Assembly: GCF_963677155.1 (NCBI RefSeq)
Contig: NZ_OY781884.1
Coordinates: forward strand, 2,496,134 to 2,560,133
Direction of reading: 5' to 3'
Length of the DNA: 64,000 nt
From: an uncultured Draconibacterium sp.
GTDB lineage: Bacteria; Bacteroidota; Bacteroidia; Bacteroidales; Prolixibacteraceae
The translations under genes were made by a program, and so were the position numbers. How positions within the stretch are numbered: position 1 is the first letter of the stretch; each line of letters opens with the position of its first letter. Positions 1 through 64,000 of the stretch are shown one piece after another. A model generated the notes under the pieces. The model saw only the letters and a program-made list of their open reading frames with translations. It made no database searches and was not told the DNA's origin.

Positions 1-2
1 AT

Positions 3-788
3 GGTAGTAATAATTATGCTTTCAAATACGGACCAATTGTGTTGGCAGCAAAAACAGGCACTGAAGATTTGAAAGGATTATATGCCGATGCAAGTAGAAT
101 GGGGCACGTAGCACATGGTAAAATGATTCCGCTGAAAGACCGCCCCGTAGTTGTGTCATCGGTTGAAAATTTGCCGTCGATGCTGGAAAAAGAAGACAGT
201 GATAAACTGGCTTTCAAATTGAGTGGTTTATATCCAGAGCAATACAAAAGCGGATTAGAATTGTTGCCTTTTTATCGGATACACGAGTCGCGCTATAACA
301 TATATTGGTCGCAGGCAACCAAAGAAGAACTGAACGATATGATTCGCGCAGTTGAAGAGGCGGAAAAAGCCCAAATTGCGATGGATGCCATTACTGTTGA
401 TAAGGTTGAATCAGGGGAGCAGCAGCCCGAATCAGATCACTTCGTAAAATTTGAAGGATCAAGAACCGGATACGCAAATGATTATCACTACCGCGAAACA
501 CGCCGTTTCTTTAGCTATAAACTGAAGAATCCGGAGAAAACAGGTCGTTTTATACATCTGAAATATTTTGATTCAGCATATCCGCGTTCGGCAGAAATAC
601 TTGTGAACAACAATTCTGTAGGTGCTATAGAACTGAATGGAGGAGATGAAGATGCCATTCTGGAAAAAGTAATTCCGATACCTGATAGCGAAGTAGCAAA
701 ACAAGAACTGGTATTTAAGGTACAGGCTTCTAACAATCAATTCAGTATGCGTTTGATTGAAGTTCGCTTACTGAGTAAAAACGATTAA
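3..788 (+). CDS. GH127-like glycoside hydrolase, C-terminal part (5' end outside window)
   Basis: The reading frame is open from the left edge, so only the last 261 residues are visible. They begin with an in-frame AFKYGPIVLAAKTG stretch, which resembles the region after the catalytic barrel in Bacteroidota GH127 (DUF1680) beta-L-arabinofuranosidase-type proteins. Next comes an FYRIHESRYNIYW motif near visible residue 100, then a C-terminal beta-rich domain (SRTGYANDYHYRETRRFF onward) that looks like the accessory sandwich of this family. The catalytic residues lie upstream of the window and cannot be checked. If the assignment holds, the protein would cleave terminal arabinofuranosyl or related residues from plant-type glycans, probably in the periplasm. 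A clear terminator follows. It has no evident link to the export locus downstream. The family call is from memory of motifs. Confidence 0.7.
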   Translation, partial: GSNNYAFKYGPIVLAAKTGTEDLKGLYADASRMGHVAHGKMIPLKDRPVVVSSVENLPSMLEKEDSDKLAFKLSGLYPEQYKSGLELLPFYRIHESRYNIYWSQATKEELNDMIRAVEEAEKAQIAMDAITVDKVESGEQQPESDHFVKFEGSRTGYANDYHYRETRRFFSYKLKNPEKTGRFIHLKYFDSAYPRSAEILVNNNSVGAIELNGGDEDAILEKVIPIPDSEVAKQELVFKVQASNNQFSMRLIEVRLLSKND

Positions 789-812
789 GAAGAGTTGACT
801 TATATCAAGTTG

Positions 813-850
813 AAAGCCCGGTAGCTTTATGGTTGCCGGGCTTTTTATTT
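813..850 (+). terminator. Rho-independent terminator after the glycosidase
   Basis: AAAGCCCGG and CCGGGCTTT form a 9-bp perfect stem around a 14-base loop, followed at once by a T-rich run. It sits 25 bases after the glycosidase stop and closes that transcription unit. Confidence 0.85.
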
Positions 851-918
851 ATAAATTTGAGAGAGAACTCAACAATTTTAAATGATGGCTGTTTGGTGTT
901 AAACAAGATTTAGAAGCT

Positions 919-1329
919 ATGAAGAAGTTATTTCAAACAAAATTAAACAATACCAGTGTTCACTTTTCACTGTTGCTTTTACGCCTGACAACAGGGGGTT
1001 TTATGCTCACCCATGGATATTCTAAACTACAGCATTTACTGGCTGGCGAAATGCAATTTGGCGATCCGCTTGGATTGGGGCCTGAAGTATCACTAGTTCT
1101 GGCTGTTTTTGCCGAGTTTTTTTGTTCCATTCTTATTATGCTTGGTTTTGGAACGCGTCTGGCTGTAATTCCTTTAATTGTAACTATGGCAGTTGCTGCT
1201 TTTATTGTTCATGCTGCCGATCCGTTTGGCCGCAAAGAAATGGCTTTACTTTACCTGGTAGGCTATGTTATTTTGCTGCTGACTGGAAGTGGAAAAATTT
1301 CGGTTGATCGTTTTATTAGTAGGAAATAA
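919..1329 (+). CDS. DoxX family membrane protein
   Basis: A 136-residue, very hydrophobic protein with about four predicted membrane segments (near residues 17-37, 52-75, 78-98 and 110-127). It carries the DoxX-type signature in its first segment (LLLRLTTGGFMLTHGYSKL) and the usual second-segment pattern (FAEFFCSILIMLGFGTRLA). Family members are small inner-membrane proteins, some linked to thiosulfate or quinone redox chemistry and oxidative stress, but most are uncharacterised, so no reaction is assigned. A TAAATTTG sequence at 852-859 could be the -7 element of its own promoter, although the match to a -33 element is poor. It looks monocistronic: terminator upstream, separate promoter for the methyltransferase downstream. 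Confidence 0.85.
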   Translation: MKKLFQTKLNNTSVHFSLLLLRLTTGGFMLTHGYSKLQHLLAGEMQFGDPLGLGPEVSLVLAVFAEFFCSILIMLGFGTRLAVIPLIVTMAVAAFIVHAADPFGRKEMALLYLVGYVILLLTGSGKISVDRFISRK

Positions 1330-1422
1330 ACGTGATTACTGAAATGTTTTAAGCTTCAATAATATTAGTTCAAAGTTTTTAGGTATTCTTATAAAAAAGT
1401 TAAAGTTTATCTTGCCTTTTAG

Positions 1423-1455
1423 TTTTAGCAACTGTTGGATTTTTCCATATCTTTG
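1423..1455 (+). promoter_or_regulatory. Candidate Bacteroidota promoter of the methyltransferase gene
   Basis: TATCTTTG at 1448-1455 matches the Bacteroidota -7 consensus TAnnTTTG. A TTTTAG sequence 19 bases upstream is a weak -33 match. The expected start of transcription, near 1462, leaves only a short leader before the methyltransferase start codon. Confidence 0.5.
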
Positions 1456-1486
1456 TGTGTAATCATGTGTAAGGTTGTTTAAGGAT

Positions 1487-2560
1487 ATGGAGAAATATTT
1501 GTCTATTAGTCAAGCTGCTGAAATTCTAGATGTTAGCCCGGAAACCTTAAGGCGGTGGGATAAAAATGGGAAATTTGTTAGTTCCAGACATCCAATAAAT
1601 AAATATAGGGTTTACTCCGAAGAACAAGTAATGGACTTGGTTCAGGAGATGCAATTAGAACTGCAATATCGTTCAAAGTTGTATTTGCCAGAAAACATTC
1701 ATCCTTTTTTTGAAACTAAAAATGGGAAACTGTTTAATTATGATGCAATCAAATATTTAAAACAACTCGACTCAAATTCCATTGATTTAATATTTGCTGA
1801 CCCTCCGTATAACATCAAAAAAGCTGAATGGGATACTTTTGCCAATCAAAAAGAATATGTCGATTGGAGTATGGAATGGATTTCTGAGGCTCACCGTGTT
1901 CTTAAAAAGACGGGTTCGCTTTATGTGTGTGGTTTTTCTGAAATTCTTGCTGATATAAAATGGGCTGCATCTCATTTATTTAAAGGTTGTAAATGGCTAG
2001 TTTGGTTTTATAGAAACAAAGCAAATCTGGGTAATGATTGGGGGCGTTCTCATGAAAGTATTCTTCATTTTCGCAAATCAAAAGATTATATTTTTAATAT
2101 TGACGAAGTAAGAATACCATACAACGAACATACGCTCAAATATCCAAGACGAACGCAGGCTGAGACTTCTCAATATTCAAATGGAAAAAAGAATAAGGAT
2201 TATACCTGGGAGCCAAATCCTCTTGGTGCAAAACCCAAAGATGTTCTTGAAATACCTACAATTTCTAATGGGGCATGGGAAAAATATCCGCACTTAACTC
2301 AAAAACCAGTTGAGTTGCTCCGAAAAATTATTTTATCATCTTCTAATCCGGGAAGTACAATCCTTGACCCGTTCGGTGGTTCTGGAACTACATTCGCAGT
2401 TGCAGAGGCTTACAACCGAAAATGGCTTGGTACAGAACTTGAGCTAGAATACTGCGATATTATAAAATCACGTTTGTCTGACAGGGATCATATTTCGCGA
2501 ATAGCAAAGGCAAAAGATGAGTTGGATTCAAATAAAAGACGTAAAAAGTTACGTGGTTAA
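1487..2560 (+). CDS. Beta-class DNA amino-methyltransferase with N-terminal MerR-like helix-turn-helix
   Basis: Residues 3-50 form a MerR/excisionase-like winged helix (LSISQAAEILDVSPETLRRW). The methyltransferase part follows in beta-class order: catalytic motif IV DPPY at about residues 105-108, a variable target-recognition segment, a QKP motif, and the SAM-binding motif I DPFGGSGTT at about residue 294. DPPY and the motif order suggest N6-adenine methylation, though N4-cytosine cannot be excluded. The ATG was chosen; an in-frame TTG four codons upstream (1475) is possible. The gene converges on a putative nuclease with a 12-base tail-to-tail overlap, the layout of a type II restriction-modification pair. 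The fused HTH could add DNA-binding specificity or let the enzyme control its own gene, standing in for a separate C protein (inference). Confidence 0.88.
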   Translation: MEKYLSISQAAEILDVSPETLRRWDKNGKFVSSRHPINKYRVYSEEQVMDLVQEMQLELQYRSKLYLPENIHPFFETKNGKLFNYDAIKYLKQLDSNSIDLIFADPPYNIKKAEWDTFANQKEYVDWSMEWISEAHRVLKKTGSLYVCGFSEILADIKWAASHLFKGCKWLVWFYRNKANLGNDWGRSHESILHFRKSKDYIFNIDEVRIPYNEHTLKYPRRTQAETSQYSNGKKNKDYTWEPNPLGAKPKDVLEIPTISNGAWEKYPHLTQKPVELLRKIILSSSNPGSTILDPFGGSGTTFAVAEAYNRKWLGTELELEYCDIIKSRLSDRDHISRIAKAKDELDSNKRRKKLRG

Positions 2561-3436
2561 AAATTTATTCAAATCTGTAGTTAATAATTCGGAAAAGCGC
2601 CTCATGTAGTTCGAATATGGTTTCTTATTGGCATTGGGAGGAGGATCCAGGTAATAAACTCCTTCTAGCTCTGTAAGAAATTTTGAATATACCATAAATA
2701 AACCGGATACAAGAGTGAAGCTAATGTTATTTGCTTCTTTTCGTTGCACATCATTAAGAAAAATGCCGATAACCTTTTGTGGATGTTTAACAAAGCGTTC
2801 GAGTAAAATCTTATCAATAAACATTTTGCCCATACGGTCTTTTGATGTTGTTTTCACGGAGACAACAACTTCTTTTTCATCGAGGAAGTTGGACGTTGAT
2901 TTTACATGCTCATAAGGCGATATGATTAAATCATTTTCACATTTATAGGTTTTGGTTTCTTCTTCGGTTTCGTACGGAATTTGTAAAATTATTTTTTTAT
3001 TGGCAACTCCAATTTCAGTGAAGATAGTTTTTACCAACTCTTCAAATCTATTTCCAACATGTTTTCTTGCACTATTGGGATTCACCAATAAATCTAAACC
3101 AGCTCCTATTGATTGCTGAATTGTGTACAGAGTTTTGTCAATTATATCTTTATCTGATTCAATAATCTCAGCGCCTGTTTTGATTTTATTTAGAACGTTT
3201 AACAGATGTTTGTAATTTTGATCGAATATAGCAACATCATTAATAAAAAGGGTTTTGTTTATTGGTCTTATGAATTTAGTTGTTCCGGCAATTTCACTAG
3301 AATAAATAAGGTAATCGTTTTTCTGTTGGCAGTTACTTAAAACATTTGGCAAATAGTTAAGTATCCTTTTTGTGATATCTTCAAACTCAGTAATGTTTTC
3401 TTTAACTTTCTGTAAGTCTTTGTCTAGTGGAATCAT
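2549..3436 (-). CDS. Probable type II restriction endonuclease (PD-(D/E)XK-like)
   Basis: A 295-residue soluble protein that I cannot match to a named enzyme. The central region has a conserved-looking helix NRFEELVKTIF (residues 129-139). It is followed by ENDLII (acidic D169) and VVVSVKTTSKDR (S193-x-K195), an arrangement like the PD-(D/E)XK nuclease core; the KTT-K-DR motif recalls several type II enzymes. The usual acidic residue before x-K is replaced by serine, so the exact active site is uncertain. Its position convergent with, and overlapping, a stand-alone methyltransferase is the main support for a restriction role. It would cut unmethylated copies of the methyltransferase target. 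Its own promoter carries the same TATCTTTG -7 element as the methyltransferase gene. Confidence 0.65.
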   Translation of the reverse strand: MIPLDKDLQKVKENITEFEDITKRILNYLPNVLSNCQQKNDYLIYSSEIAGTTKFIRPINKTLFINDVAIFDQNYKHLLNVLNKIKTGAEIIESDKDIIDKTLYTIQQSIGAGLDLLVNPNSARKHVGNRFEELVKTIFTEIGVANKKIILQIPYETEEETKTYKCENDLIISPYEHVKSTSNFLDEKEVVVSVKTTSKDRMGKMFIDKILLERFVKHPQKVIGIFLNDVQRKEANNISFTLVSGLFMVYSKFLTELEGVYYLDPPPNANKKPYSNYMRRFSELLTTDLNKFLTT

Positions 3437-3453
3437 TAATGGTTATTTGTTTT

Positions 3454-3485
3454 CAAAGATAAGCTTTTCTTTTAAGGATTCTCAA
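3454..3485 (-). promoter_or_regulatory. Candidate Bacteroidota promoter of the nuclease gene
   Basis: On the minus strand, TATCTTTG (3461 to 3454) matches TAnnTTTG. A TTG 21 bases further upstream fits the -33 element. The ATG lies 17 bases downstream, which implies a very short leader. Confidence 0.45.
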
Positions 3486-3500
3486 GTGCTGCAAAGGATC

Positions 3501-4853
3501 TCAGAATATCAAAACCGCCGAAGTATATTTTCCGGGAACGGAGCTTATTTTCAGGCTTCCACCGTGTAATTGCATAATCTGCCTGGAAATGCTGAGTCCA
3601 ATTCCTGAACCATTTTCTTTGGTGGTAAAAAACGGAACAAAAATTTTGTCCATCAATTCATCCGAAATTCCAGGGCCATTGTCGGTAACCGAAATGGTTG
3701 GGCGTCCCGCTTCGTTAACCGTTGCCTTGATCCTTATTTTTGCAATTGCATTACCATCGTTGGCCTGATAAGCATTTTTTACCAGGTTGATGAGTACCTG
3801 CGAAATTTGTTTTTCGTCGGCATGCAATTCCAGTTCCGCTGGCGTAACATTGCACGATACTTTAACATGGTCGGCATTTTCAAACGATGAGGATAGAATC
3901 CGGATATGATCGATGAGATTTTTTACCTCGAAAACTTTCTTTTCCGGCGTTGGTAGCCGTGTTATTTTCCGGTACGACTCTACAAAATTGATCAGTCCCT
4001 TACCTTGTTCGCGAATAACTTCCAGTCCGCGAATAGTTGTCTCAATCGTTTTTGTATTAATGTCTTCAGGCGAAACCATTGCTCCGTTTTTGTAAAAATA
4101 TCCGGCCAGACTTTCGGATAAGGATGTTACAGGAGTGATCGAGTTCATGATTTCGTGCATCATTACCCGTATCAGTTTGCGCCACGATTCGAGCTCTTTT
4201 TCATCCAGCTGGTTTTTAATGTCATGCACCGAAATAAGCATCAACTCATCGTTATCAGAAATAAATGAATTCGACTTGATGAGTAATTGAATAATTCCGG
4301 TTTTAAGATGAAGTGTAATTAGTCGCTGCTCTGTCGGTTGTATCTCTTTTATGGTTTGAAAAAGTTTGGGATCAATTCGTTCCAACTGGTTAGTATGTGT
4401 AAGCACATCCACTTCAAAAAGTTGTTTGGCAAGTTTATTCGAATGCTGAATAAAACCTTTCTTATTGAAGGTAAACATACCTGTAGCAGCGTGTTCCAGT
4501 AAGGCCTGAAAATATTGTTCCTGCTTTTGGTTATCAAGATAGATTTGCTGAATCTGTGAGTTTACTTTTTGCAGGCTTTGGTTCAGGTCGTTTATTACTT
4601 TGTTGTTTACGTTATTGGGGAACCGAAGTGTTGAGTCTTCGTTTTTTATGGCATCGAAAAAGTAAAATATCCGGCGATTAATGCGGTTCAAAAAATAGAT
4701 GAGGTTAACGGTAACTCCCAAAACAAAGAGAGTAGGAATGATGGCAAAAACATAAGCCTTTTGATCGAAGATAAGCCATCCCAGAAATAGGGCACTGGCT
4801 AGTAAAAGTAAGACTCTGACCAGAATTTTGAAATATAAGTTTTTACTGATCAT
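3501..4853 (-). CDS. Sensor histidine kinase of an NtrB-like two-component pair
   Basis: Two N-terminal membrane segments (about residues 8-28 and 33-55) enclose almost no periplasmic loop, so sensing is probably within the membrane or cytoplasm. A HAMP-like linker and a PAS-like domain (about 112-215, FQALLEHAATGMFTFN) come next. The dimerisation/phosphoacceptor box is MMHEIMNSITP with H233. The ATPase domain has an N box (INLVKNAYQAN, about 355-365), G1 (DNGPGIS with D391) and G2 (GSGIGL, about 415-420). All catalytic motifs are intact. Its start codon overlaps the stop of the response-regulator gene by the four bases ATGA, so the two are translationally coupled and should form a cognate pair. 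The signal is unknown. Divergence from the export locus suggests it reports envelope stress or an exported compound (inference). Confidence 0.93.
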   Translation of the reverse strand: MISKNLYFKILVRVLLLLASALFLGWLIFDQKAYVFAIIPTLFVLGVTVNLIYFLNRINRRIFYFFDAIKNEDSTLRFPNNVNNKVINDLNQSLQKVNSQIQQIYLDNQKQEQYFQALLEHAATGMFTFNKKGFIQHSNKLAKQLFEVDVLTHTNQLERIDPKLFQTIKEIQPTEQRLITLHLKTGIIQLLIKSNSFISDNDELMLISVHDIKNQLDEKELESWRKLIRVMMHEIMNSITPVTSLSESLAGYFYKNGAMVSPEDINTKTIETTIRGLEVIREQGKGLINFVESYRKITRLPTPEKKVFEVKNLIDHIRILSSSFENADHVKVSCNVTPAELELHADEKQISQVLINLVKNAYQANDGNAIAKIRIKATVNEAGRPTISVTDNGPGISDELMDKIFVPFFTTKENGSGIGLSISRQIMQLHGGSLKISSVPGKYTSAVLIF

Positions 4854-6214
4854 AGCCCGTATTTTTTTATTTTGTTGTACAGTGTTTGGCGTGTAATTCC
4901 AAGTTTATCAGAGGCCAGACTCATATTTCCTGCATTTTTATCAATGGCCGAAACGATCATGCGTTTTTCCATTTCTTCAATGGTTAGGAGTTCATCTTCA
5001 AATTTCGATGCAAATACTTGTTTAAAGAAAAAATCCTCCGGTTTTAATACTAGGGAATCACTTAAAATTACGGCCTTTTCGATGGTGTGTTGTAGTTCGC
5101 GAATATTGCCTGGCCAGTTGTATTTTAGTAGCTTTTCCTGGGCAGGTTGATTAATTTTTAATCCGTGTTTTTCGTATTTCGATGCAAATTTCTTTAGAAA
5201 GAAATCGGCCAGAACAATAATGTCGTCGCCTCTTTCGCGCAGCGGAGGAACTTCTATTTGAATGGTGTTAATACGGTACAACAAATCTTCGCGAAACAAA
5301 CCTTCAATTACCATGTTCTCCAGGTTTTTATTGGTGGCACAAACCAGCCGTATATCAACCGGGATCGGTTTATCGGACCCCAGTCGAATAAACTCACGGT
5401 TTTGAATGGCAGCTAATAGTTTGGCTTGCAGATGAAAGGAAAGATTTCCGATCTCGTCGAGAAATAGTGTTCCCTTGTGGGCCGTTTCAAATTTGCCGGC
5501 GCGGTTTTCGCGGGCATCGGTAAAAGCACCTTTTACATGGCCAAAAAGTTCGCTTTCAAAAAGTGTTTCGCTAATGGCCCCCATATCAACACTCACCATC
5601 ACTTCGTTATGGCGTTGCGAAAGGCGGTGTATTTCGCGGGCGATCAGTTCTTTTCCAGTTCCGTTTTCTCCGGTAATCAGAATGTTAGCATTGGTTTTTG
5701 CCACCTTGCGCACCATGTTCATTACTCGGGTAAGTTGTGGCGACGAACCAATAATAAATTTCTGATCGCGGTTCAATTCCTGTTTTAACCCGGCCTCTTT
5801 CTGTTTGAGTTTCCCAACTTCTGTTTTCGAGAAATTAAGCTGAACAGCTGATTTTACGGTAGCCAGCAGTTTGCTGTTATCCCAGGGTTTGGGCACAAAA
5901 TCAGTGGCTCCCTGTTTTAGGGCTTTTACTGCCAGCTCCACTTCGCTGTAGGCGGTAATCAGCACTACCGAGATATCGGGATAACTCTTTTTTATTTGTT
6001 CAAGCCAGTACAAACCTTCGTTTCCGGTGTTTATTCCGGCCTGAAAATTCATGTCGAGAATGACAACGTTGTAGTTGCCGGTACGGAGTTCGTTCGGAAT
6101 AAGGTTGGGATTAGTAATTCCTTTTACGATATCAAATTCCTGCCCCAGCAAAATCTCCAGGGTGCTGATGATGCTTTTGTTGTCGTCTGCTATTAAGATG
6201 TTTCCTTTTGGCAT
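4850..6214 (-). CDS. Sigma-54-dependent NtrC-family response regulator
   Basis: A three-domain enhancer-binding protein. The receiver (residues 5-120) has the acidic pocket at D10-D11, phosphoacceptor D54 and K109. The AAA+ domain has Walker A GENGTGKE (182-189), Walker B GTLFLDEI (248-255) and the sigma-54 contact loop as GAFTDA (229-234) instead of GAFTGA. The C-terminus is a Fis-type helix-turn-helix (GNMSLASDKLGITRQTLYNK). I chose the ATG giving MPKGNILIADDN. An upstream ATG at 6235 would start translation inside a dispersed palindromic repeat and adds residues absent from receiver domains. It is the obvious activator of the -24/-12 element in front of the TolC-like gene, and the TGTAAA palindromes between the two are candidate binding sites. 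Confidence 0.95.
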   Translation of the reverse strand: MPKGNILIADDNKSIISTLEILLGQEFDIVKGITNPNLIPNELRTGNYNVVILDMNFQAGINTGNEGLYWLEQIKKSYPDISVVLITAYSEVELAVKALKQGATDFVPKPWDNSKLLATVKSAVQLNFSKTEVGKLKQKEAGLKQELNRDQKFIIGSSPQLTRVMNMVRKVAKTNANILITGENGTGKELIAREIHRLSQRHNEVMVSVDMGAISETLFESELFGHVKGAFTDARENRAGKFETAHKGTLFLDEIGNLSFHLQAKLLAAIQNREFIRLGSDKPIPVDIRLVCATNKNLENMVIEGLFREDLLYRINTIQIEVPPLRERGDDIIVLADFFLKKFASKYEKHGLKINQPAQEKLLKYNWPGNIRELQHTIEKAVILSDSLVLKPEDFFFKQVFASKFEDELLTIEEMEKRMIVSAIDKNAGNMSLASDKLGITRQTLYNKIKKYGL

Positions 6215-6229
6215 GGTGCACATTATTGT

Positions 6230-6310
6230 TGTCATTTCGAAGGAAGAATGACTGAGAAATCTCTTTCAAATTACGCTGAAAACAGATTTCTCACTGCGTT
6301 CGAAATGACA
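6230..6310. repeat. Dispersed palindromic (REP-like) element, copy 1
   Basis: The element is bounded by TGTCATTTCGA and TCGAAATGACA, with inner arms GAGAAATCT and AGATTTCTC, so it can fold into a long imperfect hairpin. A second copy lies at 9187-9265. It falls in the untranslated leader expected for the regulator gene. Confidence 0.85.
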
Positions 6311-6332
6311 ATTGATTTTCGAAATAACAAAT

Positions 6333-6363
6333 CAAATTTAGACTAAGCCCAAACCATTTCCAA
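6333..6363 (-). promoter_or_regulatory. Candidate promoter of the regulator/kinase operon
   Basis: On the minus strand TAAATTTG (6340 to 6333) matches TAnnTTTG, with TTG 20 bases upstream as the -33 element. It would give a leader of about 110 bases that contains the palindromic repeat. Confidence 0.4.
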
Positions 6364-6368
6364 TCAAC

Positions 6369-6397
6369 TGTAAAAATATTTTACAATATTCTGTAAA
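6369..6397. promoter_or_regulatory. Candidate enhancer sites: overlapping TGTAAA palindromes
   Basis: TGTAAAAATATTTTACA (6369-6385) has perfect 7-base arms. Its right arm forms a second palindrome with TGTAAA at 6392-6397. The pair lies about 65-95 bases upstream of the -24 element, where enhancer-binding proteins usually bind. The assignment to the adjacent regulator is inferred from position. Confidence 0.5.
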
Positions 6398-6460
6398 TAA
6401 ATTTAACGATTCAAAATGGGGTCTGTTTTTAAGTCTCACTGAATCAGTTGTTAATGTTTG

Positions 6461-6475
6461 TGGCATTATAATGGC
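6461..6475 (+). promoter_or_regulatory. Sigma-54 (-24/-12) promoter of the export locus
   Basis: TGGCATTATAATGGC has the invariant GG and GC with start-to-start spacing of 12 bases, as in the consensus TGGCACG-N4-TTGC. The -12 GC lies 27 bases before the ATG of the TolC-like gene, giving a short leader. A divergent sigma-54 activator gene next door supports the call. Confidence 0.75.
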
Positions 6476-6502
6476 ACATAGGGTAGAAACAATTTTTACA
6501 CG

Positions 6503-7855
6503 ATGATAAAGAAGCGAATAGTTCTCATTATAGTTTTATATTTAATAATTGGAAATACGGTTCGGGCTCAGGTAAAATGGAGCCTGAACCAATGTATTTC
6601 TTATGCTATTGAAAACAACATCAATTTAAAAGAATACGAGATTCTTGAAAAACTATCGCTGGAAGATGCGCAACAGGCCAAACGTAATATGTTGCCCGGT
6701 ATAGATGCTTCAACCAGTGCAGGTTTTAATTTTGGTCGTGCGGAAGATCCGGGTAAAGGTACTTATATTAATACCAAGTTTTTTTCCAGCAGCTTCGGTT
6801 TGAATTCGTCCATCGTTGTTTTCGATGGATTTCGTATGCAGAACCAGATAAAGTACCAGAAATTCAGAAAACAAGCCTCGGAATACAATCGGCTAAACGC
6901 AACCGATGATCTGGCGTTTAACGTGACGGTGGCATTTTTTGATGTGGTTTATTATAAAGGAATGCTCGAAATTGCCAACGACCAGGTTGAAGCCTCAAAG
7001 CTAAGTTTGAAAACAACAGAAAAGAAAGTGGAAGTTGGTTTAGAAGCCAAAACCGACTTATTGGACATGCGTGCCAACCTGGAGAGTGAAGAACTCAACA
7101 AAATTCAGATTGAAAACACGCTGGAAACAGCCACTTTAAAACTCAAGCAATTGATGAACCATGTTTCCGCTGAGGAAATAGAACTGGTAAATGACTCGTC
7201 GATGGTATTAAACCAACAAGTGGCTCAGCCACAACAGCTTTTTGAACAGTATACCGCTTGGTCGCCGTATTACCGATCGATTGAAGCCAATGTGAAGGCC
7301 ACAGAAAAGAGCCTTGCTTTAAGTCGTTCGGCACTGTATCCCTCAATTTATGTTAATGGCTCAATAAATACTCGTTTCTCTGAAACAATTATCGATAGTT
7401 TAGAAAATACGGTGTCTTTTGGTGATCAGTGGAAAGGCAACAAAGGCAAATACCTGGGAGCTTCTTTAAGTATCCCGCTTTTTAGCCAGTGGAGCAACCG
7501 TTCAGCGGTGAAAAAGGCAAAACTGGAACTGGAACGTGCCCAAAATAATCTTGAGGATGAACGACAAAAAATGTTTTTCGAGATGGTGAATAACCTTACC
7601 GAACTAAAAGCATTGTACAAAGAACACAGTCAGTATGTAAAGCGCACTGAGGTTGACGAGCTGGCTTTTCAGGCGGCCGAAAAGAAATTCGATCAGGGAT
7701 TGATTGACATTAACGATTACTACATTGCAAAAAACCGGTTGGCAGAAGCCCAAAGTCAGGTTTTACGCTCGCGTACGCAGTGGGAGATAAAAATGAAAAT
7801 TCTACAGTTTTACCGTGGACAGCGCTTTTGGGAAGTGGAAGAAAGTGCTCAGTAA
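6503..7855 (+). CDS. TolC-family outer-membrane efflux channel
   Basis: A 450-residue protein with a Sec signal peptide (MIKKRIVLIIVLYLIIG, probable cleavage after A22). Its two long helical repeats are typical of OEP/TolC barrels, each containing a LDLLDMRANLESEEL- or INDYYIAKNRLAEAQ-type coiled helix (around residues 185-200 and 405-420). The helices are interrupted by beta-rich barrel segments (about 70-115 and 265-310). Length is normal for the family. It should trimerise in the outer membrane and be the exit duct for the adaptor and ATPase/permease encoded downstream. It is the first gene after the sigma-54 element, and the adaptor gene follows after 51 bases without a terminator, so the three components probably share a transcript. 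Confidence 0.94.
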   Translation: MIKKRIVLIIVLYLIIGNTVRAQVKWSLNQCISYAIENNINLKEYEILEKLSLEDAQQAKRNMLPGIDASTSAGFNFGRAEDPGKGTYINTKFFSSSFGLNSSIVVFDGFRMQNQIKYQKFRKQASEYNRLNATDDLAFNVTVAFFDVVYYKGMLEIANDQVEASKLSLKTTEKKVEVGLEAKTDLLDMRANLESEELNKIQIENTLETATLKLKQLMNHVSAEEIELVNDSSMVLNQQVAQPQQLFEQYTAWSPYYRSIEANVKATEKSLALSRSALYPSIYVNGSINTRFSETIIDSLENTVSFGDQWKGNKGKYLGASLSIPLFSQWSNRSAVKKAKLELERAQNNLEDERQKMFFEMVNNLTELKALYKEHSQYVKRTEVDELAFQAAEKKFDQGLIDINDYYIAKNRLAEAQSQVLRSRTQWEIKMKILQFYRGQRFWEVEESAQ

Positions 7856-7906
7856 TCAGTTGCAGAAAGCAGAAAAATTAGTTGAAAAAAGTAAAAGACC
7901 ATAGAT

Positions 7907-9163
7907 ATGGGAATGGATAAAAAAATTGAAAAGAAGAAAGGCTTAAAAGCCAAACACATTATTTGGATTGTTGGCGGATTAGCATTTGCCTTTCTGTTGT
8001 ATAAAGTGGTGATGGGAAGCAGTGGTTCAGTGTTTCGTGCCGAGAAAGATAAACTGACTATAAGCTCAGTTACCGACGGCGAGTTTAACGACTACATTAC
8101 CGTAATTGGCCAGGTGGAGCCTATTACAACCATTTTCCTTGATGTGGAAGAAGGCGGAAAAGTGGAAGAGATTTTGATTGAAGAAGGGGAGATGGTAAAA
8201 AAAGGCGATGTTATTCTCCGTTTGAAAAATAGCGATTTGAATACCACAATAATGAACAGTGAATCGCAATTGGCTTATCAGGCGAACGAGTTGCGAAATA
8301 CCCAGATTAGCATCGAACGACAGCGAATCGAGAATCAGCGTTCAAAAATGCAGGTTGATCTTAAGGTTGTTCAGGCAGAGCGGAAATACAAACAATATGA
8401 TGCTTTGTATAAAGAAGATTTAATTGCCAAAGAAGAATACTTAAAGACAAAGGAAGACTATGAACTCTCGCTAAAAGAGAAAGCATTAACGTATCAAAAA
8501 TTCACACAAGACTCAATTTTTCGTGCGAACCAAATGAAGAGCATGAATGAGAGTTTGGAGAATATGAGACAAAGTTTGAAAATGGCTCGTCGAAGACTGG
8601 ATAACCTGAATGTTAAAGCGCCGGAGGATGGCCAACTGGGATTATTAAATGCTGAAATTGGCGAGTCTATTTCTCGTGGGCAACGATTGGGAATGTTGCA
8701 CATTTTAACTGACTTTAAGATCAATGCCCTTATCGATGAACATTATATTGATCGGGTTCGCCGTGGGTTAAGTTCTTCTTTCGATAGGGCAGGTGTTGAA
8801 TACAACTTAACCGTTAAAAAGGTTTATCCTGAAGTGCGCGAAGGTCAGTTCGAAATTGACATGATCTTTGAAGGAGAAAAACCGGATAATATCCGTACTG
8901 GCCAAACATACCACACAAAATTGCAGCTGGGACAACCCGAAAAAGCGGTGCTGATTCCAAAAGGTGGTTTCTTTCAAAGCACCGGCGGCCAGTGGGTTTA
9001 TGTGCTGAATGCCAACGAAACAGAAGCCGAAAAACGGAGCATTCGTATCGGGAAACAAAATCCACAGTATTACGAAGTGCTGGAAGGTTTAACTCCGGGC
9101 GAGAAAGTGATAACCTCGAGTTATGATTTGTTTGGAGATAACGATCGGATTGTGTTTAAGTAG
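7907..9163 (+). CDS. HlyD/MacA-type periplasmic adaptor (membrane fusion protein)
   Basis: A single N-terminal membrane anchor (about residues 18-37) precedes a biotinyl-lipoyl half motif (VEPITTIFLDVEEGGKVEEI, about 67-86). A long alpha-helical hairpin of alternating charged residues follows (about 115-230), then the returning lipoyl half (LNVKAPEDGQLG), a beta-barrel domain and a membrane-proximal domain ending VITSSYDLFGDNDRIVF. This is the order in MacA-like adaptors of ABC-driven tripartite exporters. The hairpin would contact the TolC-like channel and the C-terminal domains the periplasmic face of the permeases. An alternative start two codons later (MDKKIEKK) cannot be excluded. One adaptor for 22 permeases means its permease-contacting surface must be compatible with many partners (inference). 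Confidence 0.93.
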   Translation: MGMDKKIEKKKGLKAKHIIWIVGGLAFAFLLYKVVMGSSGSVFRAEKDKLTISSVTDGEFNDYITVIGQVEPITTIFLDVEEGGKVEEILIEEGEMVKKGDVILRLKNSDLNTTIMNSESQLAYQANELRNTQISIERQRIENQRSKMQVDLKVVQAERKYKQYDALYKEDLIAKEEYLKTKEDYELSLKEKALTYQKFTQDSIFRANQMKSMNESLENMRQSLKMARRRLDNLNVKAPEDGQLGLLNAEIGESISRGQRLGMLHILTDFKINALIDEHYIDRVRRGLSSSFDRAGVEYNLTVKKVYPEVREGQFEIDMIFEGEKPDNIRTGQTYHTKLQLGQPEKAVLIPKGGFFQSTGGQWVYVLNANETEAEKRSIRIGKQNPQYYEVLEGLTPGEKVITSSYDLFGDNDRIVFK

Positions 9164-9186
9164 AAAGGAAAAAGGCAAAAGTTAGT

Positions 9187-9265
9187 TGTCATTTCGAAGG
9201 AGGTACGACTGAGAAATCTCTTCCATTTATTAACAGATTTCTCCTCCTGCGTCGTCGAAATGACA
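9187..9265. repeat. Dispersed palindromic (REP-like) element, copy 2
   Basis: It has the same TGTCATTTCGA boundary as copy 1 and the same GAGAAATCT / AGATTTCTC inner arms. It lies in the gap between the adaptor and ATPase genes, inside the presumed operon, where an RNA hairpin could affect mRNA stability. Confidence 0.85.
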
Positions 9266-9297
9266 AAAATAGAATTATACAACAAAACAAAAATATC

Positions 9298-9996
9298 ATG
9301 ATAAAGACAGAAAATCTAACAAAAGTATTTCGCACCGAAGAGGTGGAAACCAGTGCATTAAATGAGGTAAACTTACACGTGAAAAAAGGAGAATTCGTAG
9401 CCATTATGGGGCCATCGGGTTGTGGAAAATCAACTTTAATGAATATCATTGGCTTATTGGATAATCCCAGCGGCGGTAAATATTATTTTGATGGCTCGGA
9501 GGTTGGGCAGTTAAAAGAACGTAACCGCACCATGTTACGCAAAGGAAACATTGGCTTCGTGTTTCAGAGTTTTAACCTGATCGACGAATTAAACGTGTAC
9601 GAAAATGTGGAGTTGCCACTAATCTACTTAAAACTAAAAGCCCGCGAGCGCAAGGAAATGGTAGAGAAAGTGCTGGAACGGATGAAAATTGCTCACCGTG
9701 CCAAACACTTTCCGCAGCAACTTTCTGGTGGTCAGCAGCAGCGTGTGGCCATTGCCCGTGCAGTAGTTGCTAATCCGAAGTTAATTCTTGCCGATGAGCC
9801 CACCGGTAACCTCGATTCGAAAAACGGACTGGAAGTAATGAATCTGCTTACCGAACTCAACCGCGAAGGAACTACCATTGTAATGGTAACTCACTCGTTG
9901 CACGATTCTGAATTTGCACATCGTGTTGTAAACCTGTTCGATGGTATGATTATTACCGAAGAGGTGAAGAAGGAAATGGGAGAGATTCTGCTTTAA
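9298..9996 (+). CDS. MacB/LolD-type ABC transporter ATPase
   Basis: A 232-residue stand-alone nucleotide-binding domain with all motifs intact: Walker [10 protein letters not shown] (38-46), Q-loop Q90, signature LSGGQQQR (142-149), Walker [13 protein letters not shown] (162-173) and switch H199. The A-loop position is occupied by F11 (TKVFRTEE). The order and the LLDNPSGG segment are typical of the MacB/LolD/FtsE branch, whose partners are FtsX-fold permeases. It is the only ATPase gene in the window, while 22 FtsX-fold permease genes follow, so it is probably shared by all or many of them. It is soluble and should dock as a dimer on the coupling helices of each permease at the inner membrane. 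The longer gap before the first permease holds repeats but no strong terminator. Confidence 0.96.
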
Positions 9997-10111
9997 CAGG
10001 CTGAATATTTCGCTTTTCGAGAAGCGTTCTAATGTTATTGCCCCTTTGAAATGAAAATAGCAGAAAAGTCAGGTTGAAGATTTTAGTAAAATTGAATTTG
10101 ATCAGTACTTG

Positions 10112-10154
10112 CTCCCCTTATGAAGGGAACTCCCAACTGGGGGAGAGGAAAGGA
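10112..10154. repeat. GC-rich dispersed repeat fragment
   Basis: CTCCCC ... GAAGGGAACTCCC ... GGGGGAG is an imperfect GC-rich palindrome standing out from an AT-rich gap. It resembles the AGGGGA-type elements found later in the array at 51431-51540 and 56333-56358. Confidence 0.5.
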
Positions 10155-10164
10155 AAATGAGATC

Positions 10165-10235
10165 TGTCATTCTGACTGGAGTTGAAGAATGTATGACTGT
10201 ATATACAAGATGTTTCGACTACGCTCAACATGACC
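10165..10235. repeat. Second type of REP-like palindrome (TGTCATTCTGA ... CAACATGAC)
   Basis: TGTCATTCTGACTGGAG at the left end and GACTACGCTCAACATGAC at the right end form the boundaries of another dispersed palindromic family common in Bacteroidota. With the preceding GC-rich repeat and a small CGCTT/AAGCG hairpin at 10011-10026, it fills the 300-base gap between the ATPase and the first permease. No promoter is evident there. Confidence 0.6.
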
Positions 10236-10296
10236 AAAAGTACAGGTTATTTACTTTTCTTGAACACCCCTGATTAACGATAAAATGATACCCGCC

Positions 10297-12645
10297 ATGA
10301 AAAACTTACGATTTATATTTAGAATGTTTAGGCGAAATCCTATGTTGGTTTTTGTCAACCTTCCCGGATTAGCCATCGGATTAAGTGCTGTTTTGCTCCT
10401 GTCGGTTTATTTGAAACACGAGCTAAGTTACGACCAGCATTTTCAAACAAAAAATAATGTTTTACGACTTTACAGTGCAGTAAAAGAGGAAGGTAATATC
10501 ACTAATTACGGTATTTGTTTGCGCGATGCTTACACCGAAATTCCATTACAGGTTCCGGAAATAAGATCAGCTACTCAGATTTACAACGGATGGGACATAA
10601 CTGCAGAATACGAAAAGCAAAAATTCCCCAATTTGCAGCTTTTGTTTGCCGACAAGGATTTCTTTGATGTTTTCGGACTGGAGCTCATTCAGGGAAATAG
10701 CAACGATGCCTTGCAGGGTGAGAACAATGCGGTAATTACCCGGTCAACTGCATTAAAAGTATTCAATACCGTTGACTGTGTTGGCAAAGTTTTGAATGTT
10801 TCGGAGGTCCCGGCTACGGTAACGGGTGTAGTAAACGATTTGCCCAACAACACACACTTTAATTTCGATTTATTGGTGTCGATGCAGAGCGTCCATCCTG
10901 AGAACTGGGGAGGACTGGAACTATACACCTATTTTAGGATTGACGAAAATGCCGATTTAGTCGCGGTTGGCAAGAAAATAGCTGCAGCCAACAATGAACT
11001 AATGAAACCTTGGGGCGAGCAATTTAACCTCACCTCTGAATCTGGAACAGAGAGATTAGCCGATTTGCACCTTCACTCAGTTGTCGATCTCGATCTATCG
11101 CCCAAAGCCAATCTAACACACATTTTTATTATTGCCGGCATTGCTTTTCTGGTGATGCTAATTGCTATGGTAAACTACATTAATCTGTATGTTTTGCATG
11201 GCGAAAAACGGATTGCTGAAATCGGTTCACGAAAATCGTTGGGAGCAACGCAAGGAACATTATCGCGTTTATTTTTTACTGAAACAACCGTGATTGGCCT
11301 TCTTGCTTTTGTTTTGGCAATAGGATTAACGGCACTTGTTCAACCCTCGTTTGCCAAACTAATGCAAAGCCAGATCGAGTTATCGGACATGTTTTCCTTT
11401 TCAGGAATTTTGTTAGTACTGGCTATTCTCGCGGTGTTAATTTTAGTGTCGGGGGCGTATCCCAGTTACTATTTATCGAAGATTAATCTTGTAAATGCAC
11501 TTAAAGGGAAGTCCACGAAAGTAAAGCGCAAAAGTACCATGTCGCGCATTGCTGTTATTTCACAGTTTTCCATATCGGTTTTTCTTATCAGTGCGCTGGT
11601 AATTGTTTTTGCCCAGATAAATTATCTAAAAGAAGTGCCACTGGGTTTTAATCCCGAGAATGTAACTGGTATCACCAACCTGAATAGCGAGGTGCGAAAA
11701 AGTGCTTCGTCGATTGTTGATGAATTGTCGCAACTGGCCTTTGTTGAAGATGCAGCTACTTCCGGTCATGGCATGGGACAAGGATCGAGCGGACAGGGAA
11801 TAAAAAAATATGGAGCGCCCGGTAATCTTAAAGGAATTGATGAATACCGTGTGCAGCCCGGATTTGCCAAAACCATGCAATTGGAACTGGTCGACGGTCG
11901 TTACTTTAATCAATCGGAAGCAGATAAAAAAGCGGTAATTCTTAACCAGGCAGCAGCAAAAATGCTGGGCCCTGATGTAAAAGTAGGTAGCCTGGTTGAT
12001 ATGTTTGATGAACCGTTAACAGTAATCGCTATTGCAAAAGATTTTTATTATATCGATCACCCGGGAGAAACAATTGGACCACTTGTTCTTACCAACTACC
12101 GCAACAACGTAAACAACCTTTATGTGCGTACAAAAGCAGGAACTACTTCTGCTCAACTAGCTCAGATTGATGAGGTGATTAAAAGTTATTCGCCGGAGTT
12201 AATTATTAGTAAGTTTCAGTTAACTGATGTATATGCCAACAAATTCACCAACGAAGAGCGAATGATAAAACTGGTAACTACTGGTGCCGGACTGGCCATC
12301 ATCATCAGCTTTATTGGGTTAATGGCTCTTTCTGTTCTGAATGTAAACCGACGAAGAAAGGAAATAGGCATACGAAAAGTAATTGGAAGTACAGAAACAC
12401 AGGTTGTGCACGAGCTGCTGAAAGAGACTTTTATTTTGGTTTTAATTGCTATTGCAATAGCTTTTGTTGGCAGCTACTTTACCATGCAGCAGTGGCTGCA
12501 ACATTTTGTGAACCGCGTTTCCATCACTCCTGTGTATTTTCTGATTAGTGCTGCTTTTGCATTGTTTATAGCGTTTATGGCTGTAGGCTGGCAAAGTTGG
12601 CGGGCGGCAACGCGAAATCCGGTTGAGGCACTCAGATATGAGTAG
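10297..12645 (+). CDS. FtsX/MacB-type double permease, array member 1
   Basis: About 782 residues, with the plan shared by the array: TM1 (about 20-40), ectodomain 1, TM2-4, TM5 (about 420-440), ectodomain 2 and TM6-8, that is, two fused MacB-like halves. The coupling loops are RIAEIGSRKSLGA in half 1 and KEIGIRKVIGS (from residue 688) in half 2. Ectodomain 2 has LVDGRYF and IAKDFYYIDH motifs. With member 10 it forms a subfamily whose final module lacks the NKWLENFAYKT sequence of the others; only the terminal WQSWRAATRNPVEALRYE is shared. The second in-frame ATG was chosen because it aligns with the MKNLKF start of member 10; the first (10285) adds four residues. It is the first permease after the ATPase gene. 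Confidence 0.93.
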   Translation: MKNLRFIFRMFRRNPMLVFVNLPGLAIGLSAVLLLSVYLKHELSYDQHFQTKNNVLRLYSAVKEEGNITNYGICLRDAYTEIPLQVPEIRSATQIYNGWDITAEYEKQKFPNLQLLFADKDFFDVFGLELIQGNSNDALQGENNAVITRSTALKVFNTVDCVGKVLNVSEVPATVTGVVNDLPNNTHFNFDLLVSMQSVHPENWGGLELYTYFRIDENADLVAVGKKIAAANNELMKPWGEQFNLTSESGTERLADLHLHSVVDLDLSPKANLTHIFIIAGIAFLVMLIAMVNYINLYVLHGEKRIAEIGSRKSLGATQGTLSRLFFTETTVIGLLAFVLAIGLTALVQPSFAKLMQSQIELSDMFSFSGILLVLAILAVLILVSGAYPSYYLSKINLVNALKGKSTKVKRKSTMSRIAVISQFSISVFLISALVIVFAQINYLKEVPLGFNPENVTGITNLNSEVRKSASSIVDELSQLAFVEDAATSGHGMGQGSSGQGIKKYGAPGNLKGIDEYRVQPGFAKTMQLELVDGRYFNQSEADKKAVILNQAAAKMLGPDVKVGSLVDMFDEPLTVIAIAKDFYYIDHPGETIGPLVLTNYRNNVNNLYVRTKAGTTSAQLAQIDEVIKSYSPELIISKFQLTDVYANKFTNEERMIKLVTTGAGLAIIISFIGLMALSVLNVNRRRKEIGIRKVIGSTETQVVHELLKETFILVLIAIAIAFVGSYFTMQQWLQHFVNRVSITPVYFLISAAFALFIAFMAVGWQSWRAATRNPVEALRYE

Positions 12646-12694
12646 TTGTGTATTGATTGATTAAACAGTGAAACCAATAGATTTTTAGATATAT

Positions 12695-15061
12695 ATGAGT
12701 TTTCTACACTTTAAAAATAGTATCCGGTTTCTTTTAAAAAAGAAAAGTTATCTCCTGATTAATATTCTGGGGCTAGGGGTAGGAATAGCTACGTTTTTAA
12801 TTCTTTTTATGTACGTGTATAACGATTTTACGTACAATTCTTTTAATAAGAATTTGGAAAATATTTATCGTGTGCGCGAAGGGCAGGGCGAGCAAACAAA
12901 AGGTTTATTGCTGGCAGAAATGCTTAAACAGATACCCGAAGTTGAAAATGGAACCCGAATTTTTGACTGGGATGGATACAGGCTTGCCTACAACGACATC
13001 GCTTCTCCCGAAAACATAATATACGTTGATACGGGTTTTTTCTCGGTATTTACTTTTCCATTTATTGAAAAGGGTTCAGGAGATCATATAAAAGAAAAGT
13101 ACAATGCAGTTGTTAGTAAAGATTTTGCCGAGCGTTTTTTCGGCGACGAACCTGCTGTAGGAAAACAGTTGCAGGTGCAATTCGGCGACATTTACCTTAC
13201 AGTGAACGGTGTTGTTGATATTCCCGATAACTCATCGGTAAAATTCGACATTGTTACATCTTACGAAACAGGTGAAACCATTTCTCCGTGGGTAAAACAG
13301 GTACACGACTGGTACAATACATTTTCGATGACTTATGTTTTGTTAAAAAGCGGAACAAACCCTGAGGATATTTACGGCAAAATACAGCAAATTGCCGAAA
13401 CGAATTTTTTAACAGGTGCAAACGAAAAACCTGAAATGAATTTGCTCGCTTTTAAAGAGTATCATTCCGAACAGGAATCAAATCAAACGCTCATTATCAT
13501 TCTTGGAGTTATCGCCCTTGGAATTTTGAGTATTGCTATGGTAAATTTTATCAACTTGACGATTACCAATTCACTTGGGCGAGCCAAAGAGATTGGTGTA
13601 AAAAAAGTAGTTGGTGCGGGTAAAGGTTTTTTGATTCGCCAAATCATGACCGAATCTTTAATGATTAGTTTAATTGCTTTGTTGCTTGGTGTGCTCCTGT
13701 CTTTGTTTTTTCTGCCTCAATTCAATCAACTTTATAATACTCGTCTTCACTTTAGTTTCACGCAAAATAAACTGTTAATGCCGATTCTTATATCGGTCTG
13801 GCTCTTAGTGGGTTTGCTGTCAGGAGCTGTTCCGGCAATGTATTTGTCGCGGATGGGATCGATAGACAGTTTGCGCGGCAAGCTTATAAAAAACGGCAAG
13901 GTAAGAATGTCGAAGTATTCGCTTGTTGTGGTTCAGTTTGTAATTGCGATTGTCCTGATTTCCGGAACTTTTTTAATGCAAAAGCAGATTCGCTTTATGA
14001 TTAATCAGGATCCGAAATTTGATAAGGAGAATGTGGTTGTGGCTGAATTAAATAGTTGGGAGTTTAAGGATTTGGAGGCCGCATCGTTAAAATACAAGCG
14101 GATTGCCGAAGAGCTAAAAGCAAGCCCATTTGTGGAATCGGTTTGTTTTTCGCAATGTACTCCGGGAAATTACAGCCAGAACTACAATAATTTTTATACC
14201 GAAGGAGAAAGCGATGTGGAAAGTATTCACCTTCGGAAAGCGTATGTCGGGAAAAATTACTTCAAAACTTTTGGCATTAAACTAATTGATGGGGAAGGGT
14301 TTTCAGACGAGACACGAAATTATGAGAGAAACATGGTTTTGAATAAAAAAGCAATGGAAAAGTTGGGTTACGAAAGTGTAACAGATCAAATTCTTCATGA
14401 AAGTGTAAGATCGGGTACGGCCAACAAAATAATAGGGGAAGTGGAGGATTTCGCCTATCAGGGGGCACAGTATGAAACACAGGCTGTTGCACACATTTTC
14501 GCTGATCAGGAAAATTATACCAACTGGAGTTATCTGTCGGTAAAATCAAAACCGGGAACTAATTTGCAGGTTTTGGATTTATTAAAAGACAGTTGGAGAA
14601 CTACTCAGCCGGAATCTGAACTATCCTTCTTTTTTGCAGATGACAAACTGAACGAACAATACCGGGAATATGAAAAAATTAAACAAATTATTACCTGGTT
14701 CTCACTGGTAGCCATTGTTCTTTCCTGCATTGGTTTGTTTGCACTTTCATCCTATGCCATCTCTCGCAGAATTAAGGAAATAGGAGTACGGAAAGTAAAT
14801 GGTGCAAAAGTAGGAGAGGTAATAACTTTGCTAAACCGTGATTTCTTGCGATGGGTAGTCATTTCGTTTGTGATTGCTGTACCGATCTCGTGGTATGCAC
14901 TAAACCGCTGGCTCGAAGGTTTTGCCCTAAAAACTACTTTAAGCTGGTGGGTTTTTGCTTTGGCCGGTTTACTGGCGCTAGGCATTGCCTTGTTAACCGT
15001 TAGTTGGCAAAGCTGGCGGGCGGCTACGCGAAATCCGGTGGAAGCGTTGAGGTATGAGTAA
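12695..15061 (+). CDS. FtsX/MacB-type double permease, array member 2
   Basis: 788 residues with the eight-segment, two-half plan. The half-1 coupling loop RAKEIGVKKVVGAGKG (about 296-311) is close to the canonical form, so both halves may contact the ATPase. The half-2 loop is KEIGVRKVNGA from residue 694. Ectodomain 2 carries LIDGEGF, but its usual KDFNFxSLH motif is changed to VEDFAYQGAQYE, unlike nearly all neighbours, and so may bind a different ligand. The C-terminal module is a divergent version (NRWLEGFALKTTLSWW), while the last 26 residues are standard. It starts 49 bases after member 1, without a terminator. Confidence 0.94.
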   Translation: MSFLHFKNSIRFLLKKKSYLLINILGLGVGIATFLILFMYVYNDFTYNSFNKNLENIYRVREGQGEQTKGLLLAEMLKQIPEVENGTRIFDWDGYRLAYNDIASPENIIYVDTGFFSVFTFPFIEKGSGDHIKEKYNAVVSKDFAERFFGDEPAVGKQLQVQFGDIYLTVNGVVDIPDNSSVKFDIVTSYETGETISPWVKQVHDWYNTFSMTYVLLKSGTNPEDIYGKIQQIAETNFLTGANEKPEMNLLAFKEYHSEQESNQTLIIILGVIALGILSIAMVNFINLTITNSLGRAKEIGVKKVVGAGKGFLIRQIMTESLMISLIALLLGVLLSLFFLPQFNQLYNTRLHFSFTQNKLLMPILISVWLLVGLLSGAVPAMYLSRMGSIDSLRGKLIKNGKVRMSKYSLVVVQFVIAIVLISGTFLMQKQIRFMINQDPKFDKENVVVAELNSWEFKDLEAASLKYKRIAEELKASPFVESVCFSQCTPGNYSQNYNNFYTEGESDVESIHLRKAYVGKNYFKTFGIKLIDGEGFSDETRNYERNMVLNKKAMEKLGYESVTDQILHESVRSGTANKIIGEVEDFAYQGAQYETQAVAHIFADQENYTNWSYLSVKSKPGTNLQVLDLLKDSWRTTQPESELSFFFADDKLNEQYREYEKIKQIITWFSLVAIVLSCIGLFALSSYAISRRIKEIGVRKVNGAKVGEVITLLNRDFLRWVVISFVIAVPISWYALNRWLEGFALKTTLSWWVFALAGLLALGIALLTVSWQSWRAATRNPVEALRYE

Positions 15062-15110
15062 GTTCTAAAACAATTGAAAAACATGTACATATTTTAATAG
15101 TACTAAACAG

Positions 15111-17483
15111 ATGAAACTGCATCAAAATATAAAATTAATATTAAGAACGTTTGCTAAAAACAAAGGCGTTACGCTGCTTAACCTTATTGGATTATCAGTT
15201 GGAATTACTGCAAGTTTGCTGATTTTTCTGTTTGTTCAAAAGGAGAAAAATACTGATAAATATATTCCTGATCTGGATAATATTTATGTGTTAACCAATG
15301 AAACCGAACCATATCTCTCAAAGATGATGGCAGATCACGTTAATAATGAAATAGCAGAATTTCAGGCAGTTTCTTATGGTTGTAACGATTGGTCGTCACA
15401 AATATATTTGGAGTACAACAATCAGAGTTTTGAAGTAAAGAATATGTTCAATGCTGATTCGGCATTTTTCAGTGTATTTAATTTTAACACCGTGTATGGC
15501 AATCCACAACAAGGCTTAATGCACGCCGATGAGATTGTGCTGACACGTTCGTTGTCGCAAAAAATATTTGGAAACGAAAACCCAATTGGAAAAACCATTA
15601 CCTACAATGCTACCTATTTATCCGGTCAGGAATTAACGATTACAGCCGTAGTTGACGACCTGCCACAATCCAGTACGTGGAATTTTGAAGCTGTTATTTC
15701 ATTGCCAACAATGTGTCACATCAGTTGGTACAAACGAAATATGGAACGATGGGGAACTCAAAGCTATTATGCTTTTGCAAAACTCAATGCCAATTCATCC
15801 GAAGAAGAAGTAAGAAATAAACTAGCCCATATCAATCTCGATGCTGTTGATGAAGACTTTAAGGCAGATATTCATTACGATATGGTTTCGTATAAGAATG
15901 TGTACTTTAATATGTTGGAGATGGAAGATATGGCTCACGGGAATAAACTAACCTTGTCGATTATAGCCATTATTGGTGTGCTGATTCTGTTATTGTCGTG
16001 CGTAAATTACATCAATATGGTAACGGCACAACAAGGAAAACGCTATAAATCCTTCGGATTATTTAAAACAATGGGCGATAACCGCTGGGGCATTATCCGT
16101 GCCACCACAATTGAAGCGGCAATGTTATTGATCGCCTCCGTTATTGTTTCGTTTGCATTAACAAGTTTACTGCTGCCGGGACTTAACAGTTTAACAAACT
16201 CTCGTTTTACTATCAATGCCTTGTCTAATGGTAGTTTCGTTGTAATAAACCTTGCAATATTGGGATTAATGATTTTAATTACCGGAATTATTCCCGGATA
16301 TATTTTCAGCAACAAACCCACCACCGAGTTAATTCATAAAAAACAATCGTCACAAGGGAATCCGGTTTTACGTAATGGATTGCTTGTGTTTCAATTTGTG
16401 GTATCAATTGCATTAATTTCTTCGATAATCATTATCCATCGTCAAAATAATTACATTCAACATTGCGATACCGGATTCACAAAAGAGAACATTGTTTACA
16501 TTAAAACGAACGATGATATTAAGTCGCATATAAAGGCGTTTAAAAGCGAACTACACCAAATGCCCGGTATTTTTGATATGACTTTTGCCGAAGACGAATT
16601 GATTGCTATCGATCAGGAGTGGGGAAATGGATTTGTCAATAAAGGCGAATACAGCGATATCGAATTTACTAAACTTGCTGTTTCGGCTAATTTCTTCGAT
16701 TTCTTTGGGATTCCATTAAAAGAAGGACAATTTTTTTCGGAAAATTCAAAGGGAAAAGAAGATATCATCATCAACGAGGCAGCAAAAGCCGATTTCAAAG
16801 TTGAAGAAATCACCGATGCACGTCTTACTCGCGGCGATGCCAGCAAGGGGCACATTATTGGTGTTGCAAAAAACTACAATTTTGAAACCTTACACGTACC
16901 GGTTCGTCCGTTGGTATATATGTCATCTGGCGATTGCGACAATGTGCTTTACCTAAAAGTTGATGCAGCCAATATGACTGCATTCAAAAGTACAATGAAC
17001 AATGTGAAAAAAGCGTGGAACGACATTTCTCCGATGTTCCCGATGGAATATCAGTTTCTCGATCAGGCATTTGCCGCTCAGTATACTAAAGAAGCTCAAT
17101 TTCAGAAGTTTCTAATGCTAACAACACTTATATCGCTTATTCTTTCGTGTTTAGGCTTAATTGGGTTAACCTACTTTATTATGGAACAACGCACCAAAGA
17201 AATCGGCGTACGCAAAGTAAACGGAGCTACCATCAGCGAGGTAGTTACATTACTTAATAAAGATTTTGTGAAATGGGTCGCCATTGCTTTTGTAATAGCA
17301 ACGCCTATTGCTTATTACGCTATGAATAAATGGCTAGAAAACTTCGCCTACAAAACAAATTTGAGTTGGTGGATTTTTGCATTGGCTGGAGTGTTGGCCT
17401 TGGGAATTGCTTTGCTCACAGTAAGCTGGCAAAGCTGGCGGGCAGCAACTCGGAACCCGGTTGAAGCACTACGATATGAATAG
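15111..17483 (+). CDS. FtsX/MacB-type double permease, array member 3
   Basis: 790 residues. TM1 (about 20-42) is preceded by a short basic N-terminus, LILRTFAKNKG. The half-1 coupling loop has decayed to KRYKSFGLFKTMGDNR, losing the KEIG core, whereas half 2 retains KEIGVRKVNGA from residue 696. Ectodomain 1 has ADSAFFSVFNF and NPIGKTI motifs of the MacB periplasmic core. Ectodomain 2 has LKEGQFF and AKNYNFETLH. Its C-terminal module is typical (NKWLENFAYKTNLSWW). The spacing from member 2 is 49 bases, and member 4 begins 25 bases after its stop. Confidence 0.94.
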   Translation: MKLHQNIKLILRTFAKNKGVTLLNLIGLSVGITASLLIFLFVQKEKNTDKYIPDLDNIYVLTNETEPYLSKMMADHVNNEIAEFQAVSYGCNDWSSQIYLEYNNQSFEVKNMFNADSAFFSVFNFNTVYGNPQQGLMHADEIVLTRSLSQKIFGNENPIGKTITYNATYLSGQELTITAVVDDLPQSSTWNFEAVISLPTMCHISWYKRNMERWGTQSYYAFAKLNANSSEEEVRNKLAHINLDAVDEDFKADIHYDMVSYKNVYFNMLEMEDMAHGNKLTLSIIAIIGVLILLLSCVNYINMVTAQQGKRYKSFGLFKTMGDNRWGIIRATTIEAAMLLIASVIVSFALTSLLLPGLNSLTNSRFTINALSNGSFVVINLAILGLMILITGIIPGYIFSNKPTTELIHKKQSSQGNPVLRNGLLVFQFVVSIALISSIIIIHRQNNYIQHCDTGFTKENIVYIKTNDDIKSHIKAFKSELHQMPGIFDMTFAEDELIAIDQEWGNGFVNKGEYSDIEFTKLAVSANFFDFFGIPLKEGQFFSENSKGKEDIIINEAAKADFKVEEITDARLTRGDASKGHIIGVAKNYNFETLHVPVRPLVYMSSGDCDNVLYLKVDAANMTAFKSTMNNVKKAWNDISPMFPMEYQFLDQAFAAQYTKEAQFQKFLMLTTLISLILSCLGLIGLTYFIMEQRTKEIGVRKVNGATISEVVTLLNKDFVKWVAIAFVIATPIAYYAMNKWLENFAYKTNLSWWIFALAGVLALGIALLTVSWQSWRAATRNPVEALRYE

Positions 17484-17508
17484 AAACACTAAAACTAAAC
17501 ATAATAGT

Positions 17509-19848
17509 ATGCTACACTTTAAACGTATATTAAAGTCAATTTTTAAATACAAAACATCATCCGGATTAACCTTATTAAGCTTGGTAATCGCTTTTACCGG
17601 AATTATTATATTGGCATTGTATGTGTCGTGGGAAAAAAGTTTCGACAAATTTCATGAAAATGCTGATTCTGTTTATCGCTTGGAAACAGCGCTTTATAAC
17701 GATCAGGTTCCGGCAAAAATCGGAAAGATTATCCGTGAGAAAGTGCCGGAAGTCGAAAAGCTTACCCCCTTATGGATATACAGCGGCAAAATTACTACCC
17801 CAAAACTGAATGAAACCAATGATAGCTTTCAGAAATCGGCCATGTTTGCCGAAGAGAGTTTCCTGGATATTTTCACTTTTCCGTTAAAAATAGGTAACAA
17901 GGAAACAGCTTTAAAAGATCCTCATTCGGCTGTGGTCTCCGAATCATTTTCGAAATCACTTTTTGGCGATGTAAATCCTGTTGGCGAAAATATTATCGTG
18001 CAGGATATTCAATATGTGGTTACAGGAGTAATGAAAGATTTTCCAAAAAACTCCTCGTTGCAAACCGATTGTCTGCTTTCGTTTTCTACCTATAAAGAAG
18101 AACCGCAGTACAGTTATTTTGATGAATGGAACGAATGGAGTTTTAATATTTTTTTCAGCCTGGTAGATGGTGCTACTCCCCATTTGGTAATCGAAAAAAT
18201 GAATGAAATAGAGATTGTACAGCAGATAAAGGAAGAGATGAGTAGCCAGCAGGCAGAAAATGGAGAACTGATTATTCTGCGCCCGTTAACCGAGGTGCAT
18301 TTTGTGCCGGGATCGGGAAGCTATGTTAATCCGGTAATCTTAAACGTATTTACTTTACTGATTGTGATTCTGATAATAATGGGAGCCGTAAACTTTATCA
18401 ATTTCGCTACTTCTCAGGCTCCGTTTAGGTCTAAATCACTCTCAATTACCCGCATGCTTGGCGGAAAACGAATGTCGTCGATGGCGCAGATTATTTTTGA
18501 GTCGGTTTTTCTTTCATTGTTTGCAATGACTGTTTCGTTGTTGATTTACTGGGCATTGTTTCAGCGTATCGAATCGTTTTTCAGCATTCAGGGATTAAGC
18601 CTGAATGGCCGTTATTTTTTCCTTTTACTATTTGCCGGTTTTGCCGTTTTGTTTGGAATAATAGCCGGATTTTATCCGGCGCGCTATGTTACTTCGTCGC
18701 CGCTGGCACAAAGTGTTAAAGGAAATGCTCATTTTTCAGGAAAAGGAAAAACAATCCGAAACGCCTTGGTAATTGTTCAGTTTGCTTTTACAATTGGTTT
18801 AATTACCTCGGCCTTTGTTATCGAGAAACAACTGAATTTCTGGCGGAATTTCGATATCGGTATCAACAAAGAACATGTTGTTTATTTAAACACAACCAAC
18901 GATTTACGCGATCATTATCAGGCTTTTGCCGATGAGTTGATGAAAAGCAATGAAATATCGGACTACACGTATACGCAGTTTATTCCCGGACAAGTTTGGA
19001 TGGGGTGGGGAAGAAATGTTGAGGGGCAACAAATTCAAATGAAATGCTGGCCAATCGACGAGCATTTTCTTTCTTTCTTCAACATTCAGGTTGACGAAGG
19101 CAGAGGTTTTAACCCCTGCACCGAATCCGATATTAATACGTTTATCCTGAACGAAAAGGGAAAAGAGACTTTTGGTTGGGATAATTCACTTGAACGCCAG
19201 ATAGATGGTTTTGGCTTTTCAGGACCATTGGTAGGGATTGCCAAAGATTTTAATTTCCTATCGTTGAAAGGCGAAGTTGAGCCGATGATTTTTTGGCGAA
19301 CTAACGAACGAAAAAACAGACTTTTGCTTCGTTTGCAGCCCGGAAATTATACCCAATCCATTGCTTACATTAAAAATACTGCGCAAAAGTTCGATCCTAA
19401 AAATCCGGTGGAAGTGCAATTTCTCGACGATTCGTTAAATGCACTGTACAACAAAGAAGAGAAAATAGCACGTTTTATCGAGTTTGTGGCATTGTGGACC
19501 ATTCTGCTGTCGGTTACCGGATTGCTGGGGTTAATCGTTTTTATAAGCCGCGATAGAATTAAGGAAATTGGTGTGCGAAAAGTAAATGGAGCCACCATTG
19601 CCGAAGTTGTAATATTGCTCAATAAAGACTTCGTAAAGTGGGTACTAATTGCCTTTGTTGTGGCTATTCCTGCGTCCTGGTATGCCATGAGCAAATGGCT
19701 CGAAAACTTCGCCTACAAAACCACACTTAACTGGTGGATATTTGCTTTGGCAGGAGTGCTGGCATTGGGAATTGCCTTACTGACGGTGAGTTGGCAGAGC
19801 TGGCGGGCTGCCACACGGAATCCGGTGGAGGCTTTACGCTATGAGTAA
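17509..19848 (+). CDS. FtsX/MacB-type double permease, array member 4
   Basis: 779 residues from the ATG giving MLHFKRILKSIF. A longer reading frame overlapping member 3 starts at a TTG and its extra residues do not align with any paralogue, so it was rejected. The half-1 coupling loop is strongly altered (RSKSLSITRMLGGKR) and half 2 is canonical (KEIGVRKVNGA from 685). Ectodomain 2 is tryptophan-rich (VWMGWGRN) with VDEGRGF and AKDFNFLSLK. Its tail contains the rare TLNWW variant and shares a 74-base exact DNA tract with member 14, although the bodies differ strongly, which points to gene conversion. Confidence 0.93.
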   Translation: MLHFKRILKSIFKYKTSSGLTLLSLVIAFTGIIILALYVSWEKSFDKFHENADSVYRLETALYNDQVPAKIGKIIREKVPEVEKLTPLWIYSGKITTPKLNETNDSFQKSAMFAEESFLDIFTFPLKIGNKETALKDPHSAVVSESFSKSLFGDVNPVGENIIVQDIQYVVTGVMKDFPKNSSLQTDCLLSFSTYKEEPQYSYFDEWNEWSFNIFFSLVDGATPHLVIEKMNEIEIVQQIKEEMSSQQAENGELIILRPLTEVHFVPGSGSYVNPVILNVFTLLIVILIIMGAVNFINFATSQAPFRSKSLSITRMLGGKRMSSMAQIIFESVFLSLFAMTVSLLIYWALFQRIESFFSIQGLSLNGRYFFLLLFAGFAVLFGIIAGFYPARYVTSSPLAQSVKGNAHFSGKGKTIRNALVIVQFAFTIGLITSAFVIEKQLNFWRNFDIGINKEHVVYLNTTNDLRDHYQAFADELMKSNEISDYTYTQFIPGQVWMGWGRNVEGQQIQMKCWPIDEHFLSFFNIQVDEGRGFNPCTESDINTFILNEKGKETFGWDNSLERQIDGFGFSGPLVGIAKDFNFLSLKGEVEPMIFWRTNERKNRLLLRLQPGNYTQSIAYIKNTAQKFDPKNPVEVQFLDDSLNALYNKEEKIARFIEFVALWTILLSVTGLLGLIVFISRDRIKEIGVRKVNGATIAEVVILLNKDFVKWVLIAFVVAIPASWYAMSKWLENFAYKTTLNWWIFALAGVLALGIALLTVSWQSWRAATRNPVEALRYE
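19702..19775 (+). repeat. 74-base exact tract shared with member 14 (copy A)
   Basis: This stretch in the tail of member 4 is identical to 44114-44187 in member 14, including the unusual asparagine codon of TLNWW and all synonymous positions. Flanking sequence diverges at once on the 5' side. It reads as a conversion or recombination tract. Confidence 0.85.
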
Positions 19849-19867
19849 AAATTAATAACAAACGAAA

Positions 19868-22240
19868 ATGATTAGATACAACTTTAAAACCGCCTACAGA
19901 AACGCTTTGAAAAACAAAAAAATAAGTGTGTTTAATGTTTTTGGCTTAAGTATTGGTCTTGCTTGTACCATTATTCTTCTGTCATGGGTAACCTATGAAT
20001 TTAGTTTTGATAGCTTTTATAAAAATAAGGAAAACATTTACCGGGTAATTTTTGCCGGGGAAGTAAATAAAGAGGAAATTAACGCATGTTGGTCACCACA
20101 AGGGATAGGACCTGAGGCATTGGCTGTAATGCCGGAAGTTAAAAACTTTACCCGAATCAGAAAACAATCCAGAGCACCTTTTAAAGTAGGTGAAAATCAA
20201 TTCTACATTGATGAAGGATTTGCTGCCGATTCAACATTTTTTTCCGTTTTTTCATTGATGTCAAAAATTGGCAATTTATCAAAATCCCTAAACCGAAAAG
20301 ATTTAGTGGTTATTGACGAATATCTTGCTGAGAAATGTTTTGGGAATGATAATCCAATAGGTAAGATTATTGATATTAGCAATCACAATTACACGGTAAG
20401 TGCGGTCATAAAAAATGTACAGGAGAATTCACATCTTCGTTTTCATTATCTTATTCCTGTTTTAAACCTTCCTGAATCATGGCAACAAAACCAATGGAGC
20501 AGCGATAATTGTATTCAGTACCTGTTGTTTAGAAATGGTATTGACAATGCAGAGATCGGGAATAAGCTCACTGCAATGGTTCATGAGAAAAATAATATCT
20601 GGAAACAATTTAATGTTTCTATAAAACTTCAGCCATTAAGTAAAATCCATTTCGATAATACTATTACACACGACACTGCAATAAAAGGGAACATTCAAAA
20701 TGTATATGTACTCGTTTCGGTTGCCTTTTTGATTTTATTAATTGCATGCGTGAACTTCACAAACATGTTTATTTCTACCTCTCTGAAACGTACCCGTTCA
20801 ATCGGTGTGAAAATAGTAGCTGGAGCAACCAGGCAAATGATAATCAAAGAATTTATGTTTGGAGTACTAATATTCGTAGTTGTATCTTTTTTGATTTCTG
20901 TTGTCGTAGCAAAACTTTCCTTACCTTACTTTAATCGCTTATTTGATACTCATCTTGAGATTCAATTTTTAAGGCTCAACTTTTTATTGATTAGTGCATT
21001 CCTGCTTGTGCTCACGCTGTTATTAGCGGGTGTATTTCCCGGGATTTATCTTACAAGGTTCAATCCTGTCACAGTTCTGAAAGCAGGTTCCTCGAAACTT
21101 GCCGGGAAAAAAAGCAGTACTCAACAAGGACTGGTTGTCCTGCAATTCGTAATTGCAACCATCCTGATAGTTTCAGTTATTGTGATGCAAAAGCAGGTTA
21201 GTCTTTTTAGAACAAAACAATTAGGATTTGATAAAGAAAATATAGTTTATGTGCATTCCGTGGGCGAATTCAACAATATTCAAAATCTAAGGCTATTGAA
21301 GGAGCAACTTTTAAAAGATTCAAATATTGAGGGGATTGTTGCCCAAAGCAGTTTACCCAATGTTTTTGAAGTCGGTGGAAATATTTACACCAGCAAGAAT
21401 CCCGATAAGTTAGTACACGGTGAAATGGTTGGAGTAAGCGAAGACTATTTCGATGTAATGAAGATTGACTTTTTAGAAGGGGAACAGGATTTTAATTACT
21501 CGAATGAAGTTATCCTGAACTGCGTAATCAATGAAACTGCTGCCAGACAATTACAACTTAAGCCTCCTTATACCGGACAAACTGTTTTTAGTTACAATCA
21601 GGATAGATATTTAAACATAACTGGCGTAATAAAAGACATCAATACAAAATCTTTGGCCCAGGAAGTAAAACCGTGCTTATATACCAAAGCGAATTTTTAC
21701 ACGGATAATGGTGTAATCCTGTATAGAATTTCGGGCAATTACGAAGCTGCAATCCAATCAATAAGAGATTATTGCACAGAGTATAATGCGACGATTCCTT
21801 TTGAATTTCAATTTTTGGATGAGACTTATAATGGGCTGTACAAAAGTGAAATCAGGACACAGAAAATCCTAAGCTGGTTTTCAATTCTTTCGGTTTTGTT
21901 AACCAGCATGGGCCTGTTGGCTATGGTTTATTTTATAACTGAAAATAAAACCAAAGAAATTGGCATCCGCAAAGTAAATGGCGCAAAAGTTTCGGAAATC
22001 CTTTCAATGTTGAATAAAGACTTTATAAAATGGGTAGCCATAGCCTTCGTAATTGCCTGCCCAATTGCCTGGTATGCCATGAGTAAATGGCTTGAAAACT
22101 TTGCCTACAAAACCACTTTAAGTTGGTGGATTTTTGCATTGACAGGTATATTGGCTTTAGGTATTGCACTATTAACGGTGAGTTGGCAAAGCTGGCGGGC
22201 TGCTACCAGGAATCCGGTTGAAGCACTGAGGTATGAATAA
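19868..22240 (+). CDS. FtsX/MacB-type double permease, array member 5
   Basis: 790 residues, beginning 19 bases after member 4. Ectodomain 1 contains CWSPQGIGPEAL and ADSTFFSVFSL. The half-1 coupling loop is RTRSIGVKIVAGATRQ and half 2 KEIGIRKVNGA from 696. Ectodomain 2 has FLEGEQDF and an IKDINTKSL motif in place of KDFNFxSLH. Member 18 has the similar VKNANTKSL, and both have MFISTS after TM2, so the two form a subfamily separated by 29 kb. Its C-terminal module start shares a 44-base exact DNA run with member 6. Confidence 0.94.
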   Translation: MIRYNFKTAYRNALKNKKISVFNVFGLSIGLACTIILLSWVTYEFSFDSFYKNKENIYRVIFAGEVNKEEINACWSPQGIGPEALAVMPEVKNFTRIRKQSRAPFKVGENQFYIDEGFAADSTFFSVFSLMSKIGNLSKSLNRKDLVVIDEYLAEKCFGNDNPIGKIIDISNHNYTVSAVIKNVQENSHLRFHYLIPVLNLPESWQQNQWSSDNCIQYLLFRNGIDNAEIGNKLTAMVHEKNNIWKQFNVSIKLQPLSKIHFDNTITHDTAIKGNIQNVYVLVSVAFLILLIACVNFTNMFISTSLKRTRSIGVKIVAGATRQMIIKEFMFGVLIFVVVSFLISVVVAKLSLPYFNRLFDTHLEIQFLRLNFLLISAFLLVLTLLLAGVFPGIYLTRFNPVTVLKAGSSKLAGKKSSTQQGLVVLQFVIATILIVSVIVMQKQVSLFRTKQLGFDKENIVYVHSVGEFNNIQNLRLLKEQLLKDSNIEGIVAQSSLPNVFEVGGNIYTSKNPDKLVHGEMVGVSEDYFDVMKIDFLEGEQDFNYSNEVILNCVINETAARQLQLKPPYTGQTVFSYNQDRYLNITGVIKDINTKSLAQEVKPCLYTKANFYTDNGVILYRISGNYEAAIQSIRDYCTEYNATIPFEFQFLDETYNGLYKSEIRTQKILSWFSILSVLLTSMGLLAMVYFITENKTKEIGIRKVNGAKVSEILSMLNKDFIKWVAIAFVIACPIAWYAMSKWLENFAYKTTLSWWIFALTGILALGIALLTVSWQSWRAATRNPVEALRYE
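21995..22038 (+). repeat. 44-base exact tract shared with member 6 (copy A)
   Basis: It is identical to 24358-24401 in the next gene and encodes the EILSMLNKDFIKWVA part of the C-terminal module. Both flanks carry several synonymous differences, so the block is a local identity island. Confidence 0.8.
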
Positions 22241-22257
22241 TCTAATATAATCTAACA

Positions 22258-24603
22258 ATGAAAAACATATTAAAACCAATAGTCAGAAATTTTATTCGCA
22301 AACCAGCGATAAATTTGATAAATTTATTGGGCTTAGCCATCAGTTTGGTGTTTGTTATCATTCTGTCGGTTTATTGCTACAGCGAATTAAGCACCGACAC
22401 GCAACACGCTAACTTCGACCGCACTTATCTTATTGGTAAACCCGGAGCAGGGACTAATACTCCGGCAATATTAAAACCTCATCTCGATTCGGATATCCCC
22501 GGAATAGAGGCATCTATAAGAATAGGCAATGCGTGGAATACTCCTGTTTTACAAGCAGAAGATGGAGAACCTATTACTTCTGATATGGTTTTTTCTGATC
22601 CCGGTTTTTTTAGTTTTTTCAAGTATAACTGTATCGAAGGAGATGCTGCCACGGCACTTAATAATCCGATGTCGGTTGTTATTACAGAAACGCTGGCGAA
22701 TAAGCTTTTTGGTCAACAACCCGCTATTGGCAAAACGATAAAGTACAACAATGATAAACTATTAACAGTGTCGGCAGTTGTTGAAGAATCAGTTGAAAAT
22801 ACCTTTCTCAATATTAGTGCAGTTACCTCTATTGAAACAAGAAAGATAGTTCAACCCAGCGAAGATGAATATAAAGAATGGGGATGGTCTAATTTTCAAA
22901 CGTTTGTACGCTTAAACGAAAATGCCAATCCCGACCAGACAGCCGAAACTATTTTCGCTATTTTCCCCAAAGACTTTCAGCAATGGGTTGAATATATTCA
23001 TTTGATACCATTGAAAGATGTTTATTTCTCTAACCTACAAACTTCCGGTGCACATCACATCCGTCAGGGTAGCAAAAGCAAAGCATTAATACTGCTGTTT
23101 GTAGCCGGTCTTATTCTGATTATTGCATTGGTAAATTTTATCAACATCACCTCATCGCAATGGATGGAACGCCTCAAACAAACCGGCGTTTTGAAAGTAA
23201 TAGGAGCTACACGAACAAACATTTTCAGAAAAGTATTGGGCGAAACGTTTCTGTTTTTTATTGCTGCCGTAATTCTGGCTCTTGCGATAATGGTTGTTGT
23301 TACCCCAATTGTTATAAATTACACAGGCATTCAGTTCAGCTTGAAGTCAATTTCCAGTCCGGCACTTTTAGGTATTGTTCTTACAGCTACCTTGCTCTTT
23401 AGTTTGGTATTAAGCCTGATTCCCGGGGTACGTATTTCGTCCTCAAAGGCTGTCGATAATTTAAAAAAATCAGTCAATCGGAACAATAAAAAATCGTATT
23501 TGCAAAACGGGTTAATTACCCTTCAGTATGTTATTTCTATTGTGTTGATTGCATTTACAACGCTTATTTTTAAACAAGTAGAATACGGAAGCAACAATCT
23601 TGTCTTTAACCAAAACAATACCGTTGCCATTAAACTCACTCAGCAACTCGATAAAAATATTGTTGGAGAAGAGTTGAAAAAAATACCGGAATTGCAGAAT
23701 GTGTCCTTCACTCAGTTTTATCCCGGCAAAGAGCTTTCGGTCTGGGGGACAGATATATACCTGGATGGGAAACCACAGGAGGTCTATTTTTCGAATTTCA
23801 GTGCCGATGCCGAATTTTTTTCAATTATGAATCTGGAAATGCTGAGAGGACAACTCTACTCCGATGATTTATCCACCGACAAAAACAAGGTGATTGTGAA
23901 CGAGACTTTTCTGAAGCAATTTAATATCGACAATCCTATTGGTAGTAATTTTTATATGAGTAATAGAAAATACGAAATTGTTGGTGTAGTAAAAGATTTC
24001 AATTTCGAGTCGGTTGAAAAACCAATTGGACCATTGGCAATTATCAATCAAGGCTATGCGGCATATTGTTTAGCAACACTTTCGTCAAACAATTTTAAAA
24101 CGCTTTCGGCTACACTAAACAAAATCAATACTATTACAGCAGAACTATCGCCTGAATTTCCGGTAGAAGTGAGTTTCCTTGATGCAGCTGTTCAAAATAT
24201 GTACGAATCTGAAGTTCGGTTTCGCCGTACATTTTCGTTATTCTCGATAAGTGCCATTATTATTTGTGCAATGGGCATTCTGGCCATGTCAATCTTTGCA
24301 GCTCAACATCGCATAAAAGAAATCGGAATCCGTAAAGTCAACGGAGCCAAAGTATCAGAAATCCTTTCAATGTTGAATAAAGACTTTATAAAATGGGTAG
24401 CTATTGCCTTTGTAATTGCCACCCCCATTGCATATTATGCCATGAATAAATGGCTCGAAAATTTCGCCTACAAAACCGCTTTAAGTTGGTGGATTTTTGC
24501 GCTGGCCGGGTTATTGGCGTCGGGTATTGCCTTACTGACGGTGAGTTGGCAAAGTTGGAGGGCTGCTACGCGGAACCCGGTGGAGGCGTTGCGGTATGAA
24601 TAA
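22258..24603 (+). CDS. FtsX/MacB-type double permease, array member 6
   Basis: 781 residues, 17 bases after member 5. TM1 (about 20-42, ISLVFVIILSVYCY) leads into an ectodomain 1 with FSDPGFFSFFKYN and PAIGKTI motifs. The half-1 coupling loop is RLKQTGVLKVIGATRTN and the half-2 loop KEIGIRKVNGA from 687. Ectodomain 2 has a proline- and tryptophan-containing entrance, FYPGKELSVWG, resembling that of member 4, then MLRGQLY and VKDFNFESVE. The tail is standard except for TALSWW and a serine in LASGIALL. Confidence 0.94.
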   Translation: MKNILKPIVRNFIRKPAINLINLLGLAISLVFVIILSVYCYSELSTDTQHANFDRTYLIGKPGAGTNTPAILKPHLDSDIPGIEASIRIGNAWNTPVLQAEDGEPITSDMVFSDPGFFSFFKYNCIEGDAATALNNPMSVVITETLANKLFGQQPAIGKTIKYNNDKLLTVSAVVEESVENTFLNISAVTSIETRKIVQPSEDEYKEWGWSNFQTFVRLNENANPDQTAETIFAIFPKDFQQWVEYIHLIPLKDVYFSNLQTSGAHHIRQGSKSKALILLFVAGLILIIALVNFINITSSQWMERLKQTGVLKVIGATRTNIFRKVLGETFLFFIAAVILALAIMVVVTPIVINYTGIQFSLKSISSPALLGIVLTATLLFSLVLSLIPGVRISSSKAVDNLKKSVNRNNKKSYLQNGLITLQYVISIVLIAFTTLIFKQVEYGSNNLVFNQNNTVAIKLTQQLDKNIVGEELKKIPELQNVSFTQFYPGKELSVWGTDIYLDGKPQEVYFSNFSADAEFFSIMNLEMLRGQLYSDDLSTDKNKVIVNETFLKQFNIDNPIGSNFYMSNRKYEIVGVVKDFNFESVEKPIGPLAIINQGYAAYCLATLSSNNFKTLSATLNKINTITAELSPEFPVEVSFLDAAVQNMYESEVRFRRTFSLFSISAIIICAMGILAMSIFAAQHRIKEIGIRKVNGAKVSEILSMLNKDFIKWVAIAFVIATPIAYYAMNKWLENFAYKTALSWWIFALAGLLASGIALLTVSWQSWRAATRNPVEALRYE
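24358..24401 (+). repeat. 44-base exact tract shared with member 5 (copy B)
   Basis: Identical to 21995-22038. The preceding and following codons use different synonymous bases, which favours local conversion over whole-gene recent duplication. Confidence 0.8.
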
Positions 24604-24620
24604 ACCTGAAAGACAGAAAA

Positions 24621-27008
24621 ATGAAAACACTAAAAATCATCCTACGCGGATTCAGAAAAAACAGTAGATTGAACCTGCTGAATATCTTGTCGATGGCAAT
24701 AGGTATGGCAGTAGCAATTATTGTTTTGGGCCATGTTTATCAGGAATTTACCTATGATTCTCAATATCAAAATTCCAGTCGGGTGTACCGTGTTTTAACT
24801 CAAAATGATAAAAATGAATTATCGGGAGCAGCAACTTACGGGCCGTTAGCAAAGAGTTTAAAGTCTGATTTCCCTGAAGTTACGGATGCCTCCAGGGTAA
24901 GTTTCTACTGGGGTTACCTGGCGCTCACTGCAGGTGATAAAATGTTTAATGAGAATCGAACCATTTTTGCCGATCCAAACTTTTTCACCCTGTTTTCATT
25001 TCCTCTGGAAAAAGGCGATGCGGCAAATTGCCTGAGTTCGCCAAATTCTGTTGTTTTATCGGGAAGTGCAGCCAAAAAATATTTTGGTGAAAAGGACCCG
25101 GTGGGGGAACAGATAAAAATCGGCAAAGACAGATTATTTACTGTTCAGGGTGTTTCTAGTGATTTTCCGAGGAATTCCAATTTTCGTGGCGATATCCTTT
25201 TACCCCTGGAAAGTATCTCAAAACTAACCCAGGTTTGGATCGAACCTTCCTGGAATTATCCATCCGATATTCATACATTTATTCTGGCCGAAAACCAAAT
25301 TGATGAGGAAGCCATTTCAACAAAAATATCAACTTACCTAACGACACATGTGACAGAAAATCCCGAGAAACTGGTGTTACAACCGTTAAAAAAGTTACAC
25401 ACTGAAATGCAAACCGGCTGGGAATCGGTGCCGCAGGCAAATAAAAGTTACCTATATCTTTTGGCCATTGTTGCCTTGATTATACTTTCTATGTCGGCAG
25501 TAAATTTTCTTCTGCTCCACATTGGAACCGCATCGCAACGAGCTATTAATACGGGAGTCAAAAAAGTTTGCGGGGCTTCAAAATCAATTATTTTCGGCGA
25601 TCAAATTCGCGAGATATTATCTTATATCTCAATAAGCGTGGCGATTTCACTAATTTTAGTTTATCTGTATAATTCTATTGTTACAATCAGGTTTTCATTT
25701 CTTCCAGCTGTAAAAGAATTTGATTTTACACTTTTACTCTTTTTGACAGGAGTAATTTTTGTTTTTGCAATTTTAACTTCGATTGTTCCTGCCGTAATAA
25801 TTTCAGGACAAAAAACAGTACGTATTTTTAAGGCAGATCAACAATCGCTGCACAAACAACCGAAAATGGTAAATGTCCTTATTGTTGAACAATTTACCAT
25901 CAGTGTGGTGCTGTTGGCGGTTACCTCTTTATTTTATAAACAGGTTCATTTTCTGGAAAAACACAGCCCGGGATTCGCCAGGGAGGAATTAATAACCATT
26001 CCTTTGAATATGTCGGTTGACGAAGGATTAAACGGGAATAAATTTGATGCTTTTGCACAGGAACTAAAAAAATTGCAGGGGATAAAAAATGCAACACTCG
26101 CTTTTTCTTCGCCCTCGAATGTACAAACATCAGCCGATGGTTTTCGTTGTGACGGAATGCCCGAAGGAGAAACTGTTAGCATGCAATGGAACTCGGTTTA
26201 TTACGATTATTTTGAAACGCTAGGTGTTAAAATGGTGGAGGGGCGTGGATTTAATCGCGACTTCAAAAACGACCTGATTGATTACGGCACCCAAAGAAAA
26301 TGTGCCTATGTGATCAATCAAAAAGCGGCTGATGAGATGGGGATTGATAATCCTATTGGGAAAACATTATATGCTTATCAGGAAGGTACGATTGTTGGCA
26401 TTGTGGAAAATTTCAACTTTAAGTCGCTGCACAGTGAAATAACTCCCATGTGTTTTAATATGAATCCGTTTTACTACAATGAAATTATTGTAAGAATGAA
26501 TCCCGGAGTACCGGCAGTGCCGGATCAGATAAAAACATTGTGGGAAGAATTTGTACCTGAATATCCTTTTGAATATAGTTTTGTAAACGACCAACTCAAC
26601 CAAATGTACGAATCGGAAAGTAAACTGACTGCCAGTTTAAATGTATTTGCAGGCATTGGAATTCTGATCGCCTGCATGGGTTTGCTTGCTCTTTCTATTT
26701 TGGCTATGCAAAAACGAACCAAGGAAATTGGTATCAGAAAAGTAAACGGCGCCAAAGTTTCAGAAGTAATGATGCTAATAAACAAAGACTTTGTGATGAG
26801 AGTGGTTATTGCCTTTGTAATTGCCACGCCCATTGCATACTACGCTATGAATAAATGGCTCGAAAACTTTGCATATAAAACCACTTTAAGCTGGTGGATT
26901 TTTGCATTGGCAGGTTTGCTGGCACTGGGAATTGCCCTGTTAACTGTTAGCTGGCAGAGCTGGAGAGCGGCTACGCGAAATCCGGTAGAGGCATTACGAT
27001 ATGAATAA
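24621..27008 (+). CDS. FtsX/MacB-type double permease, array member 7
   Basis: 795 residues, 17 bases after member 6. The half-1 coupling loop is RAINTGVKKVCGASKS and half 2 KEIGIRKVNGA from 701. Ectodomain 2 is slightly longer than average, with FRCDGMPEGETVSMQW, MVEGRGF and VENFNFKSLH. Within the C-terminal module the normally aromatic KWV is replaced by MRV (NKDFVMRVVIAF), the only such change in the array. The remainder through WQSWRAATRNPVEALRYE is standard. Confidence 0.94.
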   Translation: MKTLKIILRGFRKNSRLNLLNILSMAIGMAVAIIVLGHVYQEFTYDSQYQNSSRVYRVLTQNDKNELSGAATYGPLAKSLKSDFPEVTDASRVSFYWGYLALTAGDKMFNENRTIFADPNFFTLFSFPLEKGDAANCLSSPNSVVLSGSAAKKYFGEKDPVGEQIKIGKDRLFTVQGVSSDFPRNSNFRGDILLPLESISKLTQVWIEPSWNYPSDIHTFILAENQIDEEAISTKISTYLTTHVTENPEKLVLQPLKKLHTEMQTGWESVPQANKSYLYLLAIVALIILSMSAVNFLLLHIGTASQRAINTGVKKVCGASKSIIFGDQIREILSYISISVAISLILVYLYNSIVTIRFSFLPAVKEFDFTLLLFLTGVIFVFAILTSIVPAVIISGQKTVRIFKADQQSLHKQPKMVNVLIVEQFTISVVLLAVTSLFYKQVHFLEKHSPGFAREELITIPLNMSVDEGLNGNKFDAFAQELKKLQGIKNATLAFSSPSNVQTSADGFRCDGMPEGETVSMQWNSVYYDYFETLGVKMVEGRGFNRDFKNDLIDYGTQRKCAYVINQKAADEMGIDNPIGKTLYAYQEGTIVGIVENFNFKSLHSEITPMCFNMNPFYYNEIIVRMNPGVPAVPDQIKTLWEEFVPEYPFEYSFVNDQLNQMYESESKLTASLNVFAGIGILIACMGLLALSILAMQKRTKEIGIRKVNGAKVSEVMMLINKDFVMRVVIAFVIATPIAYYAMNKWLENFAYKTTLSWWIFALAGLLALGIALLTVSWQSWRAATRNPVEALRYE

Positions 27009-27027
27009 TTGAAATTTGAAATAGAAC

Positions 27028-29412
27028 ATGATGAATTTATTATTTTTCAAACTAGCATTTCGAAGTTTATTAAAAAACAGACTAAATACATTTATAAATA
27101 TACTTGGATTTTCGTTGGGTATTGCTGCCAGCCTGTTTATTTTCTTGTTTATAAATTATGAAAATAGTTTCGATAATTTTCACCCAAACAGAGAACGAAT
27201 ATATCGGGTTATGGGGGCATTTAATATGGCAGATGGTGTTAACCAAACTGGTTTTGGATGGTTCCCTACAGCTCCGGCTGTAAAAAACGGAATTCCTGGG
27301 GTTGAGGATTTTTGTCGGGTAACTGAAAGTACCAAAGCCAAATGTTACAATAATGGTAACCTATATAAGCTGGGCAGTCTGCGAAGTGTTGACGATAATT
27401 TCTTTCATTTCTTCAACTTTCAGCTTTTAAACGGCAACCCGGAAACAGTGTTAAACAGTGCAGATAAAATTGTGCTGACAGAAGAAAAAGCAAAACACAT
27501 TTTTGGCAACAAAAACCCTCTCGGAGAACCACTCTTATATAATCATAAAGTATTTACAGTTTCGGGCATTGCCGCCAACCCGCCATCAAATACCCAGTTT
27601 GCTTTCGATGCGCTTACTTCTGTAAAGTACATTGAGCAAAGCGATGAGTATTGGAAAGGCTGGGGGGGAGGTATAACATTTTTGTCGTACATCCTGCTTG
27701 AAAGAGGCATAAAACCAGAACAGATAGAAAATGCCCTACCTGCACTGCTTCAACAAGAAGTAAATCAATACTGGGAAAAAGAAGGAGGCATGACGCTCTC
27801 TGCAAAACTTCAGAATATTGAAGATGTACATCTTTCTGATGGAACAATAGCTTATGATGTAAGTTCTGCCCGGAATAAAAAAAGTCTAACGGTTGTCGCA
27901 AGCATTAGTTTATTAATTCTATTACTGGCAGTTATCAATTATATCATTTTGTATACGGCTCAAATTATCTCGAAAATAAAAGACAACGGGATTTTGAAAA
28001 TTCACGGTGCTGGGAAAAGAGGCTTATTTGCTCAAACCTATGCCGAAGTCTTTATTATTGCAGGAATAGCCTCACTTTTGGGAATTCTTTCGTTGACAGT
28101 GGGACTAAACTTCTTAAATACCCATTTGCATACAGCGGTTTCGGTAAGTCAAAACATTGTAATAGCGTTGGTATTTTTAGCTGCCCTAATTTTTGTATTG
28201 TCAACCATTGTAACCTTAATTTCAACGCGAAAGATTTTTGCAACAAATCCAATTGATTCAATTAAAAACAACACTATTTCAGGGAGTTCCAGAAACACTC
28301 AAGCGAATTTTCTGGTTACATTTCAGTTTGCAGCCGTAATTTTATTGCTGATTTCGGTTTTTGTAGTTTCACGGCAAAACAAGTTTTTACTGAATCACGA
28401 ATTGGGTTTTGACAAAGAAAATATACTTACTCTGTATTCCGACGAAGAGTTTCTTAACAAAGAATTGGAAGGTTTTAAGCAACAATTAAAAAGCAGGGCT
28501 GAAATTCGTTCGGTAAGCTTGTCGAGCCAGCCGGTTGGTACCGGAATTACGCAAAATGGTTACAGCATTGGCGATGAATCCAATAAAATAATGATTAACG
28601 CCCTCTATACGGATGCTGATTTTTTAAACTGCTTCGATATAAAATTGCTTAGTGGTGAAAATTTTAGCGGAAATGAAAGTCGCGACAATAATGCTATTTT
28701 GATCAATCAGGAACTTGCCAAAAAAGTAGGATGGTCTAATCCTTTAGATAAAACCATTAACAGGGATGGCGATTTAAAAATAATAGGTGTTGTGAAAGAT
28801 TTCAACTTTTCATCGCTTTCGCATCAAATTCGTCCGGTTTTAATTATGGCTAACCCCGATTGGGATGGATGGGGATATTATGTAATAAACATCCGTTATC
28901 AAACCACGGATATTCAGGCATTAGTAAAACAAATTGGACAAATGTGGCAAAAACGTTTTCCGGAAACGCCTTACGAAATTCGTTTTCTTGATGATATGTT
29001 GGCATCGAACTATAAATCTTTGGAGGCACAACAAAAAATCATCAGTTTCTTTAGCCTGCTGGGGATGATTATTGCAGTTGTTGGTTTATTTGGTTTAACG
29101 GTATTTGTTACCAAAAAGAGGATAAAAGAAATCGGCATCCGAAAAGTAAACGGCGCAAAAATTTCCGAAGTAATAATAATGCTCAATAAGGATTTTGTAA
29201 AGTGGGTAATAATAGCTTTTGTATTAGCAACTCCCATTGCGTACTACGCCATGAATAAATGGCTCGAAAACTTTGCATATAAAACCACCCTGAGTTGGTG
29301 GATTTTTGCCCTCGCCGGTTTATTGGCTCTGGGAATTGCATTGTTAACGGTTAGTTGGCAAAGTTGGCGTGCTGCTACTAGAAATCCTGTTGAGGCGTTG
29401 AGATACGAATAA
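27028..29412 (+). CDS. FtsX/MacB-type double permease, array member 8
   Basis: 794 residues, 19 bases after member 7. Ectodomain 1 contains a run of seven G bases (27662-27668) encoding the GWGGG of a conserved tryptophan-glycine loop. The half-1 coupling loop is degenerate (KIKDNGILKIHGAGKR, lacking KEIG), while half 2 is KEIGIRKVNGA from 700. Ectodomain 2 has QPVGTGITQNGY, LLSGENF and VKDFNFSSLS. The C-terminal module is one of the consensus copies. Member 9 begins only 9 bases after its stop, the tightest junction in the array. Confidence 0.94.
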   Translation: MMNLLFFKLAFRSLLKNRLNTFINILGFSLGIAASLFIFLFINYENSFDNFHPNRERIYRVMGAFNMADGVNQTGFGWFPTAPAVKNGIPGVEDFCRVTESTKAKCYNNGNLYKLGSLRSVDDNFFHFFNFQLLNGNPETVLNSADKIVLTEEKAKHIFGNKNPLGEPLLYNHKVFTVSGIAANPPSNTQFAFDALTSVKYIEQSDEYWKGWGGGITFLSYILLERGIKPEQIENALPALLQQEVNQYWEKEGGMTLSAKLQNIEDVHLSDGTIAYDVSSARNKKSLTVVASISLLILLLAVINYIILYTAQIISKIKDNGILKIHGAGKRGLFAQTYAEVFIIAGIASLLGILSLTVGLNFLNTHLHTAVSVSQNIVIALVFLAALIFVLSTIVTLISTRKIFATNPIDSIKNNTISGSSRNTQANFLVTFQFAAVILLLISVFVVSRQNKFLLNHELGFDKENILTLYSDEEFLNKELEGFKQQLKSRAEIRSVSLSSQPVGTGITQNGYSIGDESNKIMINALYTDADFLNCFDIKLLSGENFSGNESRDNNAILINQELAKKVGWSNPLDKTINRDGDLKIIGVVKDFNFSSLSHQIRPVLIMANPDWDGWGYYVINIRYQTTDIQALVKQIGQMWQKRFPETPYEIRFLDDMLASNYKSLEAQQKIISFFSLLGMIIAVVGLFGLTVFVTKKRIKEIGIRKVNGAKISEVIIMLNKDFVKWVIIAFVLATPIAYYAMNKWLENFAYKTTLSWWIFALAGLLALGIALLTVSWQSWRAATRNPVEALRYE

Positions 29413-29421
29413 TGTATAATT

Positions 29422-31815
29422 ATGAATTTAACAAACCTGAAAGTATCAATACGCAACGCCCGAAAAAATGGGGTGATTTCGTTTGCTAAAATATTTGGAC
29501 TGAGCATTTCGTTTGCCGTTATTTTATTTGCGGTAAGCTATGTGTACTACGAAACCAGTTTCGATAAAAGCATTACCGATGCCAATTGTATTTATCGCTG
29601 CTTAGTACAGGGAAATTATAATAACGAAGCATTAGACTATGCCGTAACCAGTGCTGCACAAGGCCCTTCAACAGTTGCGAACATACCTGAAGTTTCAGAA
29701 TCGCTGCGTATTTTCAATCAGGGAGAAGCTGATATCTCGGTCGATAAAAAAAATTACCTGAAAGGAAAGTTGTTTTATTCTGATGCTAACTTTTTTAAAT
29801 TTTGGAACATTCATTTAACAAGTAATATAGACGAACCTTTGGCTGCAAACAATTACGTAGTGATATCCGAAAGTTTGGCTAAAAAAATGTTTGGCTCTGT
29901 AAACGCTGCTTTAGATAAAAATATCACATTCCGTAGTAATGAATGCACCATCACAGGCGTATTTTCCGATTTACTAAAGAATTTTCATCTCAAAATCGAT
30001 TTTCTTCAGTCTATAGAAAAAGAAATTAAAGGCAATCTAAGTTGGGGAAACCAAAGTTATTACACGTACATAAAAACGGTTTCGCCAAATATTAACATTG
30101 ATGATTTGAATTTCAAAATTAGCAAGAATGTTTATACTCATTTTGATCAAGGAGTTGATGCAGAAAAGGCTCAAACATTTGACGAGCTAAGATATGACGA
30201 AAACAACTATTGTTTTTATACGGTTGAACCGTTAAGTGACATCCATTTCAGCAAACATAAATTCGACTCGGCAACAACAGCCAATAAAACGTACGTTTAT
30301 GGTGCAATAATCCTGGCGCTTTTGGTACTTCTAATTTCGTCAATTAATTTCATCAATCTGTCCATTGCCAATCTTTCAACACGTTACAAAGAAGTGGGCA
30401 TTCGTAAAACAATCGGGGCTTTGAGAGCGCATATTGTAAGCCAATTCTTAAACGAAACCCTTGTTTTCTTTATCGTTTTGCTCGTTGTTGCCATCGGGAT
30501 TTTCATTGCATTTAGCAATTCGTTATCGCAGTATTTAGGGTTTGACATCAGTTTAACAACTATAAATTTCATTAAAATTATTGCTGTTTGCTCGGCATTC
30601 TTGCTGCTGTTCTTGCTCAGTATTAACGTTATTCCAATTTGGATGACCTCCCACAACGAAACGCTTAACCTGATAAAAGGAAAAAGCAACAAGCGCAAAC
30701 AACAATGGGGCAGTAACACATTTGTACTCATCCAATTTATGTTGTCGGTGGTGATTATCCTGTCCTCGGTAATTATGACCAAACAAATTAATTATATAGT
30801 TACCAAAGACAAGGGGTACACTTCTGAAAATGTAATGTCAATTAATCTTTGGCGTTTGTCGGAACAACGGCGCGAAAGTTTTATGAAACAGTTGGAAACC
30901 TATCCGACGATTCAATCGGTAAGTAGTTCAATGCGTGCCATTGGGTATGACATCGGAATGAACGGTGCCTATTTTGAAAACAGAAACGATGAATCGAATT
31001 ATTTTCATCCAAGTATTCTTCCCGTGGATGCCAATTTTGCCAAAACCTTTGGAATGGAAATGAAGGAAGGCCGTTTTTTCAACACGTCTCTTGAAACAGA
31101 TAAAAATGCGGCCATTATTAACGAAGCAGCCGCTGCCGAATATAAAAAAGAAGGTTTGCTTATTGGGAAAAGACTGATTGCCGATGGCGACTTTGAAATA
31201 ATCGGAATTGTGAAAAATTTTAATTTCCGTTCATTGCATCACGCCGTTGAACCATTGGTAATAACCTATTCAAAAAATCAGGGTAATGTTTATTTGAAAA
31301 TCTCGATGGAAAATTCGGCTGAGGTTATTGCTACCGTTCAAAAGCTATGGAACGAATTCAATATCAATCAGGAATTTGATTATAAATTTATTGATGATAT
31401 TTTGGCTTACAACTATGCCAAAGACCAACAAGCTAAGAAACTACTGATGATTCTCTCTCTAATTTCAATTGTCATTGCTTGTGTGGGATTGTATGCTGTA
31501 AGTTTCTTCACCATCATTCGGAAAACAAAAGAAATCGGCGTAAGAAAAGTGAACGGTGCCACTATTTCAGAGATAATGAAAATGCTAAATATCAACTTTG
31601 TAAAATGGGTTTTACTATCGTTCATCATTGCTACACCAATTGCATATTACACAATGCACAAATGGCTCGAAAACTTTGCCTACAAAACCACTTTAAGTTG
31701 GTGGATATTTGCCTTAGCAGGTGTATTAGCGATGGGAATTGCTTTGTTAACTGTTAGCTGGCAAAGCTGGAGGGCGGCTACGAGGAATCCGGTGGAGGCG
31801 TTGAGGTATGAATAA
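29422..31815 (+). CDS. FtsX/MacB-type double permease, array member 9
   Basis: 797 residues. The half-1 coupling loop RYKEVGIRKTIGALRAH is near canonical and half 2 is KEIGVRKVNGA from 703. Ectodomain 1 has YSDANFFKFWNI. Ectodomain 2 has an extended NGAYFENRNDESNYFHPS region before MKEGRFF and VKNFNFRSLH. The C-terminal module departs from consensus at its start (NINFVKWVLLSF, YTMHKW) and then becomes standard. The last 66 bases of DNA are almost identical to the end of the next gene, member 10, whose body belongs to a different subfamily. Confidence 0.94.
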   Translation: MNLTNLKVSIRNARKNGVISFAKIFGLSISFAVILFAVSYVYYETSFDKSITDANCIYRCLVQGNYNNEALDYAVTSAAQGPSTVANIPEVSESLRIFNQGEADISVDKKNYLKGKLFYSDANFFKFWNIHLTSNIDEPLAANNYVVISESLAKKMFGSVNAALDKNITFRSNECTITGVFSDLLKNFHLKIDFLQSIEKEIKGNLSWGNQSYYTYIKTVSPNINIDDLNFKISKNVYTHFDQGVDAEKAQTFDELRYDENNYCFYTVEPLSDIHFSKHKFDSATTANKTYVYGAIILALLVLLISSINFINLSIANLSTRYKEVGIRKTIGALRAHIVSQFLNETLVFFIVLLVVAIGIFIAFSNSLSQYLGFDISLTTINFIKIIAVCSAFLLLFLLSINVIPIWMTSHNETLNLIKGKSNKRKQQWGSNTFVLIQFMLSVVIILSSVIMTKQINYIVTKDKGYTSENVMSINLWRLSEQRRESFMKQLETYPTIQSVSSSMRAIGYDIGMNGAYFENRNDESNYFHPSILPVDANFAKTFGMEMKEGRFFNTSLETDKNAAIINEAAAAEYKKEGLLIGKRLIADGDFEIIGIVKNFNFRSLHHAVEPLVITYSKNQGNVYLKISMENSAEVIATVQKLWNEFNINQEFDYKFIDDILAYNYAKDQQAKKLLMILSLISIVIACVGLYAVSFFTIIRKTKEIGVRKVNGATISEIMKMLNINFVKWVLLSFIIATPIAYYTMHKWLENFAYKTTLSWWIFALAGVLAMGIALLTVSWQSWRAATRNPVEALRYE

Positions 31816-31845
31816 AACATTGAAACAAAATTTTAATAGAAAGCT

Positions 31846-34200
31846 ATGAAAAATTTGAAATTCGCTTTTCGAATGTTGAGAAGAAACCCTTTACTGGTTT
31901 ATATAAGTATTCCCGGACTGGCTGTTGGTCTGTGTGCTCTATTACTTTTGACCAATTACCTGAAATACGAATTTAGTTTCGATAAACATTTTCTCAACAA
32001 CGATCGCGTGTTGCGGCTTTGCAATACCTTGCACGAAGAAAATGGTCCCCGTTATTTGTCTGAATCACTTCGTACAGATTATACACAATTACCTCTGCAA
32101 GTTCCCGAAATAGAAAAGGCGGTTCAGTTGTATCCGGGCTGGGATATAAAAGTAAAAACAGAGAAAAACATTTTCAAGGATTTACAAGTAATGTACACCG
32201 ATGAAGAATTTTTCGACGTTTTTGGATTAAAGCTACTGGAAGGAAATACTTCAGAAGCGCTTGCCGGAAAACAGAATATAGTACTTACAAACTCAACTGC
32301 TGAAAAGCTCTTCGGGACAACAGATTGTGTTGGGAAAACACTTTCACTAGATGGTTCCGATTTGTTTGTGTCGGGCGTAATGGTCGATATGCCCAAAACC
32401 ACGCATTTTTATTTCGACATGCTGCAACCTATGAAAGCCAACGATTTTATTATCCAACAAGGCAGCCTCGAATTTTCTACTTACTATCTGATTAAAGAGG
32501 GGGTGGAATTGAAAACAGCCGAAAGGAATATTGCGGCAGCAAACGATGAACTGATGAAAGTATGGAAAAACCGAGGAAAATTAAACGATACAAAAACCGA
32601 AACCAGTACCGAGCTGTTGCGGGATATTCATTTGCATACCAAAACGCAGAGCGACATGGTACCAAAAACAAATCACGCCCAGCTTTTTATCATGATTGGT
32701 ATTGCATTTTTTGTTTTTCTGATAGCGCTTGTCAATTTTGTTAATATGTATTTGCTGCATGGCGAAAAACGTATTGCCGAAATAGCTTCGCGAAAAGTGG
32801 CGGGTGCGACACGCAATAACCTTGCCGGTCAGTTCTTTCGCGAAAACGGCATCATTGCTTTTTTTGCATTGCTTATGGGGGTAGGATTGGCTGTTATTAT
32901 TCAGCCATTCTTTTCTCGAATGATAAATCTGCCATTAACTGTAGATGATATGTTCACTCCGCTGGGCCTTATCATAATTGTGTCCATTTTGATTTTACTT
33001 GTCCTGATAGCAGGAGCTTACCCAAGCCTTCATTTGTCGAAAATAAATCTGGTTTCAGGATTAAAAGGCAAGCGTCAAAACATTTCACATGGCGGGCTTT
33101 CCAAATCGGTTGTTCTGGTACAGTTTTTTATTACAGCGTTGCTTATTTCTTCGCTTATTATTATCCGTGCTCAGATAAACTACATGAAAGATGTACCACT
33201 AGGTTTTAATGCGAAAAATGTGGTAGCCATTCAGGATTTTTCAGGGCAGGCTGCAAAAAATGCCGTTTCCATTAAAAATGAGTTGGAGAAATTGCCTTTT
33301 ATTCAAAGTGTTGGTATTTCGCAACATCGTATGGGCGGCGGTTGCAGCGGGCAATCTATTGCTTTGTTAAATGATGCGAATGAAAAAACTATCAATGAAT
33401 ACCGGGTAATGCCCGGATTTGGTGAAACCATGCAATTGCAATTAGAAGAAGGTCGTTTTTTTACTGATAGCCAGGCAGATAACAATAGTGTTATATTGAA
33501 TGAAGCAGCAGTAAAAATGCTTGGTTTGCAATTTAGCGCCGGTATGCAGGTTTTATATAAAGGCGACCCCGTAAAAGTTACCGGAATTGTTAAGGACTTT
33601 TATTTTAACGGCTATGCCGGAAAATCGGTAGAACCTCTTGTTTTATCTCGCTCCGATGGTTTCGGTTTTCTTATTTACCTGCGTACTTTCGGAAACTTTA
33701 CTCAATACAATCAAAAAGAGGTGGCAGATATCATTAAACAGTTTGACCCTGATTACATGATGTCTTTTTCATCACTTGAAGATGTGTATGCAGCAAAATT
33801 CGAAAAAGATGAACGGGTATATAGCATGGTGTCATCGGGAGCCTGGCTGGCTATTTTGCTGAGTTTTGCCGGAATGCTTGCCCTTTCGGTACTAAACGTA
33901 ACACGCCGCACCAAAGAAATTGGAATTCGTAAAGTAATTGGCAGTAGTGAAGCTGCCATTTTACACAGTTTGTTGAGCGAAACATTTATTTTAGTCAGCA
34001 TTGCTTCAGTATTTGCTTTTGGTGTATCGTACCTATTAATGGATAGTTGGTTAAGCAACTACGCCGAAAAAGTAAACATGCATTTATATTATTTCCTTCT
34101 TAGCGGAATTTTTGCCTTTGCCATAACATTCTTTGCTGTTAGTTGGCAAAGCTGGAGGGCGGCTACGCGGAATCCGGTGGAGGCATTGAGGTATGAATAA
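31846..34200 (+). CDS. FtsX/MacB-type double permease, array member 10 (subfamily of member 1)
   Basis: 784 residues starting MKNLKFAFRMLRRNP, closest to member 1 throughout both ectodomains (HRMGGGCSGQS, NEYRVMPGFGETMQL, LEEGRFF, VKDFYFNG). Coupling loops are RIAEIASRKVAGATRNN and KEIGIRKVIGS (from 690). Its C-terminal module lacks the NKWLENFAYKT block. Then, at VSWQSWRAATRNPVEALRYE, both protein and DNA switch to the array consensus, closely matching the end of member 9. Member 1 has VGWQSW at this point, so a short tail patch may have been copied from member 9. Spacing is 30 bases from member 9. Confidence 0.94.
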   Translation: MKNLKFAFRMLRRNPLLVYISIPGLAVGLCALLLLTNYLKYEFSFDKHFLNNDRVLRLCNTLHEENGPRYLSESLRTDYTQLPLQVPEIEKAVQLYPGWDIKVKTEKNIFKDLQVMYTDEEFFDVFGLKLLEGNTSEALAGKQNIVLTNSTAEKLFGTTDCVGKTLSLDGSDLFVSGVMVDMPKTTHFYFDMLQPMKANDFIIQQGSLEFSTYYLIKEGVELKTAERNIAAANDELMKVWKNRGKLNDTKTETSTELLRDIHLHTKTQSDMVPKTNHAQLFIMIGIAFFVFLIALVNFVNMYLLHGEKRIAEIASRKVAGATRNNLAGQFFRENGIIAFFALLMGVGLAVIIQPFFSRMINLPLTVDDMFTPLGLIIIVSILILLVLIAGAYPSLHLSKINLVSGLKGKRQNISHGGLSKSVVLVQFFITALLISSLIIIRAQINYMKDVPLGFNAKNVVAIQDFSGQAAKNAVSIKNELEKLPFIQSVGISQHRMGGGCSGQSIALLNDANEKTINEYRVMPGFGETMQLQLEEGRFFTDSQADNNSVILNEAAVKMLGLQFSAGMQVLYKGDPVKVTGIVKDFYFNGYAGKSVEPLVLSRSDGFGFLIYLRTFGNFTQYNQKEVADIIKQFDPDYMMSFSSLEDVYAAKFEKDERVYSMVSSGAWLAILLSFAGMLALSVLNVTRRTKEIGIRKVIGSSEAAILHSLLSETFILVSIASVFAFGVSYLLMDSWLSNYAEKVNMHLYYFLLSGIFAFAITFFAVSWQSWRAATRNPVEALRYE

Positions 34201-34232
34201 GGAAAAAGGAATTAACAAATAATATTTACACA

Positions 34233-36563
34233 ATGGTCAGGCATTATTTAAAAACAGCAATTAGGAGCTTACAGAGAAACAGGTTTTACTCGGCACTAAG
34301 CATCGGTGGTTTTGCGGTGGGATTTGCCGTATGTATTATAATTGGGCTGTATGCTTACAGTGAATTTTCTGTTGATACAGTTTTTAAAGACTACAATCAT
34401 ATTTACAGGTTGGTAGATATTGATTCAAAATTTTCTGATGAAAAAACCACCGCTTTTGATTACAATCTCAGAACAATATTAAAAGATAATTACAGCGAAA
34501 TTGAATATGTGGCTCCATACAAAATTAGCAGTAGCAATAACTTTTTATTGCTGACTGAAAACAAAAGTTTTAAGTATGATTACAGCATGAAGACGACAGA
34601 CGAAATGTTCGACTTGCTATCAATCAAAATCATAGAAAAATCAAGAAATAACGATTTACTGGATAATAACTCTGTTGTGCTCACACAATCAATGGCTAAT
34701 AAAATGTTTGAGGGAGAAAATGCTATTGGTAAAAGAATTTCAATAGACGAATTTCAAGGAAGAACTGAATTATTTGTATCTGCGGTTGTTGAAGATTTGC
34801 CTAAAAATACAAGTTTCCCCGACATTTCTATTTTTCTGAATATTGAAAGAGGTTTGCAATATAGTCAAATGGGAAATGGAGAGTATAGCGTTAATCCTGT
34901 AAATTATTATGTGAAATTATTAGATAATATAAATCCTGCCGATTTCAAAAACAGATTAAACAATAGCCTGAAAAGTTATCAGAAAATACATGAACAAGTT
35001 GAATTACAACCGATATCCGATATTTATATGTCGTCAACTGATATTCACGATGGATCACCCTATACAAAAAGAGGAAATACAAAACTGATATTCCTGTTAG
35101 CTTCCATCGCAATACTGATATTGGTACTATCTGTAATTAATTATATTAACTATTCCATCGCCCAGCATCAATCGCAAATAAAAATTATAGGAATAAGAAA
35201 AACGAACGGTGCTGCTTTTTCGAATATTTTTAAATATTTTCTTTCAGAATCATTTATCGGCGTATTTATAGCAATAACAATAGCGTTACTATTATCATTA
35301 CTTTTCCTTCCCTTTGCGAACCAATTGTTGGGTAGCAAAGTTGGTTCAGGATTACTATTTCAGCCAATGCCATTCCTGATTTTCATTCTAACGATTGGCT
35401 CTGTCATTCTCATTAATACACTTATACAACAATGGGGTTTGGTAAAGTTCAACATACTAAAATACCTGAAAGGTGGAAATGTTAAACGTGGAGGAAGTTT
35501 TGCCACCAATGTACTTTCTGTTTCACAATTTGCAGTTGCCATAAGCTTATTTATATGTTTGTTCTTTATCAACAAGCAACTTCATTTTGCAAAACACGCC
35601 GACCTCGGGTTTCAAAAAGAAAATATCATTTACCTGAAACTGAATAGTAATCTGAAAATGGCAAATGCCCTGAAAAGTGAAATAGAAAAACTGCCATTTG
35701 TGGAGAGTTCATCGATTAGCCAGGGTATTCCAGGTACAATAAATGCTCAAACCTCAGATGGATATTTAATTTACGCAGACAACGATTTTACAAATACATA
35801 TGACATTGAAATGCTTGAAAACTGGGCAATTGGAAAGGGAAAAACCGATAAAATCTGTATTGTAAATGAAACGGGAATAAAAAAGAATCAATGGAAAGAA
35901 AGTGAAAATCCAAAGTTCGGAGACTATACTATCATTGGTGTAATGAAAGATTTCAAATTTATGTCATTCAAGGAAGCCGTAACCCCTGTAATTATTGCCA
36001 TCGACCATCGGTACATTAATAACTTTCCAAATTATTCCATCCGTTTATCCAAAGGAAATATATCCGCTCAATTAGCAGAAATAGAAAATGTATGGAAATC
36101 GGTTATACCGGAGGAATACCCGATGGAATTTGAATTTATTGATGACAGGCTTAGTGTAATGTACGCAAAAGACGAACAACTTGGTAAAGCAATTTCGGTT
36201 TTTTCAATGGTCGCATTTATTCTTGTTGTACTCGGCATACTCGGACAGGTGTTTCAAATCTGCATCAATAAAATCAAAGAAATAGGTATTCGCAAAGTAA
36301 ACGGGGCAACGTTACTGGATATTTTCAAAATCATCAACTACCGTTTTATAATCTGGGTATTTGTGGCATTTATAATTGCATCTCCAATAGCTTATAAACT
36401 TATGCAGAAATGGCTCGAGAGTTTTGCTTATAAAACAAGTTTAGACTGGTGGGTATTTGCACTGACGGGATTAGGGACTTTTGCATTTGTTGTAACCATT
36501 GTAACCCTGCAAAACTGGAATACAGCTACACGGAACCCGGTGGAAGCGTTGAGGTATGAATAA
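34233..36563 (+). CDS. FtsX/MacB-type double permease, array member 11
   Basis: 776 residues. Its N-terminus (NRFYSALSIGGFAVGFAVC) groups it with members 13 and 14. The half-1 coupling loop is QIKIIGIRKTNGAAFSN and half 2 KEIGIRKVNGA from 682. Ectodomain 2 is reduced: the usual EGRxF element is replaced by MLENWAIGKGKTDK before VMKDFKFMSFK. The C-terminal module is one of the most divergent (QKWLESFAYKTSLDWW, then GLGTFAFVVTIVTLQNWNTA), but it still ends ATRNPVEALRYE with the same 95-residue length. It is followed by the largest gap in the array, 467 bases, which holds a permease fossil. Confidence 0.93.
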   Translation: MVRHYLKTAIRSLQRNRFYSALSIGGFAVGFAVCIIIGLYAYSEFSVDTVFKDYNHIYRLVDIDSKFSDEKTTAFDYNLRTILKDNYSEIEYVAPYKISSSNNFLLLTENKSFKYDYSMKTTDEMFDLLSIKIIEKSRNNDLLDNNSVVLTQSMANKMFEGENAIGKRISIDEFQGRTELFVSAVVEDLPKNTSFPDISIFLNIERGLQYSQMGNGEYSVNPVNYYVKLLDNINPADFKNRLNNSLKSYQKIHEQVELQPISDIYMSSTDIHDGSPYTKRGNTKLIFLLASIAILILVLSVINYINYSIAQHQSQIKIIGIRKTNGAAFSNIFKYFLSESFIGVFIAITIALLLSLLFLPFANQLLGSKVGSGLLFQPMPFLIFILTIGSVILINTLIQQWGLVKFNILKYLKGGNVKRGGSFATNVLSVSQFAVAISLFICLFFINKQLHFAKHADLGFQKENIIYLKLNSNLKMANALKSEIEKLPFVESSSISQGIPGTINAQTSDGYLIYADNDFTNTYDIEMLENWAIGKGKTDKICIVNETGIKKNQWKESENPKFGDYTIIGVMKDFKFMSFKEAVTPVIIAIDHRYINNFPNYSIRLSKGNISAQLAEIENVWKSVIPEEYPMEFEFIDDRLSVMYAKDEQLGKAISVFSMVAFILVVLGILGQVFQICINKIKEIGIRKVNGATLLDIFKIINYRFIIWVFVAFIIASPIAYKLMQKWLESFAYKTSLDWWVFALTGLGTFAFVVTIVTLQNWNTATRNPVEALRYE

Positions 36564-36576
36564 GTAATTTATATTA

Positions 36577-36867
36577 TGAAATATTTTAGTTTCAATATCC
36601 TCTGAAGTTGCAAGTTGTTGAATTTCAATTGGGCTTTTTATTAGTGTTGTTTATGTGTTGGCTATTATATTATGAGTAGAAGATGAACTGAGCTATGATT
36701 TGTTCAACAAAAATGCCGACCGGAATACCGTATTATTGTTCACGCAGGTGAAAACTTGCTTGGAGAGAAAACACTAACCTTTTGGGCAAAATAAGTCGGT
36801 AAACGAAGTTGTAATACCAAAACCATTCAATTTGGTTATCAATTATTTCAACATGTATTTGGTATAA
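36577..36867 (+). pseudogene. Decayed permease fragment between members 11 and 12
   Basis: Reading from 36628 gives IGLFISVVYVLAIIL, a stop, then VEDELSYDLFNKNADR, which matches TM1 and the following SELSYDKFHKNADR-type motif of the array permeases. Just upstream, KLLNF is one base out of frame with it. Further on, at 36832-36867, LVINYFNMYLV matches the TM2 region of FtsX (compare VNFVNMYL in member 10) and is followed by a stop. The remnant therefore has an in-frame stop, a frameshift and a large internal deletion. The rest of the gap (to 37030) is AT-rich. A TAATTTTG at 36865-36872 could be a weak -7 element for member 12, but no good -33 element was found. Confidence 0.75.
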
Positions 36868-37030
36868 TTTTGGTGAAAATTTTAACACGAAGTGTATAAA
36901 TATTTTACAGCATTGCTGTTCCTTTTTTGTTAAGTGTTTCTTTTTTAAGCTTTAGCAGTTAAGGCATGAGAGTTGTTTTATGGAAATATACAAGTTGATA
37001 ATAATGATTAAAAAAATAAGCAAATAAGAG

Positions 37031-39454
37031 ATGATAAAGCTTTTTCTGAAAAATATTTTAAGAGGTCTTTTTTCTAAGAAATCATTTACCCCTATAAATA
37101 TTGCAGGATTATGTATTGGTATAACAATTTTCTTTATGCTGTTCGTATATGTTTTGTATGAGAATAGTTACGATAAATTTATTCCAGATTCTGAAAACAT
37201 ATACAGGGTGGAGCTAGACATGTTTAGAAACGGGAAATTGTTATCAGAAAAAGCATCGTCAACATATAATATTGGCTCTTTGTTAAAAGACGAAATTCCT
37301 CAGGTGAAGGGATATGCCAGGGCTGGGTTTGAAAAATGTTTAATCTATCGAGAAGATGTAAGTTTTAATAGTCAGGATTTGTTTTGGGTAGATTCTACTT
37401 TTTTAAATACGGTTAATGTGAAAATGTTGCAAGGTGATGCCTCTACTGCATTGGCAGCTCCGTATACTGCTGTATTATCAGAAGATATGGCGCATAAATT
37501 ATTTGGAAAACAAGACCCTGTAGGGCAAATGATTTATGTAAATGAAAACCTTAAATTTATTGTGAATGGAGTATTTGAATCTTTGCCTCACAATAGTCAT
37601 TTTAACTTTAATTTATTACTCTCTCTAAGTACCGGAGATGTGCTTTGGCCTGGATGGGGAACTCAAAATCGTTCATGGACTGGCGAAAGTTGGCTTTATA
37701 CTTATGTGAAGCTGGAAAACGGAGTAGATGCCGAGGTGGTTGAGCAGAAAATGAATGAAAAAGTAACTGAGCTTTTCCCAAAAGAATTGTTAGCAGATAA
37801 TTATTCCTATAAATATCATCTCAAAAAAATTGAGGACATCCATTTAACATCTCATCTTGAAAACGAATTTGAAATAAATGGTTCAGAAAAAAATACAAAC
37901 ACTCTTTTCTTTATTTCCTTTTTAATAATAATTACTGTTTGGATAAATTTTATAAATATATCGTCTTCAGAAGCTTTCGAGAAAGCAAAAGAAATAGGAA
38001 TTAGAAAGGTAAATGGAGCAACAAAATGGCATATTGTTTTTCAGTTTTTAGCTGAAGTCTTTATCATTAACCTTATTAGCTTACTTCTTACTTTTATACT
38101 TATTCAGTTCAGCTTTGGTATTTTCGAATCTATTTTTGATGTTCCTATTAAGCATTATCTGAATCATCATCTCTATTTGTATTTGTATTTGCTTTTGATT
38201 GTCGTTACAGGAACATTACTGTCAGGAATTTATCCGGCTTTGATAATGGCAAATTTTAATCCGCATAAAGTATTGAAAGGTAGTATTTTGTCGGGGAAAC
38301 GGAATTTTAGTTTAAGAAAGTCTTTGCTTATTTTTCAATTATCGGTTTCTATAGCTCTTCTCGTTTCTGTAATTACTATTTATAAGCAAATTAATTACAT
38401 AAATACTACTGATATTGGCTTCAATAAAGACTTCGTATTAGCGATAAAGGCGCCTTGTACGTTAAATATGGATTCTTCGAAATATCGGAAATATTTACAT
38501 TTTAAAAATGAGATTTTAACCTTGCCTTCGGTTAAAGCAGTAACTGCAAGCTCATACTCGATGGGGGAGGAATGTCTTTCTACTATTTTGTATAATCAGT
38601 TAAACGGCAATGAAATACCGGGTATCTCCTGCAAAATAAATAATATTGATGAAGACTATATAAATACTTATAATATTCGTCTGTTAGGAGGAAGTAACTT
38701 TGCTCTTACTCAGTCTCTTGGCGAAGATAAAGTTATTATCAATAAGGTAGCATTAAAAGCTCTTGGATTTGATGCTGCCGAAAATGTAATCGGAAGTTAT
38801 TTGTCTGTTTCAGGACAACGAAAAACAAAGATTGTGGGGGTTTTAGATAATTTTAATCAGGAAAGCCTGAAAAGCAGAATCGAGCCAATGGTTTTCTTCT
38901 ATAATCATCCTAATAATTTTGGGACTTATTCTGTTCTTCTTCAAAAGAATAGTCAGAAAGATATTATTTCTCAGGTTCGCGCTTTTTGGAAAAAAGAATA
39001 TCCTAATGCTCCTTTCGATTATCTTTTTGTTGATGCACAGCTTGACTCTCTTTATAAATCGGAACAGCGTTTTGGGCAGCTTCTTGTTTTGTTTGCGTTT
39101 TTAACAATTGTAATAGCCGGATTAGGTCTTATTGGTTTAATAATAATAGTAACCCGAAAAAAGATAAAAGAAATTGGGGTACGTAAAGTAAACGGCGCAA
39201 AAACATCGGAAGTAATGGTTTTGCTAAATAAAGATTTTTTAAAATGGGTAACCATTGCTTTTGTAATTGCGACTCCAGTTGCTTGGTATGCTATGAATAA
39301 ATGGCTTGAAAACTTCGCCTACAAAACTACTTTAAGTTGGTGGATATTTGCGCTTGCCGGTTTGTTGGCCCTGGGAATTGTATTACTAACTGTTAGCTGG
39401 CAGAGTTGGCGGGCTGCTACACGGAATCCTGTTGAGGCACTTAGGTATGAATGA
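37031..39454 (+). CDS. FtsX/MacB-type double permease, array member 12
   Basis: 807 residues, the equal-longest reading frame in the array. It is the only member in which both halves keep the full coupling motif: KEIGIRKVNGATKWH in half 1 (about residue 319) and KEIGVRKVNGAKTSE in half 2 (from 713). This makes it the most symmetric copy and perhaps the closest to the ancestral double unit. Ectodomain 1 has a tryptophan-rich LWPGWGTQNRSWTGESW segment. Ectodomain 2 has LGGSNFALTQSLGED and LDNFNQESLK. The tail is standard apart from IVLL. Its 5' gap contains a permease fossil and its 3' gap an orphan tail, so it sits in a recombination-scarred stretch. Confidence 0.94.
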   Translation: MIKLFLKNILRGLFSKKSFTPINIAGLCIGITIFFMLFVYVLYENSYDKFIPDSENIYRVELDMFRNGKLLSEKASSTYNIGSLLKDEIPQVKGYARAGFEKCLIYREDVSFNSQDLFWVDSTFLNTVNVKMLQGDASTALAAPYTAVLSEDMAHKLFGKQDPVGQMIYVNENLKFIVNGVFESLPHNSHFNFNLLLSLSTGDVLWPGWGTQNRSWTGESWLYTYVKLENGVDAEVVEQKMNEKVTELFPKELLADNYSYKYHLKKIEDIHLTSHLENEFEINGSEKNTNTLFFISFLIIITVWINFINISSSEAFEKAKEIGIRKVNGATKWHIVFQFLAEVFIINLISLLLTFILIQFSFGIFESIFDVPIKHYLNHHLYLYLYLLLIVVTGTLLSGIYPALIMANFNPHKVLKGSILSGKRNFSLRKSLLIFQLSVSIALLVSVITIYKQINYINTTDIGFNKDFVLAIKAPCTLNMDSSKYRKYLHFKNEILTLPSVKAVTASSYSMGEECLSTILYNQLNGNEIPGISCKINNIDEDYINTYNIRLLGGSNFALTQSLGEDKVIINKVALKALGFDAAENVIGSYLSVSGQRKTKIVGVLDNFNQESLKSRIEPMVFFYNHPNNFGTYSVLLQKNSQKDIISQVRAFWKKEYPNAPFDYLFVDAQLDSLYKSEQRFGQLLVLFAFLTIVIAGLGLIGLIIIVTRKKIKEIGVRKVNGAKTSEVMVLLNKDFLKWVTIAFVIATPVAWYAMNKWLENFAYKTTLSWWIFALAGLLALGIVLLTVSWQSWRAATRNPVEALRYE

Positions 39455-39502
39455 CGAAATCCCTACTGTATTGGCGGGGTGGATGCGTTAAATTACGAAT
39501 AA
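39455..39502 (+). pseudogene. Orphan permease C-terminal tail after member 12
   Basis: Directly after the stop of member 12 come CGA AAT CCC (R-N-P), a 15-base spacer and then codons for V-D-A-L-N-Y-E and a stop. This reproduces the RNPVEALRYE end of the array permeases with one small insertion. It appears to be the 3' scar of a deleted or recombined permease gene. Confidence 0.7.
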
Positions 39503-39562
39503 AAAAACAGCCAGGGTATCTCTACAAATGAAACTTTGACTATCACAAAATATGAAATAGCT

Positions 39563-41905
39563 ATGATCTCAAACAATATCAAACAATCGTTCAGGAGTTT
39601 AAAGCACAACAAGCTTTATTCATTTTTAAATATTGGCGGCTTTGCTGTGGGTTTTGCCGTGTGTATGGTCTTGGCACTTTACACTTTTAAGGAGAATAGT
39701 GTCGATAAAGGTTTTGCCAACCATTCAAATCTATATCGTTTAATTGATACGGAGCGAAATTCGTGTCATCTCGATTACGATATAGCACAAAGTCTACCAG
39801 CGCAATTCCCAGACATTAAGCTGGCAGTGCCTTTTAACTACATTTCATTTGCCGATGAAAAAGCAAACGTATATATGAAAAAACTGGATGGTGAAGACTT
39901 TATCCAATCCAAAGCAATGATTAGTACCACCAACGATTTTTTCAAAGCATTCTCATTACCAATAATTGCCGGAGACAGCGATGCTCCTTTTGCCGATTTG
40001 AATTCGGTAGTTCTTACCAAAAGTATTGCCCAAAAGTTATTTGGCACCACAGATGTTATTGGAGAAATTATCGATTTTGCAGGTATATTTAGCATTCCAA
40101 TTAGTGCTGTTTGTGAAGATATTCCCGCCAATTCAAGTATCGATGCCGATATATTCTATAATAGTGAAAATGAAAATTTTCGTTTTTCTCAGAATTGTAA
40201 TGATAATGTATGTTGCAATCCGTTTGATATTTATGTTGAACTGAACGATAATGTTAATACAGAACAGTTTGCCGAAATTGTTAACGAGGACTTTCCTGCA
40301 AATAAAATGTTTACAAAAAACATTCGGTTACAACCGCTCGCCGACATTTATCTTGAATCGGGAATCGATGCCAATAAAAACAGGGCCGGTAGTAAAGCAA
40401 TGATTAACATCTTTTTGTCTATCGCCATATTGATTATGCTTCTGTCGGTAATTAATTACGTCAACCTGTTCATTTCAAAACAATTAACAACGCTGAAAGA
40501 TATTGCCATTAAAGTAACCAACGGTGCTGGTGCCAAACAATTACGTGCTTATTACCTGGTTGATGTAAGCATTTCTGTTTTAATTGCTTTTATACTGGCA
40601 GTTGGTATTTCCGCGTTGGTGCTTCCATTTGCAGACCAACTGCTTGGAACAACACTAAATTTAACTTGGCTTGCTTCACCCCTATTAATTGTAGTATTTA
40701 CCGGAATACTAATTTCAACAATTCTAATATCGTCATTTGCTCCGGTTTATATTGTTTCTCGTTTCGATGTTCAACGTTTGTTTGGTAAAAAACAATCATC
40801 TCTTGGAAAACAATTTGGCAAAAAGGCATTAACAACATTTCAGCTATCAACAGCAATGATGCTATTGATTGGTTTGATTGTAATTCAAAAACAAATACAT
40901 TTTGTAAAAGACAAAGATCTTGGTTTTGATAAAGAGCAACTTGTACGCATTGATTATTCAAGAGGAGCTCAAAATATTGATGCAATGAAACAACGCATAA
41001 ACCAGTTGGCGTTTGTTAAGAATTCGTCGTTAAGTCATGGTGCGCCCGGTAGCATATATAACAAAATGTCAACCGATACTAAAGACCAGAACAACTTTGT
41101 TGCCGATTGTATTTTTGCAGACGACCAGTTTCTGGAAACATTTGATATTCATCTGTTAGAAGGGCGGGAATTTCAAAAATCCGATTTAAACAATGCTTGC
41201 CTTATTAACGAAACAGCCTATAAAAAGTACGGTTGGGACAATCTCGAAAAACGAAAATTCAACAACGGAAAAGAAGGCGGATATAATGTTGTTGGCGTAG
41301 TTCGCGACTTTAATGTGGCTTCGTTGCACACCGGAATAACTCCGGTTTGTATTCTTTATAATCCACAATTTGATTGTATAAACGTAAAATTAGCCCAGGG
41401 AAGTGTCGGCGAACAAGTTCAGCAATTAAAAAGCATCTGGGGCGATTTCTTCCCTGATGAACCAATGCGATTTTCGTTTTATGATGCCTATTTTGATGCA
41501 TTCTATCATAAAGAAGAACGCGAAGGGAAAGCTATTGCTGTATTTTCAATTATAGCTTTTATGATTACCTGCTTGGGATTAATCGGGCAAATATTCCAAA
41601 CCACCAATGCCCGTATCAAAGAAATCGGAGTCCGCAAAGTTAACGGTGCAACCATTTCTGAAGTAATGTCAATGCTCAATAAAGACTTTGTAAAATGGGT
41701 AGTAATAGCATTCGTTATCGCTACGCCAGTCGCCTATCTCGCAATGAATAAATGGCTCGAAAACTTTGCCTACAAAACCACTTTAAGCTGGTGGATTTTT
41801 GCGTTGGCCGGTTTGCTGGCATTGGGAATTGCACTGCTAACCGTTAGCTGGCAGAGCTGGAGGGCAGCTACGAGAAATCCGGTTGAAGCGTTACGATACG
41901 AATAA
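39563..41905 (+). CDS. FtsX/MacB-type double permease, array member 13
   Basis: 780 residues from the ATG giving MISNNIKQSFRSLK; a TTG nine codons upstream was rejected. It is grouped with members 11 and 14 by NKLYSFLNIGGFAVGF. Ectodomain 1 contains a cysteine cluster, NCNDNVCCNPF, shared with member 14 (ACNNGVCIFP) but absent from member 11, which could form a disulfide in the periplasm. Coupling loops are TLKDIAIKVTNGAGAKQ (half 1) and KEIGVRKVNGA (from 686). Ectodomain 2 has LLEGREF and GGYNVVGVVRDFNVASLH. The tail is standard. Confidence 0.93.
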   Translation: MISNNIKQSFRSLKHNKLYSFLNIGGFAVGFAVCMVLALYTFKENSVDKGFANHSNLYRLIDTERNSCHLDYDIAQSLPAQFPDIKLAVPFNYISFADEKANVYMKKLDGEDFIQSKAMISTTNDFFKAFSLPIIAGDSDAPFADLNSVVLTKSIAQKLFGTTDVIGEIIDFAGIFSIPISAVCEDIPANSSIDADIFYNSENENFRFSQNCNDNVCCNPFDIYVELNDNVNTEQFAEIVNEDFPANKMFTKNIRLQPLADIYLESGIDANKNRAGSKAMINIFLSIAILIMLLSVINYVNLFISKQLTTLKDIAIKVTNGAGAKQLRAYYLVDVSISVLIAFILAVGISALVLPFADQLLGTTLNLTWLASPLLIVVFTGILISTILISSFAPVYIVSRFDVQRLFGKKQSSLGKQFGKKALTTFQLSTAMMLLIGLIVIQKQIHFVKDKDLGFDKEQLVRIDYSRGAQNIDAMKQRINQLAFVKNSSLSHGAPGSIYNKMSTDTKDQNNFVADCIFADDQFLETFDIHLLEGREFQKSDLNNACLINETAYKKYGWDNLEKRKFNNGKEGGYNVVGVVRDFNVASLHTGITPVCILYNPQFDCINVKLAQGSVGEQVQQLKSIWGDFFPDEPMRFSFYDAYFDAFYHKEEREGKAIAVFSIIAFMITCLGLIGQIFQTTNARIKEIGVRKVNGATISEVMSMLNKDFVKWVVIAFVIATPVAYLAMNKWLENFAYKTTLSWWIFALAGLLALGIALLTVSWQSWRAATRNPVEALRYE

Positions 41906-41926
41906 TAAGAATTAAATAATAAAACG

Positions 41927-44260
41927 ATGTTACTATTTAAAATAAAACTGGCATTTAGGAATTTGTTGAAAAACAAGCTGTATTCATCGCTTATTATTGG
42001 TGGGTTTGCCATTGGTTTTACAGCCAGTATTTTAATTGCCTTATTCTACAGTGCAGAGCACAATGTGGATAAACACTTTGCCCGCCATGAGAAAATTTTT
42101 CGTTTGTACGATGCTAAAAGAAATCAATCGGGCCTCGATTACAAAATCAACGCTGTAATTGCGGAACACTATCCGGATGTTGAAACAGCTTGTCCACTCG
42201 CTTTCTCTTATTTTTCTTTCACGCTAAAAGATCCTGAAACACGAAATTACACGCGCGTTGAATATACGCTTTCAACAAATAATAACTTTTTCGATGTATT
42301 TTCAATACCCGTTTTATCCAGCTTAGAAGAGAAACCATTTAGTCAGTTGAACTCGGCAGTAATTACCGAGACGGTGGCGAAAAAACTTTTTGGGGATGAG
42401 AACCCCTTGGGAAGAACGGTTAAGGAGGATTTTTTTACCGCAACGGTTACCGCTGTTATGAAAGACCTGCCCGAGAATTCGAGTTTTAAAGCAGAGTTAT
42501 TGCTGAACAGCGAAAATGAGGAATTTCAGATGGCACAAGCCTGCAATAACGGCGTTTGTATATTCCCGGCTGAGCACTTTCTCTTGTTAAAAAATGATAT
42601 CGATCCTGATGATTTTTCTACGAAAATGAATGCTTCAATCGGGCAATTTAATACAACTACCGACAGCCTGGCTCTGCAAAGTTTATCCGATATTTATCTC
42701 TCACCAACCAAATTGGGTTGGACAGATGAGCATACTAAAGGCAATTCAAAAATGCTGTTCATTTTTATGGCAATTGCTATTTTAATTATTCTTCTTTCGA
42801 GCGTTAATTATTTGAACTACACGGTGTCAATGCAGTATGCAAAAATGAAAGAAATTGGCATCAACAAAACCAATGGTGCCGGGAAACCACATTTGCTCGT
42901 AGATTCGCTAATTGAAGTTACATTGGGAGTTTTAATTGCTCTAACTATTTCAATCGTGCTCGTGTTGCTTCTTTTACCGACAACCGAAATCTTATTTGGA
43001 AGAGAAATTCATCTTGCTGATGTCAATTTACAACATTTGTTGCCTGTTTTTCTGGGCACTATAGCTTGCATTATTTTTCTGAACAGCTTAGCGCCTATCT
43101 ATATCTTATCGCAGTTTAATATTGTCGAATTTCTGCATGGAGGACGGAAAAAAAACGGAAAACAAATTGGGAGACAGCTTATGCTAACCTTTCAGTTAAC
43201 GGTTTCTATTGTATTAATTGCTGTGGTGATGCTTATTTTTAAACAGCTGCAGTATGTAAAACATTATGATTTAGGTTTTAACGAAGAACACCTGGTGAGG
43301 ATAGAACTTCCGTGGCTGTTCGAAAATCAGGAGGCATTGAGAAATGAAATCAGCGGTCTTTCTTTTGTATCAGGTAGTGCTTTGAGTAGCGGTTATCCGG
43401 GGAATATTAATACGAGCATGGGAAGTGGGGTGGAAGACGATGAATTTATGGTTAACTGTATTTATGTAACTGAAAATTTCCTGAAAACGATGGGCGTTCA
43501 GTTACTTGATGGCCGAGATTTTTTAGCGGGTGATAAAGGAAAGTCTTGCCTAATGAATGAAGCTGCTGTAAAACGTTATGGTTGGGAAAACATTGACGGT
43601 AAAAATTTTAAAGGTGGAAGAGAAGGCGGTTATAATGTTGTGGGTACAGTGAATAACTTTAATGTGGAGTCACTGCATTCTTCTTTAAGTCCGGTTGCTT
43701 TAATTTACAAATCCGATTCGAGGTACAATACACTTTCACTGCGATTAATTCCCGGAAACATTGGGCAACAAATCGGTGAACTTCGAAAAGTATGGAAAAC
43801 CATGTTGCCGGATGATCCCATGGAATTTACGTTTTACGATGATCAGTTTCAGGCCATGTATATCAAGGAAGATAAACTTTCGAAATCGATTTCCTTCTTT
43901 TCGTTTATAGCCATTGTATTGACTTGCATGGGAATTTTAGGGCAAATCTTCCTGATCAGCCTAAACCGAACCAAAGAAATTGGTGTACGAAAAGTGAACG
44001 GAGCAACTGTTTCTGAGATTTTGGTTTTACTGAATAGAGATTTTGTGATTTGGGTAATTGTAGCTTTGGTTATCGCCTCCCCGATTGCATACTACGCCAT
44101 GAGCAAATGGCTTGAAAACTTCGCCTACAAAACCACACTTAACTGGTGGATATTTGCTTTGGCAGGAGTGCTGGCATTGGGAATTGCTTTACTAACGGTG
44201 AGTTGGCAAAGCTGGCGGGCGGCTACAAGGAATCCTGTCGAGGCATTGAGGTATGAATAA
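41927..44260 (+). CDS. FtsX/MacB-type double permease, array member 14
   Basis: 777 residues, 21 bases after member 13 and its closest relative: NKLYSSLIIGGFAIGF, the ACNNGVC cysteine pair in ectodomain 1 and GGYNVVGTVNNFNVESLH in ectodomain 2 correspond. The half-1 coupling loop KEIGINKTNGAGKPH is well kept and half 2 is KEIGVRKVNGA from 683. Unlike member 13 its tail carries TLNWW and GVLALG and is identical over 74 bases to the tail of member 4, 24 kb away. Body and tail therefore have different affinities, as expected for a mosaic gene. Confidence 0.93.
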   Translation: MLLFKIKLAFRNLLKNKLYSSLIIGGFAIGFTASILIALFYSAEHNVDKHFARHEKIFRLYDAKRNQSGLDYKINAVIAEHYPDVETACPLAFSYFSFTLKDPETRNYTRVEYTLSTNNNFFDVFSIPVLSSLEEKPFSQLNSAVITETVAKKLFGDENPLGRTVKEDFFTATVTAVMKDLPENSSFKAELLLNSENEEFQMAQACNNGVCIFPAEHFLLLKNDIDPDDFSTKMNASIGQFNTTTDSLALQSLSDIYLSPTKLGWTDEHTKGNSKMLFIFMAIAILIILLSSVNYLNYTVSMQYAKMKEIGINKTNGAGKPHLLVDSLIEVTLGVLIALTISIVLVLLLLPTTEILFGREIHLADVNLQHLLPVFLGTIACIIFLNSLAPIYILSQFNIVEFLHGGRKKNGKQIGRQLMLTFQLTVSIVLIAVVMLIFKQLQYVKHYDLGFNEEHLVRIELPWLFENQEALRNEISGLSFVSGSALSSGYPGNINTSMGSGVEDDEFMVNCIYVTENFLKTMGVQLLDGRDFLAGDKGKSCLMNEAAVKRYGWENIDGKNFKGGREGGYNVVGTVNNFNVESLHSSLSPVALIYKSDSRYNTLSLRLIPGNIGQQIGELRKVWKTMLPDDPMEFTFYDDQFQAMYIKEDKLSKSISFFSFIAIVLTCMGILGQIFLISLNRTKEIGVRKVNGATVSEILVLLNRDFVIWVIVALVIASPIAYYAMSKWLENFAYKTTLNWWIFALAGVLALGIALLTVSWQSWRAATRNPVEALRYE
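44114..44187 (+). repeat. 74-base exact tract shared with member 4 (copy B)
   Basis: Identical to 19702-19775. Member 13, the nearest relative by body sequence, differs from it at many synonymous positions and has TLSWW, so the tract was probably copied from member 4 or a related tail. Confidence 0.85.
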
Positions 44261-44285
44261 AGAGACCACGATATAAAATATAAGA

Positions 44286-44309
44286 GTTGAAATACTCCGA
44301 CACGAATAA
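44286..44309 (+). pseudogene. Orphan permease C-terminal tail after member 14
   Basis: Between members 14 and 15, codons read V-E-I-L-R-H-E and stop, matching the VEALRYE end of the array permeases with two substitutions. The 99-base gap otherwise holds only AT-rich sequence and an AGGAGG-like run upstream of member 15. It is short, so it is a weaker case than the tail at 39455-39502. Confidence 0.5.
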
Positions 44310-44359
44310 AATACATTTAGTATCAAACTTGGAGGAGGAATGCAAAAAATCAATAAACG

Positions 44360-46672
44360 ATGAACCGAATAAAAGCAATCTTCAGAGGAGTTAACAGGAA
44401 TCGACTAAATACTTCAGTAATAGTTATTAGTATGGCCGTTGGAATGGCTTGTTTATTCCTGATTGCCTTGTTTGTTCAACGAGAATTCAGCTCCGATGAT
44501 TTTAATCCGGATAAAGCAAGAACTTTCGCTTTGCAATGCGATGATCCATTTGGATCGGGAACAGGGAAAATGATGCATTGCCGTGAAGGCTCTGTTGAAT
44601 ACATGCAAGAGAATTTGGTTGGAGTAGAAAGTTTTTGCAGGCTATGGCACATTAGTGCCAAACGCATTGTGGCGAATCGAAATACTTACTATGATAGCCC
44701 AACTATTTTGAGTGCTTCGTCAAATTTTTTCGAATTTTTCCATTATAATCTTATCAGTAATAATCCCAAAAATGTACTGGTAACTGAAAATGACATTGCC
44801 ATTTCAAAAGACTTGGCATTAAAATATTTTGGTGAAACTCTGCCCATTGGAAAAACGCTAAAAACTGGTTCAGGAGAGGATGAGAAAGAGTTTATTGTAA
44901 GTGGGGTCTTTGAAAAACCACTCGAAACTACACAAATCAACTTCGACATGGTAACACTTTTCAATGGGAAAGACAGTCGTTGTTACGTAAAACTGGATTC
45001 ACCTGAAAGTAAACAAAAACTGGAAAAAGATTTCGAACGCTTAAAAGCAGAAATTCCATCAATAAACGATGGTACGCCCGGGCAACATTACCTGCAGGCA
45101 ATGGATGATGCTTACTTTAGTTCGTCGCGAAAAGCTCGTTTTGAAGCTTCACGCGATAAAACAGATTTGTGGGTTGCCATTGCAATCGCATTTCTGATAA
45201 TAGGAATTGCTGTTTTTAATTACCTCAACCTGATAAGAAACCGATTAAACGATAATATTACAAACTACACCATAAACCGAATTCAGGGTGCTTCCAACAA
45301 GGATTTAGTTCGATTATTTATGACTGAGATAATTGGAATGCTATTAATTTCATTCATCCTGGGAGTTGTACTTATGAAAGTATTATTGCCTTTCTTTAAT
45401 GAACTTTTAACCACCAATATTTCTGTTCAGATTTTTACGCAGTTCAAAAGTTTGTTACTATTTATGTTGTTTCTTTCTGTGCTTGCAGGTATTTCATATT
45501 TGTTTGCACTTGTTCACATACGAACACAACTTTCGACAAGCAATATTAAGGGAAATATACAAACTCCCCGCCGACGGTTGCCGGTTATGAATGTCATTCA
45601 GCTTGCGTCAATGGTTATTTTAGTAATTTGTTCTTCCATAGTTGTTAAACAAATTCAGTTTATTAATAATAAAGAAATTGGGCTTGATAAAAACGTAATC
45701 GAGGTGAGAATTCCTCCATACTACAAAGATAAAACCAGTGTTTTTAAAGAAGAATTAATGGCAAATCCAAACATCAGGAGCCTATCGTTAACAACTGCCT
45801 CTCCTTTGCTCGAACATTGGGTTGTAATTTTAAACTATAAAGAAGACGGAGCAGAAAAAAAGTATTACCCCTGTGGATTTACCGGCGATGCCAATTATAT
45901 AACAACTCTCGGTATAAAAATACGCGAGGGGGAGAATTTTTCGGGGAATCCAGATATGGATAAAAGGAAATGTCTGATAAATAAGTCGCTTGCGGATTTG
46001 TTTCCCAACCGTGAATTAATTGGCCATCCTATGCCTGGAAATGAAGAAACTACGATTATTGGAATTGTTGAAGATTTTCATTTCTCGAGTTTGAAAAGGG
46101 TAGTTGAGCCGGCATATATTTCGTTTAACGAAGATGGATCTCATATTTTGGTAAAATCCGAAGAGGGCAAAGAAAGACAAGTTGAAGCTTCAATTGCAGC
46201 TATCTGGAACAAATTGATACCAGAAAGCCCACTAAATGTGGAAAATATGGATCTCCGCTATCAATTTCTACATGCCGAAAATGAACGCTTTATTCAATTA
46301 ATAGGGGCATGTTGTTTGATCAGTATTTTTTTATCGATGATGGGACTGTTTGCCATTTCAGTTGATAAATGTATTAAACGGATAAAAGAAATCGGCATTC
46401 GCAAAGTAAATGGTGCAAAAGTTTCTGAAATACTAACCATGTTAAACAAAGACTTTATAAAATGGGTAGCAATAGCATTTGTTATTGCCTCCCCGATAGC
46501 ATACTTCGCTATGAGCAAATGGCTAGAGAACTTCGCCTATAAAACCACTTTAAGCTGGTGGATATTTGCTTTGGCAGGTTTGTTGGCTTTGGGAATTGCA
46601 CTGCTAACGGTTAGCTGGCAGAGCTGGCGGGCGGCAACGCGAAATCCGGTTGAGGCTTTGAGGTCTGAATAA
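44360..46672 (+). CDS. FtsX/MacB-type double permease, array member 15
   Basis: 770 residues, the shortest complete member. Ectodomain 1 is reduced: the linker before TM2 is the short LQAMDDAYFSSSRKARFEA. The half-1 coupling loop has lost the motif (NITNYTINRIQGASNKD), while half 2 is intact (KEIGIRKVNGA from 676). Ectodomain 2 has TTASPLLEHWVV, IREGENF and VEDFHFSSLK. The final residues read ALRSE, the only copy with a Y-to-S change in ALRYE. If half 1 no longer engages the ATPase, this member may depend on half 2 alone (inference). Confidence 0.93.
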   Translation: MNRIKAIFRGVNRNRLNTSVIVISMAVGMACLFLIALFVQREFSSDDFNPDKARTFALQCDDPFGSGTGKMMHCREGSVEYMQENLVGVESFCRLWHISAKRIVANRNTYYDSPTILSASSNFFEFFHYNLISNNPKNVLVTENDIAISKDLALKYFGETLPIGKTLKTGSGEDEKEFIVSGVFEKPLETTQINFDMVTLFNGKDSRCYVKLDSPESKQKLEKDFERLKAEIPSINDGTPGQHYLQAMDDAYFSSSRKARFEASRDKTDLWVAIAIAFLIIGIAVFNYLNLIRNRLNDNITNYTINRIQGASNKDLVRLFMTEIIGMLLISFILGVVLMKVLLPFFNELLTTNISVQIFTQFKSLLLFMLFLSVLAGISYLFALVHIRTQLSTSNIKGNIQTPRRRLPVMNVIQLASMVILVICSSIVVKQIQFINNKEIGLDKNVIEVRIPPYYKDKTSVFKEELMANPNIRSLSLTTASPLLEHWVVILNYKEDGAEKKYYPCGFTGDANYITTLGIKIREGENFSGNPDMDKRKCLINKSLADLFPNRELIGHPMPGNEETTIIGIVEDFHFSSLKRVVEPAYISFNEDGSHILVKSEEGKERQVEASIAAIWNKLIPESPLNVENMDLRYQFLHAENERFIQLIGACCLISIFLSMMGLFAISVDKCIKRIKEIGIRKVNGAKVSEILTMLNKDFIKWVAIAFVIASPIAYFAMSKWLENFAYKTTLSWWIFALAGLLALGIALLTVSWQSWRAATRNPVEALRSE

Positions 46673-46692
46673 TAACTATAAAATATAAAGCC

Positions 46693-49017
46693 ATGATTTT
46701 AAAAAATATCAAAATATTTATCAAGCAACTTAGTAAAAACAAACTCTACTCGTTGGTAACCATTTTCGGTTTCTCTGTTTCATTAATGTTTATTGTACTA
46801 ATAAGTGCCTATCTCAAACAAGAAACTTCTGTCGATAAATTTCATGAAAAAAAAGACCGCCTGTTTCGCTTGGTAAACGAAGATGACTCAGGATTCGGAG
46901 CTACTATTGGTCGTAAATTAGCAGATGCTTTGCCTGAAGTGGAAAGTTATACCCGAATTTTTGACTATAATCAATATTGTACCTCGGTCAATAGTGGTTC
47001 GGATAATAAGCTGAATGCCGAGATATTAATGGTTGATTCTGCATTTTTTAATATGTTTTCATTTAAACTATTGGAAGGTTTACCCAATGAGGTATTGAAT
47101 GCAAAAAATTCAATACTGCTTACCCCAAAATTTGCTCGTGCATTATTTGGAGATATTTCTCCGGTGGGTAAACAAATAAAATCTTCGGATGGCTCTATAA
47201 TGCAAGTGACCGGAATATTTGAAGAGATGCCTGAAAATACTCAATTCAAAAAATACGATGCTATTGTTAACATACGCTTATTACCCAATTTTATGGGATG
47301 GAAAGAAGTGTTGGATAACAATAATATGTGTGGATTTACATATTATGTTTTGGCAAAACAAGGCACAAATATTTTAGCAAAAGAAGAACAAGCACTGGAT
47401 TTATTAAAAACAGACTTATGGACATACAAGGATGGGCGAGTAAAAACCTTTGGTTTTGAACCTATTACGGAATCTTATTTTAGCGATAAACCTGGAAATA
47501 TCAGACAAAACAGTAAAACCCTAATTACAGTATTGCTGACTATTGTATTAATTATTCTGTTATTAGCCATTATAAACTATGTTAACTTAACCATTGCTCA
47601 ATCGGGTTTCAGAAACAAGGAAGTAGCTATTCGAAAACTGATGGGAAGTTCTCGAATAGCATTAATTAATGAACATGTTACCGAATCGGTTATGTTTTCT
47701 TTTATTGCTGTCATCATTGGTATTTTTCTGGCTTTTCTGGCCGAACCGGTCTTTAACAAATTATTGGATACTCACATTGATTTGCTTCATTACGCCGGAC
47801 CTATTGATTTGCTAATTGTTGTGTTTGCCATGCTGGTAATAGGTATAATCTCAGGATTGTTCCCATCACTGCTGCTCACAAAACTAAAACCAGTAGAGGT
47901 AGTAAAAGGGAGTTTCCGCACCAAAACAAAAACATCTTATTCAAAAGTGTTGGTCTCGTTTCAGTTTGCGGCTACCATTGCGCTTATTGTTTGTGCCATT
48001 ACAATTACGAAACAAACCCGCTATATGCAGAATTTCGATATGGGGTTCAAAAAAGAAAACATTGTTCAAATTGATAAAGCATTCCCAAAAGAAAAAAGAC
48101 AGGCTTTCAACGACATACTTAAACAAATACCGGGAGTGGAGCAAGTTTCGTTTGTGTGTGGAACGCCACTCAGCGGGGGCAATAATCAGTCTTTTACCTA
48201 TAACAGTAAGCCTGTAAGTTTTCAGGAATTTTTGGTTGATACAGCTTTCTTCTCAATGATGGGAATTAGTTATACACCAACCGGTGTTGCGTGGTCGGAT
48301 AATGTTCTGTGGCTGAATAAAAATGCGGTAAAAGAACTAGGCCTCGATCCTCTTCCGAAGTCATTTAAACGATACGATGAAGAATTTCCGGTTTATGGTG
48401 TAGTAGAAGACTTTCATTTTAGTGATTTACACCAACCTGTTGGATTAGCAATGTTGTCTCCGTTGAATGATAAAAAATGGTCGTGGAATGTTTTGGTAAA
48501 AATATCAGGTAAAAATATTGCCGGTTCAATGGCTCAAATCAAATCAGCTTATAGCTCGTTTACCGATAATGACCCCTTTGATTATAAATTCCTTGATTCA
48601 GAAGTTGATAGCTGGTACAAGAAAGAAGCAAATACATCGAAAATTATAACCTGGTTTTCGGTGCTAACAATCATTATTTCTGTAATGGGGATATTGGCGT
48701 TGGTTACTTTATTTAACCAATTGCGTACCAAAGAAATTGGTGTCCGAAAAGTAAATGGCGCAAAAATCTCGGAAGTGATGGTAACGCTCAACAAAGACTT
48801 TGTAAAATGGGTGGCCGTTGCCTTTGTAATTGCCACACCTGTTGCGTACTACGCCATGAATAAATGGCTCGAAAATTTTGCCTACAAAACTACTTTAAGC
48901 TGGTGGATATTTGCCCTGGCTGGAGTTTTGGCACTGGGAATTGCATTGCTAACCGTTAGTTGGCAAAGCTGGCGGGCTGCTACGAGGAACCCAGTAGATG
49001 CTTTACGGTATGAATAA
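46693..49017 (+). CDS. FtsX/MacB-type double permease, array member 16
   Basis: 774 residues, 20 bases after member 15. The half-1 coupling loop is RNKEVAIRKLMGSSRIA and half 2 KEIGVRKVNGA from 680. Ectodomain 2 has CGTPLSGGNNQSFTY at its entrance, and its EGRxF element is replaced by YTPTGVAWSDN, before VEDFHFSDLH. That makes this domain shorter than in most copies. The tail is standard with a conservative NPVDALRYE ending. Member 17 starts 22 bases downstream. Confidence 0.94.
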   Translation: MILKNIKIFIKQLSKNKLYSLVTIFGFSVSLMFIVLISAYLKQETSVDKFHEKKDRLFRLVNEDDSGFGATIGRKLADALPEVESYTRIFDYNQYCTSVNSGSDNKLNAEILMVDSAFFNMFSFKLLEGLPNEVLNAKNSILLTPKFARALFGDISPVGKQIKSSDGSIMQVTGIFEEMPENTQFKKYDAIVNIRLLPNFMGWKEVLDNNNMCGFTYYVLAKQGTNILAKEEQALDLLKTDLWTYKDGRVKTFGFEPITESYFSDKPGNIRQNSKTLITVLLTIVLIILLLAIINYVNLTIAQSGFRNKEVAIRKLMGSSRIALINEHVTESVMFSFIAVIIGIFLAFLAEPVFNKLLDTHIDLLHYAGPIDLLIVVFAMLVIGIISGLFPSLLLTKLKPVEVVKGSFRTKTKTSYSKVLVSFQFAATIALIVCAITITKQTRYMQNFDMGFKKENIVQIDKAFPKEKRQAFNDILKQIPGVEQVSFVCGTPLSGGNNQSFTYNSKPVSFQEFLVDTAFFSMMGISYTPTGVAWSDNVLWLNKNAVKELGLDPLPKSFKRYDEEFPVYGVVEDFHFSDLHQPVGLAMLSPLNDKKWSWNVLVKISGKNIAGSMAQIKSAYSSFTDNDPFDYKFLDSEVDSWYKKEANTSKIITWFSVLTIIISVMGILALVTLFNQLRTKEIGVRKVNGAKISEVMVTLNKDFVKWVAVAFVIATPVAYYAMNKWLENFAYKTTLSWWIFALAGVLALGIALLTVSWQSWRAATRNPVDALRYE

Positions 49018-49039
49018 AACAATATAAAACCGTTACATT

Positions 49040-51421
49040 ATGTATTCCTTGAAAATAACCATTCGCCGACTTTTAAGGGGAAAAACTTTTTTACTGATAA
49101 GTATCTTTGGCCTGGTAATTGGCATTTCGTCATTTCTTGTTTTGTTTATCCATGTTTCAAACGAAAAAAGTTTCGACAAGTGGATTCCGAAACACGAAAA
49201 TATTTACCGTGTCCACTCGGCTTACTGGAATCAGCCTGCCCGGGCACGAAGCTTGGGTATCGTTCATGCCGCCTCATCGGAAATTCCTGAGGTTGAACTG
49301 GCGACCCAGTTTGTATATAACCCTGTTGAAACCATAAAAATCGGGGATAACTCATTTCAGAATGATATTATGGTGGTTGATAAGGCTTTTATTGAAATGT
49401 TTGAAGTTAAAGCCAAATCAGGTAACCTTGCGGAATTGGAGAAGCCAAATACCGTTTTTATTTCAGAAGATTTTGCCCGGAAACATTATGAAAATCAAAA
49501 TCCGGTAGGGCAAATCATCACGATTGAAGGCCTCCAAAATGCACCCAATCGTGGTGATTACGAAATTCGTGGAGTTGTAAAAAATACCCTCCCAAAAACA
49601 CATTTTAAATACGAATTGCTGTTTTCGCAAAAAGGCGACATCCAAAAAGATCTTGAAAATTTGCTCAGCCAGAAAAAACTATGGACTTACAATTATTTTA
49701 AACTTCAGAAAGGTGCATTTCCCGAATTGGTTGCTAAAAAGTTAACTGCTTTTTACGATGAGAGTTCTTTAAAGCAGAAGCCTGGACCAAAAGAATGGGA
49801 TTTTTCATTGTTCCCAATGGACGACATTCACCTGAAATCGGATTTCCTTTTCGAGTTGCGTGAAAGTACAAGCAAAATCAATATTTCACTGTTTGTAATA
49901 ATATCCTTTGTTATTTTGCTGGTCTCCTTGTTAAATTTTACCAACCTCACCATTGCCAAGCTCATTAAACGGTCAAAGGAATTGGGCTTAAAAAAGTCCA
50001 TTGGAGCTAACCGCTCACAAATTATCTGGCAGGTATTAACCGAGGTATTGATTGTTTGTGTGCTGTCAATTGGTATTTCATTGTTATTTATTCAGGGGGC
50101 AAAACCCTTTGTTAACCAATTGTTTGATATCGAGTTTGAAATCTTTTACAACGACCCGGCTATTTATTGGAGCATCCTGGCGGTTATCGGTGTGAGCCTC
50201 ACGATAACCGCCATTTTTGTTGCTGTTTTTTTTCTGAATAAAAATTCCACCATTGATATTCTTGACCAACGGAATAATTTCTCGGGAAGTTATGTGCTAA
50301 AAAGCCTTTTGGTCGGGCAGGTTGCTATTGTAATTGTATTGATATCGGGTACTTTTCTGGTAAACAAACAAATTGACTTTGTATTGAATAAGCCTTTAGG
50401 TTTTAATAAGGAAAATATTGTTGTTCTGAAATTAGAAGACTTTTCAAAAGATCCGGCAGTTTTTGCGCGGGAACTGAAAAAACAATCATCTGTTGAATCG
50501 GTTGGATTTACCCGACAATACTTCGGATATCCGACGCAATCATTCAGACTTGAAGGTTTAGGTCTTGAAGGAAACGCAGAGGCTGTTTACGCCAACTACG
50601 ATTACCTAAAAACCATGAATGTTAAGTTGATTAAAAATTGGATTACCCCTTCTGCCGACACTGTCCGGGGAGCAGTGATAAACAATCATCTGTATAAACG
50701 CTTAATAGAGAAATACGGTAGTCTGGAAGGAATCAATGCTTATCAGCAAACACAACAATTGGAACAAGGAAAGAAGAATTATCAAATCATCAAATTTTTA
50801 GGTGTAGCTGAAGATTTTAATTACAACTCGGCACACGAAACCATTGGTGATTTTATTTTTTGGTTAGATGAAGACAGGCGTAATGCGCATTTCATTCCTA
50901 TCCGCTTAGGTGAGGGAAGTTTGCATGCTGGTATGAACACTATAAAAAAGGCATGGAATGAGTATTACCCTAATCTTGAAATGGATTACTTTTTTATGGA
51001 TGAGAAAATCGCTCAGCAATACAAAGCCGAAACCATTCTTAGCCGCATTCTATTTGCTTTTTCAAGCATTGGCATACTAATTAGCATAATAGGAATTAGT
51101 GCATTGGCACTATTTATTTCGCAGCAACGTACCAAGGAAATTGGCATCCGCAAAGTAAACGGCGCAAAAGTCTCCGAGATACTTTCAATGCTTAATAAAG
51201 ATTTTGTAAAATGGGTGGTGACAGCTTTTGTAATAGCAACGCCTATTGCTTATTACGCCATGAATAAATGGCTCGAAAATTTTGCTTACAAAACTACTTT
51301 AAGCTGGTGGATATTTGCCCTGGCTGGATTTTTGGCTTTAGGCATTGCACTGCTAACTGTTAGTTGGCAAAGCTGGCGGGCTGCTACGAGGAACCCCGTG
51401 GAGGCATTGAGGTATGAATAA
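49040..51421 (+). CDS. FtsX/MacB-type double permease, array member 17 (paralogue of member 21)
   Basis: 793 residues. It is very close to member 21 over its whole length: GLVIGISSFLVLFIHVSNEK at TM1, RSKELGLKKSIGANRSQ as the half-1 coupling loop, NFSGSYVLKSLLV before TM5, and ADTVRGAVINNHLYKRL plus AEDFNYNSAHETIGDFIFW in ectodomain 2. This pair lacks the EGRxF motif (LIKNWITPS instead). Half-2 coupling is KEIGIRKVNGA from 699. Its C-terminal module is the array consensus, while member 21 has a more divergent tail, again showing that body and tail evolve separately. Confidence 0.94.
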   Translation: MYSLKITIRRLLRGKTFLLISIFGLVIGISSFLVLFIHVSNEKSFDKWIPKHENIYRVHSAYWNQPARARSLGIVHAASSEIPEVELATQFVYNPVETIKIGDNSFQNDIMVVDKAFIEMFEVKAKSGNLAELEKPNTVFISEDFARKHYENQNPVGQIITIEGLQNAPNRGDYEIRGVVKNTLPKTHFKYELLFSQKGDIQKDLENLLSQKKLWTYNYFKLQKGAFPELVAKKLTAFYDESSLKQKPGPKEWDFSLFPMDDIHLKSDFLFELRESTSKINISLFVIISFVILLVSLLNFTNLTIAKLIKRSKELGLKKSIGANRSQIIWQVLTEVLIVCVLSIGISLLFIQGAKPFVNQLFDIEFEIFYNDPAIYWSILAVIGVSLTITAIFVAVFFLNKNSTIDILDQRNNFSGSYVLKSLLVGQVAIVIVLISGTFLVNKQIDFVLNKPLGFNKENIVVLKLEDFSKDPAVFARELKKQSSVESVGFTRQYFGYPTQSFRLEGLGLEGNAEAVYANYDYLKTMNVKLIKNWITPSADTVRGAVINNHLYKRLIEKYGSLEGINAYQQTQQLEQGKKNYQIIKFLGVAEDFNYNSAHETIGDFIFWLDEDRRNAHFIPIRLGEGSLHAGMNTIKKAWNEYYPNLEMDYFFMDEKIAQQYKAETILSRILFAFSSIGILISIIGISALALFISQQRTKEIGIRKVNGAKVSEILSMLNKDFVKWVVTAFVIATPIAYYAMNKWLENFAYKTTLSWWIFALAGFLALGIALLTVSWQSWRAATRNPVEALRYE

Positions 51422-51430
51422 AAGCTCTCT

Positions 51431-51540
51431 AGCTCCCTCCAGGGGAAAGGAACTTGATACTTGAAAATTGGGAAGACATAATATAAGTAAAGGATAAAAC
51501 AACAATTAAGTCCTGAATTAAAAGGGGATTTAGGGGTTAT
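51431..51540. repeat. AGGGGA-type dispersed repeat pieces between members 17 and 18
   Basis: AGCTCCCTCCAGGGGAAAGG at the left and AAAAGGGGATTTAGGGGTTA at the right are GC-rich islands in a 136-base AT-rich gap. The same kind of sequence (CCTCCAGGGGATTTAGGGGG) recurs between members 19 and 20. They look like dispersed non-coding repeats; no gene is present. Confidence 0.55.
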
Positions 51541-51557
51541 TATTTATTAAATTAGCT

Positions 51558-53903
51558 ATGAACATTAATTTTAAAGAAACCATTCGTTGGGCATCAAAAC
51601 AAAAGACAACTACATTTTTGATTATTGCCGGTATGTCAATTGGTATCACCGTAACCTTATTGATTGGATTATGGGGAATGAACGAATTTAGTTTTGATAA
51701 ATTCCATACCAATGCCGACCGGATGTATCGGACGTGCCGCGAATTTCAGTTAAACAACGAAACCGTAAAAGTTGGTTCTGACTTTAAACCTGTTGGAGAA
51801 GAGGCTAAAAATCGTTATCCCGAAGTGGAAGACAAATGTAATGTGGTGCCTATTGAACGGGATATGGTTAAAATAAAGGATGAAAAATATTTTCTGAACA
51901 ACGTTGGAGCAGTGGATGCCAACTTCTTTCAATTCTTCTCGTTTAAACTTGAAAGCGGAAGCGCAGAAACCTGTCTCGATGCTCCCGACAAAGCAGTTAT
52001 AAGCCGTGAAGTTGCCGATAAATATTATCCTAACGAAAATCCTATTGGACAAATAATTGAGCTGCAAAATGGAGAATTTTCGATTAGTGGTATTATGGAA
52101 AATATGCCCGAAAATTCACAGCTGCAATTCAACGTTATAGTTCCTATTGAAGGGGTTCAATGGTTAAAAAATAGTACTTGGGGGGGGAATGACTGTTTTG
52201 TCTGTTATTTGCTATTGCGTGATGGTGCTGACAGCAAAACATTGAGCGAAAACATTACCGCAATGGCACACGAAAACTTTCCTACTTACGACAAATTTGA
52301 AGTAAAAGAATTTTTGCAACCATTTTTAGATGTTCATTTTTCGTCGGGCTTTCGTTTCGAATTTGTAAAAACTGCAGACCGTCGTATTGTGTTTATATTC
52401 GTTTCGTTAGCAATACTCATTTTGCTAATTGCCAGTTTTAATTTTGTGAATATGTTTATTTCCACATCGTTTTTACGGGCAAAATCCATTGGTGTAAAAA
52501 AAATCAACGGAAGCTCAAAATTGAATTTGTTTCTGTCGTCGTATTTCGAAACAGGATTGTATATTTTTATTTCAACAATCATTGCCATCGCACTTACCGT
52601 AGTGTTGCTGCCCACCTTTAACCAACTTGCCGATACGCATTTAACACTTAGTTTTACTGATTATCGCTTTTATTTGTTTGTGGGAACTTTATTCATTGTT
52701 ACAATGCTTATTGCCGGGACGTTTCCGGTACTTTATATGTTGCGTTTTAATCCGGCATCCATCATTCGAAACAGTTTTAAAGGGAGTGGCATTACCTTGC
52801 TTCAGCGCACATTGATAATCAGTCAGTTTGCAGCTTCTATTTTACTGATTTGCTCAGCCGGAATCATTAAAAAACAGATAGAATACGTTAAAAATAAAGA
52901 CCTTGGTTTCAACAAAGAGCACATTGTATATGTCCGCTCGTTGGAATTGGTTCATAAATACGATGCCGTAAGGGAAGAACTGCTGAAAAACCCAAATATT
53001 TTGGATGTAACGGCTAAAAACTGTTTGCCAAGCGACTGGCAAAATGGTAGCGATGTTGCACTGACAGATAATCCGTCGGTAACCAGATTGATGGAAAACT
53101 GTTCGGTTAAACCGAATTATTTTGAAATGATGCAAATGCCAATTGTTGAAGGACGAAATCCTTTCGAAAATGTGAAAGATAATAATCCATATTGCTTAAT
53201 GAACGAACAAGCAGTCAAATCGTTTGGATTAACAAACCCCATAGGTAAACAAGTTGTTATTTTTGAAAAAACTTATACTATTGAAGGTGTTGTGAAAAAT
53301 GCTAACACCAAGTCGTTGCATTCAACGGTTGATCCTCAGGTTTATACTTATCTTGATCATATGTGGGGCGATAACCCGATAATGATAAAAACAAACGATA
53401 ATACCGAAAGCGTAATAGCCTCGTTAAAAACAGAATGGGGAAAATATTGCCCGAATAATCCGTTTGAATACCATTTTCTTGACCAAACCTACGACAAGCT
53501 TTACAAAACCGAAGGACGTGCTTCGAAAATTATGACTATTGGAATGGTCATTGCCTTTTTCCTTGCCTTTATGGGATTATATGCCATTGCACACTACGCC
53601 ACCGAACGACGGGTAAAGGAGATTGGAGTGAGGAAAGTCAATGGTGCCAAAATCTCGGAAATACTGCTATTGCTGAATACCGATTTCATACGTTGGATTA
53701 TCATTTCGATAGCAATTGCCACACCAGTAACGTGGTATTTGCTTAACAAATGGCTGGAGAACTTTGCATACAGAACCACGCTCAGTTGGTGGATATTTGC
53801 GCTGGCCGGTTTGCTGGCTTTGGGTATTGCGTTGTTAACAGTGAGTTGGCAAAGCTGGCGGGCTGCTACACGGAATCCGGTGGAGGCATTGCGTTACGAA
53901 TAA
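51558..53903 (+). CDS. FtsX/MacB-type double permease, array member 18
   Basis: 781 residues. It belongs with member 5: MFISTSFLRAKSIGVKKINGSSK after TM2 and VKNANTKSLHSTVDPQVY in ectodomain 2 in place of KDFNF. Half-2 coupling is KEIGVRKVNGA from 687. Ectodomain 1 contains an eight-G run (52180-52187) within the codons of TWGGND, a possible slippage site. The C-terminal module is partly divergent (NTDFIRWIIISIAIATPVTW, AYRTTLSWW) and then standard. Member 19 begins only 7-16 bases downstream, depending on its start. Confidence 0.94.
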   Translation: MNINFKETIRWASKQKTTTFLIIAGMSIGITVTLLIGLWGMNEFSFDKFHTNADRMYRTCREFQLNNETVKVGSDFKPVGEEAKNRYPEVEDKCNVVPIERDMVKIKDEKYFLNNVGAVDANFFQFFSFKLESGSAETCLDAPDKAVISREVADKYYPNENPIGQIIELQNGEFSISGIMENMPENSQLQFNVIVPIEGVQWLKNSTWGGNDCFVCYLLLRDGADSKTLSENITAMAHENFPTYDKFEVKEFLQPFLDVHFSSGFRFEFVKTADRRIVFIFVSLAILILLIASFNFVNMFISTSFLRAKSIGVKKINGSSKLNLFLSSYFETGLYIFISTIIAIALTVVLLPTFNQLADTHLTLSFTDYRFYLFVGTLFIVTMLIAGTFPVLYMLRFNPASIIRNSFKGSGITLLQRTLIISQFAASILLICSAGIIKKQIEYVKNKDLGFNKEHIVYVRSLELVHKYDAVREELLKNPNILDVTAKNCLPSDWQNGSDVALTDNPSVTRLMENCSVKPNYFEMMQMPIVEGRNPFENVKDNNPYCLMNEQAVKSFGLTNPIGKQVVIFEKTYTIEGVVKNANTKSLHSTVDPQVYTYLDHMWGDNPIMIKTNDNTESVIASLKTEWGKYCPNNPFEYHFLDQTYDKLYKTEGRASKIMTIGMVIAFFLAFMGLYAIAHYATERRVKEIGVRKVNGAKISEILLLLNTDFIRWIIISIAIATPVTWYLLNKWLENFAYRTTLSWWIFALAGLLALGIALLTVSWQSWRAATRNPVEALRYE

Positions 53904-53919
53904 CTACTAAATGCAACCC

Positions 53920-56334
53920 ATGATAAAACACTACCTAAAAACCATATTTCGAAACTTGGAAAGAAGCAAGTTCTATTCGTCAGTAAATATTGTTGGCTTG
54001 GCGATTGGGATTACTGCATGTATTCTGATTATGCTATATGTGCAATCCGAATTAAGCTACGATAAATTTCATAAAAATGCGGATCGGATTTACCGTGTGA
54101 ATTTGCTCTCAGTAAGAGATAATAACACCTTTAAATTGCCGCAGTCAAGTCCTCCTCTGAGAAATACCATACAAGATGAAATTCCGGAAGTTGAAGAAGC
54201 TGTTCGGGTATCGCAGTATTGGGAACCGGTTATGCAGTATAAAGACAAGGTATTTAATGAAACTAAGTGGTGTGTTGTTGATGATAATTTCTTTAAAATC
54301 TTTTCGGCATCGTTTATTTACGGCGATCCAAATACAGCTTTGGCTGAGCCTTACACAGTGGTTTTAACCGAATCGACAGCCAAACGTTATTTTGGAAAGG
54401 AAAATCCACTGGGGAAAACGCTCACCCGAAAATACAATTACGATTGGACGGTTACCGGGGTAATTAAAGATTTTCCTGAAAACTCGCATTTAAAACCTGA
54501 TTTTCTGGGATCTATAAAAAGCCGGCCATACAATAATGGCCAGAATTGGCTCAATAATATCCTTTATACTTATGTACTTTTAAGAGAGGGAACTTCCAAT
54601 CAGGATGTAGATTCAAAGCTGGAAGATGTGGTGAAGAAACATGTCGGGCCGTTTATGGCACAGTATAGAGGAGAATCTCTTGAAGAGTTTACTGTAAAGG
54701 GAAATCAATACAATTATTATACACAGCCTTTAACGGATATTCATTTAAACACGGAAGTTATAGCAGGGCCAGAACTTTCAGTAAATACAAGTTATCTCAT
54801 TATTTTTTCACTGATTGCCGCTTTTATACTAGTCATTGCCTGTATTAATTACATGAACATGTCCACTGCCAGATCGGTAAATCGTGCTAAAGAAGTCGGT
54901 TTGAAAAAATCTTTGGGATCAAATCGCAATAAGCTTGTTCTTCAGTTTTTATCCGAATCGGTTTTTATTACATTGATAGCACTAGCACTGGCTTTGGTTT
55001 TAATAAAAATATTGCTTCCCGCTTTTAATAATCTAATCGATAGGCAACTTGAATTTAATTGTACCGGTAATTTTAGTACCATCCCTTTGCTGCTCATTTT
55101 CGGAATTGTAGTAGGAATAGTTGCAGGAAGTTATCCTGCTTTCTTTTTGGCGTCGTTTAATCCTTTAAAAGTTATAAACGGGATTCATAAATCAGAAGGC
55201 TCGCATCGTAGTCTAAGAAGTGGATTGGTTGTTTTTCAGTTAATTGTAACCATTGTACTTTTTTCCGGAACTTTTTTTATTAGCAAGCAGCTCAATTTTC
55301 TCCAGAAACAGGAATTGGGTTTCAATAAAGAAAATCTGGTAATCATAAAAAATGCAGCTTACCTATGGACTAATAAGCCTTCGTTTAAAAACGAGTTACT
55401 CGAACAACCGGGTATCTTGGAAGTAAGTAACTCTGTATATATTCCCGGACGAAGTAAATCTAATAATATTTTTTTTCATGAATTGCCGAGTGAAGCCAGG
55501 TTACTCAGTCAACTGTGGATTGATGAGGATTTTTTAGAAGCCTATGAAATTGAGCTTCTTCAAGGTCGTTTTTTTGAGAAGGAAAATCCTTCGAATGCTA
55601 AATCGATTGTGTTGAGTGAGAAGGCTTTAAAAGATTTGAATATAAAAGATCCTATTGGTAAGAAACTATATAAAAAGCAAAAATCTGAAGAAACTACTTT
55701 TACCATTATTGGTATAGTAAAGGATTTTCATCTCAGCTCGTTACATCAGGAAATCTGGCCTTTGGTACTGTTTGCTGATGATGATATGTTAAAGCGTGTT
55801 GGCGAATACTTTAGTGTTCGGATATCGGGAGATGTTCAGAAAAATCTGAAATATATTGAGCAAACCTGGAATAAGTATGCCGACGGGCAGCCTCTGGATT
55901 ATGTATTTTTTGATGAAGATTTTGGCCGTTTGTATGCTGCAGATGTTCAAACCCGAAAAATTGTTTCAGTCTTTTCGGTATTGGCAATTTTCATAGCTTG
56001 TTTGGGGTTGCTTGCTTTAGCAGCATTTGTTGCTGAACAGCGAACGAAGGAGATTGGTATAAGAAAAGTTAATGGTGCCCGAATTGGTCAAATTCTATAT
56101 TCGTTAAATAAGAAATTTATAAAATGGGTAATAATCGCTTTTGTAATTGCAACACCCATTGCCTACTACGCCATGAATAAGTGGCTCGAAAACTTTGCCT
56201 ACAAAACCACCTTAAGCTGGTGGATATTTGCATTGGCCGGTTTGCTGGCATTGGGTATTGCGCTGCTAACCGTTAGTTGGCAGAGTTGGAAAGCGGCTAC
56301 GAGAAATCCTGTTGAAGCTCTCCGATATGAATAA
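53920..56334 (+). CDS. FtsX/MacB-type double permease, array member 19
   Basis: 804 residues from the second ATG (MIKHYLKTIFRN), which aligns with the MIKNY and MVRHY starts of members 20 and 11; the first ATG (53911) adds three residues. N-terminal half features (AIGITACILIMLYVQSELSYDKFHKNADRIYRV region) are close to the family consensus and to member 22. The half-1 coupling loop RAKEVGLKKSLGSNRNK is well kept and half 2 is KEIGIRKVNGA from 710. Ectodomain 2 has YIPGRSKSNNIFFHEL, LLQGRFF and VKDFHLSSLH. The tail is standard except for SWKAATRNP. Confidence 0.94.
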   Translation: MIKHYLKTIFRNLERSKFYSSVNIVGLAIGITACILIMLYVQSELSYDKFHKNADRIYRVNLLSVRDNNTFKLPQSSPPLRNTIQDEIPEVEEAVRVSQYWEPVMQYKDKVFNETKWCVVDDNFFKIFSASFIYGDPNTALAEPYTVVLTESTAKRYFGKENPLGKTLTRKYNYDWTVTGVIKDFPENSHLKPDFLGSIKSRPYNNGQNWLNNILYTYVLLREGTSNQDVDSKLEDVVKKHVGPFMAQYRGESLEEFTVKGNQYNYYTQPLTDIHLNTEVIAGPELSVNTSYLIIFSLIAAFILVIACINYMNMSTARSVNRAKEVGLKKSLGSNRNKLVLQFLSESVFITLIALALALVLIKILLPAFNNLIDRQLEFNCTGNFSTIPLLLIFGIVVGIVAGSYPAFFLASFNPLKVINGIHKSEGSHRSLRSGLVVFQLIVTIVLFSGTFFISKQLNFLQKQELGFNKENLVIIKNAAYLWTNKPSFKNELLEQPGILEVSNSVYIPGRSKSNNIFFHELPSEARLLSQLWIDEDFLEAYEIELLQGRFFEKENPSNAKSIVLSEKALKDLNIKDPIGKKLYKKQKSEETTFTIIGIVKDFHLSSLHQEIWPLVLFADDDMLKRVGEYFSVRISGDVQKNLKYIEQTWNKYADGQPLDYVFFDEDFGRLYAADVQTRKIVSVFSVLAIFIACLGLLALAAFVAEQRTKEIGIRKVNGARIGQILYSLNKKFIKWVIIAFVIATPIAYYAMNKWLENFAYKTTLSWWIFALAGLLALGIALLTVSWQSWKAATRNPVEALRYE

Positions 56335-56358
56335 GTCCCCTCCAGGGGATTTAGGGGG
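56333..56358. repeat. AGGGGATTTAGGGGG-type dispersed repeat between members 19 and 20
   Basis: AGTCCCCTCCAGGGGATTT followed by AGGGGG begins at the stop codon of member 19. The reading frame of member 20 runs upstream through it, but the encoded residues (NKSPPGDLGGKK) are not permease-like. Confidence 0.65.
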
Positions 56359-56398
56359 AAAAAAACTAAATAATTACAACCATAAAACTATTTCAACC

Positions 56399-58768
56399 AT
56401 GATAAAAAACTACTTAACCACAGCGCTTCGCTTTTTAAAACGAAATAAACTGTTTGCCGGAATCAATATTATGGGGCTTTCGCTTGCCCTGGCAGCTTCG
56501 TTTATTATTCTGTTATATGTAATAAATGAGTTGAGTTACAACACCTGCTTTAAAAACCGAAAGCAGATTTACCGTGTTCTGAACTATAATGCTGATGTAA
56601 AAGTAATGGATGAAGGTGCGCCCTATATTCTTACAAAGCATTTACAAGACGAATTTCCGCAGGTAAAATATGTGGCACCCACCAGATTGATGTCGGGATT
56701 TAGTGTAAAGGTGAATGAAGATTATATTCCTGTTGATCGGGTTGTTGGAACCGATTCAGACATATTTAATGTCTTCGATATTGATGTTCGTGGTCAGCAG
56801 GCAAATGTTCTCGACGAGCCAAATTCTATTGTCCTTTCAAAAGAACTGGCACAAAAACTTTTTCCGGACAAAGATCCTATTGGATTGGAATTGGTTGCTC
56901 AAATTGACGAGAAAGACGAAGTTTTAGAAGTGAAGGGAGTTTTTGAAGATATTCCAGTGAACTCAACTTTTCAGGCCGAATGTTTTATTAATTTCAAGTG
57001 GCCGATGGAACAGATTAATTCGAGGATTAAAGAGAGAGAGGCTGAAACAGACTGGCGTTCCATGTACTGGCAAACCTGGTTATTGCTGGATAAAAACAAT
57101 ATTGGGGATTCGTTTGGTGAGCATTTTCGATCTTTGGAGAAAGAGGTTTTTAGCGATGACGAGAAATACGAATTCTCCCTTCAAAATTTATCTGATGTCT
57201 ATTTCGGATCGCAGGATATTAACAGCGGATTGCCACAAGGTAACCTGAAAAATATTCGGATTTTTTCGGCCATTGCCTTGCTCGTTATTTTAATTGCGGC
57301 TCTTAATTATATCATTCTATCAACAGCTGTTTCAACCGGCAGGTCAAAAGAAATTGGGATTAGAAAAACCAATGGTGCCGGGGCAAAATCCATTCGCCGA
57401 CAATTACTGAATGAATCAATGATTCTGTCTGTTCTGGTTTTACCTCTTGCACTGTTTTTGGCATGGCTTGGAAAACCTTATGCCGAAGAACTGTTCCAAA
57501 CCAAACTATTGATCCTCAGGTCAAATGTTGCCATTTATGTTTCTATTTACGTGGCGCTAACCTTGCTTATTGGTCTGGTGTCAGGCCTGTATACCGCGTC
57601 GTATTTGTCAAAACTGAATGTAATCAGCATTTTAAACAACTCGGTACGGGCGGGAAAACGAAAGACACGTGTTCGTTCAGCCCTGATTGTAGTTCAGCTG
57701 GTAATTTTCTGTATTTTCGTTTCGAGTACACTCATCATTAATTCTCAATACAAGTATGCGCTGGAGAAAGATCCGGGTTATTACAACAAAGATGTTTTGT
57801 TTGTTGATATGGGGCCATATTCTCAAAGCTCAAAAACGTTTATAAACAGCATTAAGGCTTATTCTGATGTGTTGGCAGCCGGAGGAGCAATAGATGCTTT
57901 ACCTATGACCGATTTTTTCCCTTATCCCATGGAATTTCCGGGTGATAAATCGAAAAAAATACCTATCGAGCTTCTGGCTGTTGATTACAATTTTATTGAG
58001 GCGATGGGAATCCAAATAATAGATGGAAGAGGTTTCTCTCAAGAACTTGGAGATGATGAAAACTCTTATGTCCTAAACGAAAATGCAGTTAAAGCATTGG
58101 GATTAACCGATCCGGTTGGAAAAAAAATTGATGTAGTTAACGGAACCGTAATTGGCGTGGCCAGGAACTTTAATTTACACTCGTTACATAGCGAAATTCC
58201 GCCTTTATTAATGATTGCATCAAATGACTTTGCTCAGCAGGTTGCTATTCATTACAAAGACGGATCACTCGAAAATGTTCTGCCATTAGTTAAATCTGAA
58301 TGGCAAGAGATTATTCCCGATGAGCCCATGAATTACAAAACCATGGATGAATTTTTAAAAGAGGTTTATACCGAAGAAAAAAACCTGAGTGTGATTGTTT
58401 CGGTGTCGGCATTTTTTGCGCTGCTGATTGCTTCATTTGGGCTGTTTGGCCTTACACTTTTTATCATGAAATCGCAAACCAAAGAAATAGGAATTCGAAA
58501 GGTCTGTGGTAGTTCCGGGCAAAGTATTGTGTTGTCTTTCCTGAGCAAAAATTTTATAATGGTAGTTATCGCAACTCTACTTTCAGTTCCTCCCACAATC
58601 TTTGTAATGAATAAGTGGCTAAGCAATTTTGCATTTAAAACCGACATTTCATGGTGGGTGTTCGTAATCACATTTGTGTTTGCAGCAATAGTGGCTTTAT
58701 CAACCGTTTTGTTTCATTCTTATCGGGCTTCACAAATTAATCCGGTCCAAGCTTTACGATATGAATAA
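56399..58768 (+). CDS. FtsX/MacB-type double permease, array member 20 (outlier tail)
   Basis: 789 residues from the ATG giving MIKNYLTTALRFLKRNK. A longer frame overlapping member 19 by 23 bases passes through a dispersed repeat and was rejected. Coupling loops are RSKEIGIRKTNGAGAKS (half 1, near canonical) and KEIGIRKVCGSS (from 695). Ectodomain 2 has AIDALPMTDFFPYPMEF, IIDGRGF and ARNFNLHSLHSEIPP. Its C-terminal module is the only complete one that never joins the array consensus: NKWLSNFAFKTDISWW, then LFHSYRASQINPVQALRYE. The 95-residue length is kept. It may be an original copy that escaped homogenisation, or the edge of the converted block. A DUF4097-like gene follows after 70 bases. 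Confidence 0.94.
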   Translation: MIKNYLTTALRFLKRNKLFAGINIMGLSLALAASFIILLYVINELSYNTCFKNRKQIYRVLNYNADVKVMDEGAPYILTKHLQDEFPQVKYVAPTRLMSGFSVKVNEDYIPVDRVVGTDSDIFNVFDIDVRGQQANVLDEPNSIVLSKELAQKLFPDKDPIGLELVAQIDEKDEVLEVKGVFEDIPVNSTFQAECFINFKWPMEQINSRIKEREAETDWRSMYWQTWLLLDKNNIGDSFGEHFRSLEKEVFSDDEKYEFSLQNLSDVYFGSQDINSGLPQGNLKNIRIFSAIALLVILIAALNYIILSTAVSTGRSKEIGIRKTNGAGAKSIRRQLLNESMILSVLVLPLALFLAWLGKPYAEELFQTKLLILRSNVAIYVSIYVALTLLIGLVSGLYTASYLSKLNVISILNNSVRAGKRKTRVRSALIVVQLVIFCIFVSSTLIINSQYKYALEKDPGYYNKDVLFVDMGPYSQSSKTFINSIKAYSDVLAAGGAIDALPMTDFFPYPMEFPGDKSKKIPIELLAVDYNFIEAMGIQIIDGRGFSQELGDDENSYVLNENAVKALGLTDPVGKKIDVVNGTVIGVARNFNLHSLHSEIPPLLMIASNDFAQQVAIHYKDGSLENVLPLVKSEWQEIIPDEPMNYKTMDEFLKEVYTEEKNLSVIVSVSAFFALLIASFGLFGLTLFIMKSQTKEIGIRKVCGSSGQSIVLSFLSKNFIMVVIATLLSVPPTIFVMNKWLSNFAFKTDISWWVFVITFVFAAIVALSTVLFHSYRASQINPVQALRYE

Positions 58769-58838
58769 ATTAATAGTAACTATTCCAAAAGTTTGTCGTC
58801 ATATAACTATCAGATTAAACAATTAATTCAAAATCATT

Positions 58839-59840
58839 ATGAAAACACAAAAGAACCTCAAACTTCTTACAATGATGGTCATGCTGACGGCATTACTTTC
58901 GTTAAACGGATGGGCGAAAGGCGGTCAGCCAACCATTACAAAAACCTTCGATTTAAACCAGCCGGGGCAACTCAATGCTTCATCTTCGGGAGGTGGAGTA
59001 ATTGTGGAAACACACAATCAGCCCCAGGTTATTATTCAGGCTTTTGTACGAAAAGACGGACATCTTTTATCGCCGTCCGACAGAGCACTAAAAGAGGTTC
59101 TCGATGATTTCGATATCGATTTTTCAAAAAGCGGATCAACCATTACAGCAGTGGTGAAACGCAAAGGACGAATGAATTTCTGGAGGAATAATGTAGGTAT
59201 TTCGCTAACTATTATCGTGCCCGAAGAAATGTCGTGCGATGTATCGTCAAGCGGCGGCGGATTGAAAATATCAGGAGTAAAGGGAACGCACGATTTTTCG
59301 AGTAGTGGTGGTGGCGTGCGACTGGAGAATACCAGCGGCAGCACAAAAGCCAGCTCGTCGGGTGGCGGTGTTAAAGCCACCAACCATGATGGCGATATCC
59401 ATTTAAGTTCCAGCGGTGGCGGTGTTTCGGTTGAAGGTGCACGCGGAAATGTTTATGCTCGAAGTTCAGGTGGAGGCGTAAATTTAGAAGATATTCATGG
59501 CTCGGCAGATGCTTCAAGCAGCGGTGGCGGAGTTTATGTAAGCGGAGAAGCCAGTTCGGTTACAGCCAAATCTAGCGGCGGTTCGGTAAAAGTTAATATT
59601 CGCAATTTAACTGACGAGCTATACCTGGAATCAAGTGGCGGTGGTGTTTCTGCTGTTATTCATGGTGGCGAAAAAATGGGACTCAATCTTGATTTGCGTT
59701 CAGGCAGAGTGAATATTGGTCTATATAATTTTACAGGTACTTCCAAGAAAGACCGCGTAAAAGGGAAGATGAATGGAGGCGGTATTCCGGTTTATGCACA
59801 TGCATCAGGAGGCAATGTTAATATCAGTTACGAGGATTAG
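58839..59840 (+). CDS. DUF4097-like beta-helical repeat protein, exported
   Basis: 333 residues with a signal peptide (basic N-terminus, LLTMMVMLTALLSLNGWA, cleavage after about residue 26). The rest is built on nine copies of an SSGGGV-type motif. One lies near the start of the mature protein; the others, from about residue 136 on, recur every 17-20 residues and alternate with short beta strands ending in small or charged residues. This is the pattern of DUF4097 / putative adhesin beta-helix proteins, whose function is unknown. It should reside in the periplasm or on the surface. It lies inside the permease array in the same direction and is followed by the only strong terminator in the array. 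It may be a passenger or a periplasmic partner of the exporter; the sequence does not decide. Confidence 0.85.
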   Translation: MKTQKNLKLLTMMVMLTALLSLNGWAKGGQPTITKTFDLNQPGQLNASSSGGGVIVETHNQPQVIIQAFVRKDGHLLSPSDRALKEVLDDFDIDFSKSGSTITAVVKRKGRMNFWRNNVGISLTIIVPEEMSCDVSSSGGGLKISGVKGTHDFSSSGGGVRLENTSGSTKASSSGGGVKATNHDGDIHLSSSGGGVSVEGARGNVYARSSGGGVNLEDIHGSADASSSGGGVYVSGEASSVTAKSSGGSVKVNIRNLTDELYLESSGGGVSAVIHGGEKMGLNLDLRSGRVNIGLYNFTGTSKKDRVKGKMNGGGIPVYAHASGGNVNISYED

Positions 59841-59876
59841 TTGCCGTTTAAAATCAGAAAAAATATTCGAGGTAAT

Positions 59877-59916
59877 AATGAGGATTTCACTTTAAGTGAA
59901 GTCCTCATTGTTTTTT
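59877..59916 (+). terminator. Strong Rho-independent terminator within the array
   Basis: AATGAGGATTTCACT pairs with AGTGAAGTCCTCATT (15 bp with one G-U pair) around a TTA loop, followed by G and six T. It closes the transcription unit ending with the DUF4097-like gene. No comparable hairpin was seen in the other permease junctions. Confidence 0.9.
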
Positions 59917-59917
59917 G

Positions 59918-60188
59918 TTATTCAGGAGATCTTATCTGAAAGAATTCGCATAAAACGCATAAGACTGTGATCTATAACAGCGCAAATCTGCAAAATCTGT
60001 GTAATCAGCGTTCTGATCTTTGTGACAAGTATTTATACAGTTCTTGTCAAAAAAATTTACACTTAAGAAAAAGGGGTGTCTGCTAAATGTTTGATATTGA
60101 GAGTGTCGTGGAAAGGGCACAAGAGTTGATCGTTCCATGTTGGTTTAATAGTAAATAACGCTCGTGGCTCGCAGCTAACAGCTTAAGA
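59918..60188. other. Intergenic region before member 21
   Basis: About 270 bases without a gene. It contains sequence resembling dispersed Bacteroidota repeats (AATCTGCAAAATCTGTGTAA near 59985) and a CTCGTGGCTCGCAGCTAACA stretch just before the start codon. GGGCACAAGAGTTGA at 60115 resembles a -24/-12 element but lacks the -12 C. No convincing promoter is identified, although the terminator upstream means one is expected here. Confidence 0.5.
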
Positions 60189-62564
60189 ATGTACAACCTA
60201 AAAATTACATTACGGCGCCTCTTTAAAGACAAGGCCTTTTCGCTGATCAATATCTTTGGATTGGTGATTGGTATTTTGTCTTTCCTGGTTTTGTTCATTC
60301 ATGTTTCAAACGAGAAAAGTTTTGACAAACATATTGCGGATCACGAAAATATTTATCGTGTGATTTCTGCTATTGGCGGAAATGATAACGCAGACTGGGC
60401 TCGAAGTCTGGGAATTGTGCACACTGCATCGGCTGAAATTCCGGAAGTAAAACTCGCTACACAGTTTTCGCATTGCAATGCGGGAACTATAAAGTTAGGC
60501 GAAAATACGTTGGTTCAAGACAACATCATGTCGGTGGATGAGGCATTCTTTGAGATGTTTGATGTTCAAATTATTGCCGGCAATGTATCAGAAATTTCGA
60601 AACCCAATACCGTTTTTGTTACCGAAGATTTTGTACGAAAATATTACGGCAACCTAAATCCTGTTGGGCAAGCTATAAAAATTGAAACACTACAATATAC
60701 ACGGGATTTGGGCGATTACGAAATTCGGGGAGTGGTAAAAAATACCCATCCGAAGACCCATTTCAAATACGAACTGCTGATCTCTCAAAAAGGGGGATTG
60801 CAGGAACGCTTTGCTGCGTTACCCAACCGAAAAATACAGTGGACTTATAACTATTTCAAACTTCAGGATGGAACCGATCCGAAGATCGTTACAGACAAAG
60901 TGCAGGCTTTTTACGATGCCAGCAGCCTGAAAACCACATCCGGTCCACAGGAATATGAATTTTCTTTATTTTCGTTGGATGATATTCACTTAAAATCGGA
61001 TTACCGTTTCGAGTTGCTTGAAAGTTCAAGCAAGATAAATATTGGATTGTTTATCCTTATATCATTTGTCATTCTCGCGATCTCGTTGCTGAATTTCACC
61101 AACCTTTCCATTGTCAAATTAATAAAACGATCAAAAGAGCTGGGCCTCAAAAAATCAATAGGAGCCACGAAGCTCCAGTTGGTTAGGCAAGTTTTAATGG
61201 AAGTATTTTTGCTTTGTGTGTTGGCAATTGGCATTTCATTACTGGCAATTGAAAGTTTAAAACCGATAATTAATCGTTTATTCGAGATTAAATTTGATAT
61301 TTATTTTTCAGAGCTGGTTGTATATCTCACCATCATTGGGGTTTTACTCACCTGCCTTTTGATCACTGCCTTTTTTGTGGCGGTATTTTTGCTTGCCCGC
61401 AGTTCGTCCATCGATATTTTGGCGGGGCGTAACAACTTTTCGGGCAGTTATGTGCTGAAATCCTTGCTGGTTGTGCAGGTGACGATTGTGATTATTCTTG
61501 TTTCAGGAACCTTGTTAGTAAATAAGCAGATCAGTTTTGTTTTAAATAAACCATTGGGTTTCGATAAGGAAAATGTGGTGGTTTTAACGGTAAAAGATTT
61601 TTCGAAGGATCCGGGTGTTTTTGCACGCGAACTGGAAAAACAAAGCCAGGTGGTTTCAGAAGGAATGACGGAACACCATTTCGGTTATCCTGCACAGGGA
61701 ATGGGGTTGGAAGGATTCGGAATTGACGGAACAGCCGAGCTTGTTTTTGCCAACTACGACTACCTCAAAACCATGAATATTAAACTCATACATAATTGGA
61801 TACAACCGGATGCCGACACGGTGCGGGGAATGGTGATAAACAATCATTTGTATCACCGATTGATGGAGAAACACGGAAGTATGGATAATCTTATAGCCTA
61901 CTCAAATGCACAACCCTTAGGACCGGGAGAAACACGCATTAATTTTGTCGGCGTTGCTGAAGATTTTAATTACAGTTCGGCACACCAAAGTATTGGCGAT
62001 TTTGCGTTTTGGCTCGATGAAGGGGGACACAGGGCACGTTTTACACATGTGCGGATTAACAACCTGCATGCTGGCATGGCAGCCATAAAAAACACCTGGA
62101 ATGAATATTACCCCAACCAGGAACCCGACTATTTTTTTATTGATGAAAAAATTGCTCAACAATATAAGGCAGAAACCATTTTAAGTCGTATCCTTTTTGT
62201 TTTTTCAGCCATCGGGGTACTTATTAGTATTATCGGGATCAGTGCGTTGGCCTTGTTTATTTCGCAGCAACGAACCAAAGAAATTGGTATCCGAAAAGTA
62301 AATGGTGCAACGGTTTCAGAAATATTGGGATTGTTGAATCAGAGTTTTGTAAAATGGGTGTTAATTGCATTTGTTATTGCTACTCCGCTTTCTTTTTATG
62401 CCATGAGTAAGTGGCTTGAAAATTTTGCTTACAAAACCAATGTGAGCTGGTGGATTTTTACACTGGCTGGAATAATGGCTTTGGGTGTTGCATTATTTAC
62501 CGTTAGCTGGCACAGCTGGCGTGCTGCAACACGTAACCCGGTTGAGGCACTCAGATATGAATAA
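60189..62564 (+). CDS. FtsX/MacB-type double permease, array member 21 (paralogue of member 17)
   Basis: 791 residues, the sister of member 17: same VSNEKSFDK after TM1, RSKELGLKKSIGATKLQ in the half-1 coupling loop, NFSGSYVLKSLLV, ADTVRGMVINNHLYHRL and AEDFNYSSAHQSIGDFAFW. Half-2 coupling is KEIGIRKVNGA from 697. Its C-terminal module differs from the consensus more than that of member 17 (NQSFVKWVLIAF, TPLSFYAMSKW, TNVSWWIFTLAGIMALGVALFTVSWHSW). The duplication may predate homogenisation of the member 17 tail. It is the first gene after the terminator and so probably begins a new transcript. Confidence 0.94.
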   Translation: MYNLKITLRRLFKDKAFSLINIFGLVIGILSFLVLFIHVSNEKSFDKHIADHENIYRVISAIGGNDNADWARSLGIVHTASAEIPEVKLATQFSHCNAGTIKLGENTLVQDNIMSVDEAFFEMFDVQIIAGNVSEISKPNTVFVTEDFVRKYYGNLNPVGQAIKIETLQYTRDLGDYEIRGVVKNTHPKTHFKYELLISQKGGLQERFAALPNRKIQWTYNYFKLQDGTDPKIVTDKVQAFYDASSLKTTSGPQEYEFSLFSLDDIHLKSDYRFELLESSSKINIGLFILISFVILAISLLNFTNLSIVKLIKRSKELGLKKSIGATKLQLVRQVLMEVFLLCVLAIGISLLAIESLKPIINRLFEIKFDIYFSELVVYLTIIGVLLTCLLITAFFVAVFLLARSSSIDILAGRNNFSGSYVLKSLLVVQVTIVIILVSGTLLVNKQISFVLNKPLGFDKENVVVLTVKDFSKDPGVFARELEKQSQVVSEGMTEHHFGYPAQGMGLEGFGIDGTAELVFANYDYLKTMNIKLIHNWIQPDADTVRGMVINNHLYHRLMEKHGSMDNLIAYSNAQPLGPGETRINFVGVAEDFNYSSAHQSIGDFAFWLDEGGHRARFTHVRINNLHAGMAAIKNTWNEYYPNQEPDYFFIDEKIAQQYKAETILSRILFVFSAIGVLISIIGISALALFISQQRTKEIGIRKVNGATVSEILGLLNQSFVKWVLIAFVIATPLSFYAMSKWLENFAYKTNVSWWIFTLAGIMALGVALFTVSWHSWRAATRNPVEALRYE

Positions 62565-62581
62565 TAAAAGTTTAATAAAAT

Positions 62582-64000
62582 ATGTTTAGAAATTACCTGA
62601 AAGTAGCACTTCGTAGCTTGTTGAAAAACAGGCTTTTCACTTTTATAAATATTACCGGTTTGGTAATTGGTATGGTGGTGGCCTTGCTCATTTTTAACTA
62701 TGTAAGTTTCGAGCGCAGCTACGACTCGATGCATGAAAATGCAGATCGTATTTATCGTGTGGAAAGTAAATTCTACGAAGGCGAAACACTTACCGATGAT
62801 TGGGCAACGGCATCGTTTGGTTATGCCAGTGCGATGAAAGAAAACATTCCCGGCATTCAGGATTATGTGCGAATTGCTATTAACAACACCGAGCAGATGG
62901 TGAGTTACGAGGAAGAGAAATCGCGCGAGAATACCGTTGCTATTACCGAGCCTTCTTTCTTTTCCATTTTCTCGTTTAAACTGATTGATGGCGATGCGTC
63001 AACAGCCTTAAGCACTCCGAATAAAGTAGTTATTTCTCAACTGGCAGCACATAAGTTTTTCAAAAACGAAAATCCATTGGGTAAAATTTTAGAGTTCAGA
63101 ACACTGAATCAGACTTATGAATGCGAGGTAAGCGGTGTGCTTGAAGATATTCCGGCCAATAGCCATTTTAACTTCGATTATTTTATATCGTGGGATACAC
63201 AACCCGACTGGATTAAAAATTTCTGGTACCTGCACGAAACCTACTCGTATGTGCAGCTGGAACCCGGCATTTCGCCCGCAAGTATTGAAAACGCTTTTCC
63301 GGCTATGTCGGAAAGGTACAAAACTGCCGATGCGTTAAAAAATAAAACCTGGGCTATTGAATTACAACCGTTGACTGATATACACCTGACACCGCAAAAA
63401 CAATACGAACGCGAAGCCAAAGGAAATGCAAAGGCCGTAAAAGCCCTGGTTTTAATTGCGCTGGCTATTCTTCTCATCGCCTGGATCAACTATATTAATC
63501 TTACTACCTCCCGATCGCTGGAGCGTGCCCGGGAAGTGGGAGTGAGAAAGGTATCCGGGGCACAGAAAAAGCAACTGATCATTCAGTTTTTAATCGAATC
63601 AACTCTGGTAAATGTTGTTGCTCTGGCTATTTCAATTGGTTTGTTTCTGCTGTTCATCCCATCATTTAATTCGTTTATAGGTAAAAACATCGGCTTTTCA
63701 ATTTTATACATGCCGCGCTTTTGGGTGTTAATCACATTATTTCTTGTAACGGGCATAATACTTTCCGGACTGTATCCGTCGCTTGTGTTGTCGAATGTAA
63801 AACCCGCAATTATATTAAAAGGAAAATACCTGAACTCACAACGTGCTGGCGTGGTACGAAAAGGGTTGGTTGTTTTTCAGTTTGTGGCGTCGCTGGTTTT
63901 AATTTGCGGAACCCTGGTTGTTTATGCGCAGCTAAAATACATGCAGAATCAACCGCTGGGTATAAACATTGATAGAACATTAATCGTGAAATTTCCTGCA
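62582..64000 (+). CDS. FtsX/MacB-type double permease, array member 22 (3' end outside window)
   Basis: The ATG lies 17 bases after member 21 and the frame is open for 473 codons to the right edge, covering TM1, ectodomain 1, TM2-4 and TM5. Ectodomain 1 shows ITEPSFFSIFSF, NPLGKIL and LEDIPANSHFNFDYF. The half-1 coupling loop is RAREVGVRKVSGAQKKQ. The half-2 ectodomain and C-terminal module lie outside the window, so the array continues for at least another kilobase. N-terminal features (NYLKVALRSLLKNRLF, SYDSMHENADRIYRV) are closest to member 19. Confidence 0.93.
   Translation, partial: MFRNYLKVALRSLLKNRLFTFINITGLVIGMVVALLIFNYVSFERSYDSMHENADRIYRVESKFYEGETLTDDWATASFGYASAMKENIPGIQDYVRIAINNTEQMVSYEEEKSRENTVAITEPSFFSIFSFKLIDGDASTALSTPNKVVISQLAAHKFFKNENPLGKILEFRTLNQTYECEVSGVLEDIPANSHFNFDYFISWDTQPDWIKNFWYLHETYSYVQLEPGISPASIENAFPAMSERYKTADALKNKTWAIELQPLTDIHLTPQKQYEREAKGNAKAVKALVLIALAILLIAWINYINLTTSRSLERAREVGVRKVSGAQKKQLIIQFLIESTLVNVVALAISIGLFLLFIPSFNSFIGKNIGFSILYMPRFWVLITLFLVTGIILSGLYPSLVLSNVKPAIILKGKYLNSQRAGVVRKGLVVFQFVASLVLICGTLVVYAQLKYMQNQPLGINIDRTLIVKFPA

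Follow-up and report, generated by a model that had tools for sequence, protein, structure and literature searches.

The stretch of DNA analysed (64,000 nucleotides, hereafter the window) carries genes for a TolC-type outer membrane channel, a periplasmic adaptor and an ATPase, followed by 22 double MacB/FtsX permeases, all on the plus strand (Table 1). The permease ORFs are each 770–818 amino acids long, and the last one, from 62582 on, is cut by the window end. This core and row had been described in the initial annotation, and the ORFs were found in place on a single strand, with domain matches that agree. The row had also been read as broken by one DUF4097-like gene, which is indeed the sole non-permease ORF of at least 150 amino acids from the ATPase to the window end. 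Past that end, the array stops 4.7 kb further, after a second ATPase and a 23rd permease, with a PDDEXK_3 gene between permease 22 and this ATPase. A single channel, adaptor and ATPase, as first proposed, thus holds within the window but not for the ATPase of the whole locus: once extended, as the annotation had suggested, it comprises 23 permeases and two ATPases. Three ORF starts were likely called too far upstream, and the ATGs given in Table 1 are the probable ones.

Table 1. Features of the locus, numbered from the first nucleotide of the window. F01–F25, permease clusters at 60% identity; no partner, none at 60%; G002 and G011, other arrays of the genus comparison.
Feature	Position	Strand	Remarks
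Sensor histidine kinase of divergent two-component pair	3501..4853	-	HATPase_c; 12/12 genus arrays have the same divergent gene beside the exporter
NtrC-type sigma-54-dependent response regulator	4850..6235	-	Response_reg, Sigma54_activat, HTH_8
Sigma-54 type -24/-12 site TGGCATTATAATGGCA	6461..6476	+	27 bp before TolC
TolC-type outer membrane channel	6503..7855	+	OEP 6.2e-58
Periplasmic adaptor (membrane fusion protein)	7907..9163	+	RND_mfp/HlyD; RND_mfp exceeds its cut-off, DarC model does not
First ATPase (ATP1), LolD/MacB/DarD type, free-standing	9298..9996	+	ABC_tran 4e-36; DarD model 284 of 375 bits
Permease 1 (F03)	10285..12645	+	Non-consensus tail; opens permease row in 9/12 genus arrays
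Permease 2 (F22)	12695..15061	+	77% to G011, <=34% in other ten arrays
Permease 3 (F21)	15111..17483	+	
Permease 4 (F24)	17461..19848	+	Start probably 17509
Permease 5	19868..22240	+	No partner
Permease 6 (F15)	22258..24603	+	
Permease 7 (F14)	24621..27008	+	95% to G002, <=66% in other arrays
Permease 8	27028..29412	+	No partner
Permease 9 (F23)	29422..31815	+	
Permease 10 (F25)	31846..34200	+	80% to G011
Permease 11	34233..36563	+	No partner
Permease 12	37031..39454	+	No partner
Permease 13 (F20)	39536..41905	+	Start probably 39563
Permease 14 (F04)	41927..44260	+	
Permease 15	44360..46672	+	No partner
Permease 16	46693..49017	+	No partner
Permease 17 (F01)	49040..51421	+	69% to permease 21
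Permease 18	51558..53903	+	No partner
Permease 19 (F05)	53911..56334	+	Folded as type case
Near-constant C-terminal tail of permease 19, last 96 codons	56044..56331	+	Coupling helix 2, TM7, TM8, C-terminal helix
Permease 20 (F13)	56312..58768	+	Start probably 56399; non-consensus tail
DUF4097 (Toastrack) protein	58839..59840	+	SSGGGV repeats; hydrophobic N-terminus reading like a signal peptide; 11/12 genus arrays
Permease 21 (F01)	60189..62564	+	
Permease 22 (F06)	62582..64999 (window stops at 64000)	+	Non-consensus tail
Second ATPase (ATP2), 222 aa	65488..66156, beyond window		
Permease 23	66271..68688, beyond window		

Of 68 loci, 40 have a sigma-54-like motif, TGGCAY-N7-GCW, close to the TolC start, and none of 157 permease starts has one nearby. 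RpoN is encoded in the genome, and the regulator lies upstream on the opposite strand in 61 of the 66 loci with room for it. This pattern suggests regulation by the two-component/sigma-54 pair, whose activator would switch on TolC, adaptor and ATPase.

Pfam and NCBIfam searches with two of the 22 permeases in the window gave two copies each of MacB_PCD (PF12704) and FtsX (PF02687). All 23 array members score 837–1028 bits with a profile built from the same proteins, values that are high by construction. The AlphaFold2 model of permease 19 (mean pLDDT 88.8, pTM 0.87) shows eight long TM helices, and its fold matches YbbP, MacB, LolCDE and BceB, with YbbP as the best full-length match. ATP1 contains GPSGCGKST and LSGGQ, the Walker and signature motifs of the LolD/MacB class. 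The locus therefore combines the features of type VII ABC systems (MacB/FtsX fold), namely an FtsX-type TM fold with a MacB-type periplasmic domain and a LolD/MacB-class ATPase. In each permease a single chain would supply both halves of the membrane part, eight TM helices and two MacB-type periplasmic domains, and two copies of a shared ATPase with any one permease could therefore form a working transporter.

Compared with known systems, the array is best read as a type VII exporter of the YbbAP/MacAB kind. It resembles MacAB-TolC in its adaptor, TolC-type channel, MacB-type periplasmic domains and FtsX fold, and in both systems adaptor and channel accompany the transporter; in the array, their genes adjoin the transporter genes. 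DarBCD, the darobactin exporter, has a single permease and provides the nearest named models for the array ATPase and adaptor, but all scores fall below the cut-offs (NF038007/8/10: ATPase 284/375, adaptor 179/450, permeases 78 and 148/700). MacB subunits combine four TM helices with an ATPase domain of their own (PMC5985334), whereas in the array the ATPase is a separate gene and the permease is doubled and multiplied. E. coli YbbAP(-TesA), also type VII (PMC12646458; PDB 9ge6/9ge7), shares with the array a free-standing ATPase and a pseudosymmetric one-chain double permease with two coupling helices; the two halves of YbbP are linked by an additional TM pair (10 TM, linker pair TM5–6), while the array permease model has 8 TM, and YbbAP works with the hydrolase TesA and one permease, in contrast to an adaptor, a TolC and 23 permeases here. 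No description of such a permease array was found in the open-licence papers searched.

The 23 permeases are on average 29.8% identical in pairwise comparison (range 23–69%). Identity is 0.21–0.30 in TM1–6, 0.23 in the ectodomains and 0.39 in the first coupling helix, and rises to 0.79 in the second coupling helix, 0.53 in TM7, 0.72 in TM8 and 0.90 at the C-terminus, so that the near-constant part is confined to the last ~96 residues. The ectodomains had been described as strongly different and the membrane-proximal parts as conserved; the former is borne out, while the latter applies to the tail, since TM1–6 are about as variable as the ectodomains. Tails at least 70% like the consensus were found in 18 of the 23 permeases. 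The remaining five, including F03 and F06, depart from the consensus although they are encoded in the same array, so membership does not depend on this tail. Residues E714, R718 and G722 of the second coupling motif are retained in all 78 permeases aligned out of the 194 collected. These data point to a docking role for the tail: the permeases would bind a shared ATPase through the second coupling helix, TM7–8 and the C-terminal helix, and the remainder, including both periplasmic domains, would set substrate and partner specificity. Since TM helices vary as well as ectodomains, we infer rather than observe this assignment of specificity to the variable part. Ectodomain-specific diversification among orthologs is not claimed, as TM3, TM4 and TM7 (0.85–0.87) are as low as PCD1 (0.87) and PCD2 (0.89).

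Twelve arrays labelled as the same genus, including the present one (G000), were compared. All have fixed ends around a variable interior: the divergent kinase/sigma-54 regulator and the TolC-adaptor-ATPase set at the 5' side, and in most of them DUF4097, a second ATPase and a terminal permease at the 3' side. Among the best 80 adaptor loci, the ATPase adjoins the adaptor in 69. The promoter-near permease F03 is stable (0.87–0.94 identical within the family). The copy-number variation that the initial annotation proposed to look for is large, with 7 to 35 permeases per array, and the 194 permeases fall into 87 clusters at 60% identity. Interior turnover is strong and involves mostly whole genes; the relative order of shared interior families is retained in 144 of 189 cases, and free shuffling was rejected on this basis. 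In cross-genome pairs, protein identity is far above synonymous identity. As for a GDSL hydrolase like the one dedicated to YbbAP, a GDSL lipase gene lies antisense beside DUF4097 in three of the twelve arrays (G005, G008 and G010; Pfam run on the G008 copy) and is absent from the window. No integrase was seen among the genes identified in the array; arrays also take up nuclease genes, an IS200-like transposase and further cargo, so some insertion may use other routes.

Eleven of the 12 arrays contain two ATPases. In the remaining one, G011, whose contig ends inside the array, the stretch covered includes a single ATPase. ATP2 and the terminal permease F02 co-occur in 10 of the 12, and shorter relatives elsewhere (e.g., L069, L082, L089, L094, L095, L096) have the order adaptor-ATPase-permease(s)-ATPase-permease. 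Both observations would fit two exporters grown together, with ATP1 serving the first permease, ATP2 the terminal one, and either or both the interior. This division of labour is possible but on balance unlikely, as blastp over the 12 array stretches detected neither another adaptor nor another channel gene, and the tail of the terminal F02 follows the consensus (0.80) like those of most interior permeases, so that tails do not sort by ATPase.

A census of ATPase and permease profiles was made over the genome. It contains 25 double-type permeases, 23 in the array and two elsewhere; a 1097-aa frame at 3835543 with one weak MacB_PCD match was left out of this count. With the nearest family model, no more than three ATPases exceed 270 bits, namely the two array ATPases and another that adjoins a permease of its own, so no dedicated ATPase for each permease was found elsewhere in the genome. 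Of the next five (178–250 bits), three lie beside half-size MacB permeases and one beside the 1097-aa frame, and the fifth, at 4901383, has no PF12704 match beside it. The earlier proposal that one ATPase drives interchangeable subunits gains from this census and from the invariant coupling motif, but it must accommodate two ATPases.

ADOP permeases (TIGR03434), defined by the absence of an ATPase gene nearby, are also double FtsX/MacB_PCD proteins in many copies per genome, whereas the array permeases stand in a row behind a full exporter core and are bracketed by two ATPases. Reported numbers are 102 such “acidobacterial orphan permeases” in one MAG (PMC10564751), and 28 and 33 in two Dyadobacter (PMC11573002). 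ADOP is the nearest NCBIfam model for the two array permeases examined, but at 264 and 233 bits they remain below its 622-bit cut-off, which was not exceeded in any of 31 genomes. The interior proteins might thus work without the array ATPases, for instance as membrane sensors or ADOP-like proteins, merely lying behind an ordinary exporter, and 12 loci in these genomes do have a double permease with no ATP1-like ATPase nearby. Nevertheless, 11 of these 12 lack the consensus tail, while it is present in all nine ATPase-linked permeases outside the arrays; since the nine look like one orthologous group and the others like a few, the association rests on few independent cases. Together with the ATPase-facing motif in the 78 aligned permeases and the two ATPases in nearly all genus arrays, this makes orphan function improbable.

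The tail was also examined at synonymous sites. For permease families shared between genomes, synonymous identity falls from 0.70 in the body to 0.40 in the tail, with sharp drops such as 0.92 to 0.50 in F14, 36 codons from the stop. Breakpoints thus lie in the tail, and recombination apparently makes use of it. Alternatively, functional constraint alone would keep the tail constant and the breakpoints would be an artefact: tail synonymous sites are near saturation (0.37–0.49 within genomes vs. 0.29–0.30 expected), core genes and non-consensus tails also dip slightly at the very end, and support for several individual change points is weak (log-likelihood gain 3.9 to 24, consensus pairs). However, protein constraint should not lower synonymous identity, and the drop exceeds that of core genes or non-consensus tails, which makes constraint alone quite unlikely. 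The blastn blocks that start ~287 bp before the preceding gene's stop were dropped as transfer boundaries because the similarity between any pair of tails suffices to prolong an alignment. Co-transfer of the upstream neighbour's tail was not clear in 38 pairs (0.41/0.40 in the last two 12-codon bins vs. a 0.37/0.37 baseline).

Genes in a row on one strand, sharing 3' tails with breakpoints inside, could also recall antigenic variation, with expression limited to one permease near the promoter and the rest serving as silent gene-conversion donors. This is highly improbable, since the promoter-near F03 is the stable permease and not a variable one, interior copies are full-length ORFs (23/23 in G000, by which decay of the locus was also rejected), their protein identity is far above synonymous identity in cross-genome pairs, and no genome has strongly homogenised tails. 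In the pooled tail sites, likeness within genomes is no higher than between them (largest excess in G003, 0.46 vs. <=0.41); with sites near saturation, this indicates no recent homogenisation in G000, and recent gene conversion there was rejected (4-fold identity 0.37 vs. 0.37–0.40 between genomes). One split permease gene was observed, in G008, and permease remnants occur in 4 of 41 gaps >250 bp over the 12 arrays; all four include a C-terminal piece, the tail being the easiest permease part to detect. The reservoir of variants first suggested is therefore supported by the turnover, as whole genes and not silent fragments.

Overall, we consider it probable (about 0.6) that the locus encodes a tripartite type VII ABC exporter (MacB/LolCDE/YbbAP) in which an ATPase-adaptor-channel core is common to exchangeable permeases docked via the constant tail. 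Both ATPase sharing, suggested by sequence, and the direction of export are part of this reading. The interior would be a repertoire in which species acquire, lose and trade single genes, with crossovers often falling in the shared 3' tail. More tentatively, at somewhat less than an even chance, the array is a modular platform with a fixed stress-regulated core and permease cassettes, whose 3' tail is both the ATPase docking module and the recombination handle for trade between species. As a guess, substrates might be membrane-active or hydrophobic compounds met at the periplasmic face, such as competitors' antibiotics. No convincing peptide substrates were seen by eye among short ORFs in the window gaps.

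Group II ECF importers and systems with MsiK/MceG-type ATPases also have one energising module for several specificity subunits, but they are importers and their partner genes are not known to lie in one variable array. The likeness would lie in the energiser-sharing principle, the array being a putative exporter and thus their export counterpart. If the proposed mechanism is true, a single sequence element would ensure that any permease newly gained works with the existing core, in a row of genes with the unusual property of evolving as cassette arrays do. The locus is also suited to finding out where in a type VII permease specificity is determined. Dozens of double permeases are annotated as orphans of unknown function in many bacterial genomes. 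For some of them the array suggests a role that can be put to the test: such permeases might serve in turn as the membrane subunit of one common core of ATPase, adaptor and channel, which would recognise them by a constant C-terminal module.

The ORF and domain reading confirmed the TolC, adaptor and ATPase genes, the 22 permeases and the single DUF4097 gene where the initial annotation had placed them within this single-contig, 5.27-Mb genome (window at 2,496,134–2,560,133). The single ATPase gene of that annotation is the one beside TolC and the adaptor (ATP1), but a second ATPase and permease 23 lie past the window; extended downstream, the array comprises 23 permeases and 2 ATPases, not 22 and 1. 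In the 25 kb downstream of permease 23, profile searches detected neither another permease nor another ATPase of this kind. Mean pairwise identity among the 23 permeases is 29.8% (range 23–69%). Two further double permeases are encoded elsewhere in the same genome; the one in stretch L005 has its own ATPase, whereas that in L004 has none. The gene at 1475–2560 of the window encodes an N6/N4 DNA methylase joined to a MerR-type helix-turn-helix.

Features of the locus and of neighbouring lipase genes in relatives (window coordinates, continued past its end; L, other retrieved stretches)
Feature	Position	Remark
TolC	6503	gene start
Adaptor	7907	gene start
ATPase (ATP1)	9298	gene start
Permease ORFs in window		n = 22, 770–818 aa
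DUF4097 gene	58839–59840	one copy
Permease 22	end at 64999	past window
PDDEXK_3 gene		past window, between permease 22 and second ATPase
Second ATPase	65488–66156	past window
Permease 23	66271–68688	past window
GDSL lipase copies	L034:1243–2061, L052:13078–13893, L055:10587–11402 (all on the minus strand)	

Twelve arrays were compared, that of this genome (G000) included. The relatives were labelled as the same genus; those corresponding to named records are Draconibacterium orientale FH5T (G006), D. mangrovi (G010), D. sediminis (G002), D. aestuarii (G007) and, under the name Maribellus, G004 and G011. The divergent kinase–regulator pair was present in 12/12 arrays, as were genes for TolC, adaptor and ATPase, and DUF4097 was present in 11/12; family F03 is the first permease in 9/12, and a second ATPase with the terminal permease F02 closes 10/12. 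As the initial annotation had proposed checking, copy number does vary, from 7 to 35 permease ORFs longer than 700 aa after TolC (23, 21, 22, 19, 15, 7, 12, 11, 9, 8, 11 and 35), with 2 ATPases per array except in the 35-permease one, whose contig stops inside the array. At 60% identity, 194 permeases (one G007 permease before TolC included) formed 87 clusters, 49 of them singletons. Among the seven closest genomes, common interior families made up on average 0.36 (0.12–0.80) of the smaller interior, and neighbour pairs were retained in 7/51 cases with interior families vs 25/42 with fixed ones; relative order of common interior families was kept in 144/189 cases.

The D. aestuarii array has an additional permease–ATPase pair between regulator and TolC (joined stretch 4557–7706). 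In the G004, G007 and G011 arrays, three gaps hold C-terminal permease pieces without a body (from profile positions 761–776) and one gap an N-terminal plus a C-terminal piece, which deletion might leave as scars. Some arrays also contain genes for small nucleases of the PDDEXK_3 and DUF559 types or for an IS200-like transposase (L001:11017–11430, L059:3185–3604, L043:7731–8192), which could either aid array recombination or be passengers.

The ectodomains were said to differ strongly and the membrane-proximal parts to be conserved; the first part stood, the second only for the tail (last ~96 residues). Across the 23 paralogs, identity was 0.23 in both ectodomains, 0.21–0.30 in TM1–6 and 0.39 in the first coupling helix, vs 0.79 in the second coupling helix, 0.53 in TM7, 0.72 in TM8 and 0.90 at the C-terminus. 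Since the first-half counterparts are variable (TM3 0.23, TM4 0.21, following linker 0.17), the constancy is one-sided. In MacB, the loop helix is the major and the C-terminal helix the minor coupling helix, both contacting the ATPase (PMC5985334). A consensus tail (≥70%) was found in 18/23 G000 permeases and 95/155 complete permeases of wider loci. Outside arrays, it occurred in 9/9 permeases adjoining an ATP1-like ATPase (0.74–0.80) and in 1/12 without one (0.72; 11/12 at ≤0.42), these 21 representing few independent lineages. Stretch L164, with three complete permeases (tail scores 0.90, 0.69 and 0.75), looks like a further G011 array piece and was excluded from this count. A second locus at L005:3967–10883, with counterparts in L146, L150, L155, L158, L159 and L162, encodes a consensus-tail permease together with an ATPase 86–88% similar to ATP1; two long ABC proteins adjoin.

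Recent homogenisation could also keep the tail alike. Synonymous sites in the tail are near saturation and, pooled, no more similar within than between genomes, which argues against it and indicates that the protein tail is kept constant by constraint.

Cross-genome permease pairs (340 examined) were then compared along their length. In 51 interior consensus-tail pairs from 15 families (body fourfold-site identity >0.55), the last 24 codons averaged 0.40 vs 0.70 for the body (family means), lower in 15/15 families (Wilcoxon p = 6e-5). With the same cut, controls gave 0.56 vs 0.68 for non-consensus tails (48 pairs, 4/6 families lower) and 0.53 vs 0.62 for F01/F02 (30 pairs, 1/2 lower); core genes of the seven closest genomes gave 0.60 vs 0.65 (85 pairs, 3/5 lower) and, at 48 codons, 0.57 vs 0.63 (5/5 lower). 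In a change-point test on third-position identity (29 pairs, body identity ≥0.68), the likeliest change point lay ≤111 codons from the stop in 18/21 consensus-tail pairs and 0/8 others, single cases ranging from weak to strong. This comparison indicates that body and tail differ in history within cross-genome families. Some permeases are also far more alike than the same genomes' core (35/141 interior and 14/161 fixed-family comparisons), such as F08 in G013/G009 (0.81 vs 0.41), F14 in G000/G002 (0.91 vs 0.64) and F01 in G000/G011 (0.71 vs 0.37). From both patterns, single permease genes appear to have passed from one species to another, one of the two crossovers mostly falling within the tail; the other was not located in the 340 pairs.

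An adaptor-alignment scan returned 251 encoding stretches. Among the best 80 of these, by title many from Prolixibacteraceae and other Bacteroidota, TolC was directly upstream in 70/80 and an ATPase directly downstream in 69/80; the divergent regulator was present in 61/66. At least three permease ORFs (cut ones counted) preceded the next recognised gene in 32/51 loci, the subset of the 80 having an ATPase after the adaptor and 10 kb downstream. Eight further named genomes hand-picked from the 80 loci, one a Maribellus, had 5–13 permease-profile matches each (one gene counted as two halves), mostly in one cluster in seven of them; in Labilibaculum euxinus, 6/13 were.

Since an NtrC-type regulator adjoins, RpoN is encoded in the genome and a site pattern lies near TolC, sigma-54 control is likely. 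The site TGGCATTATAATGGCA (6461–6476) ends 27 bp upstream of TolC, and TGGCAY-N7-GCW was found near the TolC start in 40/68 loci and near 0/157 permease starts. Sigma-54 enrichment upstream of COG0577 and FtsX-like permeases is described for several classes, including Bacteroidia (PMC12316311). DUF4097 belongs to the Toastrack group of families, which PMC11237479 connects to envelope stress systems and predicts to be intracellular, whereas the protein here has a hydrophobic N-terminus resembling a signal peptide (by eye; low model confidence there). A confident beta core follows in the structure model; the protein carries many SSGGGV repeats and is 67–89% identical to nine relatives. In 3/12 arrays, a GDSL lipase gene (Pfam on the L034 copy) adjoins DUF4097 in antisense, which recalls the hydrolase TesA that partners YbbAP. 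Elsewhere among the arrays, there are genes for alpha/beta hydrolases, for a calcineurin-like phosphoesterase or for an SMP-30 protein.

YbbAP and the tripartite pumps of MacAB type are already known, and large sets of double orphan permeases have been described (PMC10564751, PMC11573002). In the open-licence literature searched, no report was found of a variable permease array that has fixed ends and is linked to an exporter core, nor of a recombining tail common to permeases. If sharing of the ATPase is shown, an export platform of this kind would be more than a variant of known systems.
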